A stretch of 64,000 nt of DNA, from positions 248,001 to 312,000 of the forward strand of contig JAUIJE010000005.1 in NCBI GenBank assembly GCA_030431455.1. The letters are read 5' to 3'. The translations under genes and the position numbers were made by a program. The DNA is from a bacterium. Lineage in GTDB: Bacteria; Myxococcota; UBA727; JAUIJE01. The stretch's first letter is position 1. Every line of letters begins with the position of its first letter. This document shows positions 1 through 64,000 of the stretch, piece by piece. A model generated the notes under the pieces. That model did no database searches and had not been told where the DNA came from. It worked only from the letters and a program-made list of their open reading frames with translations.

Positions 1-198
1 ATCGCCGTCCCCGTCCCCGTCCCCGTCGCCATCGCCGTCCCCATCCCCATCGCCGTCGCCATCCCCATCGCCGTCGCCGTCCCCATCCCCGTCGCCGTCA
101 CCATCCCCATCCCCGTCGCCGTCTCCATCCCCATCCCCGTCGCCGTCCCCATCCCCGTCGCCGTCCCCATCTCCGTCCCCGTCACCATCCCCATCCCC
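1..198 (-). repeat. Tandem 6-bp repeat encoding (Gly-Asp)n
   Basis: On the minus strand the array is built of 6-bp units, GGN followed by GAC or GAT, with 33 units visible and more probably beyond the edge. All units keep the reading frame of the lipoprotein gene that contains it. Wobble positions vary (GGG, GGC, a few GGA and GGT; GAC and GAT), so the array is not a perfect recent expansion, although length change by whole units would keep the frame. Confidence 0.9.
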
Positions 199-288
199 GA
201 TCGGGCCGGTCGCCTGGGGGCAAGCGGCCACCGCCCCGACCAACACCGCCCACAACAGGGCCGTCGCACCACGTGTCCGCATCATCAT
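1..288 (-). CDS. Lipoprotein with long Gly-Asp repeat (partial, 3' end outside window)
   Basis: The gene starts at one of three consecutive ATG codons (288, 285 or 282), preceded by AGGAGG at 298-293, and stays open to the left window edge, so the C-terminus is missing. The product begins with a short basic segment, a hydrophobic stretch and a lipobox ending AVAAC, so export and lipidation are likely. After about ten residues the chain becomes an uninterrupted alternation of Gly and Asp, at least 33 dipeptides to the window edge. The frame is kept throughout and only the third bases vary. Such acidic Gly-Asp tracts are flexible, surface-exposed and can bind divalent cations; whether this one is a stalk in front of a folded domain cannot be seen. 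Function unknown. Confidence 0.75.
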   Translation of the reverse strand, partial: MMMRTRGATALLWAVLVGAVAACPQATGPIGDGDGDGDGDGDGDGDGDGDGDGDGDGDGDGDGDGDGDGDGDGDGDGDGDGDGDGDGDGDGDGDGD

Positions 289-370
289 CGCGCCTCCTGG
301 CTCGACGATTGCCATACACCCTGCCGGGTGCGCCGCTGATTTTGCCTGAAACCGACCGCGGACCGGCCGG

Positions 371-2335
371 TCAGTAGCCGCAGACGTCGGTGCCCAGGTC
401 GAGCGCGACCGGGGCCAGCGGGGTGAAGTCCCAGGTCCCGTCGACGGGTCCGCCGCTGCGCTCCATGTTGAGCGCGTACCAGACGTCGCCCTCATTCATC
501 AGTTGCGGCCCGACGGTGAGCTGGAGTTCGCCCTTGACGTACACCTCGAGGGTGGCCTCGGTCGGCTCCCCCCCGATGCGGTCGAGGTAGTAGTGAACCA
601 CCGCGGTGTAGCTGCCGTCGGCGGGGTTGTTGAGGGTGGTGATCTCGGGCCCCGCCCCGCGCACGTCATCGACGTCGAGCCGGGGATCGTCGGACCGACC
701 GGGCATGCCCCATTCGGGGTACCGGTTGTAGGTCGAGCAGTCGGCGCCGTACGAGCGGCAGGTGTCGACGTGGGCGTTGGTGGGCTCGACGCACCAGTTG
801 AACACCTGGGGCCCGCCGTCGACCTGCATCGTGCCGGTGCACGAGCCCGGGCAGGTGCCGAGGTCGCAGAACCCACCGCTCACGGGGGTGCTGGCGTCGG
901 GCGCCCCCGGGACCACGTCGGGGAGGCCACCGTCGGGCACGGGTCCGGCGTCCGCGACCAAGCCCGCGTCGGCGGGCCCCGCGTCGGGGCCGGGCATCGG
1001 GGGGGGCGTGTACGCGGGCCCGATGAAGTGCAGGTCGAGGTCGTTTTGGTCACACGGGCAGACCTGCTGGTTGGCCGGGAGGTCATCGCACTCTTCTTCG
1101 GTGACCAATGTGCATGCACTGCCCGGCTGCGGCGACCAGCGCAGCACGAGGCCAAAGTCACGCGGCAAAATCACCGCGTCGGCCTCGCCGTAGGCCCCGA
1201 GCGCGTCGGTGGCCCGCAGCCGCACGACATAGGTGCCGGGCAACGAGGGCACGATGTTGGTCTCCGCCACCTGGCGGCACTTTGTGGTCGACCCGGCCAC
1301 GCAGCGGTACCCGTTGGCGAGGTCGCATTGCGCGTCGTCGGTGCAGGTCGCGCCGGGGATGCCTTGGTAGAGGACCGCGTCGTTGGCCGGGCTCTCCACC
1401 AAAGTCCAGGTGTACGAAAACGCGTCGCCGTCGGGCTCGGTGGTGTCAGAGCCGTCGATGGTCACCTCGCGCCCGACCCCGACTTTGATTTCTTGTTCGC
1501 GGGTGATCTTCTCCACCGCCACCGCCACCGGGGCGCGGTTGACGTCACCGACGAGGGGAATGCGCAATCGCGGCTCGTTGAGGGCGTCGCTTTGCACGAT
1601 CAGCGCGTCGGTGTGGGGCATGAAGCCGTTGGCTTCGTAGGCCGCGGAGGTGGGGTCCATCCGCACCCCCACCACCTCGGTGCCGTCGACGACAATGGAA
1701 AAATCGCTGGGGGCGCCGGCCTCGAGCGAGAACACCGTGGGAGCCAGGGTCTCGCTCGACTCCAAGAAGACGTCAGACACGTTGAGCCGCCCGTAGCCGA
1801 CGTTGTGCAGTTGCACTTGCTGCCGCGAGCCGGGGCCTTCGTTGACCCGGCCGAAGTCGAGGGTCGCGGGGATGGCCTCGATGAGTGGGGCGCCGCCTTC
1901 GCCCAAGAGGTCGACCGCGACCTCGGGCTCGTCTTTGTCGTCCGACTGCACAAACACCGTCCCGCCAAACAGGCCTTGGCCAATGGGACTGAAGGTGATG
2001 GTCACGTCGACCGTCTCGCCCACCGGCACCCGGTCGGCGGGCTCGGGCGCGGCGAACGCCACCCCGCTGGTGTCGTAGAAGGTGTCATCCGGCGTGCGCA
2101 TGTCGGCAAACCGGAACCCGCCCAAAATGAGCGGGGCCTCGCCCTCGTTGCCGATGGACAACGTCGCGGTGGCCACCTCGCCGATGGGCCGGGGCCCAAA
2201 GTCGATTTGCAGCGGGTTGACCACGATTTCGGGCTCGAGGGTGTCGAGCGTTTCATCGCAGTTGCAGCTCGGGAGCAGCACGAAGAGCGCAGCGCAGAGC
2301 CGCCACAACACACGGGGGAAGAGCGTGCGGACCAT
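371..2335 (-). CDS. Large exported lipoprotein with choice-of-anchor/ASH-like and PKD-like domains
   Basis: The 654-residue product starts MVRTLFP, has a hydrophobic segment and a lipobox ending LLPSC, so it is probably an outer-membrane lipoprotein. Residues about 30-260 form two beta-sandwich repeats of the choice-of-anchor D/ASH type (patterns such as IDFGPRPIGE and LDFGRVNEG, each followed by an S/G-N-x-G turn). About 270-400 look like a PKD-type domain (RAPVAVA, DGSDTTEPDGD, YTWTL) interrupted by a Cys-rich loop. A Pro/Ala/Asp-rich linker follows, and the C-terminal third is Cys-rich and beta-rich. A GTG 18 bp upstream is an alternative start, but the ATG at 2335 sits exactly where a leaderless transcript would begin. 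This suggests a structural or adhesive surface protein; the ligand is unknown. Confidence 0.8.
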   Translation of the reverse strand: MVRTLFPRVLWRLCAALFVLLPSCNCDETLDTLEPEIVVNPLQIDFGPRPIGEVATATLSIGNEGEAPLILGGFRFADMRTPDDTFYDTSGVAFAAPEPADRVPVGETVDVTITFSPIGQGLFGGTVFVQSDDKDEPEVAVDLLGEGGAPLIEAIPATLDFGRVNEGPGSRQQVQLHNVGYGRLNVSDVFLESSETLAPTVFSLEAGAPSDFSIVVDGTEVVGVRMDPTSAAYEANGFMPHTDALIVQSDALNEPRLRIPLVGDVNRAPVAVAVEKITREQEIKVGVGREVTIDGSDTTEPDGDAFSYTWTLVESPANDAVLYQGIPGATCTDDAQCDLANGYRCVAGSTTKCRQVAETNIVPSLPGTYVVRLRATDALGAYGEADAVILPRDFGLVLRWSPQPGSACTLVTEEECDDLPANQQVCPCDQNDLDLHFIGPAYTPPPMPGPDAGPADAGLVADAGPVPDGGLPDVVPGAPDASTPVSGGFCDLGTCPGSCTGTMQVDGGPQVFNWCVEPTNAHVDTCRSYGADCSTYNRYPEWGMPGRSDDPRLDVDDVRGAGPEITTLNNPADGSYTAVVHYYLDRIGGEPTEATLEVYVKGELQLTVGPQLMNEGDVWYALNMERSGGPVDGTWDFTPLAPVALDLGTDVCGY

Positions 2336-2369
2336 CCTTGTACCGTACGGCACCCGGGCCGGCCGTCAA
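2336..2369 (-). promoter_or_regulatory. Predicted leaderless promoter of the choice-of-anchor lipoprotein gene
   Basis: On the minus strand TTGACG (2369-2364), a 16-bp spacer and TACGGT (2347-2342) are followed by six bases and then the ATG at 2335. The -35 box is close to consensus, and the spacing puts the transcription start on or next to the A of the start codon. No clear Shine-Dalgarno at normal distance is present, although AAGG lies directly against the ATG. Confidence 0.6.
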
Positions 2370-2511
2370 ATGGGCACTGTCTCAACAACCTGGGACAACG
2401 CTTTACGCCGCCCCGGGAGCTGTCCTAACGTCTGCTCCTCACAACCACACGTGGGAGAAGCGCCGGCATGGGAGCCGACCGCCTACCCCACCGCTGATGA
2501 GGGGCAGACGT

Positions 2512-2718
2512 ATGGCCGCCGCCGACAAGAGAAAACAGTCTTTGTACTTCCCCGAAGACATGCTCAAAGAAATCCAAGACGAGGCCAACCGGCAAGACCG
2601 CAGCCTGTCCTGGATCGTGCAACAGGCGTGGCGCATCGCCCGCGGGGAAATCAAAAAGTTCCCGTCGGTCAACGACGTCATCGGTGATGACAACGATGAC
2701 GGCGGCGGCGGCGAGTGA
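2512..2718 (+). CDS. Small ribbon-helix-helix-like protein (TIGR04563-like)
   Basis: This 68-residue protein starts at ATG 2512 with GAGGGG upstream. Residues 5-45 have the ribbon-helix-helix pattern: a short strand (KQSLYFPEDM) followed by two helices (LKEIQDEANRQD, then SLSWIVQQAWRIAR), as in CopG/Arc-type DNA-binding proteins. The segment matches my memory of a short myxobacterial family, TIGR04563, whose role is not known to me. The tail is acidic and Gly-rich. It stands alone, divergent from the lipoprotein gene and convergent with the receptor-like gene. A DNA-binding role is inferred from the fold only, and no operator was identified. Confidence 0.75.
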   Translation: MAAADKRKQSLYFPEDMLKEIQDEANRQDRSLSWIVQQAWRIARGEIKKFPSVNDVIGDDNDDGGGGE

Positions 2719-2727
2719 GCTGCCTGC

Positions 2728-2749
2728 GCCCCGGCTTTCGGGCCGGGGC
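2728..2749. terminator. GC-rich hairpin between convergent genes
   Basis: A perfect 8-bp inverted repeat (GCCCCGGC / GCCGGGGC) with a 6-base loop lies in the 57-bp gap between the small ribbon-helix-helix gene and the convergent receptor-like gene. There is no T tract on either side, so it could be a weak or factor-assisted terminator serving both directions. Confidence 0.4.
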
Positions 2750-2775
2750 GGTCGGGCTCGCCTGGTCCTTCGTGA

Positions 2776-5544
2776 TCAGAGATTGAAGTAGAGCCCGCCG
2801 AGGGCCGAGGCGCCCTCTTTGGGCACCAGGCCCGGCATCCGGTCCGGACGCGGCGCGTCGTCTTTGGGATCGATGTTCAGGAGGTTGTAGACCTCCGCCC
2901 ACGCCCCCACCACGCCGAACAACGCCACGGTCTGGTAGCGGGCATTGAACAGCGCATAGCCAGGAATCGTGAACGTCCGGAGGCGCTCCAGGGTCGACCG
3001 CGCGTTGTTGCGGCGTTCGGAGGACAGGCTCGCGGCCGCGGACAAGCCGCCGAACCACCCCGCGTCCCAATGAAAGCCCACGTTGGCCCGCAGCTGCGGC
3101 ACGTCGGTGATCAGCGTGCACGGCACCCCCGTGCCCACCGGGATGTTGAAGCCGGGGCCGATGTCGCACAGCGGCTCGTCGGGGTCGAGGTCGGGCGGCG
3201 CGTAGAACACGCCCCGGGTCCAACTGGCGTTGACGAACGCGAACGAATTCCCGTCGAACTGCACCCGGGCCGAGCCCTCGAGGCCCGCGACCAAGGTGTC
3301 GCCGGCGTTGACCACCACCTCCTGGATGCCGTTGACCGCGACCTTCTCGATCGCGCCCGCGTTCTGCACAAAAAAGGCCGCGCCTTGGAGCTCGGTGTTC
3401 GACGGGCCGAAGGGGACATGGGCCCGGCTCCCGATCTCCACCATGCGAAACGCTTCGCTGCGCAAATCGGGCGAGCCCAAAAACGCTCCCCGGGACAAGT
3501 CCGTGAACACCACCGAGGTCGCGTCAAACTTCTCGTCGAAGGTCGGCGGCCGGTTGCCCATCATCGCGGTGGCGTACGTCCACCAGTCGCCGAGCAGGCG
3601 CACGCTGATGCCCGCGTGGGGCTGAATGTTGGACAAGAAGTCGAACGCCACGTCGCTGTAGCCGACCAAGCGCAGACCGGCGGAGACCCGGACCCGATCG
3701 AAGAAGGTCTGGGCGTCGCTCACGCTGCCCGACACCGTGGCCCGGCACGCGCCGAGGAAGCCGAGTTCGGCCCCCATGAAATTGCATGGCCCGGCCTGGC
3801 CGGGCTGAAGACCGGCCACCGGGCCCAGCGCCTGGGGCACGCCGAGCAGGTCACGGTTGGCCTGAAGCTGGTAGCCCCCGGGGGGCACGAACGCGAACGC
3901 CAGGGCGCCCTCGACGGTGAGCACGTTGCCGGTCACCGCCCGCACGTGGGTGAACACGTCCGCCCCCAATGTCAACGCATTGTAGCCGCGGTCGAGCACG
4001 ACCCCGTCGGGGAACGCCTCGATCAGGCCGTCACCGTCCCGGTCGGGGGTGGTGAAGTCTTTGGGCGTGACCTGCAGCGTCTGCTGGGCGAGGTGGTGGG
4101 TGAAGGTGAGCTGGCCCCCCGCCTCCAAAAAGCCCAGCGCGTCCACCGCCGCGCCGGCGTGCCCGGACCCTTGCCACCCGATGATGCGGCTCTCCTCGCC
4201 GTAGGTATCGAACAGCCCCGCGTAGCCGCCGCGCCACTCGCCCAGCCCATTGGCCCCCCCGAACACCCGGAGGGGGCCGAACTTCGCGTCCGCGCTGCTC
4301 ACAAAACCCCCGCGGAGGTTCTGGCCTTGCAGGGGCATTTCGTCGGGGGCGCGCTCGAACGCGGTGTTGCTGTACCGGTCTTCGAGCACAAACCGGCGCG
4401 GACCGAGGTCGCCCTGGACGTGGGCGCCGCCGTGTACCCGGAACGCGCCAAAGTCCCAGCCCCCGCCCGCGGCCGCTCCCCCGCCGAGGAATGTGCTCCC
4501 GAACCCTTCGGCGTAGGCGCCGTTTTTGCGCCGGGTGGTCACCACCACCCGGGCCGCGCGGCCTTTGGGTCCGGCGGCGTCGATGCTCGGCGAGCGTTGG
4601 ACCTCGACCCGCTCGATGAGGGTGGCGGGCATCCACAGCACCACCCGCCCATCGACGGGGTTGCGCACTTCGACGCCGTCGATGACGAATGACACCCGCG
4701 GACCGTCGCGCAAGGCGCGCACCGTGAGGCGATCGAAGCCGAGCACGTCGAGGTGGGTCTCCATCCCGGGCATGAGCTTGAGGATGTCGGACAGGGTGCG
4801 GACCGGGAGCCTCGCAATGTCACTGCGTGAAAACACCGCCACCGGGGCCACCGGGCGCAAGGGCTCGGCCGGGGGGGCGACGCGCAGCGAGGCGTCGTCG
4901 TACGCGGCGTAGACCCGGAGCTCGTCGCGGAAGGGGTCGTCGCTCTGGCCGGTGGCGGGCACCCGGCGCACCACCGTGGGGGCGGCGCGCGCGGCCACCG
5001 CGGGGGCGGCCCCGTCGTCGTCGTTCCCCGGCGCGCCGGTGTCCTCGGTCTCGTCGGTCTCGCCCGCCTCGTCGGTCTCGCCCGCCTCGTCGGGATCCGC
5101 GGGGGCGCCGTCCCCGTCGTCCGCGGGGGGGTCCTTTTCTTTGGCCGCGCGGTCGGGGGGTGGCGTCGGCGCCCACCGGCGCGGCTTTTTGGTGCTCGCG
5201 TACACCACGACGACATCGCCATCGTTGCGCTGGGCGACGATGAAGTACTCGATGCCGGCCGCGGTGACGTCCTCGCCGGGCACGGTCGCCTGGATGCGGC
5301 GCTTGCCGTCCTCGACGAAGTCGGCCTTTTGGTACTCGTCCTGGCCCACCACGCGGTACCGCAACCGCGCGCGCCGGAAGTGTTTTTTGTCTTTGATCTG
5401 CGCGGTGAACACCAGCGGCTCGCCGGGCAGGACCGGCGGAGGGGGCTTGTGGGCGATCAACGGCTTGGGCGCAGCGGTGGCCGCGGCCGCGGCGAGCAAC
5501 GCCGCCGCGACCCATGCCCCCCCGAGCATGCGCCCCTTCGTCAC
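2776..5544 (-). CDS. TonB-dependent-receptor-like outer-membrane protein with extra N-terminal domain
   Basis: The 922-residue product has a signal peptide (Ala-rich, ending ATAAP). Residues about 28-125 form a small beta-rich domain. An acidic/Pro linker with TDEAGETDE-type repeats runs to about 235. A plug-like domain follows (about 235-345; SDIARLPVRTLSDILKLMPG, then SFVIDGVEVRNP and IERVEVQRSPS), then an outer-membrane barrel ending near YFNL. Known family members take up ligands through TonB. No clear N-terminal TonB box was found, and the plug sits unusually far from the N-terminus. Its GTG start overlaps the stop of the LEA14-like gene (GTGA), so translation is probably coupled; ATG 5529 is an alternative start. 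The substrate is unknown. Confidence 0.75.
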   Translation of the reverse strand: MTKGRMLGGAWVAAALLAAAAATAAPKPLIAHKPPPPVLPGEPLVFTAQIKDKKHFRRARLRYRVVGQDEYQKADFVEDGKRRIQATVPGEDVTAAGIEYFIVAQRNDGDVVVVYASTKKPRRWAPTPPPDRAAKEKDPPADDGDGAPADPDEAGETDEAGETDETEDTGAPGNDDDGAAPAVAARAAPTVVRRVPATGQSDDPFRDELRVYAAYDDASLRVAPPAEPLRPVAPVAVFSRSDIARLPVRTLSDILKLMPGMETHLDVLGFDRLTVRALRDGPRVSFVIDGVEVRNPVDGRVVLWMPATLIERVEVQRSPSIDAAGPKGRAARVVVTTRRKNGAYAEGFGSTFLGGGAAAGGGWDFGAFRVHGGAHVQGDLGPRRFVLEDRYSNTAFERAPDEMPLQGQNLRGGFVSSADAKFGPLRVFGGANGLGEWRGGYAGLFDTYGEESRIIGWQGSGHAGAAVDALGFLEAGGQLTFTHHLAQQTLQVTPKDFTTPDRDGDGLIEAFPDGVVLDRGYNALTLGADVFTHVRAVTGNVLTVEGALAFAFVPPGGYQLQANRDLLGVPQALGPVAGLQPGQAGPCNFMGAELGFLGACRATVSGSVSDAQTFFDRVRVSAGLRLVGYSDVAFDFLSNIQPHAGISVRLLGDWWTYATAMMGNRPPTFDEKFDATSVVFTDLSRGAFLGSPDLRSEAFRMVEIGSRAHVPFGPSNTELQGAAFFVQNAGAIEKVAVNGIQEVVVNAGDTLVAGLEGSARVQFDGNSFAFVNASWTRGVFYAPPDLDPDEPLCDIGPGFNIPVGTGVPCTLITDVPQLRANVGFHWDAGWFGGLSAAASLSSERRNNARSTLERLRTFTIPGYALFNARYQTVALFGVVGAWAEVYNLLNIDPKDDAPRPDRMPGLVPKEGASALGGLYFNL

Positions 5545-6548
5545 CGGGCGAACGCCATCTCGCCTTCGAAGCGGATCGGTTTGCGCACGCCGGCGACCTC
5601 GATGAAGCCGTCGACCACGTAGGGCACATTGGGTTGGCTCAGCAAGGTCGTGACCTCGGGGCCGTAGGTCTCGGCGTTGAGGTTCACGTTGTCTTCAAAC
5701 TCGGCCACCGTGGCCGCGGGCACGATCTCCGGGCTGCCTTGCCCGGGGGCCTGCAGCTGCTTGCCCCCGACGGAAATGCCCCAGGCGAACGCGTCGACGT
5801 TGACCGTGAAGCTGTTGGGATTGTCGATGCCGATGACAAAAAACGCCGCCCCCTTCAGCCCGCCGTCTTCAGACGCGACCTGGGCGGTGCTCAACACCAC
5901 AGTGGGAAACTCCGGCAACGTCAGGTCGCGCTCGCCGGCGAACGTGTCGGTGGCCCCGCCGCGGGTGACCGTGCCCCGGATGTCGAGGCTGACCGTTTTC
6001 CACGCCAGCAACGCCTCCAGCGCGGCGGGGTCGTCGGGGAGCGGCCACTCCACCCGAATCGGGTACTCGGCCCGGCTGTTGGCGGGCACGGTGGCGGCCA
6101 AGCCGTCGCCGGCGAAATAGACCCCGGTCTTGACCTCGGCCGCGGGCGCGGCCGCCGCCTCATCGCCGCTCTCGTCGTCACCGGCCTCGTCCTCATCGGC
6201 CTCGTCGTCGTCCGCGTCGCCCTCGTCCTCGGCGTCCGCGGCGTCGTCGTCCGCCTCGCCCTCTCCGTCGTCCGCGGCGGTGCCGGCCTTGCCCTTGAGC
6301 GCGATCTCCACCGTGCCCCCGGAGATGTCCATCGGCCCCGACCCGGTGTTGGTGACCGCCACGATGGCCCGGACCAGAAGCTTGTCGAACCCGCCTTCTT
6401 CGATCTCGACCCGCAACAACTGCACGTCGCCCGACCCGGAGTCGCCGCCGCGGTCGCCGCCCCCCGCCCCGTCATCGGTCTTGCATGCCGCGGCGCTCAA
6501 CCCCAATGCCAATGCGCCACCCAACAACCACCAAACCTTCGTCTTCAT
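5541..6548 (-). CDS. LEA14/WHy-domain lipoprotein
   Basis: The 335-residue product has a signal peptide with lipobox AAAC at about residue 22. The body resembles LEA type 2 (WHy) proteins: an N-terminal strand set (LLRVEIEEGGFDKLLVRAIVAVTNTGSGP) and a later repeat with IGIDNPNSFTVNVDAF. Between the halves lies an Asp/Glu/Ala-rich insertion (about residues 92-140), probably disordered. The ATG at 6548 follows GGGGAGAG. It lies 12 bp after the preceding lipoprotein gene and overlaps the receptor-like gene by 4 bp, so the three form an operon. LEA14-like domains are linked to stress tolerance in some organisms, but in bacterial envelopes the role is unclear; partnership with the barrel protein is inferred from position. 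Confidence 0.75.
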   Translation of the reverse strand: MKTKVWWLLGGALALGLSAAACKTDDGAGGGDRGGDSGSGDVQLLRVEIEEGGFDKLLVRAIVAVTNTGSGPMDISGGTVEIALKGKAGTAADDGEGEADDDAADAEDEGDADDDEADEDEAGDDESGDEAAAAPAAEVKTGVYFAGDGLAATVPANSRAEYPIRVEWPLPDDPAALEALLAWKTVSLDIRGTVTRGGATDTFAGERDLTLPEFPTVVLSTAQVASEDGGLKGAAFFVIGIDNPNSFTVNVDAFAWGISVGGKQLQAPGQGSPEIVPAATVAEFEDNVNLNAETYGPEVTTLLSQPNVPYVVDGFIEVAGVRKPIRFEGEMAFAR

Positions 6549-6560
6549 CGCGCTCTCCCC

Positions 6561-7208
6561 TCAGCTCTCTTCGTCGGTCCCGAGATCGGGCACCGTGGTC
6601 AACGAAAACACCGCCCCATCGAAACTCTGCACCTCCACCCAACCGACGTCCTCGACGACGACAAAGGAGGCGCTGTCGGTGTCGCCGTCGATGGTCCGGC
6701 TCCACAACACATCAAATCCGGTGAACTCGCCGGCGGGCACGCTGATGTCGCGCTCGTCGCCCACCGCGAAACGGTGGCGCTCCGCCCGGCTGCCCTCGTC
6801 CACCCCGTTGGTGGACACGTCGACGGTGACGTCGGTCTCGTTCACCTGGCCCGCCTCCAACGGGAACGTCAGCAGCTTCACGTCGTTGTCGGGCCGGCCA
6901 CAGCGGGTCAAACAATCGTAGAACTGGGCAATGTAGACGTCCGCGTCCACTACCCGGAGCGTGAGGGTCTGGTCGTCTTGCACAAACCCGCCGCGCCGCG
7001 CGACCCGGGAAAAGCTCAGCGCCCCGTCGTCGCCGGTGCTGCCGGCCTCGTACTGGTGCTCCTCGGTGAGCCCCGAAGCGCTCTCGTAGGTGAAGGTCAC
7101 GCCATCGACCAACGCGAAGTACCGCGCTGCCTGCTCCTCGACGCTGAGCCCGGGGCCACACCCGACGGCCAAAGCCAGCACGCACAGCCCCCACACCCGA
7201 ACCACCAT
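6561..7208 (-). CDS. Lipoprotein of unknown function, first gene of the receptor operon
   Basis: The 215-residue product starts at ATG 7208 after AGGAGG; a GTG one codon upstream is less well placed. The signal peptide ends in a lipobox (LAVGCG). The remainder looks like a beta-rich domain with one pair of close Cys residues (DCLTRC) and no motif I recognise. It is the first gene of an operon with the LEA14-like lipoprotein and the TonB-receptor-like protein, which suggests a shared envelope role. Confidence 0.7.
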   Translation of the reverse strand: MVVRVWGLCVLALAVGCGPGLSVEEQAARYFALVDGVTFTYESASGLTEEHQYEAGSTGDDGALSFSRVARRGGFVQDDQTLTLRVVDADVYIAQFYDCLTRCGRPDNDVKLLTFPLEAGQVNETDVTVDVSTNGVDEGSRAERHRFAVGDERDISVPAGEFTGFDVLWSRTIDGDTDSASFVVVEDVGWVEVQSFDGAVFSLTTVPDLGTDEES

Positions 7209-7238
7209 CACGCCTCCTCGCGGCGATGCCGCGTGGCC

Positions 7239-7267
7239 CGTGTAGCGGAATCAGGCTCCGGTTTCGA
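7239..7267 (-). promoter_or_regulatory. Predicted promoter of the lipoprotein/LEA14/receptor operon
   Basis: On the minus strand TCGAAA (7267-7262), a 17-bp spacer and TACACG (7244-7239) lie about 30 bp before the AGGAGG/ATG of the first gene. Spacing and position fit a sigma-70-type promoter; the boxes match only moderately. Confidence 0.45.
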
Positions 7268-7283
7268 GGACCTAGACGCCGGT

Positions 7284-9014
7284 CTACGCGTCGGTGGCGA
7301 CGGCCTTGCCCAAGAGGTCGATCAGCGCCGCGGGGCCGGGCGTTTGGAGCGCGAGGGCGTCGTGGCCGAGCCCCCGGATCGCGTCCGCGGTGGTTTGTCC
7401 GATGGCTACAATGTTGATTTTCTTCAACTTTTTGTTCCCTTCGAGGGCCTGCAGACAGAGCTTGGCCCGGCGGGGGCTGGTCAAAAAGAGCCAGGCCATG
7501 TGCCGGCCTTCGCCCACCGCGGTGAGCAGGGCGCGTTCGGTGCGGACCTGGGCGTCGGACAAATCCTCATGGCGGTAGGCCGCGACCACGTCGACCTGGG
7601 CCCCGCGCGCGCCGAGGGCCTCGACCAACTCGTCCCGGCCGTCCTCGGCCCGGGGGAACAACACCCGCGCGCCGTCCATCGACCGGGTCGCGGCCAAGGC
7701 ATCGGCCAGGGCGGTCCCCCCCGCGTCGCCGACCACGTCGACCGCGACCCCCCACTGGCGCAGGGCTTGTTCGGTCGCGGCGCCCACCGCCCCGACCAAG
7801 GCCTCGGGCGACAGGTGGCGCAGGTCGGTGCCCGCGGTCTTCATCCGCTCGAACAGCGCGTGCACCGCGTGTTTGCTCGTGAACACCAGCGCGTCGTAGC
7901 CGGCCAAACCCCGCGCCGCCCGCTCCAGGGGCGCGCTGTCTTTGGCCGGGGCCAGCCGCATCAACGACAGGGGCACCACCCGCGCCCCCCGCGCGGCCAG
8001 GGCCAACGAAAACACGTCGTCGGGCGCGTCGTCGCGCGCCACCACCACCGCGTGGCCGGACAGGTCGCCGGCCGCGGCCCCGGGGCTGAGCCCAAGGTCG
8101 ACCAACACCTGGCGCCCGCCATGGCCGAGCACGTCCTCGCCGAGGGCCCGACCCAATGCCACAGGATGCTCGGCGGCCCCCTGGCGGGCCCCGCTCACCA
8201 ACAGCTTGCCGTCGGGGCGCCCCACCAGGCCGTGCAATGTCAGGTGGCCATCGTGCTCGGTGGCGTGCGCGGCGATGGGCACCTGGCACCCGCCGCCCAA
8301 GGTCTTGAGGAACGCGCGCTCGCACAGCGCCGCGCGCCGGGCCGCGGGGTCGTCGAGGACCTGGATGAGCTCGAGCACGCGGCCGTCGTCGTTGCGCGCT
8401 TCGATGGACAGGATGCCCTGGGCCGCGGCGGGGAGCATCTCCTCGGGCGAGAACCGGTGGCCGATGTTCTCTTCGGCGGCCATGCGATCGATGCCCGCGC
8501 AGGCGAGCACCACACAGTCGAGGCCGAGCTCCTCGACCTTTTTCATCCGGGTCTGGATGTTGCCGCGCACGGACACGATCTGCAGGTCGGGCCGGCGGTA
8601 CAGCAGCTGGGCTTGGCGCCGCAAACTGCTCGTGCCCACCTTTGCCCCCTCGGGCAGGCCGTCGAGTCCGCCGCGGCCACCCATCACCAACGCGTCGCGG
8701 GGATCGGCGCGGGGGGGGAAACACACCAGGCCGAGGCCGTCGGGGAGGTCCGCGGGCATGTCTTTGGTCGAGTGCACGCAGATGTCGACCTCGCCGGCGA
8801 GGAGCGCGACCTCGAGCTCTTTGACGAACAGACCTTTGCCCCCGACTTTGGACAGGGCGACGTCGAGGATCTTGTCGCCCTTGGTCACAATGGGGACAAG
8901 CTCCACGGTGAGCCCCGCGTGGGCCTGTTCGAGCCTGTCCTTGACGTATTCGGCCTGCCACATCGCGAGCGGGCTTTTGCGGGTTCCGATCTTGAGCACT
9001 GAGTCTGCGGCCAC
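7284..9014 (-). CDS. hemCD: Hydroxymethylbilane synthase - uroporphyrinogen-III synthase fusion
   Basis: One 576-residue chain carries two consecutive haem-pathway enzymes. Residues 1-310 are hydroxymethylbilane synthase, which joins four porphobilinogens. Visible are the catalytic Asp in HSTKDMP (D85), the Arg-rich SSLRRQAQ segment, and the cofactor Cys243 in LGGGCQVP that holds the dipyrromethane. Residues about 318-576 are uroporphyrinogen-III synthase, which closes and isomerises the ring (DALVFTSKHAV and WLFLTSPRRA segments). A fusion lets the unstable linear product pass directly to the cyclase. The start is GTG 9014 with AGGAGG five bases away. It lies downstream of hemA on the same strand, 340 bp apart. 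Both halves look intact. Confidence 0.95.
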   Translation of the reverse strand: MAADSVLKIGTRKSPLAMWQAEYVKDRLEQAHAGLTVELVPIVTKGDKILDVALSKVGGKGLFVKELEVALLAGEVDICVHSTKDMPADLPDGLGLVCFPPRADPRDALVMGGRGGLDGLPEGAKVGTSSLRRQAQLLYRRPDLQIVSVRGNIQTRMKKVEELGLDCVVLACAGIDRMAAEENIGHRFSPEEMLPAAAQGILSIEARNDDGRVLELIQVLDDPAARRAALCERAFLKTLGGGCQVPIAAHATEHDGHLTLHGLVGRPDGKLLVSGARQGAAEHPVALGRALGEDVLGHGGRQVLVDLGLSPGAAAGDLSGHAVVVARDDAPDDVFSLALAARGARVVPLSLMRLAPAKDSAPLERAARGLAGYDALVFTSKHAVHALFERMKTAGTDLRHLSPEALVGAVGAATEQALRQWGVAVDVVGDAGGTALADALAATRSMDGARVLFPRAEDGRDELVEALGARGAQVDVVAAYRHEDLSDAQVRTERALLTAVGEGRHMAWLFLTSPRRAKLCLQALEGNKKLKKINIVAIGQTTADAIRGLGHDALALQTPGPAALIDLLGKAVATDA

Positions 9015-9354
9015 GGTCGCCTCCTGGCGCCGACCTTAGCGCGTTTCAGATCGGGTGAATCAGATCGCGGGCGGGACGCGACCATCTGTTTTGTCGACGA
9101 CCGCAGGCGAGGTCTGGCGGGCATCGTTCTTGAAGTATCGCGGGTGCCTTCGCTCGAGCACGCCCCCGGACGCGCGGGGGCGGTGAGGATGTCCGGCCGG
9201 CGTCCGAGAGCTTTCGTTCGCTTGCGACGACGACGCAGGTTCGCACCGGTGCGTTTTCTGTGTTTGGTGGTGGAGGTGGGGGAGGGCCCTTTGGGTCTTT
9301 TTTTTTCCGCGGCCGCCCACCCAGCCACGCCGCCCAGGAGCCGCCGACGGCCCC
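9015..9354. other. 340-bp non-coding gap between hemA and hemCD
   Basis: No convincing gene is seen here. The stretch holds a perfect 12-bp palindrome (CGCACCGGTGCG, 9242-9253) and a run of nine T on the plus strand (A on the minus strand) near 9299-9307. An open frame rich in Lys/Arg also lies on the minus strand, but it runs about 130 bp into hemCD in another frame and is not called. The gap is the only interruption in the otherwise overlapping haem gene set and probably carries the hemCD leader. A -10-like TAAGGT (minus strand, 9038-9033) sits just upstream of its ribosome-binding site. Confidence 0.5.
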
Positions 9355-10737
9355 CTACCCGCCCCCGGCCGCGGCCATGCGTTCGATCGCCTTTTCCTCG
9401 TCAAAGGCCGCCTCAGCGGACTCGGCCTCGGCGAGCACCCGCTCGGTGGTGGTGTCGCCGTCGTCGTCCAAATCGAGGGCGAACAGCTCCTGCACCGCCC
9501 GCAGCAAATCCTGGCCGGCCTCGCCGCCTTTAACCGACTCCTCCTTGAGGCGGGTGATCGGCGCGTGGAGCATCTTGTTCACGATCGCCTGGGCCATCGA
9601 CTCGACGCTCTTGCGCTGCTTGTCGCTCACCCCGTCGCCGAGCTTTTGCAGGGTCTTGTCCGTCTGCTCGGCCGCGACCTGCACCATCGCGTCCCGGAGC
9701 GCTTTGATCGTCGGCACCGCGCGCAGCTCGCGGTTCTTTTTGGCGAACCGAATCACCTCTTCCCGCACAATGTCCTCGGCGCGCTCGGCCTCGTCGCGGC
9801 GGGTCTCGAGGTTCTCTTCGACCACCTCCCGGAGGTCGTCGACGTCGTAGCAGAACACGCTCTCCACGTCGCCGGCCGCGGGGTCGATGTCGCGCGGCAC
9901 CGCGATGTCGATCAAGAACAGCGGCCGGTAACGCCGGGCCTTGGCCGCCTTCTTCACCATGTCTTTGGTGATGACGTACCCGGGGGCGCTGGTCGAGCAC
10001 AGCACGACGTCGACGCCGATGAGCAGGCCGGACAGCTCGTCGAGTTTGCGCGCGACCCCGCCGTACTGCTCGGCGAGGCGCTCGGCCCGGTCGAGCGAGC
10101 GGTTGCACACAAACAGCTTGGCCCCTTTGTCCACGAAGTGTTGCGCCGCGAGCTCGCCCATGTCCCCGGCCCCGACGAGCAAACAGGACAGGCCGGACAG
10201 GTCGCCGAAGATCTTCTGGGCCAGCTCGACCCCGGCGTAGGACACGCTGACCGCGCTTTGGGCGATGGCGGTCTCGGTGCGCACCCGCTTGGCCACCGAG
10301 AACGCCTTGTGAAACGCGCGGTTGAGCACGGCCCCGGTCGCTTTTTTGCCCGCGGCCCGGAAGAAGGCCTCTTTGACCTGCCCGAGGATCTGCGGCTCAC
10401 CGACGACGATGGCGTCCAGGGACGCGGCCACGCGGAACAGGTGGCTCACCGCGTCCTCCCCCACCAGCCGGAACATGTGTTCGTCGAGCACGCCCTCTTC
10501 GATTTGGTGAAACTGATGCAGGAACGTTGTGAGCTGGTACGGGGTCTTCTCGAAGGTCCCCGCCGCGTAGAGTTCCACCCGGTTGCACGTCGACAGCACC
10601 AGGGCCTCGTCGACGTCGGGGAGCTGCACCAACTTCTCCAACGCATCGCCGAGCTCTTCTTGCGAAAACGCCACGCGTTCGCGCAACTCGACCGGCGCCC
10701 GCCGGTGGTTGACCCCGACGCAGATGAGGCGCTTCAT
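9355..10737 (-). CDS. hemA: Glutamyl-tRNA reductase
   Basis: The 460-residue enzyme reduces glutamyl-tRNA to glutamate-1-semialdehyde, the first step of C5-pathway tetrapyrrole synthesis. Visible are the N-terminal GVNHRRAPVELRE motif, the catalytic Cys51 in STCNRVELYA, the GEPQILGQVK motif, and an NADPH-binding GAGDMGELA near residue 195. The C-terminal dimerisation helix continues into an acidic tail slightly longer than usual. The ATG overlaps the stop of the ccsA-like gene by 4 bp. The neighbours (ccsA-like upstream, hemCD downstream) tie haem synthesis to cytochrome c assembly, as in many bacteria where hemA is adjacent to hemX/ccsA. Confidence 0.96.
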   Translation of the reverse strand: MKRLICVGVNHRRAPVELRERVAFSQEELGDALEKLVQLPDVDEALVLSTCNRVELYAAGTFEKTPYQLTTFLHQFHQIEEGVLDEHMFRLVGEDAVSHLFRVAASLDAIVVGEPQILGQVKEAFFRAAGKKATGAVLNRAFHKAFSVAKRVRTETAIAQSAVSVSYAGVELAQKIFGDLSGLSCLLVGAGDMGELAAQHFVDKGAKLFVCNRSLDRAERLAEQYGGVARKLDELSGLLIGVDVVLCSTSAPGYVITKDMVKKAAKARRYRPLFLIDIAVPRDIDPAAGDVESVFCYDVDDLREVVEENLETRRDEAERAEDIVREEVIRFAKKNRELRAVPTIKALRDAMVQVAAEQTDKTLQKLGDGVSDKQRKSVESMAQAIVNKMLHAPITRLKEESVKGGEAGQDLLRAVQELFALDLDDDGDTTTERVLAEAESAEAAFDEEKAIERMAAAGGG

Positions 10738-11570
10738 TGGTATTCCCCACCGTGCCGGCTATCCAACACTTCGGGCAGCACCAAGAACGCCACCAACATC
10801 AACACCGCCGCCCCCACCGTCATCAACGCGGTGCGCCGCCCCTGCCACCCGACGACAAATCGGGCGTGGAGGATGCCAGCGAACAACAGCCAGGTGACCA
10901 GCGCCGCGGTCTGCTTCGGGTCCCAAGACCAGTACTCACCCCACGCCCACTTGGCGAAGAACGACCCGGCCACGATGCCCACCGTCGACGCGGCCCACCC
11001 GAGGGCGATCAGGCGATGGATGATTTCATCGAGGACGTGCAGGGGCGGGAGCTTTTGGAACAGCCCGCTGGCGAGCTTCTTTTTCTGCAGCAAACGTGAC
11101 TGCATCAGATAGGCCACCGCCACCGCCGCGGCGGTGGCGAACAACGCATCCCCCGCGATGGCGAACGACAGGTGAAACGGAAACCAGGCCGACCGGAGGG
11201 CCTCGGGCAGCACCGCCTGGTCGCCCCCCGACAGCCCCACCGACACAATGGCACTGACCAAACACACCGGCGCGGCGAACGCGCCCAGCACCGGCACGCC
11301 ATAGCGGCGCGCCACCCCCACGAACACCATGCCCACCGCGAGGGCCAGGATGTTCAACGCTTCGAGGGGGCCTTTGACCGGCACCGCGCCATGCTCGACG
11401 AAACGAATCGTGACCTCGGCCGCGTGCAGGACCAGCCCCGCGGCGAGCACGTAGAGACCATACTGGGCGAGTTTGAGCCGCTTGACCGCGAGGTGCCCGA
11501 CGAACAGCCCCGTCGACGCCGCGTAGGCGGTCACGGTGGCCCCAAACACCAGAAGAGCAGCGGTCGACAC
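10734..11570 (-). CDS. ccsA: CcsA/HemX-like cytochrome c assembly membrane protein
   Basis: The 278-residue product is an integral membrane protein with about eight hydrophobic helices. The Trp-rich haem-handling motif WGEYWSWDPKQTAALVTWL lies in the last third, as in CcsA/ResC and HemX proteins, and conserved His residues (LHAAE, PFHLS, LHARF) flank it. CcsA proteins move and present haem for attachment to cytochrome c; HemX proteins next to hemA are thought to affect glutamyl-tRNA reductase level. The start is GTG 11570 with GGGGA upstream. It overlaps hemA by 4 bp and follows the small conserved gene by 9 bp. Without a CcsB/ResB partner here, CcsA and HemX cannot be told apart. Confidence 0.85.
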   Translation of the reverse strand: MSTAALLVFGATVTAYAASTGLFVGHLAVKRLKLAQYGLYVLAAGLVLHAAEVTIRFVEHGAVPVKGPLEALNILALAVGMVFVGVARRYGVPVLGAFAAPVCLVSAIVSVGLSGGDQAVLPEALRSAWFPFHLSFAIAGDALFATAAAVAVAYLMQSRLLQKKKLASGLFQKLPPLHVLDEIIHRLIALGWAASTVGIVAGSFFAKWAWGEYWSWDPKQTAALVTWLLFAGILHARFVVGWQGRRTALMTVGAAVLMLVAFLVLPEVLDSRHGGEYQ

Positions 11571-11579
11571 AACAGTCCC

Positions 11580-12068
11580 CTATCGCACGGTGTCCAAGAA
11601 CAAACGGGAGAGGGCCTCCGCGTCCGAGGGGTCCACATCGCGCGGCAGCGTGCCCGCCGCCTGGGCCGCCGCGCTGGGCGGGGGCGCGGCCACCACCACC
11701 GGCGCGGGCACCGCCGCGGGGGGCTTTTCGGCCGGGGGCGCGGCCGCCGGCGCGGGGCCCTTCATCGGCGCGGCCTGGGTCAGGTCACCCAAGAACCCTT
11801 CGACCACCTGGTAGGCGACGTCACCGCACAAGACGCTGTCCATGTAGTGCTCGGCGTCCATCTCGGCCAACTGGCTTTTGGACTTCACCTTGCCCACCAG
11901 CTTGTGGGGGTCCTCCTCGCCGCCGATGACCTCGGTGAACCGCACCGCGGGGATCAGATCCACCTGCTTGTGCTCCTTGAGCAGAATCAGGGTGGTGTCG
12001 TCGAGCCGAACCTTCCCTTTGTCGGCCCAGTCCTGAAGCATCGATTGTGCAATGAAAACCGCTGGCAT
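11580..12068 (-). CDS. Conserved protein of unknown function, head of the haem operon
   Basis: The 162-residue product starts at ATG 12068 with GAGG six bases upstream; the in-frame GTG four codons earlier lacks a better site. Residues 1-100 look like a small alpha/beta domain (VFIAQSMLQDWADKGKVRL, then a predicted strand pair and VLCGDVAYQVVEGFLGDL). A Pro/Ala linker follows and then a short helix (DAEALSRLFLDTVR). There is no signal peptide or membrane segment. It lies 9 bp before ccsA and probably shares its transcript. I do not recognise the family; the two-part layout with a flexible linker suggests a scaffold or regulator. Confidence 0.7.
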   Translation of the reverse strand: MPAVFIAQSMLQDWADKGKVRLDDTTLILLKEHKQVDLIPAVRFTEVIGGEEDPHKLVGKVKSKSQLAEMDAEHYMDSVLCGDVAYQVVEGFLGDLTQAAPMKGPAPAAAPPAEKPPAAVPAPVVVAAPPPSAAAQAAGTLPRDVDPSDAEALSRLFLDTVR

Positions 12069-12176
12069 CCGCCGCCTCACCGACCGGTCGGCCTGCGCCC
12101 GCCGGTGGTCATCTGCTCCCCTGGGTCAACAGCCTAGCATCTCGGGGGGTTTTTCCGAGATTTGCCGCGGACACCC

Positions 12177-12204
12177 TTGTCGTCGCGCCCCAACTCACTA
12201 CAAC
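12177..12204 (+). promoter_or_regulatory. Predicted trxA promoter
   Basis: TTGTCG (12177-12182), a 16-bp spacer and TACAAC (12199-12204) lie about 24 bp upstream of the AAGGAG ribosome-binding site of thioredoxin. A small hairpin (ATCTCGG / CCGAGAT, 12139-12161) precedes it, between the divergent genes. Confidence 0.45.
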
Positions 12205-12242
12205 ATGAAAACCGGCGACGCCCGCCGAAGGAGACCACCACC

Positions 12243-12569
12243 ATGGGTGCAAACACCACCGAGCTGACCGACACCAACTTCGACACCACCATCACCGCGG
12301 CGGACAAGCTCGTGCTCGTGGACTTCTGGGCCACCTGGTGCGGCCCCTGCCGGGCCATCGCCCCGGTGCTCGAAGAAATGGCGGACGAGATGCAGGACGT
12401 GCTCACCGTCGGCAAGATGGACATCGACGCCAACCCGGCGACCCCCAACAAGTTTGGCGTGCGCTCGATCCCGACCCTGATTCTGTTCAAGGGCGGCCAA
12501 CCCGTCGACGCCATCGTGGGCGCGGTGGGCAAAGACACCCTCACCCAGCTGGTGCAAAAGCACGCCTGA
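12243..12569 (+). CDS. trxA: Thioredoxin
   Basis: The 108-residue product is a classical single-domain cytoplasmic thioredoxin that reduces protein disulfides using electrons from thioredoxin reductase. The active site WCGPC sits in VDFWATWCGPCR at about residues 28-39, and the cis-Pro motif RSIPTL near residue 75 is intact. Length is normal for the family. The ATG at 12243 follows AAGGAG (12228-12233). It is monocistronic: divergent from the haem operon and closed by a strong terminator shared with the convergent TPR gene. Confidence 0.96.
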   Translation: MGANTTELTDTNFDTTITAADKLVLVDFWATWCGPCRAIAPVLEEMADEMQDVLTVGKMDIDANPATPNKFGVRSIPTLILFKGGQPVDAIVGAVGKDTLTQLVQKHA

Positions 12570-12590
12570 GCCAGCGGCGGGCCCCATCAA

Positions 12591-12618
12591 AAAACGGCAC
12601 GGGAAACCGTGCCGTTTT
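12591..12618. terminator. Strong bidirectional terminator (trxA / TPR gene)
   Basis: A perfect 12-bp stem, AAAACGGCACGG / CCGTGCCGTTTT, with a GAAA loop. It ends in T-rich sequence on the plus strand and in TTTT plus T-rich sequence on the minus strand. It lies between the convergent trxA and TPR genes and should stop transcription in both directions. Confidence 0.9.
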
Positions 12619-12647
12619 CTTTTATATTCTAGGCACTTAGCCCGGAA

Positions 12648-14243
12648 TCAGCCCTTGCCGGCGCGGACCTTTTTGGCCCGGTCGCGCAGCTTGGCGGCGC
12701 CTTTTTTGTTCGCCCGGCCGCCCTTCGACTCGGTCGCGTCGGCGAGCCGGTCGTAGCAGTCGGCGATCAGGAAGATGTCCGCTTTGGCCTTTTCCCAGAG
12801 CTTCACCGCTTGGGCGAAGTACTGGGCCGCGTTGTCGTAGTCCTTCTCGGCCATGCTGATCTCACCCATGCGGTAGAAGGCATCCGGCCAGTTCTGGTCG
12901 CCGCGCTCGGCCACCGCCTCGCCGTACTTCTTGCGGGCGTCGTCGTACTTCTTCTCGGCTTCCAGGGCCCGGGCCACCGCGAAGATCGCCTCGGGCGACG
13001 CGTTGCCCAGCTTCTCGATCGCGATGTCGGCGTTCTTTTTGGCCTCCTCGACCTTGCCCGCGGTGGCTTGGGCGTTGGCCAGCGGCGGGTAGACGTGCCC
13101 GTTGTCGGGGTTGGCGGCTTGCACCTTCTCGAGGAAGACCACGCCGTCTTTGGCTTTGCCCTCGCGGGCGAGCAGGTCGTACGCGGCCTCGGCGTAGACG
13201 ATCGACGTCGGCGCAGCGGCGAGGGCTTTTTCGAACTCGGCCTTGGCCTCTTTGGTCTTGCCCATCGCGGCCAACGCGCGGCCGCGGAGGAAGGTCGCCT
13301 GGTGCATGCGGTCGTCGATGGCGATGGCTTTGTCCGCCTGCTCGATGGCCTTCTTGAGGTCCCCCTCGGAGAAGTAAATCTCCCCGTCGGTGAACTCGAT
13401 GAACGCCATGGTGCGCGGCGGGGGGTTGCCGTCCCCAATGTCTTTGGCTTCGGCCAGGAGCTTCTTGGCTTCTTTGTGCAGCAGCTTGGGGGTGCCCGCG
13501 CGTGACTTGGCTTGCACGAGGAGGATCGCGGTCCGGGCCCGGTGGTGGCTGGGGTTGAGCGTGATCGCCTTGTTGAAGGCGTTGCTCGCCGACGCGAAGT
13601 TGCCTTGGGCCAGCAGCGCGTCACCGTGCGCGATGGGCAAACGCACCAGGGTGTTGGTGAGCTTCATCGCTTCTTCCGCCGCGGTCTGCGCTTCCCGGGC
13701 TTTGCCTTGGGCGAGCTTGGCCTCCGACAAGGCATGCAGAAGCTTTGGTTTGCGAATGCCCTGGTTGATCCAGTTCATCAGGAGGGCCTCGGCCGCGTCG
13801 GGCTGGCCGTCGCCGAGCATGATGTAAGCCTCGGCCGCGTAGTTGGCCTCTTTGGCCAGGCCACGGGTCTTGGCGAGGTCGACGTACGTCTGGGCCACCT
13901 CCCGCTCGGCCTTGTACCCGTACGCGTAGTAGAGCTGCGAGGCGACCTCGGCGAGGTTGACCACCGCGCGGTCGTCTTCTTCGACTTTGCCGATGGCCTC
14001 GTACTTCGCTTTGGCGTCGAGCAGAGCCGCGGCGTCGTCGCCTTGCTGGGCGGTGCGGGCCTCGGTGACGAGGTCGGCGATGCGTTTCCGCTCGTCGGCG
14101 TGCTGCTTGTAGAACCACAAGCCGGTGCCCACCGCCCCGAGCACGATGAGGATTTGCAGGATCGCGGAGACCGGCCCCTCTCGCTTCACGTTGCGTTGGT
14201 AGCCCTGGGGGGCGTCAGTGCTCGGCGCTTGCTTCTTGGCCAT
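12648..14243 (-). CDS. Membrane-anchored TPR protein
   Basis: The 531-residue product has a short basic/Pro N-terminus, a single transmembrane helix (about residues 24-43, VSAILQILIVLGAVGTGLWF), and then a long array of about ten or more tetratricopeptide repeats with high Lys/Ala/Glu content. A basic tail follows (KKGAAKLRDRAKKVR). The topology is probably N-in with the TPR array outside the cytoplasmic membrane, so it would scaffold an envelope complex. The start ATG 14243 has AAGGAG at seven bases. It is transcribed alone, with terminators on both sides. No enzymatic motif is seen, and which partner it binds is unknown. Confidence 0.75.
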   Translation of the reverse strand: MAKKQAPSTDAPQGYQRNVKREGPVSAILQILIVLGAVGTGLWFYKQHADERKRIADLVTEARTAQQGDDAAALLDAKAKYEAIGKVEEDDRAVVNLAEVASQLYYAYGYKAEREVAQTYVDLAKTRGLAKEANYAAEAYIMLGDGQPDAAEALLMNWINQGIRKPKLLHALSEAKLAQGKAREAQTAAEEAMKLTNTLVRLPIAHGDALLAQGNFASASNAFNKAITLNPSHHRARTAILLVQAKSRAGTPKLLHKEAKKLLAEAKDIGDGNPPPRTMAFIEFTDGEIYFSEGDLKKAIEQADKAIAIDDRMHQATFLRGRALAAMGKTKEAKAEFEKALAAAPTSIVYAEAAYDLLAREGKAKDGVVFLEKVQAANPDNGHVYPPLANAQATAGKVEEAKKNADIAIEKLGNASPEAIFAVARALEAEKKYDDARKKYGEAVAERGDQNWPDAFYRMGEISMAEKDYDNAAQYFAQAVKLWEKAKADIFLIADCYDRLADATESKGGRANKKGAAKLRDRAKKVRAGKG

Positions 14244-14357
14244 TCGGCGCTCCTTCGTCGGCGGGACCAGAGACGGCTAGGTATGGCCCCACAAAATCGC
14301 GTGTCAATGCCCCCTCCGGCGGAGTCAGACCGCACCGGGGCAGAGGAAGTTCGAAAT

Positions 14358-14382
14358 AAAAACGCCGCCCGGGGGGCGGCGT
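14358..14382 (-). terminator. Intrinsic terminator of the Fic-like gene
   Basis: On the minus strand a perfect 9-bp stem (ACGCCGCCC / GGGCGGCGT, 3-base loop) is followed by TTTTTATTT, 14 bp after the stop codon of the Fic-like gene. This is a standard Rho-independent terminator. Confidence 0.85.
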
Positions 14383-14396
14383 GTCGGGGGTGGGCG

Positions 14397-15227
14397 TCAG
14401 CGGCCGCCCAGGGCCCGGCGGCGGCCCATGCCCTGCGCCATCTGGCTGCGGAGATGCCGAATGCCGGTGTCGATGGCCGCTTCCATGCTGTCGATGATCA
14501 GGATGCGCAGCGCCTCGGGGCCGTTTTTGATCGTCTCGTAGTAGCGCTGGCGATCGCACTGGTGAATCACCGCGGGCATGTAGCCGGCGCGCACCAGGAA
14601 GTAGTTCATCAGCAAGCGACCGACCCGGCCCGACCCGTGGGTGAAGGGGAACACGTGCATGAACTGGTGGTGGAACATCGCCGCTTGGTTGATGGGATGT
14701 TGCGAGCGGAAGTCGCCGTCTTTGACCAGCGCGAACACTTTCTCCAGGCCCGCCTCGATGGATTCGGGGTCGTGCAGGTCATGGAAATAGGTGCGGTGCA
14801 GTGGCATTTCCTGGCGCAGCTCGCCGGGGTGCTTGCGGGGCAGCTCACGGTTGAGCAACCGGTGCAGGTGATAGGCGTCCTCGACCACGAGGGTGAGGTT
14901 GCGCGCGTCGCTCTTTTTCAAGCCTTCGGCCTGGGCGCGCTCCTGCATCAAGTCCAGCGCTTCGCTGTGGTTTTTGATCTCTTGGTAGGTGGGGATGAGC
15001 TGGCTGTCGCTCATCACCTTGCGGTCCACCGCCGCGCGGAGCTCGTGGTAGGTCAGCACCACCCCGTCGAGGGCGGCGTCGTGAAAGATGTAGGCGATCT
15101 TGCACTTCTCTTCGAACGGCGCGCGCTCGTGAGGCATCTGGGTCAAGAAGCCTTCGAGTTCTTCGGTGCGCTCGTCCAGGTCGTTGAACCGCGACCGAAC
15201 GTCAAAATCGTCAAAATCGAAAGACAT
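14397..15227 (-). CDS. Fic-domain protein with degenerate active-site motif
   Basis: The 276-residue cytoplasmic protein has the helical Fic/DOC fold, with the segment HVFPFTHGSGRVGRLLMNY (191-209) followed by LVRAGYMPAVI. Canonical Fic enzymes carry HPFx(D/E)GNGRxxR, where the His is the base for AMP transfer. Aligned on the GxGR core, Phe193 replaces that His, His197 the acidic residue and Ser199 the Asn, while GxGRxxR is kept. The N-terminal inhibitory-helix motif (S/TxxxEG) appears as DAALDG (50-55) with Asp for Glu. The ATG at 15227 has GGGGA upstream. It is monocistronic, with a 267-bp upstream gap and its own terminator. It may be inactive or have changed chemistry; His191 could compensate. 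Confidence 0.85.
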   Translation of the reverse strand: MSFDFDDFDVRSRFNDLDERTEELEGFLTQMPHERAPFEEKCKIAYIFHDAALDGVVLTYHELRAAVDRKVMSDSQLIPTYQEIKNHSEALDLMQERAQAEGLKKSDARNLTLVVEDAYHLHRLLNRELPRKHPGELRQEMPLHRTYFHDLHDPESIEAGLEKVFALVKDGDFRSQHPINQAAMFHHQFMHVFPFTHGSGRVGRLLMNYFLVRAGYMPAVIHQCDRQRYYETIKNGPEALRILIIDSMEAAIDTGIRHLRSQMAQGMGRRRALGGR

Positions 15228-15494
15228 GTGTCATCCCCTTCAGGCGCGTGGCGCCGCTTCCCAACGTCGGGGCGTGACGCCCCCATCCATGGACAGAACG
15301 ATGTGCTGTCCCCCCATTGGCCCGCGGTCTTTGCGCCATTTGGCGCCGACAGGCGTGCGCGGCGGGTAACTAGGGGTCAGATCGCGCGCTGTCAAAGGAG
15401 AAAGCCCACGATTTTCCGACACAATGCGTCAATCGACGACGAGAACCGCCCGGTCAATGCCGTTGCGTGCCCCCCACATGTTGCGCAAATGTGG

Positions 15495-16442
15495 CTATTG
15501 CGTGCGGTACCGCGTGAGCCAGTGCGTGAATCGATCGTCGCGGCCCCGCACGGCATCCAGGTAGATTTTTTGGATCTTTTCCGTGATCGGCCCGCGCCCG
15601 CCCTCGCCCATCGGGCGGTTGTCGATGCTGCGCACGGGGGTGACCTCGGCCGCGGTCCCGGTCAAGAACACCTCATCCGCGCCGTACAGAAAGTCCCGCG
15701 CGAACCGGCGACCGATCACCTCGATGCCTTCCTTTTGCGCGATCTCGATGATGCCGGCCCGGGTGATGCCTTCCAGAATCGGCGCGCTCACCGGCGCGGT
15801 CCACAGACAGCCGTTGCGCACCGCGAACAGGTTCTCGCCGGTGGCCTCGGCCACGTAGCCGTCCTCGTCGAGAAGAATGGCTTCATCGTAACCCCCGAGG
15901 TTGGCGTCGCGCTTGGCCAGGATGCTATTCACATATTGACCGCACACCTTGCCCTTGGGCACCAACGACTTCGGGCTCATCCGGAACCACGACGACACAC
16001 AGCACTTGATGCCGTTCTTCATGCCCTCTTCACCGAGGTACGCCCCCCACGGCCACACCGTGATCGCGACCCGCACCCGGTTGCGCATCGCGGACAGGCC
16101 GCGCTTGCCGTCATCGACGAACGCGATGGGCCGGATGTAGCCCTCGGGCAGACCGTTGCTCGACAACGCGTCGATGCAACCTTGGCACACCGCCTCTTCG
16201 GTGAACGGGATCTCCATCCGCACCAACCGGGCCGAGCGGAACAAACGCGCGATGTGCTCCTCGAGCCGCAGCACCGCTGGACCGTCCTCGCCGTTGTACG
16301 CGCGGATGCCTTCGAACACCCCGAGCCCGTAATGCAATGTGTATGTCATCGGGCTGATCAAGGCCTGCTCTGACTTCACCAGCTCGCCGTCGAGCCAGGT
16401 GTAGGGAAGCTTGAACTCTTCGGGCACTGCGTCGAAACTCAT
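15495..16442 (-). CDS. ilvE: Branched-chain amino-acid aminotransferase
   Basis: The 315-residue class IV PLP enzyme exchanges amino groups between glutamate and the keto acids of Leu, Ile and Val. The fold signature is intact: LHYGLGVFEGIRAY near residue 36-49, an Arg for phosphate or substrate contact, the PLP-binding Lys165 in PKGKVCGQYVNS, and YVAEATGENLFAV with TGTAAEVTPV further on. Length is normal. The ATG at 16442 follows AGAGG. There are no biosynthetic neighbours, so it stands as an isolated housekeeping gene. Confidence 0.95.
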   Translation of the reverse strand: MSFDAVPEEFKLPYTWLDGELVKSEQALISPMTYTLHYGLGVFEGIRAYNGEDGPAVLRLEEHIARLFRSARLVRMEIPFTEEAVCQGCIDALSSNGLPEGYIRPIAFVDDGKRGLSAMRNRVRVAITVWPWGAYLGEEGMKNGIKCCVSSWFRMSPKSLVPKGKVCGQYVNSILAKRDANLGGYDEAILLDEDGYVAEATGENLFAVRNGCLWTAPVSAPILEGITRAGIIEIAQKEGIEVIGRRFARDFLYGADEVFLTGTAAEVTPVRSIDNRPMGEGGRGPITEKIQKIYLDAVRGRDDRFTHWLTRYRTQ

Positions 16443-16518
16443 CGCGGGACCTCTTCGTGGTGGGCAGGTTGTACCAAATCTCGCGCCCCGCGCCGTCGTC
16501 TTTGCGCTTCATTCGGCA

Positions 16519-17964
16519 TCAGGTGCCGTCGCGCTCGGTGACAATGCCCGGCGGATCCGGGATCGGGCCCACCATCTTGCGCATGAGCGGGATGTGGGCG
16601 GACACCTCCTCGGCGCCGTTGTTGATCGCGCGCAGAAACTCGTTCTGGCTCGGCACCACCGACAGCGGTGACAACACGTTCTTGAACGTCACCGTGAGGT
16701 GGGCGGTCTGCCGGCCTTGTTTGCTGTTCTCGGCGGCGATGCGCATCAACGGCAGGAACAGCATGTGCCGCCCGAGGCGGGGGGCAAAACTGTCGAACGC
16801 GACCACAAACGGATCGCGCTTTTTGATCGCGCCGCCCTGCACCGCCGACCAGGCCTCCCGCGCGGGGAGGTTGTCGGCCACGCCCCCGTCGACCAGGCGC
16901 ACGCAGCCTTCGCGCTCCAACAGCCGCTCACACACCTCGACCATGCGCGGATCGTCGCGCAGGATGTCGTAGTGGATCACGCCGGGGACGGCGGACGAAA
17001 AGCCACACGCGTCGAGCACGTCGAACTCTTCGGTCAACGGATCGCCCCCGAGGTAGATCGGCTTGAGCGGCAGCTTGGTCACCTCGGACAGCGCCCGGGC
17101 GATGGACGCACCGCGGCGGCGAAAACGCCGCGCGTCGATCACCGCGTCGTCGAGCAGGTGGGCGTATTTGTCCACGTCCTCGGGGCCGGCGCCGCCGGTG
17201 ATGCCCGCGACGCACACCCGCAGGGGAATCTCGAGATCCTTGAGCCGCAAGAACTCCCCGTCGCGCAAGAACTCGTTGCCGATGACCTCGCGCAGGTAGA
17301 GCTTGAGGGTCGCGGGCAGGCCGAACCGCGAGTTGGTCTCGAACAGGCGAAACACCCGCCGCCAACTCAACCGGGTCATCAGCGCCTTGAGCTGCTTGAG
17401 TTCAAAATCTTTGGTGCGGCACCGAAACGCGCTCAGCACCGCGCCCATCGACGTGGCCGCCACCAGGTCCGGCCGCAGCCCCGCGTCTTCGACCGCCTGC
17501 ATCGCGCCGACAAAAATGTACGCGGTGCCGCCCCCGCCGCTCATGGCCATGGCCAACGGCCGCCGCCGGGTGGCTTTGTCGAGGGCGGCCATGGGCAACC
17601 GCCCGCCGAACAACCGCAACAGCTCGTCCCGCTCGTCGCGCGCCAGGGTGCGAATGTGTTCGATCTGGTTCTGGATCGCGTCCCGCGCGACTTGTTCGCC
17701 GCTGACGCAGGGGGCCAACGAGTCGTGCAGTTTCTTTCGGTACTCGTCCGACGAGCGCCCAATTTCGACCTCGTCGGTGCCGGTCTCGGTCTGCACCACC
17801 ACCGTCGACAACCGGGCCAGCGACAGCGCCCAGCGCAGGGCGGCCTCGTCGTGCTTGGCCAGCCACGTGGGGTGCGCGACGGCGTAGCGCATCAACGTGA
17901 CCTCGAGGGTCTGAAGCTCGCGCACGAACAGGCGCCGCAGGTCAGCGGTGGGGGTATCGGTCAT
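16519..17964 (-). CDS. Patatin-like phospholipase
   Basis: The 481-residue product begins at ATG 17964; longer frames would run into the response-regulator gene. The N-terminal 135 residues are helical. The patatin domain starts with a Gly-rich oxyanion loop SGGGG (142-146). The nucleophile elbow reads ATSMG with Ser172, where most patatins have GxSxG, and the dyad Asp lies in VDGGVADN near residue 360. The family hydrolyses acyl chains from lipids. There is no signal peptide, so it should act inside the cell. It lies 37 bp after the response-regulator gene on the same strand and may be co-transcribed, although no Shine-Dalgarno is evident. Confidence 0.85.
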   Translation of the reverse strand: MTDTPTADLRRLFVRELQTLEVTLMRYAVAHPTWLAKHDEAALRWALSLARLSTVVVQTETGTDEVEIGRSSDEYRKKLHDSLAPCVSGEQVARDAIQNQIEHIRTLARDERDELLRLFGGRLPMAALDKATRRRPLAMAMSGGGGTAYIFVGAMQAVEDAGLRPDLVAATSMGAVLSAFRCRTKDFELKQLKALMTRLSWRRVFRLFETNSRFGLPATLKLYLREVIGNEFLRDGEFLRLKDLEIPLRVCVAGITGGAGPEDVDKYAHLLDDAVIDARRFRRRGASIARALSEVTKLPLKPIYLGGDPLTEEFDVLDACGFSSAVPGVIHYDILRDDPRMVEVCERLLEREGCVRLVDGGVADNLPAREAWSAVQGGAIKKRDPFVVAFDSFAPRLGRHMLFLPLMRIAAENSKQGRQTAHLTVTFKNVLSPLSVVPSQNEFLRAINNGAEEVSAHIPLMRKMVGPIPDPPGIVTERDGT

Positions 17965-18001
17965 CGGCCGGAAAGGCTGTGTTAGCGAAAACCGGTCGGT
18001 T

Positions 18002-20014
18002 TTACGAGCGTTGGGTGAGTTTGAGTTCGGCCAGGGCCTCTTGACCGTCGGGATCGCATTGCAGGGCGCGCTCAAAATGGGCGGTCGCGTCCTTGCCCGC
18101 GGCCTTGTCGACGAATCCCAGGAACAGGTGGGACTTGTACGATTGGGGATCTTTGCTCACCCCCTGCTCGAGGAGCGGCCGCACGTCGTCCGGCGGGGCG
18201 CCGGCTTTGAAGCGGGCCCAACCCAGGTGCGCAAAGAACTCGCCCTCCTCGGGGTACAGCTCGACCGCCTCTTCGAACAGCCCCACCGCGGCGTCGAAGT
18301 CCCCGCGCGACAGCGCGTGGTCGCCGCGGCGGAACCGGCCCTCGGCGGCGAGGATGCGGGCCACGTCGTCGTGGGCCTTGGGCTTTTGGGCCTCGGACAG
18401 CTCGGTCTCGTACCGCTCGCGCGCGTCGGCGTCCGAGAGCACGTTGTACGCGGCGGTGACCCGGGCGACGATCTGGGCCGCGAGGTCGCGCAGGGCGGCG
18501 GGGACCTGGCCGCGGAACTTGTCGGGGTGAAGCTCGCGCACCCCGGCGTGGTAGGCCCGGCGAATCTCCTCGGGTCGGGCGTCGCGGCTGACCCCGAGCA
18601 CCTCGAAGTGGTTCATGGTGGTCATGGCCGCGAGGCGATCGGACAGGCCGCGGCGCCGGGGATCGTCGCGCGGGGGGGGCGCGGCGGGGGGGCGCTTGGC
18701 CTTCTTGAGCGGGGGGGGCCGGTCCGCGGCCGCCGACGACGGGGGCGGCATCACCGGGGGCTGGGCGTCGAGCGACTCGGCCCGGCGCGATCGCTTGGCG
18801 CTGGGTTGGATCATCTCCGCGGCGAACAGCGCGTACACCAGCTGCAGGGCGACCAGGCGATCCAGGCCGCTCTTGTCGATGACGTCGCGCAGGGTGCGAC
18901 GGCCGTCGATGAGGGCCACGAGCTTGCGCTCATCCGCCTCGAGGGGCACGGACTGGAAGCGGTGCAGAGGGTCGTCGTGCACCTGCAGGTAGCTATCCAT
19001 AAAAGGACCCAGACGGTCCTCGAGCTCGGGGGCCCGGTGGGTGCGGCGCACCCCCTCGTAGATGATGGTGGCCAGGCTCATGTCCAGCGCCACCGCCTGG
19101 GGCGGGATGTCGATCTTGGTCGAGAACTGGTAGTCGCCGTCGGTCCAGCCAAAGATGTCGAAGAGCTTCTCCTGCAGTTGCAGCTGCAGCCCATAGACGA
19201 GGTTGTGGGGTGAGATCGCGCCCATCTCGATGAGGATGGTGCCCTGCTGGCGGCCGCGCTTTTTCATCAGGCGAATGGACTGTTCGCACTCCTCCTCGCT
19301 GATGATCTTCTCTCGGACCAAAACCCGCCCCAAGCATTCGGACAGCAGGTTGCTCTTCACAAATGTGGGGTAGCCCTCCTTGAGGTAGACGATCTTTTTG
19401 ACCCGCTCTTTGCGCAGCAACAGCGCCCCGCTCGCCCGCCAGCGGTGGAGCTGGGCCAGCACCTCGGGGAACGGCTTGTGCCGCAGGTTGCCGCGGGCCG
19501 CTTTGGCCCCGCTGAGGCTGCCCGCGGTGCGCTCGACCTCGTCCTGTTCGCGCTTTTGCAGCACGTCGGCGAAGGGGTCGTCGCCGTAGGCGGCGCGCTT
19601 TTGTTTGCGCGGCTTGTGGGGCCGCCGGCCGGGGTACTCGTCGCCGAGGGCGTCCTTGAGCGCCCCGGTGAGGTCGGAGAGATCGAAGGGTTTATCGAGG
19701 TAGGCAGCGACGTCGAGGTCGTCCTTGGCCATCTTTTTGTGCCGCCGCCCCCGGTAGATGCCGCTCATCATCACCACCGGGACGTGGCTGCCGCCGGGCA
19801 TCGCGCGCAGCGCCTCCACGAGCTCAAACCCCGACACCGCCGGCAACAACACGTCGGTGATCATCACATTGGGCAGCCGGCGCTCCAGGCTCTTGAGGGC
19901 CCACTCCCCGTCCTTCTCGCACAACACCGAAAACCCCTCAGCCTCGAGGTGGTCCTTGAGCATCTGTTGGATGTTCTTGTCGTCCTCGACGACCAACGCG
20001 GTGCGAAGCGCCAA
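18002..20014 (-). CDS. Response regulator with REC, DUF4388 (PATAN), J-domain and TPR
   Basis: The product is about 670 residues. The first 125 are a CheY-like receiver (acidic VEDD, phospho-acceptor Asp54 in MITDVLLP, YLDKPF Lys). About 170-400 is a DUF4388/PATAN-type region (FPEVLAQLHRWRASGALLLRK). A Pro/Arg linker leads to a J-domain (about 467-530) with its HPD motif at 496-498, then TPR units to the end. J-domains recruit Hsp70, so a phosphorylation-controlled DnaK adaptor is possible; output is inferred, and no DNA-binding domain is present. TTG 20014 is preferred as start because GGAGG lies five bases before it. The upstream GTG at 20032 abuts the -10 box (20033-20038), too close to be transcribed. 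Confidence 0.85.
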   Translation of the reverse strand: MALRTALVVEDDKNIQQMLKDHLEAEGFSVLCEKDGEWALKSLERRLPNVMITDVLLPAVSGFELVEALRAMPGGSHVPVVMMSGIYRGRRHKKMAKDDLDVAAYLDKPFDLSDLTGALKDALGDEYPGRRPHKPRKQKRAAYGDDPFADVLQKREQDEVERTAGSLSGAKAARGNLRHKPFPEVLAQLHRWRASGALLLRKERVKKIVYLKEGYPTFVKSNLLSECLGRVLVREKIISEEECEQSIRLMKKRGRQQGTILIEMGAISPHNLVYGLQLQLQEKLFDIFGWTDGDYQFSTKIDIPPQAVALDMSLATIIYEGVRRTHRAPELEDRLGPFMDSYLQVHDDPLHRFQSVPLEADERKLVALIDGRRTLRDVIDKSGLDRLVALQLVYALFAAEMIQPSAKRSRRAESLDAQPPVMPPPSSAAADRPPPLKKAKRPPAAPPPRDDPRRRGLSDRLAAMTTMNHFEVLGVSRDARPEEIRRAYHAGVRELHPDKFRGQVPAALRDLAAQIVARVTAAYNVLSDADARERYETELSEAQKPKAHDDVARILAAEGRFRRGDHALSRGDFDAAVGLFEEAVELYPEEGEFFAHLGWARFKAGAPPDDVRPLLEQGVSKDPQSYKSHLFLGFVDKAAGKDATAHFERALQCDPDGQEALAELKLTQRS

Positions 20015-20032
20015 ATCGACCTCCGGCCCCAC

Positions 20033-20085
20033 TCTATAGCGAAAGTGGGCGGCGGTGACGATTCCTCTCGAGGCTCTGCTACACT
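20033..20085. promoter_or_regulatory. Divergent promoters sharing one -35 hexamer
   Basis: Minus strand: TCGTCA (20061-20056), 17-bp spacer, TATAGA (20038-20033), leading to the response regulator. Plus strand: TGACGA (20056-20061), 18-bp spacer, TACACT (20080-20085), leading to the FHA gene. Both use the same six base pairs as -35, so polymerase could bind only one promoter at a time. The -35 matches are partial. Confidence 0.5.
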
Positions 20086-20102
20086 CCGCAGCGGAGGGTG
20101 CC

Positions 20103-20540
20103 GTGGCTCGATTTGTCGATCTGGTGGTGGTGGAAGGGCCCGATCAGGGCATGAAGTACACCATCGAAGAAGGGGCCTACCGCGTGGTGGGCCGGGCCGG
20201 TGACCCCACCGACTCCACCGTGCACTTGACCAAAGAGGGCGACCGGCTGCTGGACGCCGACCAACAGGCCCTGGTCGACCAGCTGGTGACCTCCCGCTCG
20301 GCCCGGGGCGCGCGCACGAGGTTTCGCACCCGGGGCGCGGACATCCTCATCGACGACGAGTCGGTGAGCCGCTCCCACGCGGTGGTGTTCGCCGACCGCG
20401 AGGGGGTGAGCGTGGCCGACCTGATGAGCACCAACGGGACCAAGGTCAACGGCACCCCCGTGGGTGACGTCGACCTGCAGTCGGGGGACGTGCTGCACGT
20501 GGGCCAAACGAAGTTCAAGGTCGAGGACACCCGGACCTGA
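20103..20540 (+). CDS. FHA-domain protein
   Basis: The 145-residue protein starts at GTG 20103 with GGAGG five bases upstream. It is essentially a single forkhead-associated domain, which binds phosphothreonine peptides: GAYRVVGRAG near the N-terminus, then DDESVSRSHAVVF (Ser-Arg-x-His motif) and the STNGTKVNG loop. A 35-residue insertion separates the first strands (TVHLTKEGDRLLDAD...). No signal peptide is present, so it acts in the cytoplasm. It is divergent from the REC-DUF4388-J-TPR gene with interlocked promoters, hinting at a shared signalling circuit. A kinase partner is not in the window. Confidence 0.88.
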   Translation: MARFVDLVVVEGPDQGMKYTIEEGAYRVVGRAGDPTDSTVHLTKEGDRLLDADQQALVDQLVTSRSARGARTRFRTRGADILIDDESVSRSHAVVFADREGVSVADLMSTNGTKVNGTPVGDVDLQSGDVLHVGQTKFKVEDTRT

Positions 20541-20549
20541 TCGCCCCCG

Positions 20550-23258
20550 TCAGGCCAGGCGCAACAGGATGCGGAAGGTCCGCTCCCGCACGTCGGCCGC
20601 GGTCTCGAACAGCGCTTGGGTCAACGCCTCGCCCGACGACGCGAACTCCGTGCGGTGCCGCAGCATCCGGGCCACTTCGTCCATGCGGTCGTCATCCCGC
20701 CGCACCACCGCGTCGGGCACGTCATCGAGCAGCAGCAGCGCGGTCCGCACCGTGCCCAACAGTGCATAGGCATCGAACAGCACCTGGCCGTTCTCCTCGT
20801 CCAACACCCCCCGGCGCATCAGGCGCAGGAGCGCCCGGGGGGTGGACGGACAATAGAGCCAAGGCAGCTCCGGTCCGTGCCAGAGCTGGAGCCCCTGGAC
20901 CGCGAACTCGATATCGGCCAAACCCCCCTCGCCCTGCTTGAGATGAAACCCGGCCGACCGGGCCCGCTCTTTGACCATGCGGTCCCGCATGTCCAACAGC
21001 CGCATGCCCACCGCGGGCTCCCCCCCGCGCAACGACGCCGACCGGGCCACCGACTCCACCCGCCGGGCCAACGCGTCGTCCCCCGCCACCCGGCGCAGGC
21101 GCAGCAGGCTCTGGCGCTCCCAGAGCGCGCTGGCGCTCTCGTGGTACGACACAAAGGCATTGTGGGACACACACAGGCTGCCCTGGTTGCCACTGGGGCG
21201 CAGCCGGGTGTCGACCTCGAAGCCGGCCCCGGTGGGGAGCTTGGCCGAGAGCAACCAGATCAACCGCCGGGCGAGCCGGGCCGCCCATTCCGAAAGCCCC
21301 GCGTCCCCGCCGTCGGCGTCGTCGTACACAAACAACAGGTCGAGGTCGCTCGACACCGACAGCTCCCGCCCCCCGAGCGCGCCGAGGCCGGTGACCGCGA
21401 TGGCCGCCCCCTCGTAGCCGGGCACCCGCCGGTGGGCGTGGGTCTTGGCCCGGGCCAAGGCCGCCTCCAAGCACGCGTCGGCAAAAGTGGACAGGTGGCG
21501 CGCCACCGCGAACACGCTGAGCCGCCCGTCGATGAACCCCATGCCCAGCCGCAACAAAAGGTCCCGGCGCTGGGTGCGCATCTCGTCCGCGAACTGCTCG
21601 TCGTCGCCGCCGGTGGATAGCTCGCGCAGCCAGCTCGCCTTGGCGCGCCGGCGCACGTCGGGGCGGCGCAACGCCTCGAGCAACGCCAGCGGCGCCCGGG
21701 CCGCGACCTTGGTCAACGGCCCGCTCAACGAGAGCACCCGCAGCACCCGCCGGGTCACGGTCTCGTCGTCGGCGATGCGGGCCCACACCTTGGGGTGGGC
21801 CACCGCGGGCACGAGATCGGACAGGCGGGACAACGCGAGGTCGGGGTGCGGGCTCTTGCCCAGCTGCAGCAACAATGTGGTGGCCCGCTCGCCCACCGCC
21901 GGGTCCCGGCGCCGGTTGTAGCGCGCGAAGGGCGAGCCCCGGCCGCGGGCCAAGCGCAGGATCTGGGTCAAGGCGGCGGCGGGGTCGGCGAAGCCCAGGC
22001 GGAACAACGCGGCCTTGCGCACCTCCTCGCTGGCGGTCACGTCCAGCGCGAGCTCGGCGTCGCCGCGGCCTTGGACGACCTCACCAAAAAAATCATCCGC
22101 GAGCTGTTCGACCTCGGCCCGGACCTCGTCGATGCGCGCGGCGAAGGCGGCCGCGGTGAGCTGGGGTTCGGCCCCGCGCAAAAACACCAGCACCCGTTCG
22201 CGCAGGTCGCCGGCGTCGGGGAGCACATGCGACTGCTGGTCGGTGAGCCAATGCAGGGCGTGCTCCACCCGGCGCCAGAAGCGGTACCCGTCGTCGAGGG
22301 TACGGGCCGCGGACGCGCTCAGGTGACCGCTGCGCTCCAACGCCACGATCGCTTCTTCGATGGGCCGCACCTGCAGGTCGGGCCGGCGCCGGGCGTACAA
22401 ATGTTGGTGCACCTGGACCATGAACTCGATGTCGCGGATGCCGCCCCCCGCGCGTTTGATGTCGAGGCCCTCGGCCGCGGCGGTGGCCGCCACCCGCGCG
22501 CGCATGCCCCCGATGGCGTCGACGATGGCCGGGCTCGGGGACCGGGGAAAACAAAACGGGGACAGCCGCTGCAGCAGTTCGGTCCCGACGCCGCCGACGT
22601 CGACCACGGCCCGGGCCCGCAGCAGGGCGATCTGTTCCCAGGCCTGGCCAAAGGTCTCGTAGTACCGCTCCGCCGCGTCGATGCTGTTGACCAACGGCCC
22701 GGCCCGGCCCTCGGGGCGCAGGTCGAGGTCGACGCGAAAGCCGAAGCCGTTCTCGTCGACGTCGGACAGGATGCCGCGCAGGCTCTTGACCCAGCGCTCG
22801 AACACCTCGTGGGCGGTCTTGCCCCCGGCCATGCCGCGGTCGGAGCGGTTGATGCACAACAGATCGATGTCGCTCGAGGGGTTGAGCTCTTCGCCGCCGA
22901 GTTTGCCCAGCGCGATCACCGCCCGGTCGGGCACCATCTCGTCGTCGAGGGGACCGAGTCTGCTCACCACCGCGTGCCAGGCGGCGCGGTCCGCAAGCCG
23001 CACACACGCGTCGGCGAGCGCGGCCCAGCGCGCCGCGCACCACAGGGGGGACGCCCCTTCGCTTTCCTGGGCCGCGAGGTGGATAAAACACCGCCCGCGC
23101 AGTTCGCGGATGGCCCGGCGCGCCGCGGGCTCGTCGCGGCCCGCGATCTTGTCGAGCACGGTCACGTCGGGGGCGTGCTCCAGGTACCGGGCCCGGCGGG
23201 GCGAGGCGTCGAGCAACCGGGCCACCGGGGGGGACAGGACGCGAAGATGGGTGTCCAC
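20550..23258 (-). CDS. glnE: Glutamine synthetase adenylyltransferase/adenylyl-removing enzyme
   Basis: The product is about 902 residues, near the usual GlnE length. Two nucleotidyltransferase modules are visible: N-terminal ALGKLGGEELNPSSDIDLL (adenylyl-removing half) and C-terminal GLGALGGRELSVSSDLDLL (adenylyl-transferring half), each followed by its helical domain (IRDIEFMVQ; LADIEFAVQ). GlnE tunes glutamine synthetase by AMP attachment in response to nitrogen through PII. The start is uncertain. The frame stays open to 23645, but that extension lies across the divergent exonuclease gene and looks unlike a protein; GTG 23258 (MDTHLRVLSPP) is the first sensible start. It converges on the FHA gene with a 9-bp gap. 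Confidence 0.93.
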   Translation of the reverse strand: MDTHLRVLSPPVARLLDASPRRARYLEHAPDVTVLDKIAGRDEPAARRAIRELRGRCFIHLAAQESEGASPLWCAARWAALADACVRLADRAAWHAVVSRLGPLDDEMVPDRAVIALGKLGGEELNPSSDIDLLCINRSDRGMAGGKTAHEVFERWVKSLRGILSDVDENGFGFRVDLDLRPEGRAGPLVNSIDAAERYYETFGQAWEQIALLRARAVVDVGGVGTELLQRLSPFCFPRSPSPAIVDAIGGMRARVAATAAAEGLDIKRAGGGIRDIEFMVQVHQHLYARRRPDLQVRPIEEAIVALERSGHLSASAARTLDDGYRFWRRVEHALHWLTDQQSHVLPDAGDLRERVLVFLRGAEPQLTAAAFAARIDEVRAEVEQLADDFFGEVVQGRGDAELALDVTASEEVRKAALFRLGFADPAAALTQILRLARGRGSPFARYNRRRDPAVGERATTLLLQLGKSPHPDLALSRLSDLVPAVAHPKVWARIADDETVTRRVLRVLSLSGPLTKVAARAPLALLEALRRPDVRRRAKASWLRELSTGGDDEQFADEMRTQRRDLLLRLGMGFIDGRLSVFAVARHLSTFADACLEAALARAKTHAHRRVPGYEGAAIAVTGLGALGGRELSVSSDLDLLFVYDDADGGDAGLSEWAARLARRLIWLLSAKLPTGAGFEVDTRLRPSGNQGSLCVSHNAFVSYHESASALWERQSLLRLRRVAGDDALARRVESVARSASLRGGEPAVGMRLLDMRDRMVKERARSAGFHLKQGEGGLADIEFAVQGLQLWHGPELPWLYCPSTPRALLRLMRRGVLDEENGQVLFDAYALLGTVRTALLLLDDVPDAVVRRDDDRMDEVARMLRHRTEFASSGEALTQALFETAADVRERTFRILLRLA

Positions 23259-23328
23259 GCCGGTGACTTTAGCCCGGGTGTGCGCGGCGGGGGCGGCCAG
23301 CCGGCGGCGGACCGTGTACGGTGCGGGC

Positions 23329-24006
23329 ATGTCCTTTTGGCGCGCGCCGTTTGTGGCCGTGGACGTCGAGACCACCGGCCTCGACGCAGAGACCGATCGC
23401 ATCGTCGAGGTCGGCTGGGTCCGGGTGCGCGAGGGCCAGGTGGTCGAGGCCCGCTCCGAGCTCTGCGCGCCCGGGCGCCCCCTGCCCCCGGTGGTCGGCC
23501 GGCTCACCGGCCTGACCGACGCCATGCTCGAGCACGCGCCCCCCGTCGACAGGACCGCCCAGGGCTGGTGCCGGGCCATGGCCGGGGCCGCCTTCGTGGT
23601 CGCGTACAACGCGCCCTTCGACCGGTCTTTTTTGTCCCGCGCCACCCTCGCCCGCGGCCGGTCGTTTCCGCTTCGACCGTTTTTTGACCCCTACGTGTGG
23701 GCGCGTCATCTCGACGGGCCGGACGTTCCCCTCGGGCTGTCCGCGGTGGCCGCGCGGGTGGGGGCGGCGCCCCGCCGGGCCCACCGGGCCCTCGACGACG
23801 CCTGGACCGCGGCGGAGGTGTTCTTGCGACTGGCCCCGCGCCTGGGCGCACTGGCTCCGCGCCTGGGCGCACTGGACCCGCACCTGGGCGCGGACGGCAT
23901 CGAGGCCGCCCTCCGGGTGCAGCGGGAGATGATGCGCGCCCACTTGGCGCAGGCCGCGGCTCAGTCCGCGTCGTCGGGCGAGGCGGCGCGCACCCCGCCC
24001 CCGTAG
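23329..24006 (+). CDS. DEDDh 3'-5' exonuclease (DNA polymerase III epsilon-like)
   Basis: The 225-residue product has the DEDDh exonuclease fold: FVAVDVETTG (Asp/Glu pair), NAPFDRSFL (third Asp) and HRALDDAW (His and final Asp). The GLTDAMLEHAP loop is typical of DnaQ-like proteins. These enzymes trim or proofread single-stranded DNA ends with two metal ions; nothing points to a particular repair pathway. The C-terminal part contains three 7-residue repeats (L-A-P-R-L-G-A type). The ATG lies six bases after a TACGGT -10-like box, so the mRNA may be leaderless. The last 46 bp overlap the 3' end of the convergent gene at 23961. Confidence 0.88.
   Translation: MSFWRAPFVAVDVETTGLDAETDRIVEVGWVRVREGQVVEARSELCAPGRPLPPVVGRLTGLTDAMLEHAPPVDRTAQGWCRAMAGAAFVVAYNAPFDRSFLSRATLARGRSFPLRPFFDPYVWARHLDGPDVPLGLSAVAARVGAAPRRAHRALDDAWTAAEVFLRLAPRLGALAPRLGALDPHLGADGIEAALRVQREMMRAHLAQAAAQSASSGEAARTPPP
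23830..23892 (+). repeat. Three tandem 21-bp repeats in the exonuclease gene
   Basis: Three consecutive 21-bp copies start CTGG and end CTGGGCGC(A/G) (23830-23850, 23851-23871, 23872-23892). The first two differ by one base and the third by a few more. They encode L-A-P-R-L-G-A, L-A-P-R-L-G-A and L-D-P-H-L-G-A, just before the C-terminal helix. Confidence 0.85.
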
Positions 24007-25049
24007 AGCCGGCGCCGCACCGAGGCCTGCTTGCGGGCCTTGTACTCGTCGTGGCTGTTCTCGCCGTCCTGGTTGCCCGCGTCGGTGTGCTGGTCGACGA
24101 CCTGGAACTCCGCCAGGCCGAGCACCACCGGGCCGAGGTCCTTGAGCCACTCGCCGGCGAGGATGTCCTCGGGCACCCGGACGGGGACCTCGGCCACGAA
24201 GTTGATCACCTCAAAGCCAGGGCCCGAAAACTCATTGAACGGCCGCCGCTCGTTGTCCTCGACCCCGAGCTTCACCTGGAAGGAATCAGCCACATTGCGG
24301 TAGGCCTGGTGGCTCTCCACCAATGCGGTGAAGTTGATCAGATGGTTGACGGTGCTGCCCGGGACCACATAGTTGAAGGGCACAAGGTGCTGGGCGATCT
24401 CGTGCAGCAACGGGATCAAGTCGCCCTTTTCCTCGACGACGAAGCGGAACCGGATGCGATCGCGAATGGCGGCGGCGTGGGTCTCTTTTTTGACCAGCAG
24501 CTTGGTGATCAGGCTGGCCATGCCCTTCTCGCCACCGGTGGCGCTGACCAAAGGGAAATCTTCGCGCTGCAACCCCTCGACGAACTCGAGCACCCGCGCG
24601 CTGATCAGGCCCGCGATGTCCGACTGGGACATCGGCAAGCGGTACCGCAGCTCGCGCGCCTCGATGTGGTGGATGATGTGCGCGACCTTGAGAACGCGAC
24701 ACGCGGCCTGCTGCTCGGGCAACGAACCCGCTTGGCGACAGGCGTACAGGAACACGTCCGCGGCCTCGGCCTCCTTGACCGTGCTGGGGAGCCGGTCGTG
24801 CAAGGTCTCCTCGAGGTAGGCCGCGGCCCGCTGCACCAACCCGCGCAGCCGGGCACGGTCCACCGCGGTGGCGGGGTCGAACTGGTGCACCCGCAAAAAC
24901 GCATCGATCTGTTCGCGGGCGGTGTAGTTGAGGCGGGTCCAGTCCACCACCGAGCCCCCGCGCAACATGAGGCGCACCTCCTCGAGGTGCGCCAGCGAGA
25001 GCACCGAGTCGCGGGCTCGCACGCGACGGTCCGGGCCGCGGTAGGTCAC
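23961..25049 (-). CDS. Conserved myxobacterial-type protein (TIGR04552-like), coupled to gltJ
   Basis: The 362-residue product lacks a signal peptide and membrane helices. Residues about 15-165 are mainly helical (LYACRQAGSLPEQQAACRVLKVAHIIHHIEAREL). About 170-325 are mixed alpha/beta, with IRFRFVVEEKGDLIPLLHEI and a VPFNYVVPGSTVNHLI segment. The C-terminus is a charged, disordered-looking tail. It resembles my memory of the Myxococcales family TIGR04552, which has no known function. The GTG start overlaps the gltJ stop (GTGA), so it is translationally coupled to the last gene of the glt locus and may belong to that system. The downstream end overlaps the exonuclease gene tail to tail. Confidence 0.75.
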   Translation of the reverse strand: MTYRGPDRRVRARDSVLSLAHLEEVRLMLRGGSVVDWTRLNYTAREQIDAFLRVHQFDPATAVDRARLRGLVQRAAAYLEETLHDRLPSTVKEAEAADVFLYACRQAGSLPEQQAACRVLKVAHIIHHIEARELRYRLPMSQSDIAGLISARVLEFVEGLQREDFPLVSATGGEKGMASLITKLLVKKETHAAAIRDRIRFRFVVEEKGDLIPLLHEIAQHLVPFNYVVPGSTVNHLINFTALVESHQAYRNVADSFQVKLGVEDNERRPFNEFSGPGFEVINFVAEVPVRVPEDILAGEWLKDLGPVVLGLAEFQVVDQHTDAGNQDGENSHDEYKARKQASVRRRLYGGGVRAASPDDAD

Positions 25050-28048
25050 TTGAGCTTAAACGGGAAGGTGATCGGCACCGGTCCGCCCGACTTGTACGCG
25101 GGGAAACGCCAGCGCTTCACCTCGTTGGTCAGGCACCGGCCCAGGGGCGTGCCCGACACCGACGACGTGGCCACCGAGACGTTGCTGGTGCGTCCGGACT
25201 CTTGCACGTTCCATTTGACCTTCACGGTTTTGCCGGTGCCGCCGTGCTTCTTCCCGCAGGAGTTGATGCGGCTGATCTTCTTCTTCACCACCGACAGGAT
25301 GTCGGCTTTGGTGAGGGACGCCTTCACCTTCTTGCGGCTGGACTTCTTCTCGTCGCAATCAAAGTCGAGCACCGGGTCGCAGTCTTTGGACGACGACTTG
25401 CGGGTGGACCGCGACGAGCGCTTTGACTTGTCGTCGTCATCGTCCTTCTTCGACGACGACGAGGCCTTGCTCTTGCTGCTGCGCGAGTGACGCTTCGAGG
25501 ACGAACGACGCCGACGGCGCTTGTTGTCGTCGTCGTCATCGTCGTCGGCCTTGGCCGCGGACGCGACCTTGGTGTCCGACTTGTCCTTGTCCTTCTCGTC
25601 CGCCTTGGCCTCCGCTTCCGCTTTGGCCTTCGCTTCGGCTTCCGCTTCGGCCTCGGCTTTTGCTTTGGCTTCCGCCTCGGCCTTGGCCTCCTCGTCGTTC
25701 TTGTCCGCCTCCGCCGCGGCCTCTCCCCCCTCGGGGGCGGGGTCGCCGGCCGGCTGCGCGCCGCTGGGATCCGCAGGCGCCTCGCCCTTGTCCGCGGGGG
25801 CCTCCGCCGCCGCCACCGCGGTGCCCGCGGGCTCGTCGCCCCCGGTGCCGAAAAACGCGATCTTGAACAGCGGGATGATCAACAGCAGCGCGAGCAACCC
25901 GCCACCCGCCAGCCCCGCGTAAAACAGCGGCGAACGCTTCGCCGGGGGCGGAGACGGCGCGAAGGCCATCGAGCCGGTGCCCGGGGGGCCCACAAACGGC
26001 ATCGACCCGGTCCTCGGCGGGGGCGCAAACGGCATCGACTGGGACGGTCCCTGGGCATACGGCATCGACGCCGACGCGGCCGGGAACGCGGCCGAACTTT
26101 GCGTGGCCGGGGCGTACGGCATCGACGCACTCGCGCCGAACGGGCTCGGGCCCGCGGGCCCGCCGTCGGCGAGCGCGGGGGAGCTCTCGTCGAGACTGAT
26201 GCCGGCCTCGGCGAGCAGGCCACTGCCGGGCGGCAGGTCGAGCCCGCCCACGCCCCCTTCGGCCGGGGCCAAGGGCTGGTCGGTGTCGTGGTCGTCGATG
26301 CGGGCGAGCTCGTCGTTGACCAAGCTCTGCAGCGCGCTGGCCGCGCCCGGGCTCCAGCCGCCGCCGCCGCTGTCCGACGACGAAGGGGCGTCCACCGCAG
26401 ACTCGGCGGCGAGCCCGGAGCCGAGGCCCCCGGTCCCGATCGAGACCGAGGCCCCCGCCGCCTCGGCGAGGTTGGCCGCGGCGTACACCTCGGTCAGGCC
26501 GTGGGGCTGCCAGTTGGGGTCGTTGCCGGGGGCGTCCGGCACCTGGGAAAACGGGTCCCCCCCGCCCGAGAACGGTGACGCGCCCACGTCGTCGATGGGT
26601 GCGCCCACGTCGAGTTCAGACAGCGAAGGCATGGGGAGCGACGAGAACAACGAGGCGAGCTCGGGCACATCGCGGGCCGCGGCCCAGTCGGGCATGCCCG
26701 ATCGCCAGACCAGCGACTCGGGGTCGACGTCGCCGCGCTGGATGTGTTGCTTGACCTCGGACAACAGCATGGGGCCGTGGTCCTCGTCGTCGATGGCCAC
26801 GTGCCAGCCATCGGTGTCCTCGGCGTCATCGTCCCCGAACCCCTCCTGCGACGGCATCGCGTCTTGCCGGAGCTGGTCCATCTCGTTCATGTTGATCAGT
26901 GCAGTGGGATTGGGTGCGCCCTGGGCGAACGGGTCCGCCAGGGGGGCGGGCTCGGGCACGGGCTCGTTCGGGTCTCCGTCGGGGAGCTGGCCGAACATGT
27001 TCGAGAACGCGCCTTCCAGCTGCAGGTCGAGACCATCGCTCCCCCCGCCCCCGTCGGGGTCAGGCATGGCCGCGGCCCCGGGATCGGGCATGGACAGGGC
27101 ATCGGGCGCGGGCGGTTCGCCCTCGTCCACCGCGGGCATCTGCCCGGCCATGGCCGCGGGGTCCGGCACGTCCCCGTCCCCGCCGAAATCACCCCCGAAC
27201 GCGGCCGGGTCGGGCACGTCGCCGTCGCCCCCCAGGTCCCCGCCCCAGGCGGCCGGGTCGGGCACGTCCTCGCCCGCGCCGCCGTCGTCGTCGTCCTCGT
27301 CGAACGCGCCCAGGGCGGTGTCCCCGCCCCCGGCGTCACCGGCCGGCTCATCGTCGGCGCTGGGCGCAAACGGGCTCGGGCCCAGGTCCGGGGTCTCGAC
27401 CCCGCCCAGCGCTGCCAATGCTGCTGCTTCGGCCGCGGCCACCCCGCCGTCGGCCTCGGTGGCGGCGGGATCGCCGCCGGCCATGTCGTGGCGGGTCTCT
27501 TCCTCGTCGTCAAACCCGCCGACATCCTCCCCACCGTCATCGAGGCCACCCTCGCCGAGCCCGTCGTCCGCGGCCCCCGCGGCTTGGGCGAGCTCCGGCG
27601 ACACCGATCCCGCGAACGCGCCGTCGTCGGCCGCCGACTCATCGTCGCTGGCCCCGAACACATCGCCGGCATCGGTGCCCGCCTCGTCGTCCGCGCCGCC
27701 CCCGAACACATCGTCGACGCCGTCCGCGGCCGCGTCCTCGGCCCGCGCCATCGACCGCAACGCCGCGGCGTCTCCGCCGCCGACCTTGGTGGGCTCATCC
27801 CACGCGGGGTCCTTTTGCCCCTCGTCGGTGCCGAACACCGAATCGGGCTGCGGTGCCTCCGCTTGTTGCTCGGTGTCGTCGACCACGGGCTCGCCCGCGG
27901 TGGTTTGTTCGGCTTCAGCGCCCGCGTCCAGAGGCCGCACGATGATCACGTGCTCGCACTTTTTGCAGCGCACCTTGACGCCGCGCTCGCCGACTTTCTC
28001 GTCGGCGATCTTGTAGCTGGCGCCGCAGTTGTCGCACTCGAATTTCAT
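25046..28048 (-). CDS. gltJ: GltJ/AgmX-like inner-membrane protein: zinc ribbon, GYF, TM, TonB-like C-terminus
   Basis: The 1000-residue product starts at ATG 28048 (GGAG upstream). Order: zinc ribbon at 1-37 (Cys5, 8, 28, 31); an acidic Ala/Gly/Pro/Asp region with three copies of a 16-residue DVPDPAA repeat (about 250-300); a GYF-type domain (about 409-465, WHVAIDDEDHGPM and MPDWAAARD); five SMPY/F-like motifs; one TM helix (about 705-733); a highly charged region; and an AgmX/PglI-type TonB-like domain (916-1000) with two Cys and WRFP. In M. xanthus GltJ joins cytoplasmic MglA/MglB to the envelope part of the gliding complex. The disordered regions appear longer than in AgmX. It is the last glt gene and overlaps the next gene by 4 bp. 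Confidence 0.87.
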   Translation of the reverse strand: MKFECDNCGASYKIADEKVGERGVKVRCKKCEHVIIVRPLDAGAEAEQTTAGEPVVDDTEQQAEAPQPDSVFGTDEGQKDPAWDEPTKVGGGDAAALRSMARAEDAAADGVDDVFGGGADDEAGTDAGDVFGASDDESAADDGAFAGSVSPELAQAAGAADDGLGEGGLDDGGEDVGGFDDEEETRHDMAGGDPAATEADGGVAAAEAAALAALGGVETPDLGPSPFAPSADDEPAGDAGGGDTALGAFDEDDDDGGAGEDVPDPAAWGGDLGGDGDVPDPAAFGGDFGGDGDVPDPAAMAGQMPAVDEGEPPAPDALSMPDPGAAAMPDPDGGGGSDGLDLQLEGAFSNMFGQLPDGDPNEPVPEPAPLADPFAQGAPNPTALINMNEMDQLRQDAMPSQEGFGDDDAEDTDGWHVAIDDEDHGPMLLSEVKQHIQRGDVDPESLVWRSGMPDWAAARDVPELASLFSSLPMPSLSELDVGAPIDDVGASPFSGGGDPFSQVPDAPGNDPNWQPHGLTEVYAAANLAEAAGASVSIGTGGLGSGLAAESAVDAPSSSDSGGGGWSPGAASALQSLVNDELARIDDHDTDQPLAPAEGGVGGLDLPPGSGLLAEAGISLDESSPALADGGPAGPSPFGASASMPYAPATQSSAAFPAASASMPYAQGPSQSMPFAPPPRTGSMPFVGPPGTGSMAFAPSPPPAKRSPLFYAGLAGGGLLALLLIIPLFKIAFFGTGGDEPAGTAVAAAEAPADKGEAPADPSGAQPAGDPAPEGGEAAAEADKNDEEAKAEAEAKAKAEAEAEAEAKAKAEAEAKADEKDKDKSDTKVASAAKADDDDDDDNKRRRRRSSSKRHSRSSKSKASSSSKKDDDDDKSKRSSRSTRKSSSKDCDPVLDFDCDEKKSSRKKVKASLTKADILSVVKKKISRINSCGKKHGGTGKTVKVKWNVQESGRTSNVSVATSSVSGTPLGRCLTNEVKRWRFPAYKSGGPVPITFPFKLK

Positions 28049-28183
28049 CGGTCGTCTCCGGTGTAGGACGGATGGTCCCCCGGCCCAGAGGGCCATTGAT
28101 GTTAACGGCTCCCCCCGAAACGGGTCAATTTCACCTCGTTCTCAACGGGCGGTGGTCCGGTTTGATCTGGCGCCTGGGCCCGC

Positions 28184-31100
28184 CTACTGGGCGACCACGA
28201 CGAGACCGAGGTTGTGCCGGAGCTCGTAGTGGGCCTCCGACACCGAGAAATCCAGGAGATCGCCCAACTTTTCGCCGTACGGCAGCGGCATGGGCCCGAT
28301 GTCGGGCTGCCGCAGGACCTGGGCCGCCACCTCGAGATCCCCGGCCACCAACGTCGCCGCCCGGACCGCGGTGTGCTCGATGCCTTTGAGGAACTCGACG
28401 ACGTTGGCCACCTGCCCGGTGGCGAGCAGCTGCTGCACCGGCACCCGCACCGCGCCCAAGAACGCGGGGCCGATGCGCCCGAGGGTGCGCTGCACGTTTT
28501 GGATGACGCGGGGATCGCTGGTCACGGGGTAGCGCGGTTCGATCGCGGTGATCGCGGCCTCGAGCGCGACGGTGAAGTCCGCCGCCCCCAGGGTGCGCGC
28601 GAGGATGAACTCCGGGCGCAGATACGCGAGCTGTCGCCCGATGAGGAACCACAACACCCGCTGCGGCATCTCGCGGAACACGTCGTTGGCCTCCCCCACC
28701 GCGATGGTGGGGATGTGCAGCGGCAACACGCCCACGGGGTCGGCGGTGCCGCGCCGTACGTGCAGCTCGACGGGGCCGGTGGCGAGCACGTCGCGCACAT
28801 ACTTGAACTGGGTCACGAAGTAGTGCGGCACCGGCGCGTCGAGGTCGAGCTGCGTCCACTGGCGTTTCTTGTCGAGGCCGAACGTCTTGCGATCTTGGGT
28901 CAACAACCCACCCGCGGCGCGCCACACCTGCCGCGCGATGTCCGCCACCGGACCGCGCGCGGCGGGGTGCACGAGCGCTTGTTGCCACAGCTCGTCGGTG
29001 AGGGTGCGCGCCGCCCGGGGCGGCAGCCGGCGCTTGTAGTGCGCGTAGAGCTTTTGTTCCTCGCCTTGCAGGTCGCCGTACAAGGCCAGCGCGGCGCACG
29101 CGACGTAGGCGCGGTCGGTGAGCCCGCGGTTGAGGTAGAGCCGGAGCAGCTGGTGCAAGATGCCTTTTTGCCGTTCGCGCGCCTTGGGCATCAGCTCTTG
29201 GTAGGCGCGAATGGCCTCGTCGACCTGGCCGGCTTGGGCGAGCATCACCGCGAGGTTCTCGAGGATCTGCACGTTGTCGGGCTGGCTTTTCTGCAGCACG
29301 CGGTAGGCCTGCACCGCGCCCATGGGGTTTTTGAGTTTGTAGCGGTAGAGGTCGCCGAGGTTGCGCCAGAGCACGGCCTTGATCCCGCTTTGGTCGTCGG
29401 GGATGCGGCGGATCATGCCGATGTAGTTTTGCTCCAGCGCGGCCCAGTTCTGGCGTTGGCTGAGCAAGGTCTCGATCGCTTCGAACGCCTTGATGTACGT
29501 CGGGTCGAGGTCGAGCGCGGCGTTGAAGTACTGGATCGCGCGGTTGTCGGCCTTGAGTTCGTCGCGGTAGGTCTCGCCCAAGAGGTGGTTGAGCCGCACC
29601 CGGGCCTTCTCGTCGGGCTCGATGCGCACCAGCTCCTCGAGGACCTCGACCGCCTGCTGCCCTTGTGCAGTATCTTTGTAGAGCGAGAACAGCGCTTCCA
29701 AGGTCGCGGGGTCGCCGGGACGGGCCCGCCCTGCTTCGGCGTAGGCATCGATGGCGCGGTAGGCGTCGTCGAGCTGATCGCGGGAGAGCGCGCCGACCTC
29801 GATGAGGGTGTTGGCCTTGTCGTCGCCGAGCTGGTGGCGCGACAGCTGGAACAGCGTCTCGTACGCCTCTTCGAAGTCCTCTTGCTTGATGTAGATGTCG
29901 GCGAGCAGGCGGAGCGAAGGGCCGTGGCCGGCGTCGAGCTCGAGGGCTTTTTCGAGGTTGCGCTGGGCCCGGTCGAGGGAGTCGAGCCGGAAGTACATCG
30001 ACGCGAGCTGCTCGAAGTAGTCGACCACCTCGGCGTCGGTGAGCATGTCCCGGTGGTGGATGAGGATGGCCTGGTAGATCTTGGCCGCGTCTTCATACCG
30101 CTGGGCCCGGGCCAACGACGCGCCCAACCCCTCGAGGATGGGGAGGTTGGTGGCGTCGACGTCGTAGCCGGCCTGGTAATGGTGAAGAGCCTTCTGGTCC
30201 TTGTCGAGCTTTTCGCAGACGTAGCCGAGCCGGTAGTGGTGGCGGACGAGCGCGTCGGTGTCGTCGCCCTGCTCGAGGCCCGTGACCACGATGTCGAGCA
30301 GTTCCTCGGCGCGGTTCCACTGCTCGTTGCGGAAACAGATCTCGGCCAGCGGCATGGCCGCCTCGAGGTGGTCGGGGGTGTGGCGCAGGGCCTTCTCAAA
30401 CTCTTCGGCCGCCTGCTCGAGGTCGCTGCGCTGGTCCTGCAAGAACAGACCCGCGGTGGTGTGCAGCTCGGTGCGGGCGTAGTCGTCGTCGGTGTAGCGC
30501 GCCTCGGTGCGCAGCCAGTTGAGGTAGCCGTCCCACTCCTGTTTCTGTTGGGCGATCTCCTTGAGCGCCTGGATGGACGGGATGTGGCCGGGGTCCGCGT
30601 CGAGGGCCTTGCCGTAAGACTCGCGCGCGCTCTCGACGTCGAGGAGCATCTCCTCGTTGATTTTGCCGATGCGGTACAGCAGGTCGACCCCTTCGGGGGT
30701 CGGGCCGCGGATGTCGGCCTCTTTTTTGAGGTTCTCGAGCGCGTTGAACCAGTTGCCGCTTCGCTCGTACAGCTGCCCCAGCTCGTGAAGCGCCTCGCCC
30801 GATGAGGGGTCGTGGTCGAGGGCGGCGTTGAAGAACTCTTCGGCCTTGGCCGAGTCCCCGATCTCTTTGTAGTAGATGTCGCCAATCTCAATGTAGAGCT
30901 TGGTGATTTCGTCGGGGACCCCGCTCACCTGCACCTGTTTTTGCAGGACGTCGACGAGGCGTTCCCACTGGTCGGTGGCACGCAGGAGCCGGGCCAAGGT
31001 CTTGAGCGCGCCGATGTTGTCCGCGTCCTCGACCAGGATGCGCTCGTTGGCCTCGATCGCCTTGTGGGGGTCGTCGAGACTGTCCTCGTACGTCGAGGAA

Positions 31101-34100
31101 ATCTTGGACAGCAACCGAATGCGCTCGCCGGAATCGGCCGCGTTGCGCAGCATGTCCTCGAACACGTTGACGAGGTCACCGGCCTGGGCCTGCGAGGTGT
31201 GCAAGCGCTCCAGCGCCTTGAGCGCCACCGGGGAGTCTGGCACCAAGTCGAGGATGGAGCGGTAGGAGACGATCGCCTGTTCGGGGTTGTCGAGCTCTTG
31301 TTCCCAGATGATCGCGATGCGGCCCCGGAGATCGACCTTCTCGTCGTCGCTATCGGCGAGGTCTTCTTGCCGTTCGAGCACGGGGATGAGGGCGTCCCAG
31401 CGCTCGGCCCGCTCCAGGAGTTGGGCGTACTCGGTCAGCGTGCTCGCGTGTTCGGGGTCGAGCTCGAGCACCCGTTTGTAGGTGTCCACCGCCCGGTCGA
31501 TGTCCCCCGCGTGCTCGTCGAGCAGACGGGCGGCCCGGCACAGCACCGCGATGCGGGTGTCGAGCTCGTCTTCGGTGTCGGCCTTGCGCTCGAGATAGAA
31601 GACCGCGTCGTCCCAGCGGCCCCGCTCCACGAACAGCGAGACCAGCGCCTCGATCGCCTCGGCGTTGGCCGCGTCGTACTCCAGCGCCCGCTTGAGGTGG
31701 GACTCGGCCGACTCATCGTCCTCGGCGTGTTTGTGCGCGAGGTGGGCGATGCGCAGGTGCAGGTGGATGATGCGCGACTCGTCGGACACAAAGCCCAGCG
31801 CATCCTCGTAGGACTCGATGACGGTATCCACCATATCCGTGGCGACGCCGAGGTGCTCCATCCACTGCGCGATGTCGTCGTCGTCATAGTTGACCTGGTA
31901 GGCCCGCCCCGCGGCCATGAACGCAAACATTGCGTTGCCCACCAGCTCCTCGTTGATGCGCCCGATGTCGCGCAACAGCGAGACCTTGTCGGTGGCGGTC
32001 TCCACTTCGTTCAGCCGCGCTTCCTTGAGCGCGATGAGCTGCTGGTACTCGCCCGCCTTTTCGTAGATGGCCGCGAGCTTGCCGTAGGCCTGGTCGTCGC
32101 TGGGCAACAACTCGAGCACCTGCGCGTAGGCGGGCGCGGCCCCCCCCGGCTGCTTCAGGTCGTCTTCGTAGACCGCCGCCAACTCCCGCAGCTTCCGCAC
32201 CCGGTCGTCGCCCTCGAGCAAGGCCACGTGCCGCTCCATCACCCCCACCAGCTCTTGGTGGGCGTCGTTGGTGCGGAAAATCGTCTCCAGGCGCCCGAGC
32301 TGCTCGGCGGTGTGCGGCTCGATGTCGAGGATGTAGCGGCCGGTCTCCACCGCCTCGACCCGCTTCCCGAGGTGACCGCCCAAGGCGTCGGCCAGGTCGA
32401 ACCGAAGCTCTTTGAGGTCCTGGGGGTCGGTCACGTTGCGCATCATCTTGCGCAACATCGCCACCAACTCGTCGAACTGCCCGGTGTTGCGGTACAGCCG
32501 GCGCAGCGCGTCCAGCGACGTGCGGTTGCGCGGCTCGAGCCGGAGCACGTCGAGGTGCCGCTGAATCGCTTCTTCCGCCCCCCCCAGGTGTTCGGCGAGC
32601 ACACTGGACAGCTCTTGCTGCAGGCGCGAGTTGCGGGCCGGGTCGCGCTCGGCCTCGAGCTCCCCCTCGTACAGCTGACGCAGATCGTCCCAGCGCTCGG
32701 TGCGTTCGTACAGGCGGCGCAACGAATCGAACGCGGAGTTGTCGTCGTTGTCGTCGGCGCGGATTTCCTCCCACAAGGGGATCGCCGCCGCCGGGTCGTC
32801 GAGCTCGCCCGCGAGCAACACCGCCAGGCGGCGCCGGAACGTGGCCAGGTTGGTCGCGTCCTCGGCGTCGCGGCAGAACTGCACCTCTTCTTCGAGCAGG
32901 GCGCGCACTTCCCCGGGTTCGCCGTCCACCGCCTTGAGTTCGATCAACAGGCGGCGGGCCTCGACGTGGTGGGGCACCAGCCGGCGCGCTTCTTCCACCA
33001 GCGCGATGGCGTCCTCGGGGCGGTCGAGGTGGTCGGCCACGGTCTGGGCCAGGGGCAACAACAACGCCGCCCGGGCCTTGGCGTCGTCGAGGAACATCAA
33101 GCGCCGGCGCAGGATCTGCTCGTGCTCTTCCCAACGGCCCTGCCGGGCGTAAAGGTCGGTGAGGGCCTCTTGCGAGGACGGACGCCCGGGTTGCTCCTCG
33201 AGAATGCCCTCGTACATCTCGATGGCCCGATCGCCCTCTCCGAGGTCATCGGCCCACAAGCGAGCCGCGGCTTCGCGCAGGTCGGCGGCCACCGAGCCCC
33301 GGCCGGCGGTCATCGCCTCGGCGGCTTCGTCCTCGTAGATTTCGCACAGGTCCTCGAGGTCCTCGTTGGCCCGGGCGATGCGCTCGAGCCGCTCCCGCAC
33401 CCGGGTGTCGGTGGGGTCCTGCTTGAGCGCCAAGGTGAGCTTCAAGAACGCCAGCTCGGGGGAGTCGAGATTGGTCTCCTGAATTTCCGCGATGCGCAAG
33501 AACAGGTCTTTGGCCTCGGTGCGATCCCCCCGGGACTCGGCGTCGCGGAGCTGGTTCTCGAGCACCTCGACCACTTTGTTCCAGTCCCCGGTGGCCGCGT
33601 AGGCGGTCTCGAGGAAGCGGGCGCTGTCGCCGGACATGCCGCCGCCCATGTTCTCGTGGAGGTAGGCACGGGTGAGCGCGTGTTCGGGGTTTTCGGCGAG
33701 GATGGCCTTGAACTGGCCCTCCGCGTCCGCGGCCCGGTCGAGGTTTTCGCGGAGCACGCGGCCGAGCGCGAACCGCGTTTCCCATTCGGCGGACTTGTCG
33801 CGCCCCGCGATGAGGTTGAGCTTGAGCTCGAGCGCCTCGACGAGCTCCGCGTGACGGCCCTGGGCCGCGCAGGCCTGGGTGAGCATCTCCACCGCCGCGA
33901 GGTCATCGGGCGCGAACTCGAGCAGCTTGCGCAGGGTCCCGATCGCGGCGCCTTGGTCGCCGAGGGTGCGCTCGATGTTGGCCGCCTCCAGCAACATTTT
34001 GCGCGCCACCGCGGCCTCGGTCTCCGGCGACAGCAACGCGGCCCGGCGCTTGAGCGTGGCCGCGAGGTGGGGCGCGTCGGTCATCGTGCGGTACAGCCGC

Positions 34101-37100
34101 TCCAGCCGGTCGAGCAGCTCGGCCCGGGATTCGGCCGCTTCCGCCTCGGGCACGAGGGTCAGGGCGTGCTCGTAAAAGCGCGCCGCTTGGCTGGGGTCGC
34201 CCACCCCGCCCTCGTACAGCTCGCCGGTGCGCAACGCGTAGACCCCGGCCAGGGTCGCGTCGTCGGACAACGTCTCGAGGATGTCCTCGTACAGGCCGAC
34301 CAGGGTCTCCAGGTCGCCGAGCTTGACCGAGATGCGTTCGACCCGATCGCGCAGGTCCCCGTCCCCCGGGCTCTCGGTCAGGGCCCGCCCCGCCTGCATG
34401 AACGTCTGCTCCGGCGCGTCGAGTTTCTCGTCGTAGATGCGAATGAGCTTGAGCCAAAGCTCTTTGCGCTCCTCGCCCGCGGGGGTCGCGGCGAGTTCGA
34501 GCCCGAGCACATAGGCCAACTCCCGCCACGCTTCGCGGGCTTCGTAGCGGGGGGACAGGAGCCGGGCGATGCGGGCCCGTTGCAGGACGGCCTCGTCGCC
34601 CTGCTCGTGCTGGAGCCGGCTGATGGCGTGGGCCCCGTACTGCACGATGGTCTCGGCCGACGGGAACACCTCGGCGAGTTGCTCGAGGCTGAACACCGCC
34701 CCTTCGAAGTCACGAAGCTGTTCGAGCCGGACGTGAACGAGCTGGGCCAATGCCTCTGCTTTGGCCTCGGGGGACTCGGCCACCCCGGTGACCTCGACGA
34801 GGTGGGCCTCGAGATCGTCGAACCGCTCCCCCCGGGCGAGCAACCGTGAATACTCGGCCCGCGCGGACATGTCCGCGGGCGACAAGCGCACCACCTCGGC
34901 GGCGGCGGCGATGGCGCCCTCGATGTCGCCGAGGTTCTCGCGCACCGACGACAATTCAGCGTAGGTCTCGACCGCGAGACCGGTTTGTTCTTCGGCTTCG
35001 GCCCGGGTGCCCAACCGGGCCAAGCCCTCGAGGAGGGTGCCCTCCCCGCCGGGTTCGCGGCTCAGGCGCACGAGGTCGGACAGGGTCCCGAGGTCGTCCG
35101 CCCCCGACTGCACCGCCGCCCACAGGCGTTCGCGGGCCTCGCCGGTGTCGCCGCCGACCTGCTCGGCGATGTGGGCCATGCGCTGGTTGAGGTGCGCGGC
35201 CAGCGCCGGGTCTTCGATCTGGTCGAGCACCGCTTCGTACACCGAAGCGAGCACCTCTTCGGATTGGGTCGCCGCGGCCAAGCGCTCGGCCTCGGCGCGC
35301 ACGCGCTCGTCCTGGGGCAGCTCGCCGAGGGCCCGGCACAGGGTGTTGAACGCCATCGGGGCCGCGCCGAGGTTCTGTTCTTGGACCCGCGCCATCTCGA
35401 GGAGCAGGCTCGCCCGGGCGGGCTTGTCGTGGGCCACCGAGAGCCGGAGCTCGATCACCTGCGGGACCGCAGCGAAATCCTCTTGGGCGCGCACCGCGCG
35501 CTCGAGCAGGGCCGCGGCGTCGGCCAACGGGGGCGCGCCGTGGCTGCGGGCGTGGGCCACCAAGGTCTCGAGCCCGTGGCGCAAGGCCGCGTGCGCGGGG
35601 GCGACCTCGAGGGCGGCGGTGAGCGCGTCGGTGGCGCCGGCGGGATCGCCTCGCCGGGTCAGCTTGAGCAACGCCAAGCGCACGTACAGGTCTGCGCGCT
35701 CGGGGGGCGCTTCGGCGAGGTGGATGCGCTGGGTCAAGACCTGCACGTGGGCCGCGGAGTTGCCGGTGCGCGCGTACAGCGCGTCGAGGACCGCCAACCC
35801 GTCGGGGTCGTTCTCGTCGAGCTCGAGGATGTGCCGGTAGGCCTGGTCGGCGGCGACGTCGTCGCCCTTTTCTTCCAGGAGCCGGCCGAGCTCGAGCAGG
35901 GCCCCCTTTTTCTCCGCGGGGTCGTCGCTGCCGTCGGCCCGGCGCTGCAGCACCTCGATGAGCTGGTCCTGGTCTGCCCGCGAGCGGTGAATGGACTCCA
36001 GCAACGCCAATGCTTCAGGATCGCCTCGCTTGAGCGCCAGGACCGCTTCCGCGGCCCGGGTCTGGGCCTCGACGTCGTTGAGCCGTGAGCTCAGGGCCAA
36101 GACCTCGCGGTACAGCCGCACCGCGCGCTCGGGGTCGCTGTCGGTGACGTGTTTGGCCACGTCCTCGAGGACCTGCATCAGGTCGCCGTAGGCCTGGGTG
36201 GCCTCGGCCAGGCTGCGCACCCGGTCGATGCGCTCGGGTTCGGCCTCTTCGCGCAACGCGTGGCACGCGGCCATGAACGCCAACTGGGGCGCGCGCAGCT
36301 GCTCTTCTTGGAGCCGGCTGACCTCGTCGTAGAGCCGGGCCCGGTCTTCGCCGGGGGGGCGTTTTTCGGCCGCGATCTCGAGGGCCTCGACCAGGGGGTG
36401 CCAGGCCTGGCCGCTGCGGTGGTGCTCGATGATCGCATCCAACGCCTCGAGGGCCGCGTCGTCGTCGAGCTCGGCCAAGTTCTGCAGCAGCTGGGTGACC
36501 TCGGCGGTGGCGTTGCCATCCCGCTCGACGTTGAGCGATTGTTTGAGCGCGGCCACCGCCTCGCCCTTTTTGCCCAACCGCTCGAACAGCACCCGGCCGG
36601 CCTCGAGCAAGAACCCGGCCGCGTCGCCGCGGTTGTGGGCGATCTGGGCCCGGGCGAACAGCACATCGACGAGCTCTTCGTCGCGGCCGTGTTCGCGGAG
36701 CTTTTCGTGCAGCCGGGCCAGGATCGCATCGTCGTCGGGCACGACCTGCCGACACTTGGCCAGCGCGTCGATGCCCCGGTCGGGGTCCTCGAGCACCTCG
36801 AACGCGTAGTCCGCGAGCACCTGGTACCGCGCGACCTGCGCCGGCCCCTCGGTGAGGTTGGCCAACGCCTCGAGGCACCGGGCCACGCCGAGCCCATCGT
36901 TGGCCCGGTCGTACACCGCGCGCAAGCGTTCCCAGGCTTCGGTGCGCTCGGGTTCGAGGTCGAGCAAATAGGCCAGGGCCTCCACCGCGGCATCGGTGTC
37001 GCCGGTCCGCTCCAGCAGGCGCGCGAGCCGATCCGCGTAGGTGCGCTTGAGGTCTTCGTCGTCGAGCTCGCGCAGCTTGGCGTACATCGACGTCACTTGG

Positions 37101-40100
37101 ATCATCTGGCCCAGGGCCGCCGCCAATGTCTCTGCGCGGTCGCGGGTCTGCTCGTCCTCGGGGTCGCGCTCGAGGTACTCGAGCAACATCGCCAAGGCCT
37201 GTTCGGGGTTGTCGAGCTCGCCCGCGACCAGGGTCACCCGCTCGTGGAACAGCTTGCGCCGCCGGGACAGGTCGGTCTCGTGGCGCTCTTGCACCCCCAG
37301 CACGTGGGCTTGGCCCTCGGGGTCATCGAGCAAACGGTAACGCTCGAGGAGGACCCGGGCCGCGGTGCGGCGCACGTCGTCTTCCACCGCGGACTCGTCG
37401 ACGAGGAAACGCAGACCGGCCACCGCCCCCGCGGCGGTGGCGTCGTTGGCCAACGCCGCCTCGTAGGCGTCCAATGCCTTTTGGTGCTCACCGAGCTGGC
37501 GGGCGAGCACGTCACCCTCCTCGATGCGAACCTCCACCCGCTCCGCCCCGGCCAAACACTCGCCGTACCGGTGCAACACCTCGGCGAGTTCAGCCGCGGC
37601 CTCCGGGTGCCGCGCGCGGTAGATTTGCACCAGCAGCTCGAGGGGGTCACGGCGCGCGGCCAACGGGAGCGGGACCTCCGCGAACACCGCCCGGCGCAGC
37701 GCTTCCTCGGCGTCGTCGGGCCGGCCCAGGTGCCGCGCCACCACCGTGCCCAAGCGCGCGGCCACCACCGCTTCCATCTCCTGATCGGTGTGGGCCAGGC
37801 GCCGCTGCAGGATGTCCACCAGCGCGTCGTATTCCTCGCGCCCCGCGTACAAATCCGCGAGCGCGTCGAGGGTGGGCACGTGGTCTGGCGTCTTTTCCAG
37901 CACCAAGCGGTGGGTCTCGATCGCGGCCTGTTGATCCCCGAGCACGCCCTGCAGCAGCGTGGCCCGGCGGGCGAGCAGCGCGTTTTTGCCCGGGCCCTCC
38001 GGCAGCCGGTCCGCGACCTGGAGCAGGACATCGGCGAACGCCGCGTGCGCCCCGCTCTCTTCGGCCAGCGCCTCGAGTTCGCGGATTTCATCCCCCGCGC
38101 TGGGCTCGTCGACCAGCGCCCGGGCCATGGCGTCAAACGCGTCGCGGGGGCTGCCCAGCCGGTCTTGGAACATCGCCGCCATCGCCCGAGACAGGGCCGC
38201 GCGCCGCTCGACGCTCTCCTCCGCGTCCCGGCGGATGGACATCATGTCCACGTGGCGGCGCCAGGCCTGAACCTTGGCATAGTAGGGCTGCAGGACCTCG
38301 GCGATGGGCACCGGCCGCACCCCGCGGTCCAGCAGCCGCTCGAGGGCGCGCAGGATGTCCGGGTCCTCGGGGACCGCGTCGTACAAGCTCAGGTACAGCT
38401 CGGCCGCGCGATCCGCCTCGCCCAACCGCTCGTCGTACAACCGGGCCAAGCGTCGCATCAGCTCGACGACGAGGTCGGCCTGATCGCCGCGGGTGACACA
38501 GATTTCGATGCGCCGTTCGAGCACGTCGGCCAGGGGCGCGTACTCTTCCTCCGCGCGGTAGAGCGCGTCGAGTTTTTCCAATGCCCCTTCATGCTGGGGC
38601 TGCACATTCAACACCGCCACCAGGCGTTCGATCGCCCAACGCGGCCGCCGGAGCCGGTCGTAGCCTTCGGCGAGGGTGAGCAAGGTCTTGACCCGCTCCT
38701 GGGTGTCCTCGAGGGTCTTGAGACGCTCTTCGAGGACCTGCACCAACTCTTCGGGGTCCGCCTCGCGCTCGAGGATGCGGTCGAACAGCTCGGTCGCTTC
38801 TTTGTCCTGCGGATCCTCGGTGAGGAGTTGGGTGAGGACATCCCGCCCCTTGCGCCCGTCGCCCGAGGTCACGTACGCGCGGGCGGCCTTGATGCGCAAC
38901 CCCCGGCGCTGGGACGCCTCGGTGACGGCATCGGACGCGGCGAGGTACGCGCCGGCGAGCTCCCCGGGGCGGGCCAGCGCGTCGGCCAGGCGGGTGAGTT
39001 CTTGCTCGAGGGAATCGGTGGGGGCGAGCACGTACAGCCGCCGGGCCGCGGCGAAGGCCTTTTCCGGCTCCGCCAATGTCCCTTGGTACAGGTCGAAGAG
39101 GCGCTCAAGCAGGCCGCGCTCCTCGTCGCCGCTGACCTGACGCGCGCGCAGCATGCGCTCATACGCATTGGCGAGGTTCTTTTCGTCCCCCACCCGCGAG
39201 TACAAGTCCGCGAGATGGCCGAGCACGTCGTCGGGGCCGCCCGCGGCGAGCAAGGCCTCGAGCTGTTCGGCCGCCTTCGCCGGCTGGCTGAGTTCGACCT
39301 CGTAGATGCGCGACAGCGTGCGGTAGGTGCGGCGCTTGGCCTGCTGGTCCGCGGTCTCGTGGAGGAAGTCCTCCATCACCCGGGCGGCCTTCTCGAACTC
39401 CCGCGCCTCCAGGAACAGCTCGGTGAGTGCGGTCATCGCCCCTTGGTTGCGCGGGTCGATGCGACGGATTTCTTCGTAGGCCTGGGCCCGGTCCTCGACG
39501 GTGGCGCCCTGCTCGGCGAGGAGCACGCCCACCGTGGTCCAGATCTGGGTCGCGATCTCGACGTTGCGGATGCCCTTCGCGTGGTCTTTGAGCCAGGCGA
39601 TGAACTCGCCGATGCGGCCCCCCGATCGGTACACATCCTCGCAAAACCGCAGCGCGGGCCAGTAGCCGGGCGCGAGCAAGAAACACTTGTCGAGGTTCTG
39701 CTGCATCTGCGCCGGATCGTCGGGCGCGTAGGCCCGGTAAATCTGGGCAATGGCGAGGTACTTGTGCGCGGCCTCGCGCTTGTCCCGGGCGTCGAGGGCC
39801 TGGTCGCGGAGTTGGCGGACGTGTTCTTTCCACCGCTCGGGGAACTCCTCGAGCGTCTTGCGCAATGTAGCTGCTTTTTGGTGGTTGGGCGCGAGCTTGT
39901 CCGCCACGTCGAGCGCTTCGTGGGCCACCGCGTGGGCGTGCGGCAGGTTGACCAGCCCTTCGGCCACCCGCACGAACCCGTCGACGAGGTCCGCGGGCGC
40001 GGACAGGTCGTCTTCCCGGTCGTAGACCTCGAGCTCCCGCTTCAGCAACGCGAAGCCGGGCTCCCAGCGCCCGTCGGCGAAGTACACCTCCGCGCCTTTG

Positions 40101-40588
40101 CGGATCGCGCTCACTTGGGTGCGCCGGGTGCGGAAGGCGGCCTGGTAGTGCATCAGCGCATCTTGGGGCCGGCCGAGCGACTCCTTGGCCAAGTCGCCCA
40201 TCTCCTCGAGGAGGGTGGCCTTGACCGCGTCGTCGGCCTCCGCCTGGGCCAGCGCCTCCAGAGCACGCAGGACCTCCGCCCCCTCCCCGATCTCCCGGGC
40301 GAACGCCAACTGCCGGCGGAACAGCACCACCGCATCGGGAAAGCGGCTGGTCGCGACCTGGAACAGCCGCCGCACCCGCTTCTTTTCCAGCGCCGCGCTC
40401 TGCGCCCCGGCGGCGGCGTCCACCACCGCCAACGCGTCGTCGGGGCCGGCCGCGTCCCGCACCGCGTCCTCGAGCTTTTGGAACAGCGACGCGACGTCGC
40501 CGCGCTCGGTGTACGACGCGATCAGCTCGGCAAAGGACGTGCTCGCCCCTGCAGATTCATTGTTGTTGGTCTCCGAGCCTTGCTCCAT
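28184..40588 (-). CDS. gltI: GltI/AgmK-like giant cytoplasmic TPR protein
   Basis: This single frame of 4134 codons takes a fifth of the window. There is no signal peptide and no membrane helix. From the N-terminus to about residue 3700 it is an almost unbroken solenoid of TPR-type helical pairs (recurrent LErLYxRxGxxxELxxVLExR and A-xxxYExILexxP). The last 350-400 residues are different, a folded region including LWFLIGRQLAYLRPEFILA and a C-terminus ending LVVVAQ. M. xanthus GltI (AgmK) is a similar giant placed on the cytoplasmic side with AglZ and MglA. It lies 10 bp after gltH, with GAGG near the ATG. No frameshift or stop is seen across 12.4 kb, so the gene is under selection. Confidence 0.87.
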   Translation of the reverse strand: MEQGSETNNNESAGASTSFAELIASYTERGDVASLFQKLEDAVRDAAGPDDALAVVDAAAGAQSAALEKKRVRRLFQVATSRFPDAVVLFRRQLAFAREIGEGAEVLRALEALAQAEADDAVKATLLEEMGDLAKESLGRPQDALMHYQAAFRTRRTQVSAIRKGAEVYFADGRWEPGFALLKRELEVYDREDDLSAPADLVDGFVRVAEGLVNLPHAHAVAHEALDVADKLAPNHQKAATLRKTLEEFPERWKEHVRQLRDQALDARDKREAAHKYLAIAQIYRAYAPDDPAQMQQNLDKCFLLAPGYWPALRFCEDVYRSGGRIGEFIAWLKDHAKGIRNVEIATQIWTTVGVLLAEQGATVEDRAQAYEEIRRIDPRNQGAMTALTELFLEAREFEKAARVMEDFLHETADQQAKRRTYRTLSRIYEVELSQPAKAAEQLEALLAAGGPDDVLGHLADLYSRVGDEKNLANAYERMLRARQVSGDEERGLLERLFDLYQGTLAEPEKAFAAARRLYVLAPTDSLEQELTRLADALARPGELAGAYLAASDAVTEASQRRGLRIKAARAYVTSGDGRKGRDVLTQLLTEDPQDKEATELFDRILEREADPEELVQVLEERLKTLEDTQERVKTLLTLAEGYDRLRRPRWAIERLVAVLNVQPQHEGALEKLDALYRAEEEYAPLADVLERRIEICVTRGDQADLVVELMRRLARLYDERLGEADRAAELYLSLYDAVPEDPDILRALERLLDRGVRPVPIAEVLQPYYAKVQAWRRHVDMMSIRRDAEESVERRAALSRAMAAMFQDRLGSPRDAFDAMARALVDEPSAGDEIRELEALAEESGAHAAFADVLLQVADRLPEGPGKNALLARRATLLQGVLGDQQAAIETHRLVLEKTPDHVPTLDALADLYAGREEYDALVDILQRRLAHTDQEMEAVVAARLGTVVARHLGRPDDAEEALRRAVFAEVPLPLAARRDPLELLVQIYRARHPEAAAELAEVLHRYGECLAGAERVEVRIEEGDVLARQLGEHQKALDAYEAALANDATAAGAVAGLRFLVDESAVEDDVRRTAARVLLERYRLLDDPEGQAHVLGVQERHETDLSRRRKLFHERVTLVAGELDNPEQALAMLLEYLERDPEDEQTRDRAETLAAALGQMIQVTSMYAKLRELDDEDLKRTYADRLARLLERTGDTDAAVEALAYLLDLEPERTEAWERLRAVYDRANDGLGVARCLEALANLTEGPAQVARYQVLADYAFEVLEDPDRGIDALAKCRQVVPDDDAILARLHEKLREHGRDEELVDVLFARAQIAHNRGDAAGFLLEAGRVLFERLGKKGEAVAALKQSLNVERDGNATAEVTQLLQNLAELDDDAALEALDAIIEHHRSGQAWHPLVEALEIAAEKRPPGEDRARLYDEVSRLQEEQLRAPQLAFMAACHALREEAEPERIDRVRSLAEATQAYGDLMQVLEDVAKHVTDSDPERAVRLYREVLALSSRLNDVEAQTRAAEAVLALKRGDPEALALLESIHRSRADQDQLIEVLQRRADGSDDPAEKKGALLELGRLLEEKGDDVAADQAYRHILELDENDPDGLAVLDALYARTGNSAAHVQVLTQRIHLAEAPPERADLYVRLALLKLTRRGDPAGATDALTAALEVAPAHAALRHGLETLVAHARSHGAPPLADAAALLERAVRAQEDFAAVPQVIELRLSVAHDKPARASLLLEMARVQEQNLGAAPMAFNTLCRALGELPQDERVRAEAERLAAATQSEEVLASVYEAVLDQIEDPALAAHLNQRMAHIAEQVGGDTGEARERLWAAVQSGADDLGTLSDLVRLSREPGGEGTLLEGLARLGTRAEAEEQTGLAVETYAELSSVRENLGDIEGAIAAAAEVVRLSPADMSARAEYSRLLARGERFDDLEAHLVEVTGVAESPEAKAEALAQLVHVRLEQLRDFEGAVFSLEQLAEVFPSAETIVQYGAHAISRLQHEQGDEAVLQRARIARLLSPRYEAREAWRELAYVLGLELAATPAGEERKELWLKLIRIYDEKLDAPEQTFMQAGRALTESPGDGDLRDRVERISVKLGDLETLVGLYEDILETLSDDATLAGVYALRTGELYEGGVGDPSQAARFYEHALTLVPEAEAAESRAELLDRLERLYRTMTDAPHLAATLKRRAALLSPETEAAVARKMLLEAANIERTLGDQGAAIGTLRKLLEFAPDDLAAVEMLTQACAAQGRHAELVEALELKLNLIAGRDKSAEWETRFALGRVLRENLDRAADAEGQFKAILAENPEHALTRAYLHENMGGGMSGDSARFLETAYAATGDWNKVVEVLENQLRDAESRGDRTEAKDLFLRIAEIQETNLDSPELAFLKLTLALKQDPTDTRVRERLERIARANEDLEDLCEIYEDEAAEAMTAGRGSVAADLREAAARLWADDLGEGDRAIEMYEGILEEQPGRPSSQEALTDLYARQGRWEEHEQILRRRLMFLDDAKARAALLLPLAQTVADHLDRPEDAIALVEEARRLVPHHVEARRLLIELKAVDGEPGEVRALLEEEVQFCRDAEDATNLATFRRRLAVLLAGELDDPAAAIPLWEEIRADDNDDNSAFDSLRRLYERTERWDDLRQLYEGELEAERDPARNSRLQQELSSVLAEHLGGAEEAIQRHLDVLRLEPRNRTSLDALRRLYRNTGQFDELVAMLRKMMRNVTDPQDLKELRFDLADALGGHLGKRVEAVETGRYILDIEPHTAEQLGRLETIFRTNDAHQELVGVMERHVALLEGDDRVRKLRELAAVYEDDLKQPGGAAPAYAQVLELLPSDDQAYGKLAAIYEKAGEYQQLIALKEARLNEVETATDKVSLLRDIGRINEELVGNAMFAFMAAGRAYQVNYDDDDIAQWMEHLGVATDMVDTVIESYEDALGFVSDESRIIHLHLRIAHLAHKHAEDDESAESHLKRALEYDAANAEAIEALVSLFVERGRWDDAVFYLERKADTEDELDTRIAVLCRAARLLDEHAGDIDRAVDTYKRVLELDPEHASTLTEYAQLLERAERWDALIPVLERQEDLADSDDEKVDLRGRIAIIWEQELDNPEQAIVSYRSILDLVPDSPVALKALERLHTSQAQAGDLVNVFEDMLRNAADSGERIRLLSKISSTYEDSLDDPHKAIEANERILVEDADNIGALKTLARLLRATDQWERLVDVLQKQVQVSGVPDEITKLYIEIGDIYYKEIGDSAKAEEFFNAALDHDPSSGEALHELGQLYERSGNWFNALENLKKEADIRGPTPEGVDLLYRIGKINEEMLLDVESARESYGKALDADPGHIPSIQALKEIAQQKQEWDGYLNWLRTEARYTDDDYARTELHTTAGLFLQDQRSDLEQAAEEFEKALRHTPDHLEAAMPLAEICFRNEQWNRAEELLDIVVTGLEQGDDTDALVRHHYRLGYVCEKLDKDQKALHHYQAGYDVDATNLPILEGLGASLARAQRYEDAAKIYQAILIHHRDMLTDAEVVDYFEQLASMYFRLDSLDRAQRNLEKALELDAGHGPSLRLLADIYIKQEDFEEAYETLFQLSRHQLGDDKANTLIEVGALSRDQLDDAYRAIDAYAEAGRARPGDPATLEALFSLYKDTAQGQQAVEVLEELVRIEPDEKARVRLNHLLGETYRDELKADNRAIQYFNAALDLDPTYIKAFEAIETLLSQRQNWAALEQNYIGMIRRIPDDQSGIKAVLWRNLGDLYRYKLKNPMGAVQAYRVLQKSQPDNVQILENLAVMLAQAGQVDEAIRAYQELMPKARERQKGILHQLLRLYLNRGLTDRAYVACAALALYGDLQGEEQKLYAHYKRRLPPRAARTLTDELWQQALVHPAARGPVADIARQVWRAAGGLLTQDRKTFGLDKKRQWTQLDLDAPVPHYFVTQFKYVRDVLATGPVELHVRRGTADPVGVLPLHIPTIAVGEANDVFREMPQRVLWFLIGRQLAYLRPEFILARTLGAADFTVALEAAITAIEPRYPVTSDPRVIQNVQRTLGRIGPAFLGAVRVPVQQLLATGQVANVVEFLKGIEHTAVRAATLVAGDLEVAAQVLRQPDIGPMPLPYGEKLGDLLDFSVSEAHYELRHNLGLVVVAQ

Positions 40589-40598
40589 GCCCTCACGC

Positions 40599-41312
40599 TC
40601 AGAAGGTGTACTTGATGGTCGGGTACGCCATCACCCCGAATGCAAACGGGAGATACGCCCCCTGTACGGCCACCTCGAACCCCACACTGATGTGCCGCAA
40701 TAGGGTGTAGTACTCGATGCCCAACGACGCCTCCGAATGGATGCCCAACGCGAAGTCGTCGAGGAAGAAGCCGGTGATGCTGCCGGTGGCGAGCTGGGGC
40801 GGGAACCAAAACGCGAGCCCCAGGCCCAGCCGGGCGTAGATAAAGAGCCGCTCGGTGGTCACGAACGCGAACCGCGCCGACACCCCGGGCGCGAAATGCG
40901 CAATGTCGCCGGTGAGCTGCCCTTGCCGAATCAACTCCGGCTTGACCACGCCGCGGTTGAAGTTGGCGATGAGGAAACCTTCGATGTTGATGTTGTTGAG
41001 GATGTCGAAGCCGAGGCGCAGACCGAGCTTCGCGCCCGGCTGCAACCAAGTCTCATTGACCGGCGCGAACAGCCCCAGGTTGCGCACCGGCTGCAGGCTG
41101 GTCAGGCCGAGGTAGTAGTTGGGCCCCGCGTCGACCCCGAGGAAAAAGCCGCGCTCGACCTCACGAATCTCGGCCACGCGCGTATTGCCTTTGATCTCCT
41201 CGCCCTCGCGCGCCTCTTCCGCCGCCGACGGGATGTCTTGCGCCGACGCAGAGAACGCGGCCACGCTCATCAGCAGGGCAAGGGACCAAGGGGGAAGGCT
41301 CAGGGTGCGCAT
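40599..41312 (-). CDS. gltH: GltH-like outer-membrane beta-barrel
   Basis: The 237-residue product begins at ATG 41312 with a clear signal peptide (MRTLSLPPWSLALLMSVAA, cleavage after SASA). A short Glu-rich periplasmic stretch follows, then alternating amphipathic strands (GFFLGVDAGPNYYLGL; LGLRLGFDILNNINIEGF; ERLFIYARLGLGLAF), ending in YPTIKYTF with the terminal Phe that BAM-dependent barrels carry. Position between gltG and gltI matches the M. xanthus order, where GltH is one of the outer-membrane barrels of the gliding complex. It is followed 10 bp later by gltI. Assignment rests on fold and synteny more than on residue identity. Confidence 0.75.
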   Translation of the reverse strand: MRTLSLPPWSLALLMSVAAFSASAQDIPSAAEEAREGEEIKGNTRVAEIREVERGFFLGVDAGPNYYLGLTSLQPVRNLGLFAPVNETWLQPGAKLGLRLGFDILNNINIEGFLIANFNRGVVKPELIRQGQLTGDIAHFAPGVSARFAFVTTERLFIYARLGLGLAFWFPPQLATGSITGFFLDDFALGIHSEASLGIEYYTLLRHISVGFEVAVQGAYLPFAFGVMAYPTIKYTF

Positions 41313-41405
41313 GGATCCGTCCGGAGGCGTCCTGTTCGATACCACCGTCGGCCGGTTTTTTTCCAGTTCTGCCCCCGATTTACGGCCCGCGGGCACCCCA
41401 TTCGC

Positions 41406-43742
41406 TCAGATTCTGCGCGTGGCCGGGATCCAGAGAATTCCCGCCTCGAGCACCTCGATGTCCGACTTTTCCAGACGCACCTCTTTTTGCTCGATTTCGT
41501 CCAGGAGGGCGAGCTGCTCGAACTCGATGTTCTCGACCTTCTCCGCCAGCTCGGTCTCCAGCTCGTCGATGTCGGCCCGCAAGGCCGCCACCTTGTCCTC
41601 TGACTTGTCCAGGCGGGCCGCCGCCCGGGCCGACTGGCCGCGTTTTTTCACCGCGCTGGACACACTTTTGCGCCCCCCGGTGAACAGCGACCACACCGTC
41701 TCGCCCAGATTGACGACCTCCTCGGCCTGCTTGGTCCGCACCACCCCCGACAGCTCCGCGACCCGGCGCTCCTCGTCCCGCAGCTTGTCCTCGAGCCGCT
41801 CGAGCTTGGCCGCGGTTTTGTCGCGAAGCTTCGCCACCTCGTCGTCCACCCGCTCCTGGATCGCGGCCTTCACCCGCTCGGCGAACGCCTCCCGGGTCTC
41901 CCCCGCCCGGCCCGCGAGCTTGAGCTTCTTGTGCACAAACATTCCGCGGGCCTCGCGGTTGTAGATGTCCTGGACCGCGCGTTTTTCTTTGGCCTTCGCT
42001 TCCTGTTCGGTGTCGAGCTCGTCGGGGAGCGGGACAAAGAGCGCACCGTCTTCGGGCTCTTGCCGCCAGTCGTCGGCGGTGAGCGCCACCGCGTCCCCCT
42101 CCTCCGCGCTGACCGGATCGAACACCCGGACGTGCTCTTCGTCGAGCACAAACCCGGCGCGGTCCTCGTCGAACCGCAACCGCGCCCGCACGTAAAACGC
42201 CGGCCGGTACACCCCCCGCCCGTCCGGGCGGGGCGGCTCCGCCCCCTCGGCAAAACGCCCCTCGAACTTCGCCGCGAACGCACGATCCGACCGCACGAAC
42301 CGCGCCGGCCCGATGTGCGGGGCCGCGGCCAACAACCCCCCGAGACCCGCCGCGTCCTCCCCCGCGGCGGGGGCGGGGCCAGGCGCCGCCGGTGGGTTGG
42401 TCGTCGAGGCCGCCGGCTGCGCTGGCCCGGCCGCGTCCTGCCCGGCGGTGAGCTGCTCGAGTTCCACCCGGGTGAACGGCCCTTTCAAAAAACACATCGC
42501 GTGCCGGGACGCGACCACCTGCGGGGCGTCGTCTTTGACGTGCGACATCACGAACTGCCGCTTGTCCAAAGACCGCACCTCGTCGTCGAGGTCGGGCCGG
42601 CCCAGCCCTTTGAGAAGCCGATCCCGGTCTTGCTGGGTCGAGAGCCGGCCGATGCACCACAGCCCCGCGTTGGACAGGGCCTTGTAGTCGAGGTCGACCG
42701 GGTTCTGGGTCGACAGCACCACCCCGAACCCCACCGCGCGGGCCTGCTTCATCATCGTCAACAACGGCGCCTTGGTGGCCGGGTTGTGCGGGTGGGGGGG
42801 CAAAAAGCCCGCGACCTCGTCGAAAAACAGCAGCGCCTCGAGGTCGCCCGAGCCGGGCATGGTCCGGGTGTGGGCCAGGAGCTTGCCGAGCAGGATGCCG
42901 AGAAAAAACTGTCGCTCCGCCTCGCTCAGGTGGCTGAGGCAAAACACGCTCACCCGGGTGCGTCCCGGCGTGCGCCGCAGCATGTCCGCGACGTCGAGGG
43001 GGGCGCCCGCCGACCAGGTCTCGAAGCCCGGCGCGGCGAGGACCGCGTTGAGCTGCATCGCCAAGCCCATGCGGTCCTTGGGTGGAAAAAACGCGTCGGT
43101 GGGGAACACGCCCACCTTCGCAAACGGCGGGTCCACCAAGCGCAGGATCATTGTGGACAGGTCAATGTCCTCCCCCGCCGCCCACGCCTCGGACAGAATC
43201 CGGGACAGGACGATGTGCTCGGGATCGCGCACGGGGTCTTTGGCTTCGCCCAAGAGCCCGAACAGGCCGCTCACCGCGGTGGACACCAACTCGATGCGCG
43301 CTTCCTCGCCGAGGTCGCCGTCGGGCCGGGCAAACGTGGACAGCAGGTCCACCGGCCGCCCAGCCCGCGATCCGGGGGTGTACAGCCGCAGGTCGAGCCG
43401 GTCGCGCAGACCGCGCACCTTGTCCGCGTCGAGCCCGGTGCGTTCGATGCCCGCTTTCCACTGCGCGGCGAGCGCGGCCGGGTCCTGATCGCCCGCGTAG
43501 GGCGCAAAGTCCGACGCGGCGAAATCGGGGAACAGCAGCGCGAGGTTGCCGAGGTCGCCCTTGGGGTCGATGCACACCAACGGCACCCCGGCGGCGATGA
43601 GCTCCTCGAGCATCACAATGCTCAGGCCCGTCTTGCCGCTGCCGGTCATGCCCACGACCACCCCGTGGGTGGTCAGCCGGTCGGCCTTGAGGGTGTAGGC
43701 CCCGCCGTCCGCGTCGTGCCCCAGAAACAGTTGGTTGCTCAT
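41406..43742 (-). CDS. HerA-like (DUF87/DUF853 type) ATPase inside the glt cluster
   Basis: The 778-residue cytoplasmic protein has a RecA-like FtsK/HerA-clan ATPase core. Walker A is GMTGSGKTG (31-39), the KGDLGNL loop is near 61, Walker B is LLFFDE (304-309), and a sensor-type STQNP lies at 344-348. After about 440 comes an Ala/Pro linker, a beta-rich segment (about 490-590) and a long charged coiled coil (about 620-760). Clan members form hexamers that pump DNA or polypeptides. It is not one of the Glt proteins I know by name, yet it sits between gltG and gltH in the same direction with 70-95-bp gaps. GGAGGTG precedes the ATG. Whether it helps build or power the complex, or is a DNA enzyme caught in the locus, is open. 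Confidence 0.88.
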   Translation of the reverse strand: MSNQLFLGHDADGGAYTLKADRLTTHGVVVGMTGSGKTGLSIVMLEELIAAGVPLVCIDPKGDLGNLALLFPDFAASDFAPYAGDQDPAALAAQWKAGIERTGLDADKVRGLRDRLDLRLYTPGSRAGRPVDLLSTFARPDGDLGEEARIELVSTAVSGLFGLLGEAKDPVRDPEHIVLSRILSEAWAAGEDIDLSTMILRLVDPPFAKVGVFPTDAFFPPKDRMGLAMQLNAVLAAPGFETWSAGAPLDVADMLRRTPGRTRVSVFCLSHLSEAERQFFLGILLGKLLAHTRTMPGSGDLEALLFFDEVAGFLPPHPHNPATKAPLLTMMKQARAVGFGVVLSTQNPVDLDYKALSNAGLWCIGRLSTQQDRDRLLKGLGRPDLDDEVRSLDKRQFVMSHVKDDAPQVVASRHAMCFLKGPFTRVELEQLTAGQDAAGPAQPAASTTNPPAAPGPAPAAGEDAAGLGGLLAAAPHIGPARFVRSDRAFAAKFEGRFAEGAEPPRPDGRGVYRPAFYVRARLRFDEDRAGFVLDEEHVRVFDPVSAEEGDAVALTADDWRQEPEDGALFVPLPDELDTEQEAKAKEKRAVQDIYNREARGMFVHKKLKLAGRAGETREAFAERVKAAIQERVDDEVAKLRDKTAAKLERLEDKLRDEERRVAELSGVVRTKQAEEVVNLGETVWSLFTGGRKSVSSAVKKRGQSARAAARLDKSEDKVAALRADIDELETELAEKVENIEFEQLALLDEIEQKEVRLEKSDIEVLEAGILWIPATRRI

Positions 43743-43814
43743 GCGCGCCCACCTCCGGTTTCCCGTTTGGGAAACCGGTCAGGCGCCGTCAAGGCGGGCT
43801 GTCGACGAGGTGGC

Positions 43815-45761
43815 TCAGCCGGACTTTTTGAACACGAACGGGTAGTTGACGATCACGATGCCGCCGCCCTTGGGCTTGGGAAAGCGCCAGCCGCGAATCT
43901 TCCGCGCGATGCAGCTCTCCACCGGCTTGCTCTTCATGCTCGTGTCCGCGACCGTCGACGTCGTGACCCGTCCAGAACCATTGATGATCCACTTCATCGT
44001 GATCTTGCCGGACAGGCCTGGGTTCTTCACCAGCTCGCGCTCGTAGCAGTAGCGAATCTGTGACATGTGCTCGCGCACCACGCGCCGGATGATCTCTTTG
44101 TCGAGCGAGCCCATGATCATGGGCGTGCCCTGGCTGATGCCGATCTTGCGGTCGGTCTTGCCGCCCAGGCCGCCCACGCCCGCACCGTAGCCGCCTTGGC
44201 CGGTGCCGCGCCCCAGGGTGCCCACCGCGCCGATGCCGAGGGTGCCCACGCCCACGCCGCCCCCACCGGGGCCGCCGCCGCGGGTCCCCAGACCGCCCGC
44301 GCCGTAGGAGTCCGCGACCCGGCTGCCGCTGATGCCGCCCAACGCCGCTTCGAGCTCACCGCCCGACGCGGCCCCGAACAGCGAGGCCACGCCCGAGTTG
44401 CCGTCGGTGCCGAACAACGCATCGAGCTTTTGGGCCACCACCTGCTCGTCGGTGGGCTTTTTCTCCTTGGACTTCGAGGCCATGCGCCCGTCGGTCTTCT
44501 TCGCCTTCTTCTTGCCCGCTTTGCCCTTGTCGCCGCTGGCCGCCTTGGCCTTTTTGGACTTGGCCAGCTTTTTCAAGAAGTCGTTGTCCTTGGGCGGTGG
44601 CTTCAAGATCACCGTCTGGAACTGATTGATGTTGGACAGCAGGTCGTCTTCCCCGTCGTCGAGCCCGGTGGGCAACAAGAGCAAGACGCTCATCACCGAC
44701 GCAAAGGTGAACAGCGTGACCAGCGTGCTGTTGAGAAAAAACGTATCCAAGAACGGGATCACGGGCACGACTTTGGACTTGGACGCGGTCTTCACCTCGA
44801 TGGTGAGGTAGCCGAGCGCGATCTCGACCATCATCCCGTCCTCGAGATGCAACGTGCCCTGCCCCGCTTGCTTGAGGGGCATGTCCTGGCCGTTGCGGTG
44901 CACGTTGCCCGACATCTGGGGCGTGAAGTGCAAATCCCAGTTGCCGTTGGATTGGGACAGCAACGGGAATGACTGCCCCCCGCCGAACTCGTCGACCGGC
45001 ACGAACATGTCGTCGCTGTCGGTCACCCCGATGGAGAACTTCGTTTGTTCTCGGATGCGCACCACCTCGACCACGGTGCCGCCCCAGCGCAGCGCGACCT
45101 CGACGTGCCGGTTGGTGGCGGTGATGGGATCCTCGGGAATCGGCGGCAGCGGCGCCGCCATCATCATCGGTCCGGGGGGAATCACCTGGGGGGTGGGCAT
45201 CGGCGCCGCGGGCGCGGGCGCGGCCGCGGCGGTGGGTGCAGGCGCATTGGCGACCGAGTAGTCGTCACCCGATTCGAACGTGGGGCCGTCCACCACCCCG
45301 CCGGCAAGTCCTGCCGCGGGGTCGTCCTCGGGCACGAGGTCGGTGAGCGCGCCGATCTCGCCACTGGCGATGCCGGGGTCGGTCAGCACCGGGGCTTCAA
45401 ACCCGGCCGCGGCCGCGACGTGTCCGCCGGAGACCTCGCCGTCGCCCTGGAGCGCGGCGATCTCGGCCTCGTCGAGCACGATCAACAACCGCGAGTCGCC
45501 GAGCTGCACGTCGTCGCCGTGGCGCAACGTGTGCCGCGAAATCTTCTCGCCGTTGACGCGGGTCCCCTCCGCCGAGCCCATGTCGATGATCGAGACGTCC
45601 TCGTGCACCTCGATCACCGCGTGGATGCGGGAGACCTTCTTGTCCTCGAGCCGAAGGTGGGCCGAAGCCAACCGCCCGATCTTGATGATTTCGCGTTCGA
45701 AAACGATCGTGTCCTTGAGCTCGTCGCCGTGGAACACCTTGATTGCGGTTGCGCGTGCCAT
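43815..45761 (-). CDS. gltG: GltG/PglI-like inner-membrane protein: FHA, TM, TonB-like C-terminus
   Basis: The 648-residue product starts at ATG 45761 (GAGGA upstream). Residues about 5-100 are an FHA domain (IKIGRLASAHLRL, VSRIHAVIEV, SAEGTRVNG), so the N-terminus is cytoplasmic and may read a Thr phosphorylation. After an Ala/Pro linker comes a beta-rich domain (about 215-325), one TM helix (about 330-357), a Lys-rich stretch (KKLAKSKKAKAAS), a Gly-rich hinge, and the AgmX/PglI TonB-like domain (about 547-648; YCYERELVKNPGLSG, IINGSGRV, SCIARKIRGWRFP) with a conserved Cys pair. GltG and GltJ of M. xanthus are thought to reach through the periplasm to outer-membrane partners, and the sequence fits that. 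Confidence 0.88.
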   Translation of the reverse strand: MARATAIKVFHGDELKDTIVFEREIIKIGRLASAHLRLEDKKVSRIHAVIEVHEDVSIIDMGSAEGTRVNGEKISRHTLRHGDDVQLGDSRLLIVLDEAEIAALQGDGEVSGGHVAAAAGFEAPVLTDPGIASGEIGALTDLVPEDDPAAGLAGGVVDGPTFESGDDYSVANAPAPTAAAAPAPAAPMPTPQVIPPGPMMMAAPLPPIPEDPITATNRHVEVALRWGGTVVEVVRIREQTKFSIGVTDSDDMFVPVDEFGGGQSFPLLSQSNGNWDLHFTPQMSGNVHRNGQDMPLKQAGQGTLHLEDGMMVEIALGYLTIEVKTASKSKVVPVIPFLDTFFLNSTLVTLFTFASVMSVLLLLPTGLDDGEDDLLSNINQFQTVILKPPPKDNDFLKKLAKSKKAKAASGDKGKAGKKKAKKTDGRMASKSKEKKPTDEQVVAQKLDALFGTDGNSGVASLFGAASGGELEAALGGISGSRVADSYGAGGLGTRGGGPGGGGVGVGTLGIGAVGTLGRGTGQGGYGAGVGGLGGKTDRKIGISQGTPMIMGSLDKEIIRRVVREHMSQIRYCYERELVKNPGLSGKITMKWIINGSGRVTTSTVADTSMKSKPVESCIARKIRGWRFPKPKGGGIVIVNYPFVFKKSG

Positions 45762-45826
45762 GTTCTTCCTCACCCCCGGGGCCACAGGGTGTGACCCCCT
45801 TTGTGCCCCGTGGGTTCCGCCCTTGG

Positions 45827-46075
45827 CTAAAGGTCTCCGATCGAGCCCAACACTTCCCGGCGGAAGTCTCGACGAATCCGAATGAGACTGCGGTGGCGCA
45901 TCTTCTTGCGCACCTCGACATACCCTTGATCGGGGGTCTTGAGGTCCCCTTCAATGGTGTCGTCTTCGAAGTTGATCACGGTCTTGCGTTTGTAGGACAC
46001 GCCGTCGTCTTGCGCCGACGCGCCGGTGGCGAACATTGCGCCCAACACCATGACCAGACAGAGCTTTCTCGACAT
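45827..46075 (-). CDS. gltF: Small periplasmic protein, GltF/CglF-like
   Basis: The 82-residue product starts at ATG 46075 with AAGGAG five bases upstream. A signal peptide (MSRKLCLVMVLGAMFATGASA) is followed by about 60 residues: YKRKTVINFEDDTIEGDL, then PDQGYVEVRKKM and LIRIRRDFRREVLGSIGDL. This pattern matches what I remember of the CglF family of adventurous-gliding proteins. The position between gltE and gltG fits as well. It has its own predicted promoter and begins 126 bp after gltE. The mature protein is small, charged and non-enzymatic, likely a structural adaptor in the periplasm. Longer in-frame starts upstream lack a signal peptide at the N-terminus. Confidence 0.75.
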   Translation of the reverse strand: MSRKLCLVMVLGAMFATGASAQDDGVSYKRKTVINFEDDTIEGDLKTPDQGYVEVRKKMRHRSLIRIRRDFRREVLGSIGDL

Positions 46076-46092
46076 CACGTCTCCTTGCCGCG

Positions 46093-46121
46093 AGTCTAGT
46101 ACAAACGCCGCCCCCGTCGAA
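46093..46121 (-). promoter_or_regulatory. Predicted internal promoter ahead of gltF
   Basis: On the minus strand TTCGAC (46121-46116), a 17-bp spacer and TAGACT (46098-46093) lie 18 bp before the gltF ATG, so the leader would just contain the AAGGAG site. It would allow gltF-J expression apart from gltA-E. Confidence 0.55.
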
Positions 46122-46201
46122 AACCGCGGCGGTTTTGCGACGTAGGGCAATGTCCGACAACAGATGACAGCGACGACGCAGGACACCGCCCCGCCCCCGC
46201 G

Positions 46202-47698
46202 TCAGTCGTCGAAGAACGCATCGTCCTCCTCGGGCGCGTTGGTCTTGGGCTTGGACTTGGACTTCTGGGCCGGTCGCCGACGACGTTTCTTTTTGGGCGC
46301 GGGCTTTTCCTTTTCCGGGGGTGGCGCGGCCTCGGCCGCGGGCGCTTCGCTCGGTGCTTCCTCCGGGGCCGCTTCCTCGGCCGGGGCGGCGGGTTGCGCC
46401 GCGTCCTCGCCCGCTTCGCCCTCCGCGCTCTCACCGTCCGCGGCGGGGGCCCCGGCGGCGGATTCCGCCTCTTGTTGTTGCTGGGCCGCTTCGGCCTCCA
46501 TGCGCTTCATCTCCTCCATCATCCGCGCCTCTTCCGCCTTGGCTTGGATGAGCAGGTCCGCCTCGTCGAGGAGCTTCTTCGCCTTCTTGAGTTTGTCGTC
46601 GCCCACGTTCAGGTATGTCTCGAGCAACGTCTTGGCCGCTTCGGGCTCATTGAGATGCCGCAACAACAGCACCGCGAGGTTGAACTGCGCCTCGGCGTGG
46701 GCGGCGTCCAACGCGATGGCCTTCTCGTATGCGGCCTTGGCCTCGGTGAACTTGCCCTGCCCTTTGTACGCCAACCCCAAATTGGTGAACAGCGCCGGGT
46801 TGTCGGGGTCGATCTCCGTGAGCGCCTCGAGGTGAGGGACCGCGGTCTTCCAATCTCGGTTCTTCAGGGCCACGTCGGTGAGCGCGATGCGGGCGTCGAT
46901 GTGGTCGGGGTTTTTGGCGATGACCTCTTGGTACAGCACCCGGGCCGCGGCCACGTCCTTTTTGTTGGTCGCCACCACCGCGAGGGCGTAGGTCAGCTCG
47001 GGATCGTCGGCTTGCAGTTTCATTCCGCGCAGAGCGATCAACCGCGCCAACTGGTTGCGCTTGTTCTCCGCGTACAGGCGCGCGAGCAACCGGTACGCGT
47101 CCAACGACTTCGCGTCGAACTGCAGGGCCTCCCGGGCGAGTTTGGCCGCTTGTTTGGCGTCGCCGTCTTTCATCAACAGCTTGGCCAACCGGATGCGCGG
47201 CCCGACCGCCTCAGGGTTCTTTTCGATCGCCTCGACGTAGAGGTCGCGGGCCATCGCCACCTGGCCGCGGCTCTCGAGCAACACGCCGAGGTTCTCCGCG
47301 GCCACGTCGAGCTCAGGCCGGGCGTCGAACGCGGCCCGGTATGCATTGGTCGCCTCCGCGATGCGCCCTTCCCGCTCGTAGAGCACGCCGAGGTTGTACT
47401 CGGGGATGCCGAACGCCGCGTCGGCCTCCGCGGCCTTGGCCAGCGCGTCGCGGGTCTCGCCGAAGGTCTTTTGGTCCTTCTCTTTTTCGTACGCGGCCAC
47501 CGCCACCTTGAACGCCTTTTCCGCGCGGATGGTGGTGATGGCCTCGTCGTTGGCGGGCACGTTTTCGTCGACCACCGGGCCGCTGGCCTGGCCCTCATTT
47601 TGGCTCGTGGGGGGCGCGTCCTTTTTGGTGTTCTCGTCGGATGAGCTGCAGGCGGTGGCCATCACCGCGACCAGGCCGAGGGGCAATACACGGTTCAT
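46202..47698 (-). CDS. gltE: GltE/AglT-like TPR lipoprotein
   Basis: The 498-residue product is a lipoprotein (MNRVLPLGLVAVMATAC, lipobox ATAC, Ser at +2 so probably outer-membrane directed). Residues about 50-370 are eight to nine TPR units (YNLGVLYEREGRIAEATNAYR; AENLGVLLESRGQVAMARDLY; TNLGLAYKGQGKFTEAKAAYE). A Glu/Ala helix, then a Pro/Ala/Glu region and a basic stretch (KKKRRRRPAQKSKSKPK), finish with an acidic EEDDAFFDD tail. GltE (AglT) of M. xanthus is a TPR protein of the gliding complex, and synteny here is exact. The ATG overlaps the gltD stop by one base (TGATG), so translation is coupled. Confidence 0.85.
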   Translation of the reverse strand: MNRVLPLGLVAVMATACSSSDENTKKDAPPTSQNEGQASGPVVDENVPANDEAITTIRAEKAFKVAVAAYEKEKDQKTFGETRDALAKAAEADAAFGIPEYNLGVLYEREGRIAEATNAYRAAFDARPELDVAAENLGVLLESRGQVAMARDLYVEAIEKNPEAVGPRIRLAKLLMKDGDAKQAAKLAREALQFDAKSLDAYRLLARLYAENKRNQLARLIALRGMKLQADDPELTYALAVVATNKKDVAAARVLYQEVIAKNPDHIDARIALTDVALKNRDWKTAVPHLEALTEIDPDNPALFTNLGLAYKGQGKFTEAKAAYEKAIALDAAHAEAQFNLAVLLLRHLNEPEAAKTLLETYLNVGDDKLKKAKKLLDEADLLIQAKAEEARMMEEMKRMEAEAAQQQQEAESAAGAPAADGESAEGEAGEDAAQPAAPAEEAAPEEAPSEAPAAEAAPPPEKEKPAPKKKRRRRPAQKSKSKPKTNAPEEDDAFFDD

Positions 47699-50600
47699 CA
47701 GATCTCCCCCTCGTCGAAGTCAAAGCCATCCTCGCCGCCCTCGCCGTCTGGCTCCGCGGCCTTGGTCTTGTCTTCGCGCACCACCGTGATCGGTTCGGTG
47801 GAGGGCGCCGGCACCGGGGGTGCAGACCCATTGTCGGTCTCTGCCCGCTGTCCCTTCTTGGGCAGCGCGATGATCAGGCCGTTGCCCCGCCCCTTGAACG
47901 GCCGGTCAACCTTGAACTCGACCCGAAGCTCGAGGTCGTTCTTCGGGAACATGTCTGGGCGGCGACTCTCCAAAAACGACAGGCAGTTGCGCGTCCACTT
48001 GTTGAACACCCCAAACCGGGCGCTCTCGTCGAGACACAGCACCATCGCGTCCGCGGCCTTCTCCTCGATGGGCAGGGTCTGTTCGGCCAGCTTGTCGGCA
48101 AAGAGCTGGGACTGCTCGTCGGTCAGGCCCTTGGGCGCGGGCACCGCGGTGATGGCATCCACCAAATGTTGATGGGTCATGCCGATGCGGTACAGGCTGG
48201 CCACCGCCCACTCCGGGTCCCCGAGCTTCACCACCTTGGTGTAGGCCTCGTACACGCCCTCCGACGACTTGCGCTTGTCCTGCAGTGTCTTTTGAAACTT
48301 CTTCACGTTGTCGGGCGGGGCGATCTGCAACCCCTGGAACCGCTCAAACACCTGGTCCGCGTCCTCGAACGCCAAGTACCCCAGGGGCTCGGCCGCGTCG
48401 GTGGCCGGCTTGCCCGACCGTTGGTAGGCCTTGGCGTACCCGCGCAGGTTGTTCTTTTCCCGCTCGAAGCGCTTTTTGTTCTTCCGGCCCCGTTCGTCCT
48501 CGAGCAGGCGCACCGCCTTGTACTGCGCGACCAACGATTTGGCCGGCTCCTTTTTGCGCCATTGCTGCGCGAAGGCGAGGTAGGCATCGATCGCCTCGTC
48601 CTCCTTGCCCGCCTCTTCCCACGCGGTGGGAATCGAATAGGCGATGTCCACCGCGTCTTTCGACTGGCCGTACTCCTTGATGTACTTCTCGCGGTCTTCG
48701 ATCGCTTGTTTGATTTGCCCCACGCCCTGCCGGTAGATGGACGCGTTGTAGAGCGCGTCTTTGCTCCGCGGGTCCTTGGGGTATTTCTCGACGAACTTCT
48801 CTTGCCAGTCCGCCGCCCGCCGGTAGTCCACGATCTGCTCGAAGCTCGACGCCACTGAGAAGATTTGGTCGGCGAGCAAGGGGCTGTCCGGGTATTCGTT
48901 GATGAGCTTGATGCGGACCTTGATCGCGCGGTCGAGCTGCCCCGCCCTCGAGAACATCGCCGCCGAGTTGGCCAAGGCCTTGTCCGCGAGCGCACTTTTG
49001 GGGAACTCGTCGGCGAACGCGAGGTACCGCTTCGCGGCCTCTTCGAACTCTTTGCCTTTTTCGTAGTCGCTGATCAGCTTGAACGACGACTCTTCCAAGA
49101 CCTGCAGCAGCACGGTCTTGAACTCGTCGTTCTTCATCAGGGTCTTGTTCTTGGAAAACTCGCGCGCAGTCTCATTGAGACCGGCCCAGTCCTCGCGGAT
49201 GTTGAACGTGTCGAGCACCAGGTTGGCCGACTGCTCCGCCCGCGCGTGGGTGCGGTGGTTCTTGATGATGTCCAAGAACCGGGGCACCGCTTTGTCGAAG
49301 TAGTTGTAGTCGTAGAGCACCCGCGCGATGCGGTACTTGGCCTCGATGACGAGCTCGCCTTCGGGGTAGTTCTCGACGTAGTTGTTGCACGCGGCCACAA
49401 ACTTCTTCTTCACGTCCGGGATCGGCTGCGGGTCAAGGGCATTGGGCCCGCTCGGGGGCTTGGGCTTGTTGGCCCGGTTGTAGTCTTTGACCACCTCCTC
49501 GTAGGCCCGCACCGCCTCCTCCGCCGAGGCCGCGGCCCATTTCCCCTTGGGCGCTTGCTGGTACACGGTGAGGTACTGCTCACCCGCCTGCTCGAACTTC
49601 TCGAGGCGGTACAACAACTCAGCGTAGAAGAAGCGAATCTCGTACGCCTCTTTGCGCTTGGGGAAGAGGTCGAGGTAATCGCCGTACAGCTCGTAGGCGT
49701 ACTCGAAGGTCGAATCGTCGCGGGTCTTCTTCGCCTCGTTGTGCCAGGTGGTGGCCAAAAAGCGCAGGGTGTTGTCGCTGACTTCGTCGGCCGCCTCGAG
49801 GTCGCCCTGGATGCGATCGTAGTCGGGGCTGCCCTCTTTGGTGTTGGCGAACACGTCGCGCACCCGCTTGTACTCCTCGACGAGCTTGCGGGCGTGGGCC
49901 ACCACTTGGCGCTTTTGGCCGATGCGGCTGGCGAGCTTGACGATCTTGCCTTGGTACAGCGGGTTGCGGGTGTTGTTCGGGTCCATCTTCATCAGCTCGC
50001 GGTAGATGATGATGGCGGGGCGATCCTTGCCGTCGCCGTAGTAGATGTCGCCCAGCTTCTCGAGCATCTTCTTGCGGTCCGAGGCCTCGGGGGCGATGGC
50101 TTCGAACTCCGCTTTGGCTTGGCGGGGGTCGCCGTAATGTGAATAGGCGAGCACGTAGTCCTTGCGCGCCTCGCGCGCGAGGGTGATGCGGCGCGTGCCC
50201 AGGAGGTCGGCGTTGAGGTCGGAATAGAGCACGACCTCTTTGAACTTCTCCGCCGAGGTCTTGTAGTCCGAGACCGTGCCCAGGTTGTAGTAGCACCACC
50301 CCTGCTTGTAGATGGCGTAACCAAAGATGGGGTTGTCCTCGAACTTGGCCGCTTCTTTGTACGCGTTCAGCGCTTTGTGCACGTCACGGTCTTTCTTGGG
50401 CGCGAGCTCGAAGTAGTACTCGCCAAACGCCAACCAGGCGTCGGCCACGTACTGGCTCTTGGGAAAATCCTTGATGATGCGGCGGTAGACCGGCAACGCC
50501 TTGCGGTACGACTGCACCTCCCAGAACGCCCGTCCCAGGGCGTACAGCACCTCGGGCATCCGCTCAAACTGTGGATAGCTCTCCTCGATCTCTTGGTAGA

Positions 50601-51138
50601 TCAGGACCGCGTCCCGCACCCAGTCCTTGGACTCCGCGAGCTCTGCGTCGCGCTTGGCGAAGAGCTCTTGGGCCGCGGCCTTGTCCCCTTCGTTTTGTTT
50701 GACCTCGCCCCGGTCCTCTGCCCCCATGCCTTCAAAAAAGTGGAACTGGCTCTCCTCGAGGTACAGCTCGGCCTTCTGAAACAGCAGCTCCGGCTTTTCC
50801 GTGTCCGGCGGGTTCTGGGCGAGGATGGCGTCGAGGTAGTCGATCAGCTCTTTGCGTTTGGCCGCGACCTGCAACTCGACGTCGCGCCGCGCGAAGTCGT
50901 CCAGCTTGAGGGTCGGCGCGTCCTTGGTCTCGACCTTCTCACGCGCTTTCTCCTCGACCACGGTGGGTACGCGAGACTCTCGCTCCTCGCGGGCTTTCTC
51001 CGCCGCGGCCTCGGCCTCGGCATCCGCCTCGGAGCGATCACGCGCCCCGGCCGTGCTTCGAGACTTCTTCTTTTGGGCCAGCGTGGGACTGGACGTGACC
51101 ACCGCAACGCCCAAGGCCACCAGCATCCAGCGCTTCAT
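47698..51138 (-). CDS. gltD: GltD/AgmU-like large periplasmic TPR protein
   Basis: The 1146-residue product starts at ATG 51138 (AGGAGAGG upstream) with a signal peptide (MKRWMLVALGVAVVTSSPTLA). A charged region (about 25-95) precedes a long TPR/HAT-like solenoid (about 100-1040) with recurrent LYxxxxYxxAVxxYRxIIKDFPKS-type units, as in periplasmic TPR scaffolds. The C-terminal 100 residues contain a Pro/Thr linker and an acidic Gly-rich tail ending DGFDFDEGEI. M. xanthus AgmU/GltD is a similar-sized periplasmic/cytoplasmic TPR protein of the gliding complex. It follows gltC by 131 bp and is coupled to gltE. The tail FDF motif recurs in GltC. Confidence 0.85.
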   Translation of the reverse strand: MKRWMLVALGVAVVTSSPTLAQKKKSRSTAGARDRSEADAEAEAAAEKAREERESRVPTVVEEKAREKVETKDAPTLKLDDFARRDVELQVAAKRKELIDYLDAILAQNPPDTEKPELLFQKAELYLEESQFHFFEGMGAEDRGEVKQNEGDKAAAQELFAKRDAELAESKDWVRDAVLIYQEIEESYPQFERMPEVLYALGRAFWEVQSYRKALPVYRRIIKDFPKSQYVADAWLAFGEYYFELAPKKDRDVHKALNAYKEAAKFEDNPIFGYAIYKQGWCYYNLGTVSDYKTSAEKFKEVVLYSDLNADLLGTRRITLAREARKDYVLAYSHYGDPRQAKAEFEAIAPEASDRKKMLEKLGDIYYGDGKDRPAIIIYRELMKMDPNNTRNPLYQGKIVKLASRIGQKRQVVAHARKLVEEYKRVRDVFANTKEGSPDYDRIQGDLEAADEVSDNTLRFLATTWHNEAKKTRDDSTFEYAYELYGDYLDLFPKRKEAYEIRFFYAELLYRLEKFEQAGEQYLTVYQQAPKGKWAAASAEEAVRAYEEVVKDYNRANKPKPPSGPNALDPQPIPDVKKKFVAACNNYVENYPEGELVIEAKYRIARVLYDYNYFDKAVPRFLDIIKNHRTHARAEQSANLVLDTFNIREDWAGLNETAREFSKNKTLMKNDEFKTVLLQVLEESSFKLISDYEKGKEFEEAAKRYLAFADEFPKSALADKALANSAAMFSRAGQLDRAIKVRIKLINEYPDSPLLADQIFSVASSFEQIVDYRRAADWQEKFVEKYPKDPRSKDALYNASIYRQGVGQIKQAIEDREKYIKEYGQSKDAVDIAYSIPTAWEEAGKEDEAIDAYLAFAQQWRKKEPAKSLVAQYKAVRLLEDERGRKNKKRFEREKNNLRGYAKAYQRSGKPATDAAEPLGYLAFEDADQVFERFQGLQIAPPDNVKKFQKTLQDKRKSSEGVYEAYTKVVKLGDPEWAVASLYRIGMTHQHLVDAITAVPAPKGLTDEQSQLFADKLAEQTLPIEEKAADAMVLCLDESARFGVFNKWTRNCLSFLESRRPDMFPKNDLELRVEFKVDRPFKGRGNGLIIALPKKGQRAETDNGSAPPVPAPSTEPITVVREDKTKAAEPDGEGGEDGFDFDEGEI

Positions 51139-51269
51139 AAAACCTCTCCTCAAACCTCAAGTGATCCACGCCACTCGGCTCTGAGCCTAACGCAGGGGGT
51201 GTCAAACCGCGCACTTTCGACGCCGGGTCCCCGACGAGAAACACATCACCCGACATGTCACCCAAACGC

Positions 51270-53399
51270 CTACTCGACGCGGTTTTCTTCCTGGGGCCGA
51301 CAGCTCTTGGTCAGGGTGTAGCGATACGTCCCGAGTTCGTCCCGCCAGTACTCCCCGACGAAGGGCCAGTACACCCGCTCGTCGTCGGTGGCGGTGGTGA
51401 ACCCGAGCTCGTCGAGGGGGATGGCCTGCGTCTCGCCGGACAGCTGGGCCTCCAGTCCCTCTTTGACCTGCTTGGCGATCTCGAACTGGATGCGGATGAG
51501 CTTGGCCTGCAGGTCTTTGAGGAAGGCCCGCTCCGCGGACAGTTTGGCTTTGAGCAAGCTGCCGACCCCGTCGACGAGGTTGGCCTTGCGTTGTTCGACG
51601 ATCTGCACGAGGGCCTGGTGGGCCTCGCTCCCCCCGAACGGCTCGGGCACCGCTTGGAGGGCGGTCAGCTCCTCGTCGACCTCGGCGATGGCCGCGGTGA
51701 ACACGTTGAGGCGCCGGTCGGACAGCGCCAACCGCACGAGCTTGGCCGTCACCGCCAATGATTGTGCATCGTCGTCCCCGCCTTCGCTCACCTTTTGTTT
51801 GAGCGCGGTGAGCTCGTTGTACAGCTCTTGGGGGGTCTTGTTCTCGCTCGCGAGCCGGTCGAGCTCGGCGATGACCCCGTCGTACTTCTCTTTGAACTCC
51901 TCGAGGAACGCCTTGGCCTCGGGGTAGCGGCAGTTCTCGTAGAACGTGATGGCCTTGAGGATGTGGCTCTCGGGGTAATACTCGTCGACAAAAAACGGCG
52001 ACTGAATGGTCACGAGGTTGCCGAGCGACTTTTCGTATTCGCCGAGCCGGAAGTGGGCCCAGGAGGACTCGAACAACGCGTCGAGCCAGCGCTCCGAGTC
52101 GCGGTCGATGCGCTCGTAATAGAAGATCGCGTAGCGGAACTGCTCGAACTGGTAGTGAATCCGCGCGAGGGAAAAGAACGCCATCTCCCGGAGCTTGGGG
52201 GCCGACACGGTGCCGTTCTCGGGGTGGGTCATGCGCACCACCTGTTGGAAGGCATCGACCGCAGGCTCGAACTTCCCCTGCGCGTACAGGATCAACCCCT
52301 TGAGATAGAGCGCTTTGACGTACAGGGCGAAGCCGTCGGAGACCTGCTCGCTGTGCGTCAACGCGCGCTGCAGGGTCTCGTCGTTGGACAACGCGGTGGC
52401 CGCGGGCGGGGGCGTCGGGGCCGCGGCCGCGTTTTCGTCGGGCGCGACCTCGGTTTCGGGTTCGCCAAAGGAGAACGCGGCCCCATCGCCAGGCAACGCG
52501 GCGTCCTCGGATTTGTCGCCTTTGTCCTCGTCGTCCTTGTCGCTCGCGCTCTTTTTCTTCGAGCGCCGCTTTTTCCGCTTCTTGCGTTTCTTTTTCTTCT
52601 TCTTGCTGTCGTCTTCATCGCCGAACGAAAAATCAAAGCCGTCGTCGTCGGCGCCGCCCAGGTCGTCGGTCGAGAAGTCAAATCCCTCGTCGTCCTCTTC
52701 GCCTTCGCCCCCGCCCTCTTCCGCGGGTTTGTCGGCGTCGCCGGGCTCGCCGATGTCGTCGACAGAGAAGTCCAACGGGTCTTCACTGGGGGTGTCGTCC
52801 TTGGCCGCGTCCCCGCCCTCCACCGCCCCTTCATCGAAGGTCATGCCATCGGCGTTGTCGCTCGCGGGGTCCTCGGACACGGCGGTGGCCGCGTCCGACT
52901 GTTGGCGCAGGGAGGTCTCGAAATAGAACCGGGCCAGCTGGTAGTTGAACTCGTCTTTGAAGTCGGGCGGCAAGTCCGCGGGTTTCGCGTACCGCGCGAT
53001 CTCCGCCACCGCGGCGTAGTTGTCTTGCATCCGGCGCGCGAGGAAGAACAACCAATCGCGGCTCTTGTCGAAATACTTGTGCTTGTCGCCCTGGGCGAGG
53101 ATCGCGCGGTAACGCTCCAGCGACGCGTGGAACAACCCCATCCGGTACAGGGCCTTGGCCGAGTCGTATTCCGCGTCCTGGTGGAACTCTTTGGCCTCTT
53201 CGTCTTTCAGCAGCTCGTCGTACGCCGCCAATGCCTCAGGATAACGCTCCTGGTTGAGCAGCGCCCGGGCCGCGTCGTACCGACCTTCGTCGGCTTCCTT
53301 GACCTCGGCCTCCATCATCTCGAAACCGAACTCGTCGTCCTGGGCCGACGACGACGACGCCAAGAACAACAACCCGAGGCTGACGATCCGCACCCTCAT
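51270..53399 (-). CDS. gltC: GltC-like periplasmic TPR-type protein
   Basis: The 709-residue product has a signal peptide (MRVRIVSLGLLFLASSSSAQ). Residues about 35-170 are TPR-like (YDAARALLNQERYPEALAAYDELLK). About 175-330 is a disordered insert, first acidic with LDFSVDD, GFDFSTDD and GFDFSFGDED motifs, then polybasic (about 20 Lys/Arg with few interruptions), then acidic again. About 345-600 resumes TPR units (ALYLKGLILYAQGKFEPAVDAFQQV), followed by a helical domain and a beta-like end with WPFVGEYWRDELG. GltC of M. xanthus is a soluble periplasmic gliding protein of similar size. The ATG overlaps the gltB stop by 4 bp. Confidence 0.8.
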   Translation of the reverse strand: MRVRIVSLGLLFLASSSSAQDDEFGFEMMEAEVKEADEGRYDAARALLNQERYPEALAAYDELLKDEEAKEFHQDAEYDSAKALYRMGLFHASLERYRAILAQGDKHKYFDKSRDWLFFLARRMQDNYAAVAEIARYAKPADLPPDFKDEFNYQLARFYFETSLRQQSDAATAVSEDPASDNADGMTFDEGAVEGGDAAKDDTPSEDPLDFSVDDIGEPGDADKPAEEGGGEGEEDDEGFDFSTDDLGGADDDGFDFSFGDEDDSKKKKKKRKKRKKRRSKKKSASDKDDEDKGDKSEDAALPGDGAAFSFGEPETEVAPDENAAAAPTPPPAATALSNDETLQRALTHSEQVSDGFALYVKALYLKGLILYAQGKFEPAVDAFQQVVRMTHPENGTVSAPKLREMAFFSLARIHYQFEQFRYAIFYYERIDRDSERWLDALFESSWAHFRLGEYEKSLGNLVTIQSPFFVDEYYPESHILKAITFYENCRYPEAKAFLEEFKEKYDGVIAELDRLASENKTPQELYNELTALKQKVSEGGDDDAQSLAVTAKLVRLALSDRRLNVFTAAIAEVDEELTALQAVPEPFGGSEAHQALVQIVEQRKANLVDGVGSLLKAKLSAERAFLKDLQAKLIRIQFEIAKQVKEGLEAQLSGETQAIPLDELGFTTATDDERVYWPFVGEYWRDELGTYRYTLTKSCRPQEENRVE

Positions 53400-54379
53400 G
53401 GCTCCACCACCCGGGCGCCCTCGTATTTGTACTCAAAGTCGAACGGCAAATAGAAGCCGACCCCGACGTGGAGCATGGCCAGGTGACGCACCGGCAGCTG
53501 CGAAATCTTCCGCGGCGGGAACAGCGCGTCCCCGAGGCGGGGGTAGAGGTAGTTCCGGATCTCGGCCCGCAACACCATCCACTTGAACAAGAAGATGCGA
53601 CCCCCGAAGCCGATCTGGGCCGCGGGGTCGATGTTGGGCACGTACACCTTGTACGGCGGGGCGGTCTGGCCTGGCTCCACCCCGCGCGGGTCGCGCAAGA
53701 ACGGGTGGTCGAACAGCGCCGGCAAGTCCATGCCCCAAAAGGTCTGCCCGGAGTTTTCCAGGATGCCGCCCACCCCGGCGGTGAGGAAGGTGTCGAAGTG
53801 GACGGTCCATTCGCTCATCAGGGCGAACTTCCCGTACACCGGCGCAAAGTTGATCCCGGCGTCCGCGATGCCCCAGACGAAAAACTCGTCGACGATGGGG
53901 TTGAGCTGTTCGCGCACGGTCCGGACCGCGGGGAGCGCGAAGGGCCAGATGTTCATGTGGGCGCCGAAGTCGAGCGACAGACTCTCGAACAGGTGATAGC
54001 TGGCGCGGCCCCCGACGGTGGAGCGCAGGAAAAACGCGTCGTTGACGCTGACCCCAGCCAACGGGGCGAGCTCAAACCGGCCCTCGCGCACAAACACTTT
54101 GCGGCTGACCGCGTCGATGCGTTCTTTCAGCGTCGCGCCGGTGCCCTCGCCCACACCCTCGGCGGTGCCGGAGAACGAGCCGCCGTCGCCGGGGGCATCG
54201 TCGTTGGCGGCGTTGCCGGGGGAGGCAGCGCCGGGGTCCCCCGCGGGCGTCTCGGCCGGCGCCGGGGTCTCCGCTTCCGCCGGAGCCGGGGTCTCCGCCG
54301 CGGCGGCGCTTTCCCCCTCTTGTCCCCAGGCGGCGGGCGCGGCCAACACCAAGGCGAGAACGATGGATCGCATCATCAT
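53396..54379 (-). CDS. gltB: GltB-like outer-membrane beta-barrel
   Basis: Up to 327 residues. Three ATGs in a row (54379, 54376, 54373) overlap the gltA stop; the third sits seven bases after GAGG and may be the real start. A signal peptide (SIVLALVLAAPAAWG) is followed by a Pro/Ala/Glu linker, then IDAVSRKVFVREGRFELAPLAGVSVNDAFF and a barrel of alternating strands ending FDFEYKYEGARVVEP. Its conserved opening and ending match the adjacent GltA, so the two are tandem paralogues. M. xanthus GltA and GltB are also related outer-membrane barrels. Overlaps at both ends imply tight co-translation with gltA and gltC. Confidence 0.78.
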   Translation of the reverse strand: MMMRSIVLALVLAAPAAWGQEGESAAAAETPAPAEAETPAPAETPAGDPGAASPGNAANDDAPGDGGSFSGTAEGVGEGTGATLKERIDAVSRKVFVREGRFELAPLAGVSVNDAFFLRSTVGGRASYHLFESLSLDFGAHMNIWPFALPAVRTVREQLNPIVDEFFVWGIADAGINFAPVYGKFALMSEWTVHFDTFLTAGVGGILENSGQTFWGMDLPALFDHPFLRDPRGVEPGQTAPPYKVYVPNIDPAAQIGFGGRIFLFKWMVLRAEIRNYLYPRLGDALFPPRKISQLPVRHLAMLHVGVGFYLPFDFEYKYEGARVVEP

Positions 54380-55185
54380 CCCTCCACCACCTTGGCCGCG
54401 ACGTACTCGTACTCGAAGCCAAACGGGAAATAGATGGCGAGGCCGACGTTGAAATAGAGGAGGTTTTGCAGGGTCGAAATGCCACTGCGCCACTGCGGAT
54501 AGAAGTAGTCGCGCACGTCGGCGCGGATCACCAACCAGTCGGTGACAAACACCCGCCCGCCGATGCCGAGTTCCACCGCGGGATTCACGCCGGGGAGAAA
54601 CTCCGGGAGGGTCTGGCCAAAGAACGCGTAGCGATTGGAGTCGACCACCACCCCGAGGCCACCGCTCATGAAGCCGTCGAAGTGCAAGATCCAGTCGTCT
54701 AGGATCGCGAACTTCCCGTAGATGGGAGAGAACGTGAACCCGGCGTCGAGGTTGCCGAACAGCACCGCCTCGTCGGGGATCGCGCTCTGCTGCCGCTTGA
54801 CGATCTCCACCGAGGGCAGCTCGAGGGTCAGGAAGTTGAAGCCCCCGCCCACGTCGACCGACAGCGAGTCCACAATGTGATAGGAAAGCCGCAGACCGCC
54901 GTTCCAGTGTTGGAAAAATGCGTCGTTGGTGCTCGCCCCAATGAACGGCGTGGCCTCAAACCGGCCTCGCTTGAGGAATGTCTTGCGGCTCACCGCCCGG
55001 ATGCGGTCCGCTTGGGTGAGGTCGATGGCCGACTCGTCCGCCTTCTCCTCGGGCGCGGGCGCGCTCCCGTCGCTGGGCGGACGTGAGAGCCCGTCCGCGC
55101 CTTCCGTAGGTGCGTCGTTCTGCGCGAAGGCCAAGGAGGCCCACAGCGACGTGGCGGCGATGATGCAGACTGCGCGCGCGAGCAA
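54376..55185 (-). CDS. gltA: GltA-like outer-membrane beta-barrel, first gene of the glt locus
   Basis: The 269-residue product starts at TTG 55185, four bases after GGAGG; no ATG fits the signal peptide (ARAVCIIAATSLWASLAFA). A Pro/Ala/Asp linker precedes IRAVSRKTFLKRGRFEATPFIGASTNDAFF, shared with GltB, and strands such as LRLSYHIVDSLSVDVGGGF and FGGRVFVTDWLVI-like pairs, ending FGFEYEYVAAKVVEG. It is the most upstream gene of about 30 kb of same-strand glt genes, preceded by the divergent CglC-like lipoprotein gene. The role by homology is an outer-membrane barrel of the gliding transducer. The weak TTG start could limit how much is made. Confidence 0.78.
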   Translation of the reverse strand: MLARAVCIIAATSLWASLAFAQNDAPTEGADGLSRPPSDGSAPAPEEKADESAIDLTQADRIRAVSRKTFLKRGRFEATPFIGASTNDAFFQHWNGGLRLSYHIVDSLSVDVGGGFNFLTLELPSVEIVKRQQSAIPDEAVLFGNLDAGFTFSPIYGKFAILDDWILHFDGFMSGGLGVVVDSNRYAFFGQTLPEFLPGVNPAVELGIGGRVFVTDWLVIRADVRDYFYPQWRSGISTLQNLLYFNVGLAIYFPFGFEYEYVAAKVVEG

Positions 55186-55214
55186 AGAGCCTCCGAACGG
55201 TCCCCGACGCCCTG

Positions 55215-55256
55215 TGCTAGCAGATGTGGTCTATCGCCCACAAGTTTGCGGTCGGC
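55215..55256 (-). promoter_or_regulatory. Candidate promoters of the glt locus
   Basis: Two overlapping possibilities lie on the minus strand ahead of gltA: GCCGAC (55256-55251) - 17 bp - TAGACC (55233-55228), and TTGTGG (55243-55238) - 17 bp - CTAGCA (55220-55215). The first resembles the gltF promoter (TTCGAC - 17 - TAGACT). On the plus strand the divergent lipoprotein has its own TAGACC near 55295. Confidence 0.4.
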
Positions 55257-55315
55257 GGATGGACGTGGTTTTGGGCCCTCCCCCGCGGCTGTGCTAGACC
55301 TCTCCCAGGAGGTGC

Positions 55316-55744
55316 ATGGTGCACAAGTGGGCCGCGGTCTTGTTGGTGTCCGGGGGGGCGTTGTTCTTCATGGCCTGCGAGCCCGAGGTCGGCAGCCCGT
55401 GCTCGGTGGACCAAGACGCGGTGGACAAAGTCCCGCGCGACCCCGATCAGGTCACCATCCGGCAGGACGTGGCCTACGAGAACTGCTCCAAGGCCTACTG
55501 CATGTCCAGCTACGGCAGCCGCCCCTATTGCACCCGCCGGTGCGAGGGCGCGCTCGACTGCCCCGCGGGCTTCGAATGCCAGGCGTCCATCCGCTTCGGG
55601 GCCTTGGGGTGCAAAGACTGGGACCAATCCACCGACTGCACCGACACCCCCGACGAGCTGTACCACAAGTACTGCACCGCCCCAGACGCCGCCGTCATCG
55701 AGGAGCGCGACGACCAGTACGGGCGCTCGTCCTCCGGCACCTGA
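55316..55744 (+). CDS. Cys-rich lipoprotein, CglC/GltK-like candidate
   Basis: The product is up to 142 residues (ATG 55316 or GTG 55319, both after AGGAGG). The signal peptide ends in a lipobox FMAC (Cys21) followed by Glu, and ten more Cys suggest up to five disulfides, e.g. ENCSKAYCMSSYGSRPYCTRRC and CPAGFEC. This size and pattern resemble CglC/GltK, the outer-membrane lipoprotein encoded next to gltB/gltA in M. xanthus; here it is divergent from gltA. The assignment is an inference from layout and Cys content and could be wrong, because small Cys-rich lipoproteins are common in this phylum. Confidence 0.7.
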   Translation: MVHKWAAVLLVSGGALFFMACEPEVGSPCSVDQDAVDKVPRDPDQVTIRQDVAYENCSKAYCMSSYGSRPYCTRRCEGALDCPAGFECQASIRFGALGCKDWDQSTDCTDTPDELYHKYCTAPDAAVIEERDDQYGRSSSGT

Positions 55745-55768
55745 CAAGCCTCAAAAGTTCCCCGAAGG

Positions 55769-55806
55769 GCCAGACATGTCGCCCCTTGTCCGACATCTGG
55801 CCAGAT
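55769..55806. promoter_or_regulatory. Nested inverted repeats between CglC-like and VWA genes
   Basis: An imperfect inverted repeat (13-base left arm starting GCCAGACATG, 55769-55781; right arm CGACATCTGGC, 55791-55801, a two-base bulge) overlaps a perfect 12-bp palindrome ATCTGGCCAGAT (55795-55806). A CATAAT box (55849-55854) follows. It could end the first transcript or bind a regulator of the VWA gene. Confidence 0.4.
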
Positions 55807-55921
55807 CTGTTGTGATCCGCCTCAGATCGCTTTGGGCACCCGATCGTTCATAATCTCTCTATGGGATGAACTTCCCGCGGTTCTCGGTTGTCACAAACGC
55901 ACCGAGAGAGAGGCACCAGAG

Positions 55922-57340
55922 ATGCAACGCACCACCGTCCTTTATGCAGTCGCCGCGGCCACACTTGTGGGCGCGTTTTTTCTGACCGTGCGCCCCGCCC
56001 CGCCGCCGGCACCGACGCCCGTGCCGCCCCCCGCCCCGGTGACCAATCCCGGCGACGTGCCGCTCACCCACCTGACCTACAGCGACGGCACCGTCAGCGT
56101 CGACGCGCGCCTCGACCGCGGCCGGTTCCTGACCCACGCCGACCAACCGGTGTACATGGATGTCGCGGTGACCGGCAAAGACGCCGCCGACCGCCAAGCC
56201 CTGAGCATGGTGCTCGTCATCGACCGCTCCGGCTCGATGGCCGGCGACAAGATCGATGACGCCCGCATGGCCGCCGACAGCCTCATCCGGCGCCTGACCC
56301 CCCAAGACCAGCTCGCCATCGTCAGCTACGGCACCGACGTCAGCGTCGACCTGCCCCTCGGTCGACTCGACCCCGCCCAACGCCGCACCGCGTTCGCGGT
56401 GGTCCAAGCCCTCGAGGAGGGCGGCGGCACCAACATCGACGGGGCGCTGGCCGCCACCGAGCGGCTGCTCGAGCGCAGCCGGGTGTTCAACCCCCGGGTG
56501 GTGCTCATCTCCGACGGCCGTCCCACCGAGGGCGCCCGGAGCCGCAACGCCCTGACCAAACACAGCCGCCGCATCCTCACCCAAGGCGCCGCGCTCTCCA
56601 CCATTGGCGTCGGGCTCGACTACAACGAAAACCTCATGGAGGCCCTCGCCGACACCGGGGCCGGCCGCTACCACTACCTGAAAAAGAGCCACCAACTCGC
56701 CAAGATCCTCGGCGACGAGCTGCAACACGCCACCCGCACCATCGCCCAGCGGGTGCAGCTCAAGCTCCCCGCGGCGTTTGACGGCTTTTTCGTGACCGAA
56801 GCCGCCGGCCTGCCCGCGCACATCGCCGACCACCACCTCACCTTCGACCTCGGCAACCTCGCCGCGGGCGAGACCCGGCACGTGTTGGTCAAGCTCGAGC
56901 GGCGCGCGCTGCGCCCCGCCGACACCATCGCCCTGTCCGCCCCCGAGGTCGCCTACACCGACGCGCAGGGACAGGCCCAGAGCCTCCGCCACCTCGCCGA
57001 CACGTTCCGCTTGGTGCGCACCCACGACGTCACCGCCCTCGACGAGAGCCGCCGCCCCGAGGTCAACGCCCGGGTCATGACCCTGGCCGCGAGCCTCACC
57101 GTGCGGGACTCGATGGACGACTACAAAAAGGGTGACGTCATCAAAGCGGTCAAGCGCATCGAGGCCCAAGCCAATGCCCTTGCAGAGTTCGCGTCCACCC
57201 ACCAAGACAAGGACGTGGCCGAGCAGGCCAATGCTCTGCGCCACGTCGTGCGCGAGGTGCAGACCGCCCAGCCCGCGTCCAGCTCCGGCCAAGACCTGAT
57301 CAAAGAGCAGAAGGCCCGCGCCTACTGGCTCCGTCGCTGA
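55922..57340 (+). CDS. VWA-domain protein with N-terminal membrane anchor
   Basis: The 472-residue product starts at ATG 55922 (GAGAGAGG upstream). A hydrophobic N-terminus (TVLYAVAAATLVGAFFL) acts as anchor or signal, then a Pro-rich linker. The von Willebrand A domain (about 95-270) has an intact MIDAS start DRSGSM (101-106), the Thr loop GGGTNIDGAL and ISDGRP. About 280-400 is a beta-rich domain and the end is helical (IKAVKRIEAQANALAEFA). The overall order resembles YfbK/BatA-type proteins, which use the metal site to bind partners. It is transcribed towards the coiled-coil gene 35 bp downstream. A periplasmic role is inferred; the partner is unknown. Confidence 0.85.
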   Translation: MQRTTVLYAVAAATLVGAFFLTVRPAPPPAPTPVPPPAPVTNPGDVPLTHLTYSDGTVSVDARLDRGRFLTHADQPVYMDVAVTGKDAADRQALSMVLVIDRSGSMAGDKIDDARMAADSLIRRLTPQDQLAIVSYGTDVSVDLPLGRLDPAQRRTAFAVVQALEEGGGTNIDGALAATERLLERSRVFNPRVVLISDGRPTEGARSRNALTKHSRRILTQGAALSTIGVGLDYNENLMEALADTGAGRYHYLKKSHQLAKILGDELQHATRTIAQRVQLKLPAAFDGFFVTEAAGLPAHIADHHLTFDLGNLAAGETRHVLVKLERRALRPADTIALSAPEVAYTDAQGQAQSLRHLADTFRLVRTHDVTALDESRRPEVNARVMTLAASLTVRDSMDDYKKGDVIKAVKRIEAQANALAEFASTHQDKDVAEQANALRHVVREVQTAQPASSSGQDLIKEQKARAYWLRR

Positions 57341-57375
57341 TCGGCCCTGTCCCCCCCCGTTTGAGGAGTACCGCC

Positions 57376-58617
57376 ATGGGTGCCTGGACCTTTCGCGACA
57401 CCAGCGGCTTTGCCAAAGACGCGCTCACCGTGAGCGGGGCCGCCCTCGCCTGCGGCGCCCTCGCGCCCTGGGTCACCGGCTTGGCCGTCGCCATCGCCGC
57501 CCCGGCCGCCGCGCTGTTCGGCGGGACGGTGGCCGCGGCCTTGCTCAAGCGCTCCCGGGTCTCGCCCGCCGCGCGCGGCGGGCTTGGCGCCGCGGGCGGG
57601 GCGCTGGCCGCGCTCGGTTTTTCGGCCTTGGCCGCGAAGTTTGGGCTCGGGGACGCGGGCTTCGTCGCCGGCGGCGCTTTGGGGGGGCTCGCCCTCGGCT
57701 CGCTGCTCACCGACGAGCAACCCGACGCCGCATCCAAGGGGGCCAGCGCCGTGGGCGCCCTCGGCGCCACCGTGCTCGGCGCGGTGGGGGCGTTGGCCGC
57801 GGTGCGCATCGCCGCGTACGGCGCGTCGGTGGGCACCCCGGACATGCTCACCTCGGGGACCATCGCCGGTCTCACCGGGCTGTGGATCGCGAGCGGGGCC
57901 GGCTTTTCACGGTTTCAACGCACGGTGGACCCCTTGGTGCTGCGGGCCGAGCAGCTCTTGGAGCGGCTCGCCGACCCCGTGAAGACCCGGGTCAAAGAGG
58001 CCCTCGACGCCTACCACGACGCCCACGACGCGCTCGACGGGGACGACCTCGCCGGGGACGCGACCAAAGACGACGTGGCCGCCCACGCCCGCGAGCTGTT
58101 CGCGTCGATTCTCGACGTCGCCGAGAACCACCTCGCGCTCTGCCAGACCAGCGTGTCCCAGCAGCAAGACGCGGTGGACCAAAAGCTCAAGGACCTGGCC
58201 ATGCGCCAGGAGGCCACCGAAGACGCAGTGACATTGTCACATCTTGCCCGCGCCACCCAGGCGTTGCGGGCACAGAAGGCGGCGCTGTCATCCCTCGCGG
58301 TGGCCAAGACCCGCGCCGAGGCCGCGGTGGACGCCCAGGTCGCGCTTCTCGATCGCCTGCGCCTCGCGGTGGTGCAGTACCTGACCAAAGACGGCGAGCG
58401 GTTCGCCCTGGAGTTCGAGGCGGTCAGCGACCAGGTCTCGCGCCTGACCGACGACCTCGACTCGCTCTCCGCGGCCATGGCCGAGGCGGAGTCGTTCTCC
58501 GACCGGCGCGTGCTCGCCGGGGTCGAGCGGGCCGGCCGCCGCGCCCTGCTCGCCCTGGCCGACGACACCGAGCAGGTCGACGAACAGCTCGTCCACGAGC
58601 ACACCCTGCCCCACTGA
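57376..58617 (+). CDS. Membrane protein with C-terminal coiled coil, unknown function
   Basis: The 413-residue product starts at ATG 57376 with GAGGAG seven bases upstream. The first 185 residues are Ala/Gly-rich with about five to six hydrophobic helices (GAALACGALAPWVTGLAVAI; ATVLGAVGALAAVRIAAYGA). From about 190 on it is a long alpha-helical, acidic coiled-coil region (VDPLVLRAEQLLERLADPV; LSHLARATQALRAQKAAL). No family is recognised and no catalytic motif is visible. It lies 35 bp after the VWA gene and 39 bp before the DUF192 gene in the same direction, so it is probably co-transcribed with the VWA gene. Confidence 0.65.
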   Translation: MGAWTFRDTSGFAKDALTVSGAALACGALAPWVTGLAVAIAAPAAALFGGTVAAALLKRSRVSPAARGGLGAAGGALAALGFSALAAKFGLGDAGFVAGGALGGLALGSLLTDEQPDAASKGASAVGALGATVLGAVGALAAVRIAAYGASVGTPDMLTSGTIAGLTGLWIASGAGFSRFQRTVDPLVLRAEQLLERLADPVKTRVKEALDAYHDAHDALDGDDLAGDATKDDVAAHARELFASILDVAENHLALCQTSVSQQQDAVDQKLKDLAMRQEATEDAVTLSHLARATQALRAQKAALSSLAVAKTRAEAAVDAQVALLDRLRLAVVQYLTKDGERFALEFEAVSDQVSRLTDDLDSLSAAMAEAESFSDRRVLAGVERAGRRALLALADDTEQVDEQLVHEHTLPH

Positions 58618-58644
58618 GCGGCCACCGTGCCCGCGCAAACGCGC

Positions 58645-58656
58645 TATAGACAGTCC
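58645..58656 (+). promoter_or_regulatory. Possible leaderless -10 box of the DUF192 lipoprotein gene
   Basis: TATAGA (58645-58650) is followed by exactly six bases and the ATG at 58657, with no Shine-Dalgarno between. No good -35 is seen 16-18 bp upstream, so support is partial. Confidence 0.35.
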
Positions 58657-59199
58657 ATGCGCACCAGCCTTGGCCTGTTTTTGCTCGTCACCCTGCTCGG
58701 CTGTCAGCAAGCCGAGGGCACCCCGCCCACCCCCGACCAGCCCCCGGCCGCCGACGCCCCGCCGCCGCCGCCGGCCGCCTGCCGCGGGCCGGGTCTGCCC
58801 CAGCGGGGCCTGCGCACCACCACCGCCACGGTCCACGCCGGGGACAAAGCCATCCCGCTCACCGTGGAGCTTTGCCTCAACAACCGCCAACGCGAGGTGG
58901 GCATGATGTGCCGCACCGAGGCCCCCGACGATGCCGGGATGCTGTTTGTGTTCGAGCGCGAGGGGCGCCGCTCGTTCTGGATGAAGAACACCCTGGTGCC
59001 GCTGGACATCATCTTCCTCGACGCGAGCCACCGGGTGGTCAACGTCCAAGCCGACGCCGCCCCGTTGACGCTCAGCCCGCGCCCCAGCCTCGCGCCCGCC
59101 CAATACGTGCTCGAGGTGCGCGGCGGCTGGGCCAAAGACCACGGGCTCGCGCCCGGCGATCAAGTTGCATTCACATTGCCGAACGCGCCCGCCCCCTGA
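58657..59199 (+). CDS. DUF192 lipoprotein
   Basis: The 180-residue product has a lipoprotein signal (MRTSLGLFLLVTLLGC, Cys16) and a Pro/Ala linker, then a DUF192 domain (about 60-175): VELCLNNRQREVGMMCRTE, GMLFVFEREGRRSFWMKNT, VPLDIIFLDASHRVVNV and the late VLEVRGGWAKDHGLAPGD. The domain is a small beta-barrel found in exported proteins of many bacteria and archaea; its function is not established. It may be leaderless. It converges on the small membrane-anchored gene with an 18-bp gap. Confidence 0.85.
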   Translation: MRTSLGLFLLVTLLGCQQAEGTPPTPDQPPAADAPPPPPAACRGPGLPQRGLRTTTATVHAGDKAIPLTVELCLNNRQREVGMMCRTEAPDDAGMLFVFEREGRRSFWMKNTLVPLDIIFLDASHRVVNVQADAAPLTLSPRPSLAPAQYVLEVRGGWAKDHGLAPGDQVAFTLPNAPAP

Positions 59200-59217
59200 G
59201 CTCGGGCCGTCCGGCGC

Positions 59218-59685
59218 TCACCCTTCGCGCACGTACCGGCGCAACTGGGGCTTGAGGAACGCGACGCTTTGGACCTTGGGGGGCCGGTGGGTGAACTCCA
59301 CCCGCGCCGCGGAGAACAGCACGTCGAGCCCCTCGCCTCCTCTGCGCACGACCTTGAGCTTGGCCGCCACCTCGCCGTCACGGCGCTGGGCGATGGCCTC
59401 GGGGTAGCCCTGTTGGCGCAGCAGCTTTTGCCCGTGGTCGCGGCGCACCAGATTGCCGCGGCCGAGCACGGCCAAGCCGGAGTATTCGCGGTGTCCGCCC
59501 GCGACCTCGACCCGGCCGCGCACAAAGGGCCCAAACGAGTACAGCTCCAGGGCCTCTTCGTCGTCGGGGTCGTCCGCGCGCACGAACCGCCCCGACACCG
59601 GGAACAAAAAGCCGAGCAAAAACGAGGCGCCGATGAACACGCCGAGCGCGATCAGCAACACCAAACGCAACGTGTCGTCGTGCAC
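59218..59685 (-). CDS. Small membrane-anchored protein of unknown function
   Basis: The 155-residue product starts at GTG 59685, five bases after the stop of the VWA lipoprotein gene. One N-terminal TM helix (LRLVLLIALGVFIGASFLLGFLFP, about 7-30) is followed by a soluble, probably beta-rich domain with many Arg/Gly (YSGLAVLGRGNLVRRDHGQKLL). No known motif. The tight spacing suggests it is co-translated with the VWA lipoprotein and works in the same envelope compartment. Confidence 0.65.
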   Translation of the reverse strand: MHDDTLRLVLLIALGVFIGASFLLGFLFPVSGRFVRADDPDDEEALELYSFGPFVRGRVEVAGGHREYSGLAVLGRGNLVRRDHGQKLLRQQGYPEAIAQRRDGEVAAKLKVVRRGGEGLDVLFSAARVEFTHRPPKVQSVAFLKPQLRRYVREG

Positions 59686-59690
59686 GACGC

Positions 59691-61217
59691 TCAGGTCTCT
59701 TCGTCGTCCGACGCGGCCGACGCGCCGCAGTTGTCTTCACCCTCGGACTGCACGCCGACGAACACCTTCACCTCGTCACCGGGCTGGGGGAGCGCGTCGC
59801 CGTAGAACCGAATCGTCTGGGGCGGATCAAACTGCCAGCCATCTTCCCCGTCGGTGGCGGCCCCGTCGGGGATGCGGTCGATGCGGGTCTCGGCGGTGTC
59901 GCCCGCGCGGATGATGCCCACCGCGATCTGGGCGGTGTTCTGGGGCGGGGAGTTGAGCTCGACGCTGTCGATCTGCGCGGCGAAGGAGGCGATCTGGCGC
60001 ATCGTGTCCTGGAAGGACACCTGGCAGATGCTGTCGGTGTAGCCGAGGTTGTCGCCCAGCGAGTCGGCCAACTGGAAATAGCGGGTGCCGGGGTCGGCCT
60101 CGCAGCACACCTCACCGGGATCGAGGTTGTCGGGGTTGCAGCGCGACGGCCCGGAGAGGATGTTGGACTGGCCCCAGGGGTCCTTGCACATCCCCGCCGC
60201 GCTCCCGTCGTTGGCCACCCGACAGCCCGCGGGGTAATCGTCCCCATCGTCCTCGAACAGCGCGCCCGCGATCACCGCCACCCGCACCGACGACTCCCGG
60301 CCAGGCCCTTTGTAGTTCTTGAGGAAGTTGCTGTACCGGGAGACGGGCGTGAGTTCGTCGCGTCGGTTGTAGCACCAATCGTACTGGATCGGCGGATCCT
60401 GCACTTGGGGCGGGGTCTCGCCCGCGTTCTCGCAGCTCTCCCCCGCGGTCTCGTCAGGGAACTGGCCCGAGACCTGGTGCGAGCAGTCGTCCTCGTCGGT
60501 GAGGAAGATGACCACCAGCGCCGCCTCTTCGCGAATGAAGTCGTCGAGGTCGTCTTCGCAGCCGGGGGCCCGGCTGCTGTTCTCGGACAAGAACACCTCC
60601 ACCGCGTCGAGCCCCCGTTCGAACGAGCTACCGTAGGTGCGGATGTTGAGCAGCGTGTCCCGGAATGTCTCTGCAATGTCGGCGTCGCCGTTTTCGATGA
60701 ACTTCTTGGTCGCGTCGGGGGGCGCCTGCAAGCAGCCCCGTTGGGGGCGGCGGCCCCAATCGTTGAAGGTCTGACCGCCACAACCGCTCGACGCCGCGAG
60801 GTTGAAGCGGTTGTCGCATTGCCCAATGTCGGTGGTGATCACCCCCACCCGAAACTCGTTCTCGTAGGCGGCGAGAATTTGAATAAACCCGCACTGCTGC
60901 AGCTCCGATTGAATCAGAGACTCACTGGGGTTCTTGTATTCCTCTTGGACGTTGTTCACGTCGATGGGGCAGGCGGGGTTGTAGAAGTTGGCGATGAGGT
61001 TGTCCTGCTCCTCACACATCGAGCCGGAGTTATCGACGACGATCAAGATGTCAGCTTTGGACAGGGGATCGAGCTCGAGGTTGGTCACGTCGGTGGCGTT
61101 GACGCACGGGTCGATCACCTCGAACACGTGTTCGTTGCACGAGGTGGACAAGAACAGCCCCGCCCCCAAGGCGGGCAAACCAATCGCGACCAGGACCGAC
61201 AGCATCCGACGTTTCAT
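59691..61217 (-). CDS. Cys-rich VWA lipoprotein (weak CglB candidate)
   Basis: The 508-residue product starts at ATG 61217 (GGAG seven bases upstream). The signal peptide ends in an atypical lipobox STSC (Cys27). The VWA domain starts at about 55 with ADILIVVDNSGSMCEE, so the MIDAS DxSxS is intact; ALVVIFLTDEDDCSH is the later acidic loop. About 18 further Cys are spread along the chain, implying many disulfides and an extracytoplasmic place. CglB, the M. xanthus gliding adhesin, is also a Cys-rich VWA outer-membrane lipoprotein, and this gene lies 6 kb from gltA. However, VWA lipoproteins of this kind are numerous in Myxococcota, so equivalence to CglB is only a hypothesis. Confidence 0.82.
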   Translation of the reverse strand: MKRRMLSVLVAIGLPALGAGLFLSTSCNEHVFEVIDPCVNATDVTNLELDPLSKADILIVVDNSGSMCEEQDNLIANFYNPACPIDVNNVQEEYKNPSESLIQSELQQCGFIQILAAYENEFRVGVITTDIGQCDNRFNLAASSGCGGQTFNDWGRRPQRGCLQAPPDATKKFIENGDADIAETFRDTLLNIRTYGSSFERGLDAVEVFLSENSSRAPGCEDDLDDFIREEAALVVIFLTDEDDCSHQVSGQFPDETAGESCENAGETPPQVQDPPIQYDWCYNRRDELTPVSRYSNFLKNYKGPGRESSVRVAVIAGALFEDDGDDYPAGCRVANDGSAAGMCKDPWGQSNILSGPSRCNPDNLDPGEVCCEADPGTRYFQLADSLGDNLGYTDSICQVSFQDTMRQIASFAAQIDSVELNSPPQNTAQIAVGIIRAGDTAETRIDRIPDGAATDGEDGWQFDPPQTIRFYGDALPQPGDEVKVFVGVQSEGEDNCGASAASDDEET

Positions 61218-61314
61218 GACAACTCCGGGGACCACCAAAACGTAACATACGCGCGTGGGCCTCACGAAAACCCGGCCACCTGACCGACCCCGGGCGCGGC
61301 CGGGTTCCCGCCCG

Positions 61315-61349
61315 GTGACATCCGTTTCCAAACCGCGTAACCACGCCGC
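61315..61349 (+). promoter_or_regulatory. Predicted leaderless promoter of the FAD oxidoreductase gene
   Basis: GTGACA (61315-61320), a 17-bp spacer and TAACCA (61338-61343) are followed by six bases and the ATG at 61350. There is no Shine-Dalgarno. The layout matches the promoter of the lipoprotein gene at 2335. Confidence 0.55.
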
Positions 61350-62462
61350 ATGGGCAAAGCCGTGGGCATCATCGGCGGGGGGTATGCGGGCTTGTGCGCG
61401 GCCGCGCACCTGGCCATCGCGGGACACCGCGTCACCGTGTTCGAGGCCGAGACGCAGCTGTGTACGCACAGCTCGGGGCGCAACGCGGCGATGTTCCGGC
61501 ACCTCGAGCCCACCCCCGCGCTGGTGCGCGCGGCGCAACGAAGCCGGGCCATCGTCGATGGCTGGTGCGGCGACCGGTCTTGGCTCGCCCCCCGCGGCGC
61601 GCTGTACGTCGCCGACCGACCGAGCGCCCTCGCCCCCTTCGTCGCCGCTGCGCGCGCCGCGGGCCTGCGCGTCGACGAGCGCACGGGCCCGGCGGTCGCG
61701 GCGGGGCAGCCCTGGGCGCAGGGCGGGGCGCGGGGTCAGGGGCTGTTCGTGCCCGACGACGGGGTCATGGACATCCACGCGATGCAGGCGGCGGCCCGGG
61801 CGGTGGCCAAAGCACACGGGGCGCGCTTTTTGATGCACACCCGCGCCCTCGAGGTCACCGCCCGCGCGGGCCGCGTCGACGGGGTGCGGGCCGGGACCGA
61901 ACAGGTGCCCGCGGACATCGTGGTCAACGCGGCCGGCGCCTGGGCCGGACCGCTCTGCGCCCCGCTCGGCGCCCCCCTGCCCCTGGCCCCGCTGCGGCGA
62001 CATCTCGTGTTGCTCGCGGTGGGGCCCGGCGTGTCCCGTCCCGATGGCCCCGCCCTGTGGGCGCTCGACGACGACGAGTGCTACGTCCGGCCCGAGGGCC
62101 GCGGGGTGCTGGCCAGCCCCGGGGACGAGGCGGTGTCCGCCCCGTGCCTCCCGGTGCCCGACCCCGACGCCCTCGACGCGCTCGCGGTGCGCCTGGCCCG
62201 GCTCGCGCCCGGGCTCGCCGAGGCCCGTGTGCAACGACATTGGGCCTGCCTGCGCACCTTCGCCGCCGACCGCCAACCCGTGCTCGGCCCCGACCCCCGC
62301 GTCCCGGGTCTCTTCGTGCTCGCGGGCCTGGGGGGCCACGGCATGACCTTGGGCGCGGCCCTCGGGGCGGACCTGGCCGCGTCGGTGGACGGGGCCGCGG
62401 TCGAGCCGGCCTGGGCCACCGCGCGCCTCACCCGCAAAGGAGGGCTCAGTGCCGTCGCCTGA
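61350..62462 (+). CDS. FAD-dependent oxidoreductase (DAO family)
   Basis: The 370-residue product has an N-terminal FAD-binding Rossmann motif (VGIIGGGYAGLCAAAHLA, then VTVFEAE), the HSSGRNAAMFR segment after it, GVMDIHAMQAAARAVA in the middle, VVNAAGAWAG, and the C-terminal GLFVLAGLGGHGMTLGAALG. This is the D-amino-acid oxidase/glycine oxidase-like fold, oxidising an amine or amino acid with release of an imine. The substrate cannot be told from sequence. No signal peptide, so cytoplasmic. It overlaps the next hydrolase gene by 14 bp, so the two probably act in one short pathway. Confidence 0.88.
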   Translation: MGKAVGIIGGGYAGLCAAAHLAIAGHRVTVFEAETQLCTHSSGRNAAMFRHLEPTPALVRAAQRSRAIVDGWCGDRSWLAPRGALYVADRPSALAPFVAAARAAGLRVDERTGPAVAAGQPWAQGGARGQGLFVPDDGVMDIHAMQAAARAVAKAHGARFLMHTRALEVTARAGRVDGVRAGTEQVPADIVVNAAGAWAGPLCAPLGAPLPLAPLRRHLVLLAVGPGVSRPDGPALWALDDDECYVRPEGRGVLASPGDEAVSAPCLPVPDPDALDALAVRLARLAPGLAEARVQRHWACLRTFAADRQPVLGPDPRVPGLFVLAGLGGHGMTLGAALGADLAASVDGAAVEPAWATARLTRKGGLSAVA

Positions 62463-63354
62463 TGTGGACAAAAAGCCCGCGCCCCCGCTGCCGGAGTGGC
62501 TCGCCGACGAATATCCGTTCGCCCGGCACACGATGCACGTCGAGGGGCGCGACATTCATTTTGTCGACGAGGGCGAAGGCCCCGCGGTGCTGCTGATGCA
62601 CGGCAACCCCACCTGGGGGTTCTTGTACCGGCACGTGATCCGCCGGCTGCGGGACGCCAAGGTGCGCTGCATTGTCCCCGACCTGTTCGGGTTTGGGCTT
62701 TCCGAGAAGCCATCCGCCTGGCGGGCGCACACCCTGACCGCCCACGCCCGGACCATGGGCCGCTTGCTCCAGGCGCTGGTCGACGACGACGTGGTGTTGG
62801 TGGGCCAGGACTGGGGCGGGCCGATCGTGCTCGGGGCCGGCCGCGAAGCGGGGCTGCCGATCAAAGGCATTGTCCTCGGCAACACCGCGGTGCTGCGGCC
62901 CGCGCGGCCCTTCCGCTCCAAGCCTTTCCACCGGCTGAGCCAACTTCCGGTGGTGAGCGATGCGTTGTTCCGCGGGGGCAACCTCCCCGTCACCCTCATG
63001 AACCGCGTACAGCACCAGCGGCTTGGCCGCGTGACCCAGGCCGCCTACCGCTATCCCTTTTTGCGCATCAAAGACCGTGCAGGTCCATTGGCGCTGGCCC
63101 GGATGGTGCCCAACGCGGAGGACCACCCCAGCACCCAGGCCATGGACGACATCTGCGCGTTTGTCGAGCAGGTCGCCGCCCCCGTGACCCTGGTGTGGGG
63201 GCGCAACGATCCCATGCTGGGGCGGACCTTGGGCCGGCACCGACGGGCCTTTCCCACCGCCCGGGTGGTGGACACCGTGGCCGGCCACTTTCTGCAAGAG
63301 GAAGTGCCCGACGTGCTCGCGGACGAAATCTTGCGCGCGGTGCGCGCGCGCTGA
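62449..63354 (+). CDS. Alpha/beta hydrolase, haloalkane-dehalogenase-like
   Basis: The 301-residue product starts at GTG 62449 inside the end of the oxidoreductase gene, after AAAGGAGGG. Features: oxyanion loop HGNPTW (51-56), nucleophile Asp121 in VGQDWGG, Asp254 in WGRNDP, catalytic His280 in AGHFLQEE. An Asp nucleophile next to Trp122, with Asn53 after HG, is the halide-binding set of haloalkane dehalogenases, which swap carbon-bound halogen for hydroxyl. An epoxide hydrolase would have a different HG context. Real activity on halides is unproven. Its TGA stop directly abuts the stop of the convergent gene. Confidence 0.87.
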   Translation: MPSPDVDKKPAPPLPEWLADEYPFARHTMHVEGRDIHFVDEGEGPAVLLMHGNPTWGFLYRHVIRRLRDAKVRCIVPDLFGFGLSEKPSAWRAHTLTAHARTMGRLLQALVDDDVVLVGQDWGGPIVLGAGREAGLPIKGIVLGNTAVLRPARPFRSKPFHRLSQLPVVSDALFRGGNLPVTLMNRVQHQRLGRVTQAAYRYPFLRIKDRAGPLALARMVPNAEDHPSTQAMDDICAFVEQVAAPVTLVWGRNDPMLGRTLGRHRRAFPTARVVDTVAGHFLQEEVPDVLADEILRAVRAR

Positions 63355-64000
63355 TCATTTCCCGCAGTGACGTTGCTTCATGGTGTCGCGGGCTTCGACC
63401 ACGGTGAGCGCGGCCGAGCGGGCCCGGCGCACCAGGGACGGCGCCTGGGCCGCCGCGTCGAGACACGAGGGCGCGGCATCGCCGCCCCACACCCGCTCCA
63501 CCAACCGGTAGGTACATTGGTACGCCACCGGGGGCGCGGGCAGACCGGCCCGCCGACAGAGCGCCTCGAGCAACAACATCGTCTGGTCCGCGTCGTGGGC
63601 GGCGATGAACTCCGCCTCCCCCACCGCGTCCCACAGCGCGCCGTGGGCGGTGCCGAACTCCGCGTCCCCCCGCACCCGGCCGGGAAACGTGAACAGGCTC
63701 GCGCCACCGACGCTCCGCCCCCGCACCGACACCAGCGACAAACTCGCCCGGCCGTCGTCGTCCACCCGATCGAGCGCGAGGGCCACAAAGGGCCCCCGGT
63801 GGTACAGGCACGGCTCGCCGCCGCTTTCGCGGAAGGCCTCGACCTCGAGCAGCCGAGACACCAGCCGACACCGATCCTCGTCCGGGCGCACGCGGTACTC
63901 GGTGGCGGTGCGCACCAGCTCTTTGTCCGAGAGATGCTCGAGGAGGTGGCGCGCATCAATGGCATTGGATCGCGCGACCTTGGCCGCGAGCTTTCCCTCG
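63355..64000 (-). CDS. Unknown protein, N-terminus beyond the right edge (partial)
   Basis: The frame is open from its stop at 63355 to the window edge, giving at least 215 residues; internal GTG and other starts exist, but the upstream codons look protein-like (KLAAKVARSNAIDARHLLEHLSD), so the true start is probably outside. The visible part has five or six Cys, an alpha/beta pattern (PFVALALDRVDDDGRASLSLVSV) and a helical, Ala/Arg-rich end. No family recognised. It is convergent with, and directly abutting, the dehalogenase-like gene. Confidence 0.6.
   Translation of the reverse strand, partial: EGKLAAKVARSNAIDARHLLEHLSDKELVRTATEYRVRPDEDRCRLVSRLLEVEAFRESGGEPCLYHRGPFVALALDRVDDDGRASLSLVSVRGRSVGGASLFTFPGRVRGDAEFGTAHGALWDAVGEAEFIAAHDADQTMLLLEALCRRAGLPAPPVAYQCTYRLVERVWGGDAAPSCLDAAAQAPSLVRRARSAALTVVEARDTMKQRHCGK

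Follow-up and report, generated by a model that had tools for sequence, protein, structure and literature searches.

The gliding transducer (Glt) of Myxococcus xanthus is encoded in two clusters, G1 (gltD-J) and G2 (gltK, gltB, gltA, and gltC with the locus tags 2538, 2539, 2540, and 2541, respectively), and AglRQS is its motor (PMC3169522); this motor is proton-driven (PMC13104615). In four Anaeromyxobacter, by contrast, Luciano et al. (2011, PMC3169522) described the homologs of G1 and G2 as lying together. The locus described herein is located in a window (the whole stretch of DNA analyzed: 64,000 nucleotides of contig JAUIJE010000005.1) from a draft genome of Myxococcota (28 contigs, 97% complete). 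Ten genes in the window belonged to the same families as those of M. xanthus and were placed in the same relative order, GltI was equal in size, and the motor was encoded apart. On the other hand, the window differed from M. xanthus in that G1 and G2 were joined, an ATPase gene was located between gltG and gltH, the barrels did not correspond 1:1, GltG and GltJ had diverged (GltJ: 1016 aa versus 674), and no CglB ortholog was found.

The closest layout was that of Anaeromyxobacter, in which the undivided order barrels-C-D-E-F-G-H-I was found in A. oryzae as far as the fetched sequence extended; in genome G036 (family f18, listed with the Anaeromyxobacter joined locus), the undivided order continued with J and then a TIGR04552 gene. 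Unlike the window, the Anaeromyxobacter locus contained no ATPase gene in the row, and no MIDAS gene was found beside it. The spore-coat (Nfs) cluster of Myxococcus (3.94-3.96 Mb in genome G123) also contained paralogous barrels, C, D, E, F, G, and H in order, but neither GltI nor GltJ was found at this locus, and its GltD formed a separate clade. We infer that G123 is a Myxococcus from its protein lengths and gene positions; the genes present at its Nfs locus, and where this locus lies, led to that assignment.

Layout of the locus and identities of the gene products

Eleven ORFs, all on the minus strand, were found between 25046 and 55185, and ten of them were the Glt set (Table 1). The original prediction of eleven same-strand genes, running from two paralogous barrels through TPR, FHA-TonB, and ATPase proteins to a zinc-ribbon/GYF/TonB protein, was borne out: the ORFs were present and their families matched through NCBIfam and domain models. 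The GC3 values were 0.74-0.91 across the eleven ORFs, which were separated by intergenic gaps of 0-116 bp or shared short overlaps; these short or negative gaps suggest a single operon for the glt row. The likely start of the second barrel was the ATG at about 54379 rather than 54493, and that of GltH was the ATG at 41312.

Table 1. Genes of the glt row and of its surroundings in the window
Feature	Coordinates	Strand	Remarks
MIDAS/vWA lipoprotein, 508 aa	59691..61217	-	lipobox LSTSC (Cys27), DxSxS motif, Cys-rich; overlooked in the original prediction
First barrel, OMP_myx_plus, outer-membrane beta-barrel	54376..55185	-	gltB position of Myxococcus; 97 bits, cut-off 60
Second outer-membrane barrel, OMP_myx_plus, abuts gltC	53396..54379	-	gltA position of Myxococcus; 70 bits, cut-off 60
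GltC, periplasmic TPR protein	51270..53399	-	NCBIfam 518 bits, cut-off 450
GltD, large periplasmic TPR protein, about 1146 aa	47698..51138	-	1191 aa in M. xanthus
GltE, TPR lipoprotein	46202..47698	-	NCBIfam 244 bits, cut-off 225
GltF/CglF, about 82 aa from ATG 46075	45827..46075	-	NCBIfam 102 bits, cut-off 90
GltG: FHA domain, TM, AgmX/PglI-type TonB-like C-terminal domain	43815..45761	-	515 bits, full-length model coverage, below cut-off 650
YjgR/HerA-type ATPase, C-terminal coiled coil	41406..43742	-	between gltG and gltH
GltH/CglE outer-membrane barrel	40599..41312	-	NCBIfam 118 bits, cut-off 70
GltI/AgmK, giant TPR protein, 4134 aa	28184..40588	-	4132 aa in M. xanthus
GltJ/AgmX: zinc ribbon, GYF_2, TonB-like C-terminus	25046..28096	-	216 bits, below cut-off 450
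TIGR04552-family protein	23961..25049	-	4-bp overlap with gltJ

GltG and GltJ were the two products with scores below the curated cut-offs, as was also the case in most families with an undivided locus. Only 75 of the 146 Myxococcota genomes met the cut-off for GltG, and that for GltJ was reached in 66/146. Most of the GltJ model was covered; the zinc ribbon and GYF_2 were present, and the match to TonB_C was weak. GltI matched proteins at the GltI position of other loci.

The locus had been predicted to hold a complete gltA-to-gltJ set in alphabetical order. The presence of ten Glt genes in one row held, making this a real, undivided, and nearly complete Glt locus, but "alphabetical" overstates the order, and "complete" passes over the inserted ATPase gene and the unassigned barrels. 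In Myxococcus itself (G123), the barrel abutting gltC was 256 aa, the published length of GltA, and the other barrel preceded it, giving the order B-A-C, in agreement with the locus tags of the published G2 cluster. In a tree of the barrels, both of those in the window fell into one set (support 98/99) together with barrels from the same order and from one further family (f15), and without the Myxococcus barrels. The assignment of the two barrels as 1:1 counterparts of GltA and GltB was not supported by this tree, which points to a lineage-specific pairing instead. The label "alphabetical" was, therefore, dropped on the basis of the B-A-C order in Myxococcus and the lack of a 1:1 correspondence.

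Relation to the gliding machine and its paralogs

The locus probably encodes the orthologous counterpart of the gliding/focal-adhesion (Glt) machine of Myxococcus in an undivided, operon-like form, with the layout being older, the ATPase a passenger, and a nearby MIDAS/vWA lipoprotein the best adhesin candidate; this reading was drawn from sequence comparisons. In the GltD tree (IQ-TREE, 26 rows), GltD of the window clustered with those of genomes of the same order (first G053 and G037, and then G063 and G049), within the part of the tree that held the gliding GltD of Myxococcus. The Nfs-type GltD proteins (from G123, contig C28 of the window's own genome, and G040) formed a separate branch with a support of 100/100. 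Outside the window, an AglR-AglQ-AglS triplet was found in this order on contig C18 of the same genome, with identities of 49, 35, and 31%, respectively, to the G123 proteins, the lengths of which (245, 162, and 194 aa) were equal to those published for M. xanthus. An mglB-mglA pair was located on contig C8 (469991-471068).

It is unlikely that the locus instead encodes one of the related envelope machines, i.e., an Nfs (spore coat) machine or a "core complex". Glt and Nfs are paralogous, GltG and GltJ of the window scored below the curated cut-offs, and the same genome contained at least two further clusters of this sort: one of the Nfs type on contig C28 (221000-238000), in which barrels were accompanied by C, D, E, F, and G, and the core complex by mglBA on C8. 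However, the GltD tree set the window apart from Nfs with strong support, CglF and CglE scored above the cut-off, and the window contained both GltI and GltJ, whereas the examined loci of the Nfs and core-complex types yielded neither. Orthology with the gliding machine also agreed with the profile searches, in which the window proteins scored best against Glt families.

In the window's own genome (C8, 469991-483500), in G053 (contig C94), and in G123 (2.2 Mb), a set of gltC-, gltD-, gltE-, and gltG-like genes (a glt-like core complex) came directly after mglB-mglA. This arrangement was found in three families including Myxococcus, and an AglRQS-like motor was also located there in G000 and G053. 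Since mglBA adjoins this glt-like core complex, the polarity switch is linked to a motor complex other than the gliding one.

By analogy with work on M. xanthus, GltG and GltJ of the gliding machine would be inner-membrane links through which MglA and the proton-driven motor are coupled to the envelope, GltI would be a giant TPR scaffold, GltC, GltD, and GltE would bridge the periplasm, and the barrels and GltH would form an outer-membrane platform. This platform would carry a surface adhesin, and the best candidate for it is the lipoprotein with a MIDAS/vWA domain encoded at 59691-61217.

The ATPase gene and the undivided layout across Myxococcota

The ATPase matched HerA/DUF87 models and, by sequence, the solved YjgR HerA-like helicase (E 1.9e-9), and the fold of its predicted model (pTM 0.48) resembled HerA structures. 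No ATPase gene was found between gltG and gltH in any other glt locus examined. Orthologs with identities of 53% (G019 and G026) and about 41% (G063 and G049) were located amid unrelated genes; the genomes sampled for this distribution lay outside the window's own family. Because orthologs occurred outside glt loci and the gene was absent from the other glt loci examined, the ATPase gene may be regarded as an insertion on the strand of the operon, a putative lineage-specific passenger. The view that it is a hidden core component of the machine was rejected given this distribution. A working part confined to the window lineage, e.g., an energy source or assembly factor, would fit the same strand, the 72-bp gap after gltG, the Shine-Dalgarno-like start, and the high GC3 of the gene, but is quite improbable: the other sampled glt loci did without it, its orthologs stood amid unrelated genes, its nearest solved relatives were YjgR and HerA, and the known motor, AglRQS, is driven by protons (PMC13104615).

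Gene order was compared using genome positions and fetched loci. The row barrel(s)-C-D-E-F-G was collinear in 15 families (f1, f3, f4, f7, f8, f10, f11, f12, f15, f16, f18, f20, f23, f26, and f28), and H-I-J continued the same row in six of these (f4, f8, f12, f18, f20, and f26). The H-J part was relocated in two others (f3 and f28); H, I, and J had moved in G053/G037, and H-J was located about 40 kb away in G094. Anaeromyxobacter oryzae had the joined layout, and Lujinxingia vulgaris had a shorter C-D-E-F-G-I row. In contrast, gltC and gltG were megabases apart in the closed genomes of Myxococcaceae (2.92 Mb versus 6.15 Mb in G123). The two genes were on different contigs in the draft assemblies of G105 (f29) and of another family (f31), which probably also have split glt loci.

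The statement in the original prediction that M. xanthus keeps these genes in two separate clusters agreed with both PMC3169522 and the closed Myxococcaceae genomes. Its further suggestion of an undivided, perhaps ancestral, arrangement was supported by joined loci across many families versus the clear split in closed Myxococcaceae: an undivided ancestral locus is the simplest reading, with the G1/G2 split arising later and being best documented in Myxococcaceae. A secondary rejoining of the clusters in the window lineage is very improbable because, while shifts in gene order do happen (as with H, I, and J in G053/G037 and G094), the identical order was shared by many families from either side of the GltD tree and would need repeated identical rejoining, and the sampled families already suggest that undivided loci are spread over deep branches. 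Two outcomes had been named beforehand as speaking against the prediction, namely, better matches to families other than Glt and an order kept in no relative; neither was observed, as the order was retained in most sampled relatives and GltD sided with the gliding GltD of Myxococcus, away from the Nfs-type paralogs. The joined layout itself has been known since 2011; the present comparison adds that this layout is the usual one in the phylum. These results indicate that the two-cluster textbook layout is the exception and the single row the rule, and the latter provides a clean way to spot the full machine in uncultured Myxococcota. The interest of the locus lies mainly in this phylum-wide picture and in the linked MIDAS lipoprotein.

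A MIDAS/vWA lipoprotein near the locus

The MIDAS/vWA lipoprotein was encoded in a reading frame spanning 59691-62555, for which a start at 61217 was the most likely. Its best NCBIfam match was NF052240 (Bd0875-type MIDAS family adhesin) with an E of 2.5e-8 and 33 bits versus a cut-off of 700. Bd0875 of Bdellovibrio (PMC11003981) likewise has a lipobox and a MIDAS/vWA domain, but is a distant relative only by this score, and no glt linkage is described for it in the available excerpt of PMC11003981. No PDB sequence was matched by the MIDAS profile. The predicted model, of moderate quality (pLDDT 64), matched integrin I-like domains, with an E of 3.4e-4 in Foldseek and a Z of about 13 in VIA, and vWA chains of TFIIH scored equally against it; this supports a vWA/integrin I-like fold in the model, and not a function.

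A distance of 4.5 kb separated the gene from the barrels, and this interval was occupied by opposite-strand genes: at 55832-59199 on the plus strand, a vWA-domain protein, a gene without a confident match, and a DUF192 protein. Relatives of the lipoprotein adjoined a barrel or gltC in six further families (G049, G004, G021 and G006, G007, G010, and G014), and in several families, the MIDAS gene occupied the place of the first barrel. Against a baseline of roughly seven such genes in 7.7 Mb of genome, the linkage, observed in 7 of about 20 families, departed far from chance in a simple binomial (about 7e-10 at p = 0.01 or 1e-6 at p = 0.03), values that treat families as independent, which they are not, and use a distance limit set post hoc. 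The glt-linked MIDAS proteins were split between groups of the tree and did not form a single clade.

In M. xanthus, the gliding adhesin is CglB, which, similar to the MIDAS protein, is a vWA lipoprotein with a DxSxS motif; a very long branch lies between the two. We presume that a 416-aa protein of G123 at 3.56 Mb is CglB from its length, its composition as a vWA lipoprotein, and where it maps with respect to the MXAN numbers, in place of an annotated record. No CglB ortholog was found in the window's own draft genome, in which the G123 protein matched just fragments of vWA domains at two sites away from the MIDAS gene, and orthologs were essentially confined to Myxococcaceae in the sample. 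The identification of the MIDAS protein as CglB itself was rejected since its profile hit CglB at an E of 4.9e-4 only and the two were on long, separate branches. Its best match in Myxococcaceae (a protein of 404-426 aa, encoded at about 4.84 Mb in G123) was also rejected as CglB, the latter being located at 3.56 Mb and a distant relative.

Since the search for a CglB ortholog in the draft genome found none, the MIDAS/vWA lipoprotein is the best candidate for the surface adhesin. It is possible, albeit short of probable, that in Myxococcota without CglB a different MIDAS/vWA lipoprotein, encoded at the barrel/gltC end of the glt locus, serves as the focal-adhesion adhesin, that the genes for adhesin and transducer originally formed a single unit, and that CglB was a later replacement in Myxococcaceae. 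The TIGR04552-family gene was found beside gltJ in six families, including the window's own and Myxococcaceae. The MIDAS lipoprotein and the TIGR04552 protein are both offered as candidate parts of the machine because each accompanies glt genes in several families.

Two minor observations were made. A second MIDAS lipoprotein, 47% identical to that near the glt row, was encoded on contig C16 of the same genome (272327-273745). Elsewhere in the window, a Fic/DOC-family protein was encoded at 14397-15227, surrounded by housekeeping genes.
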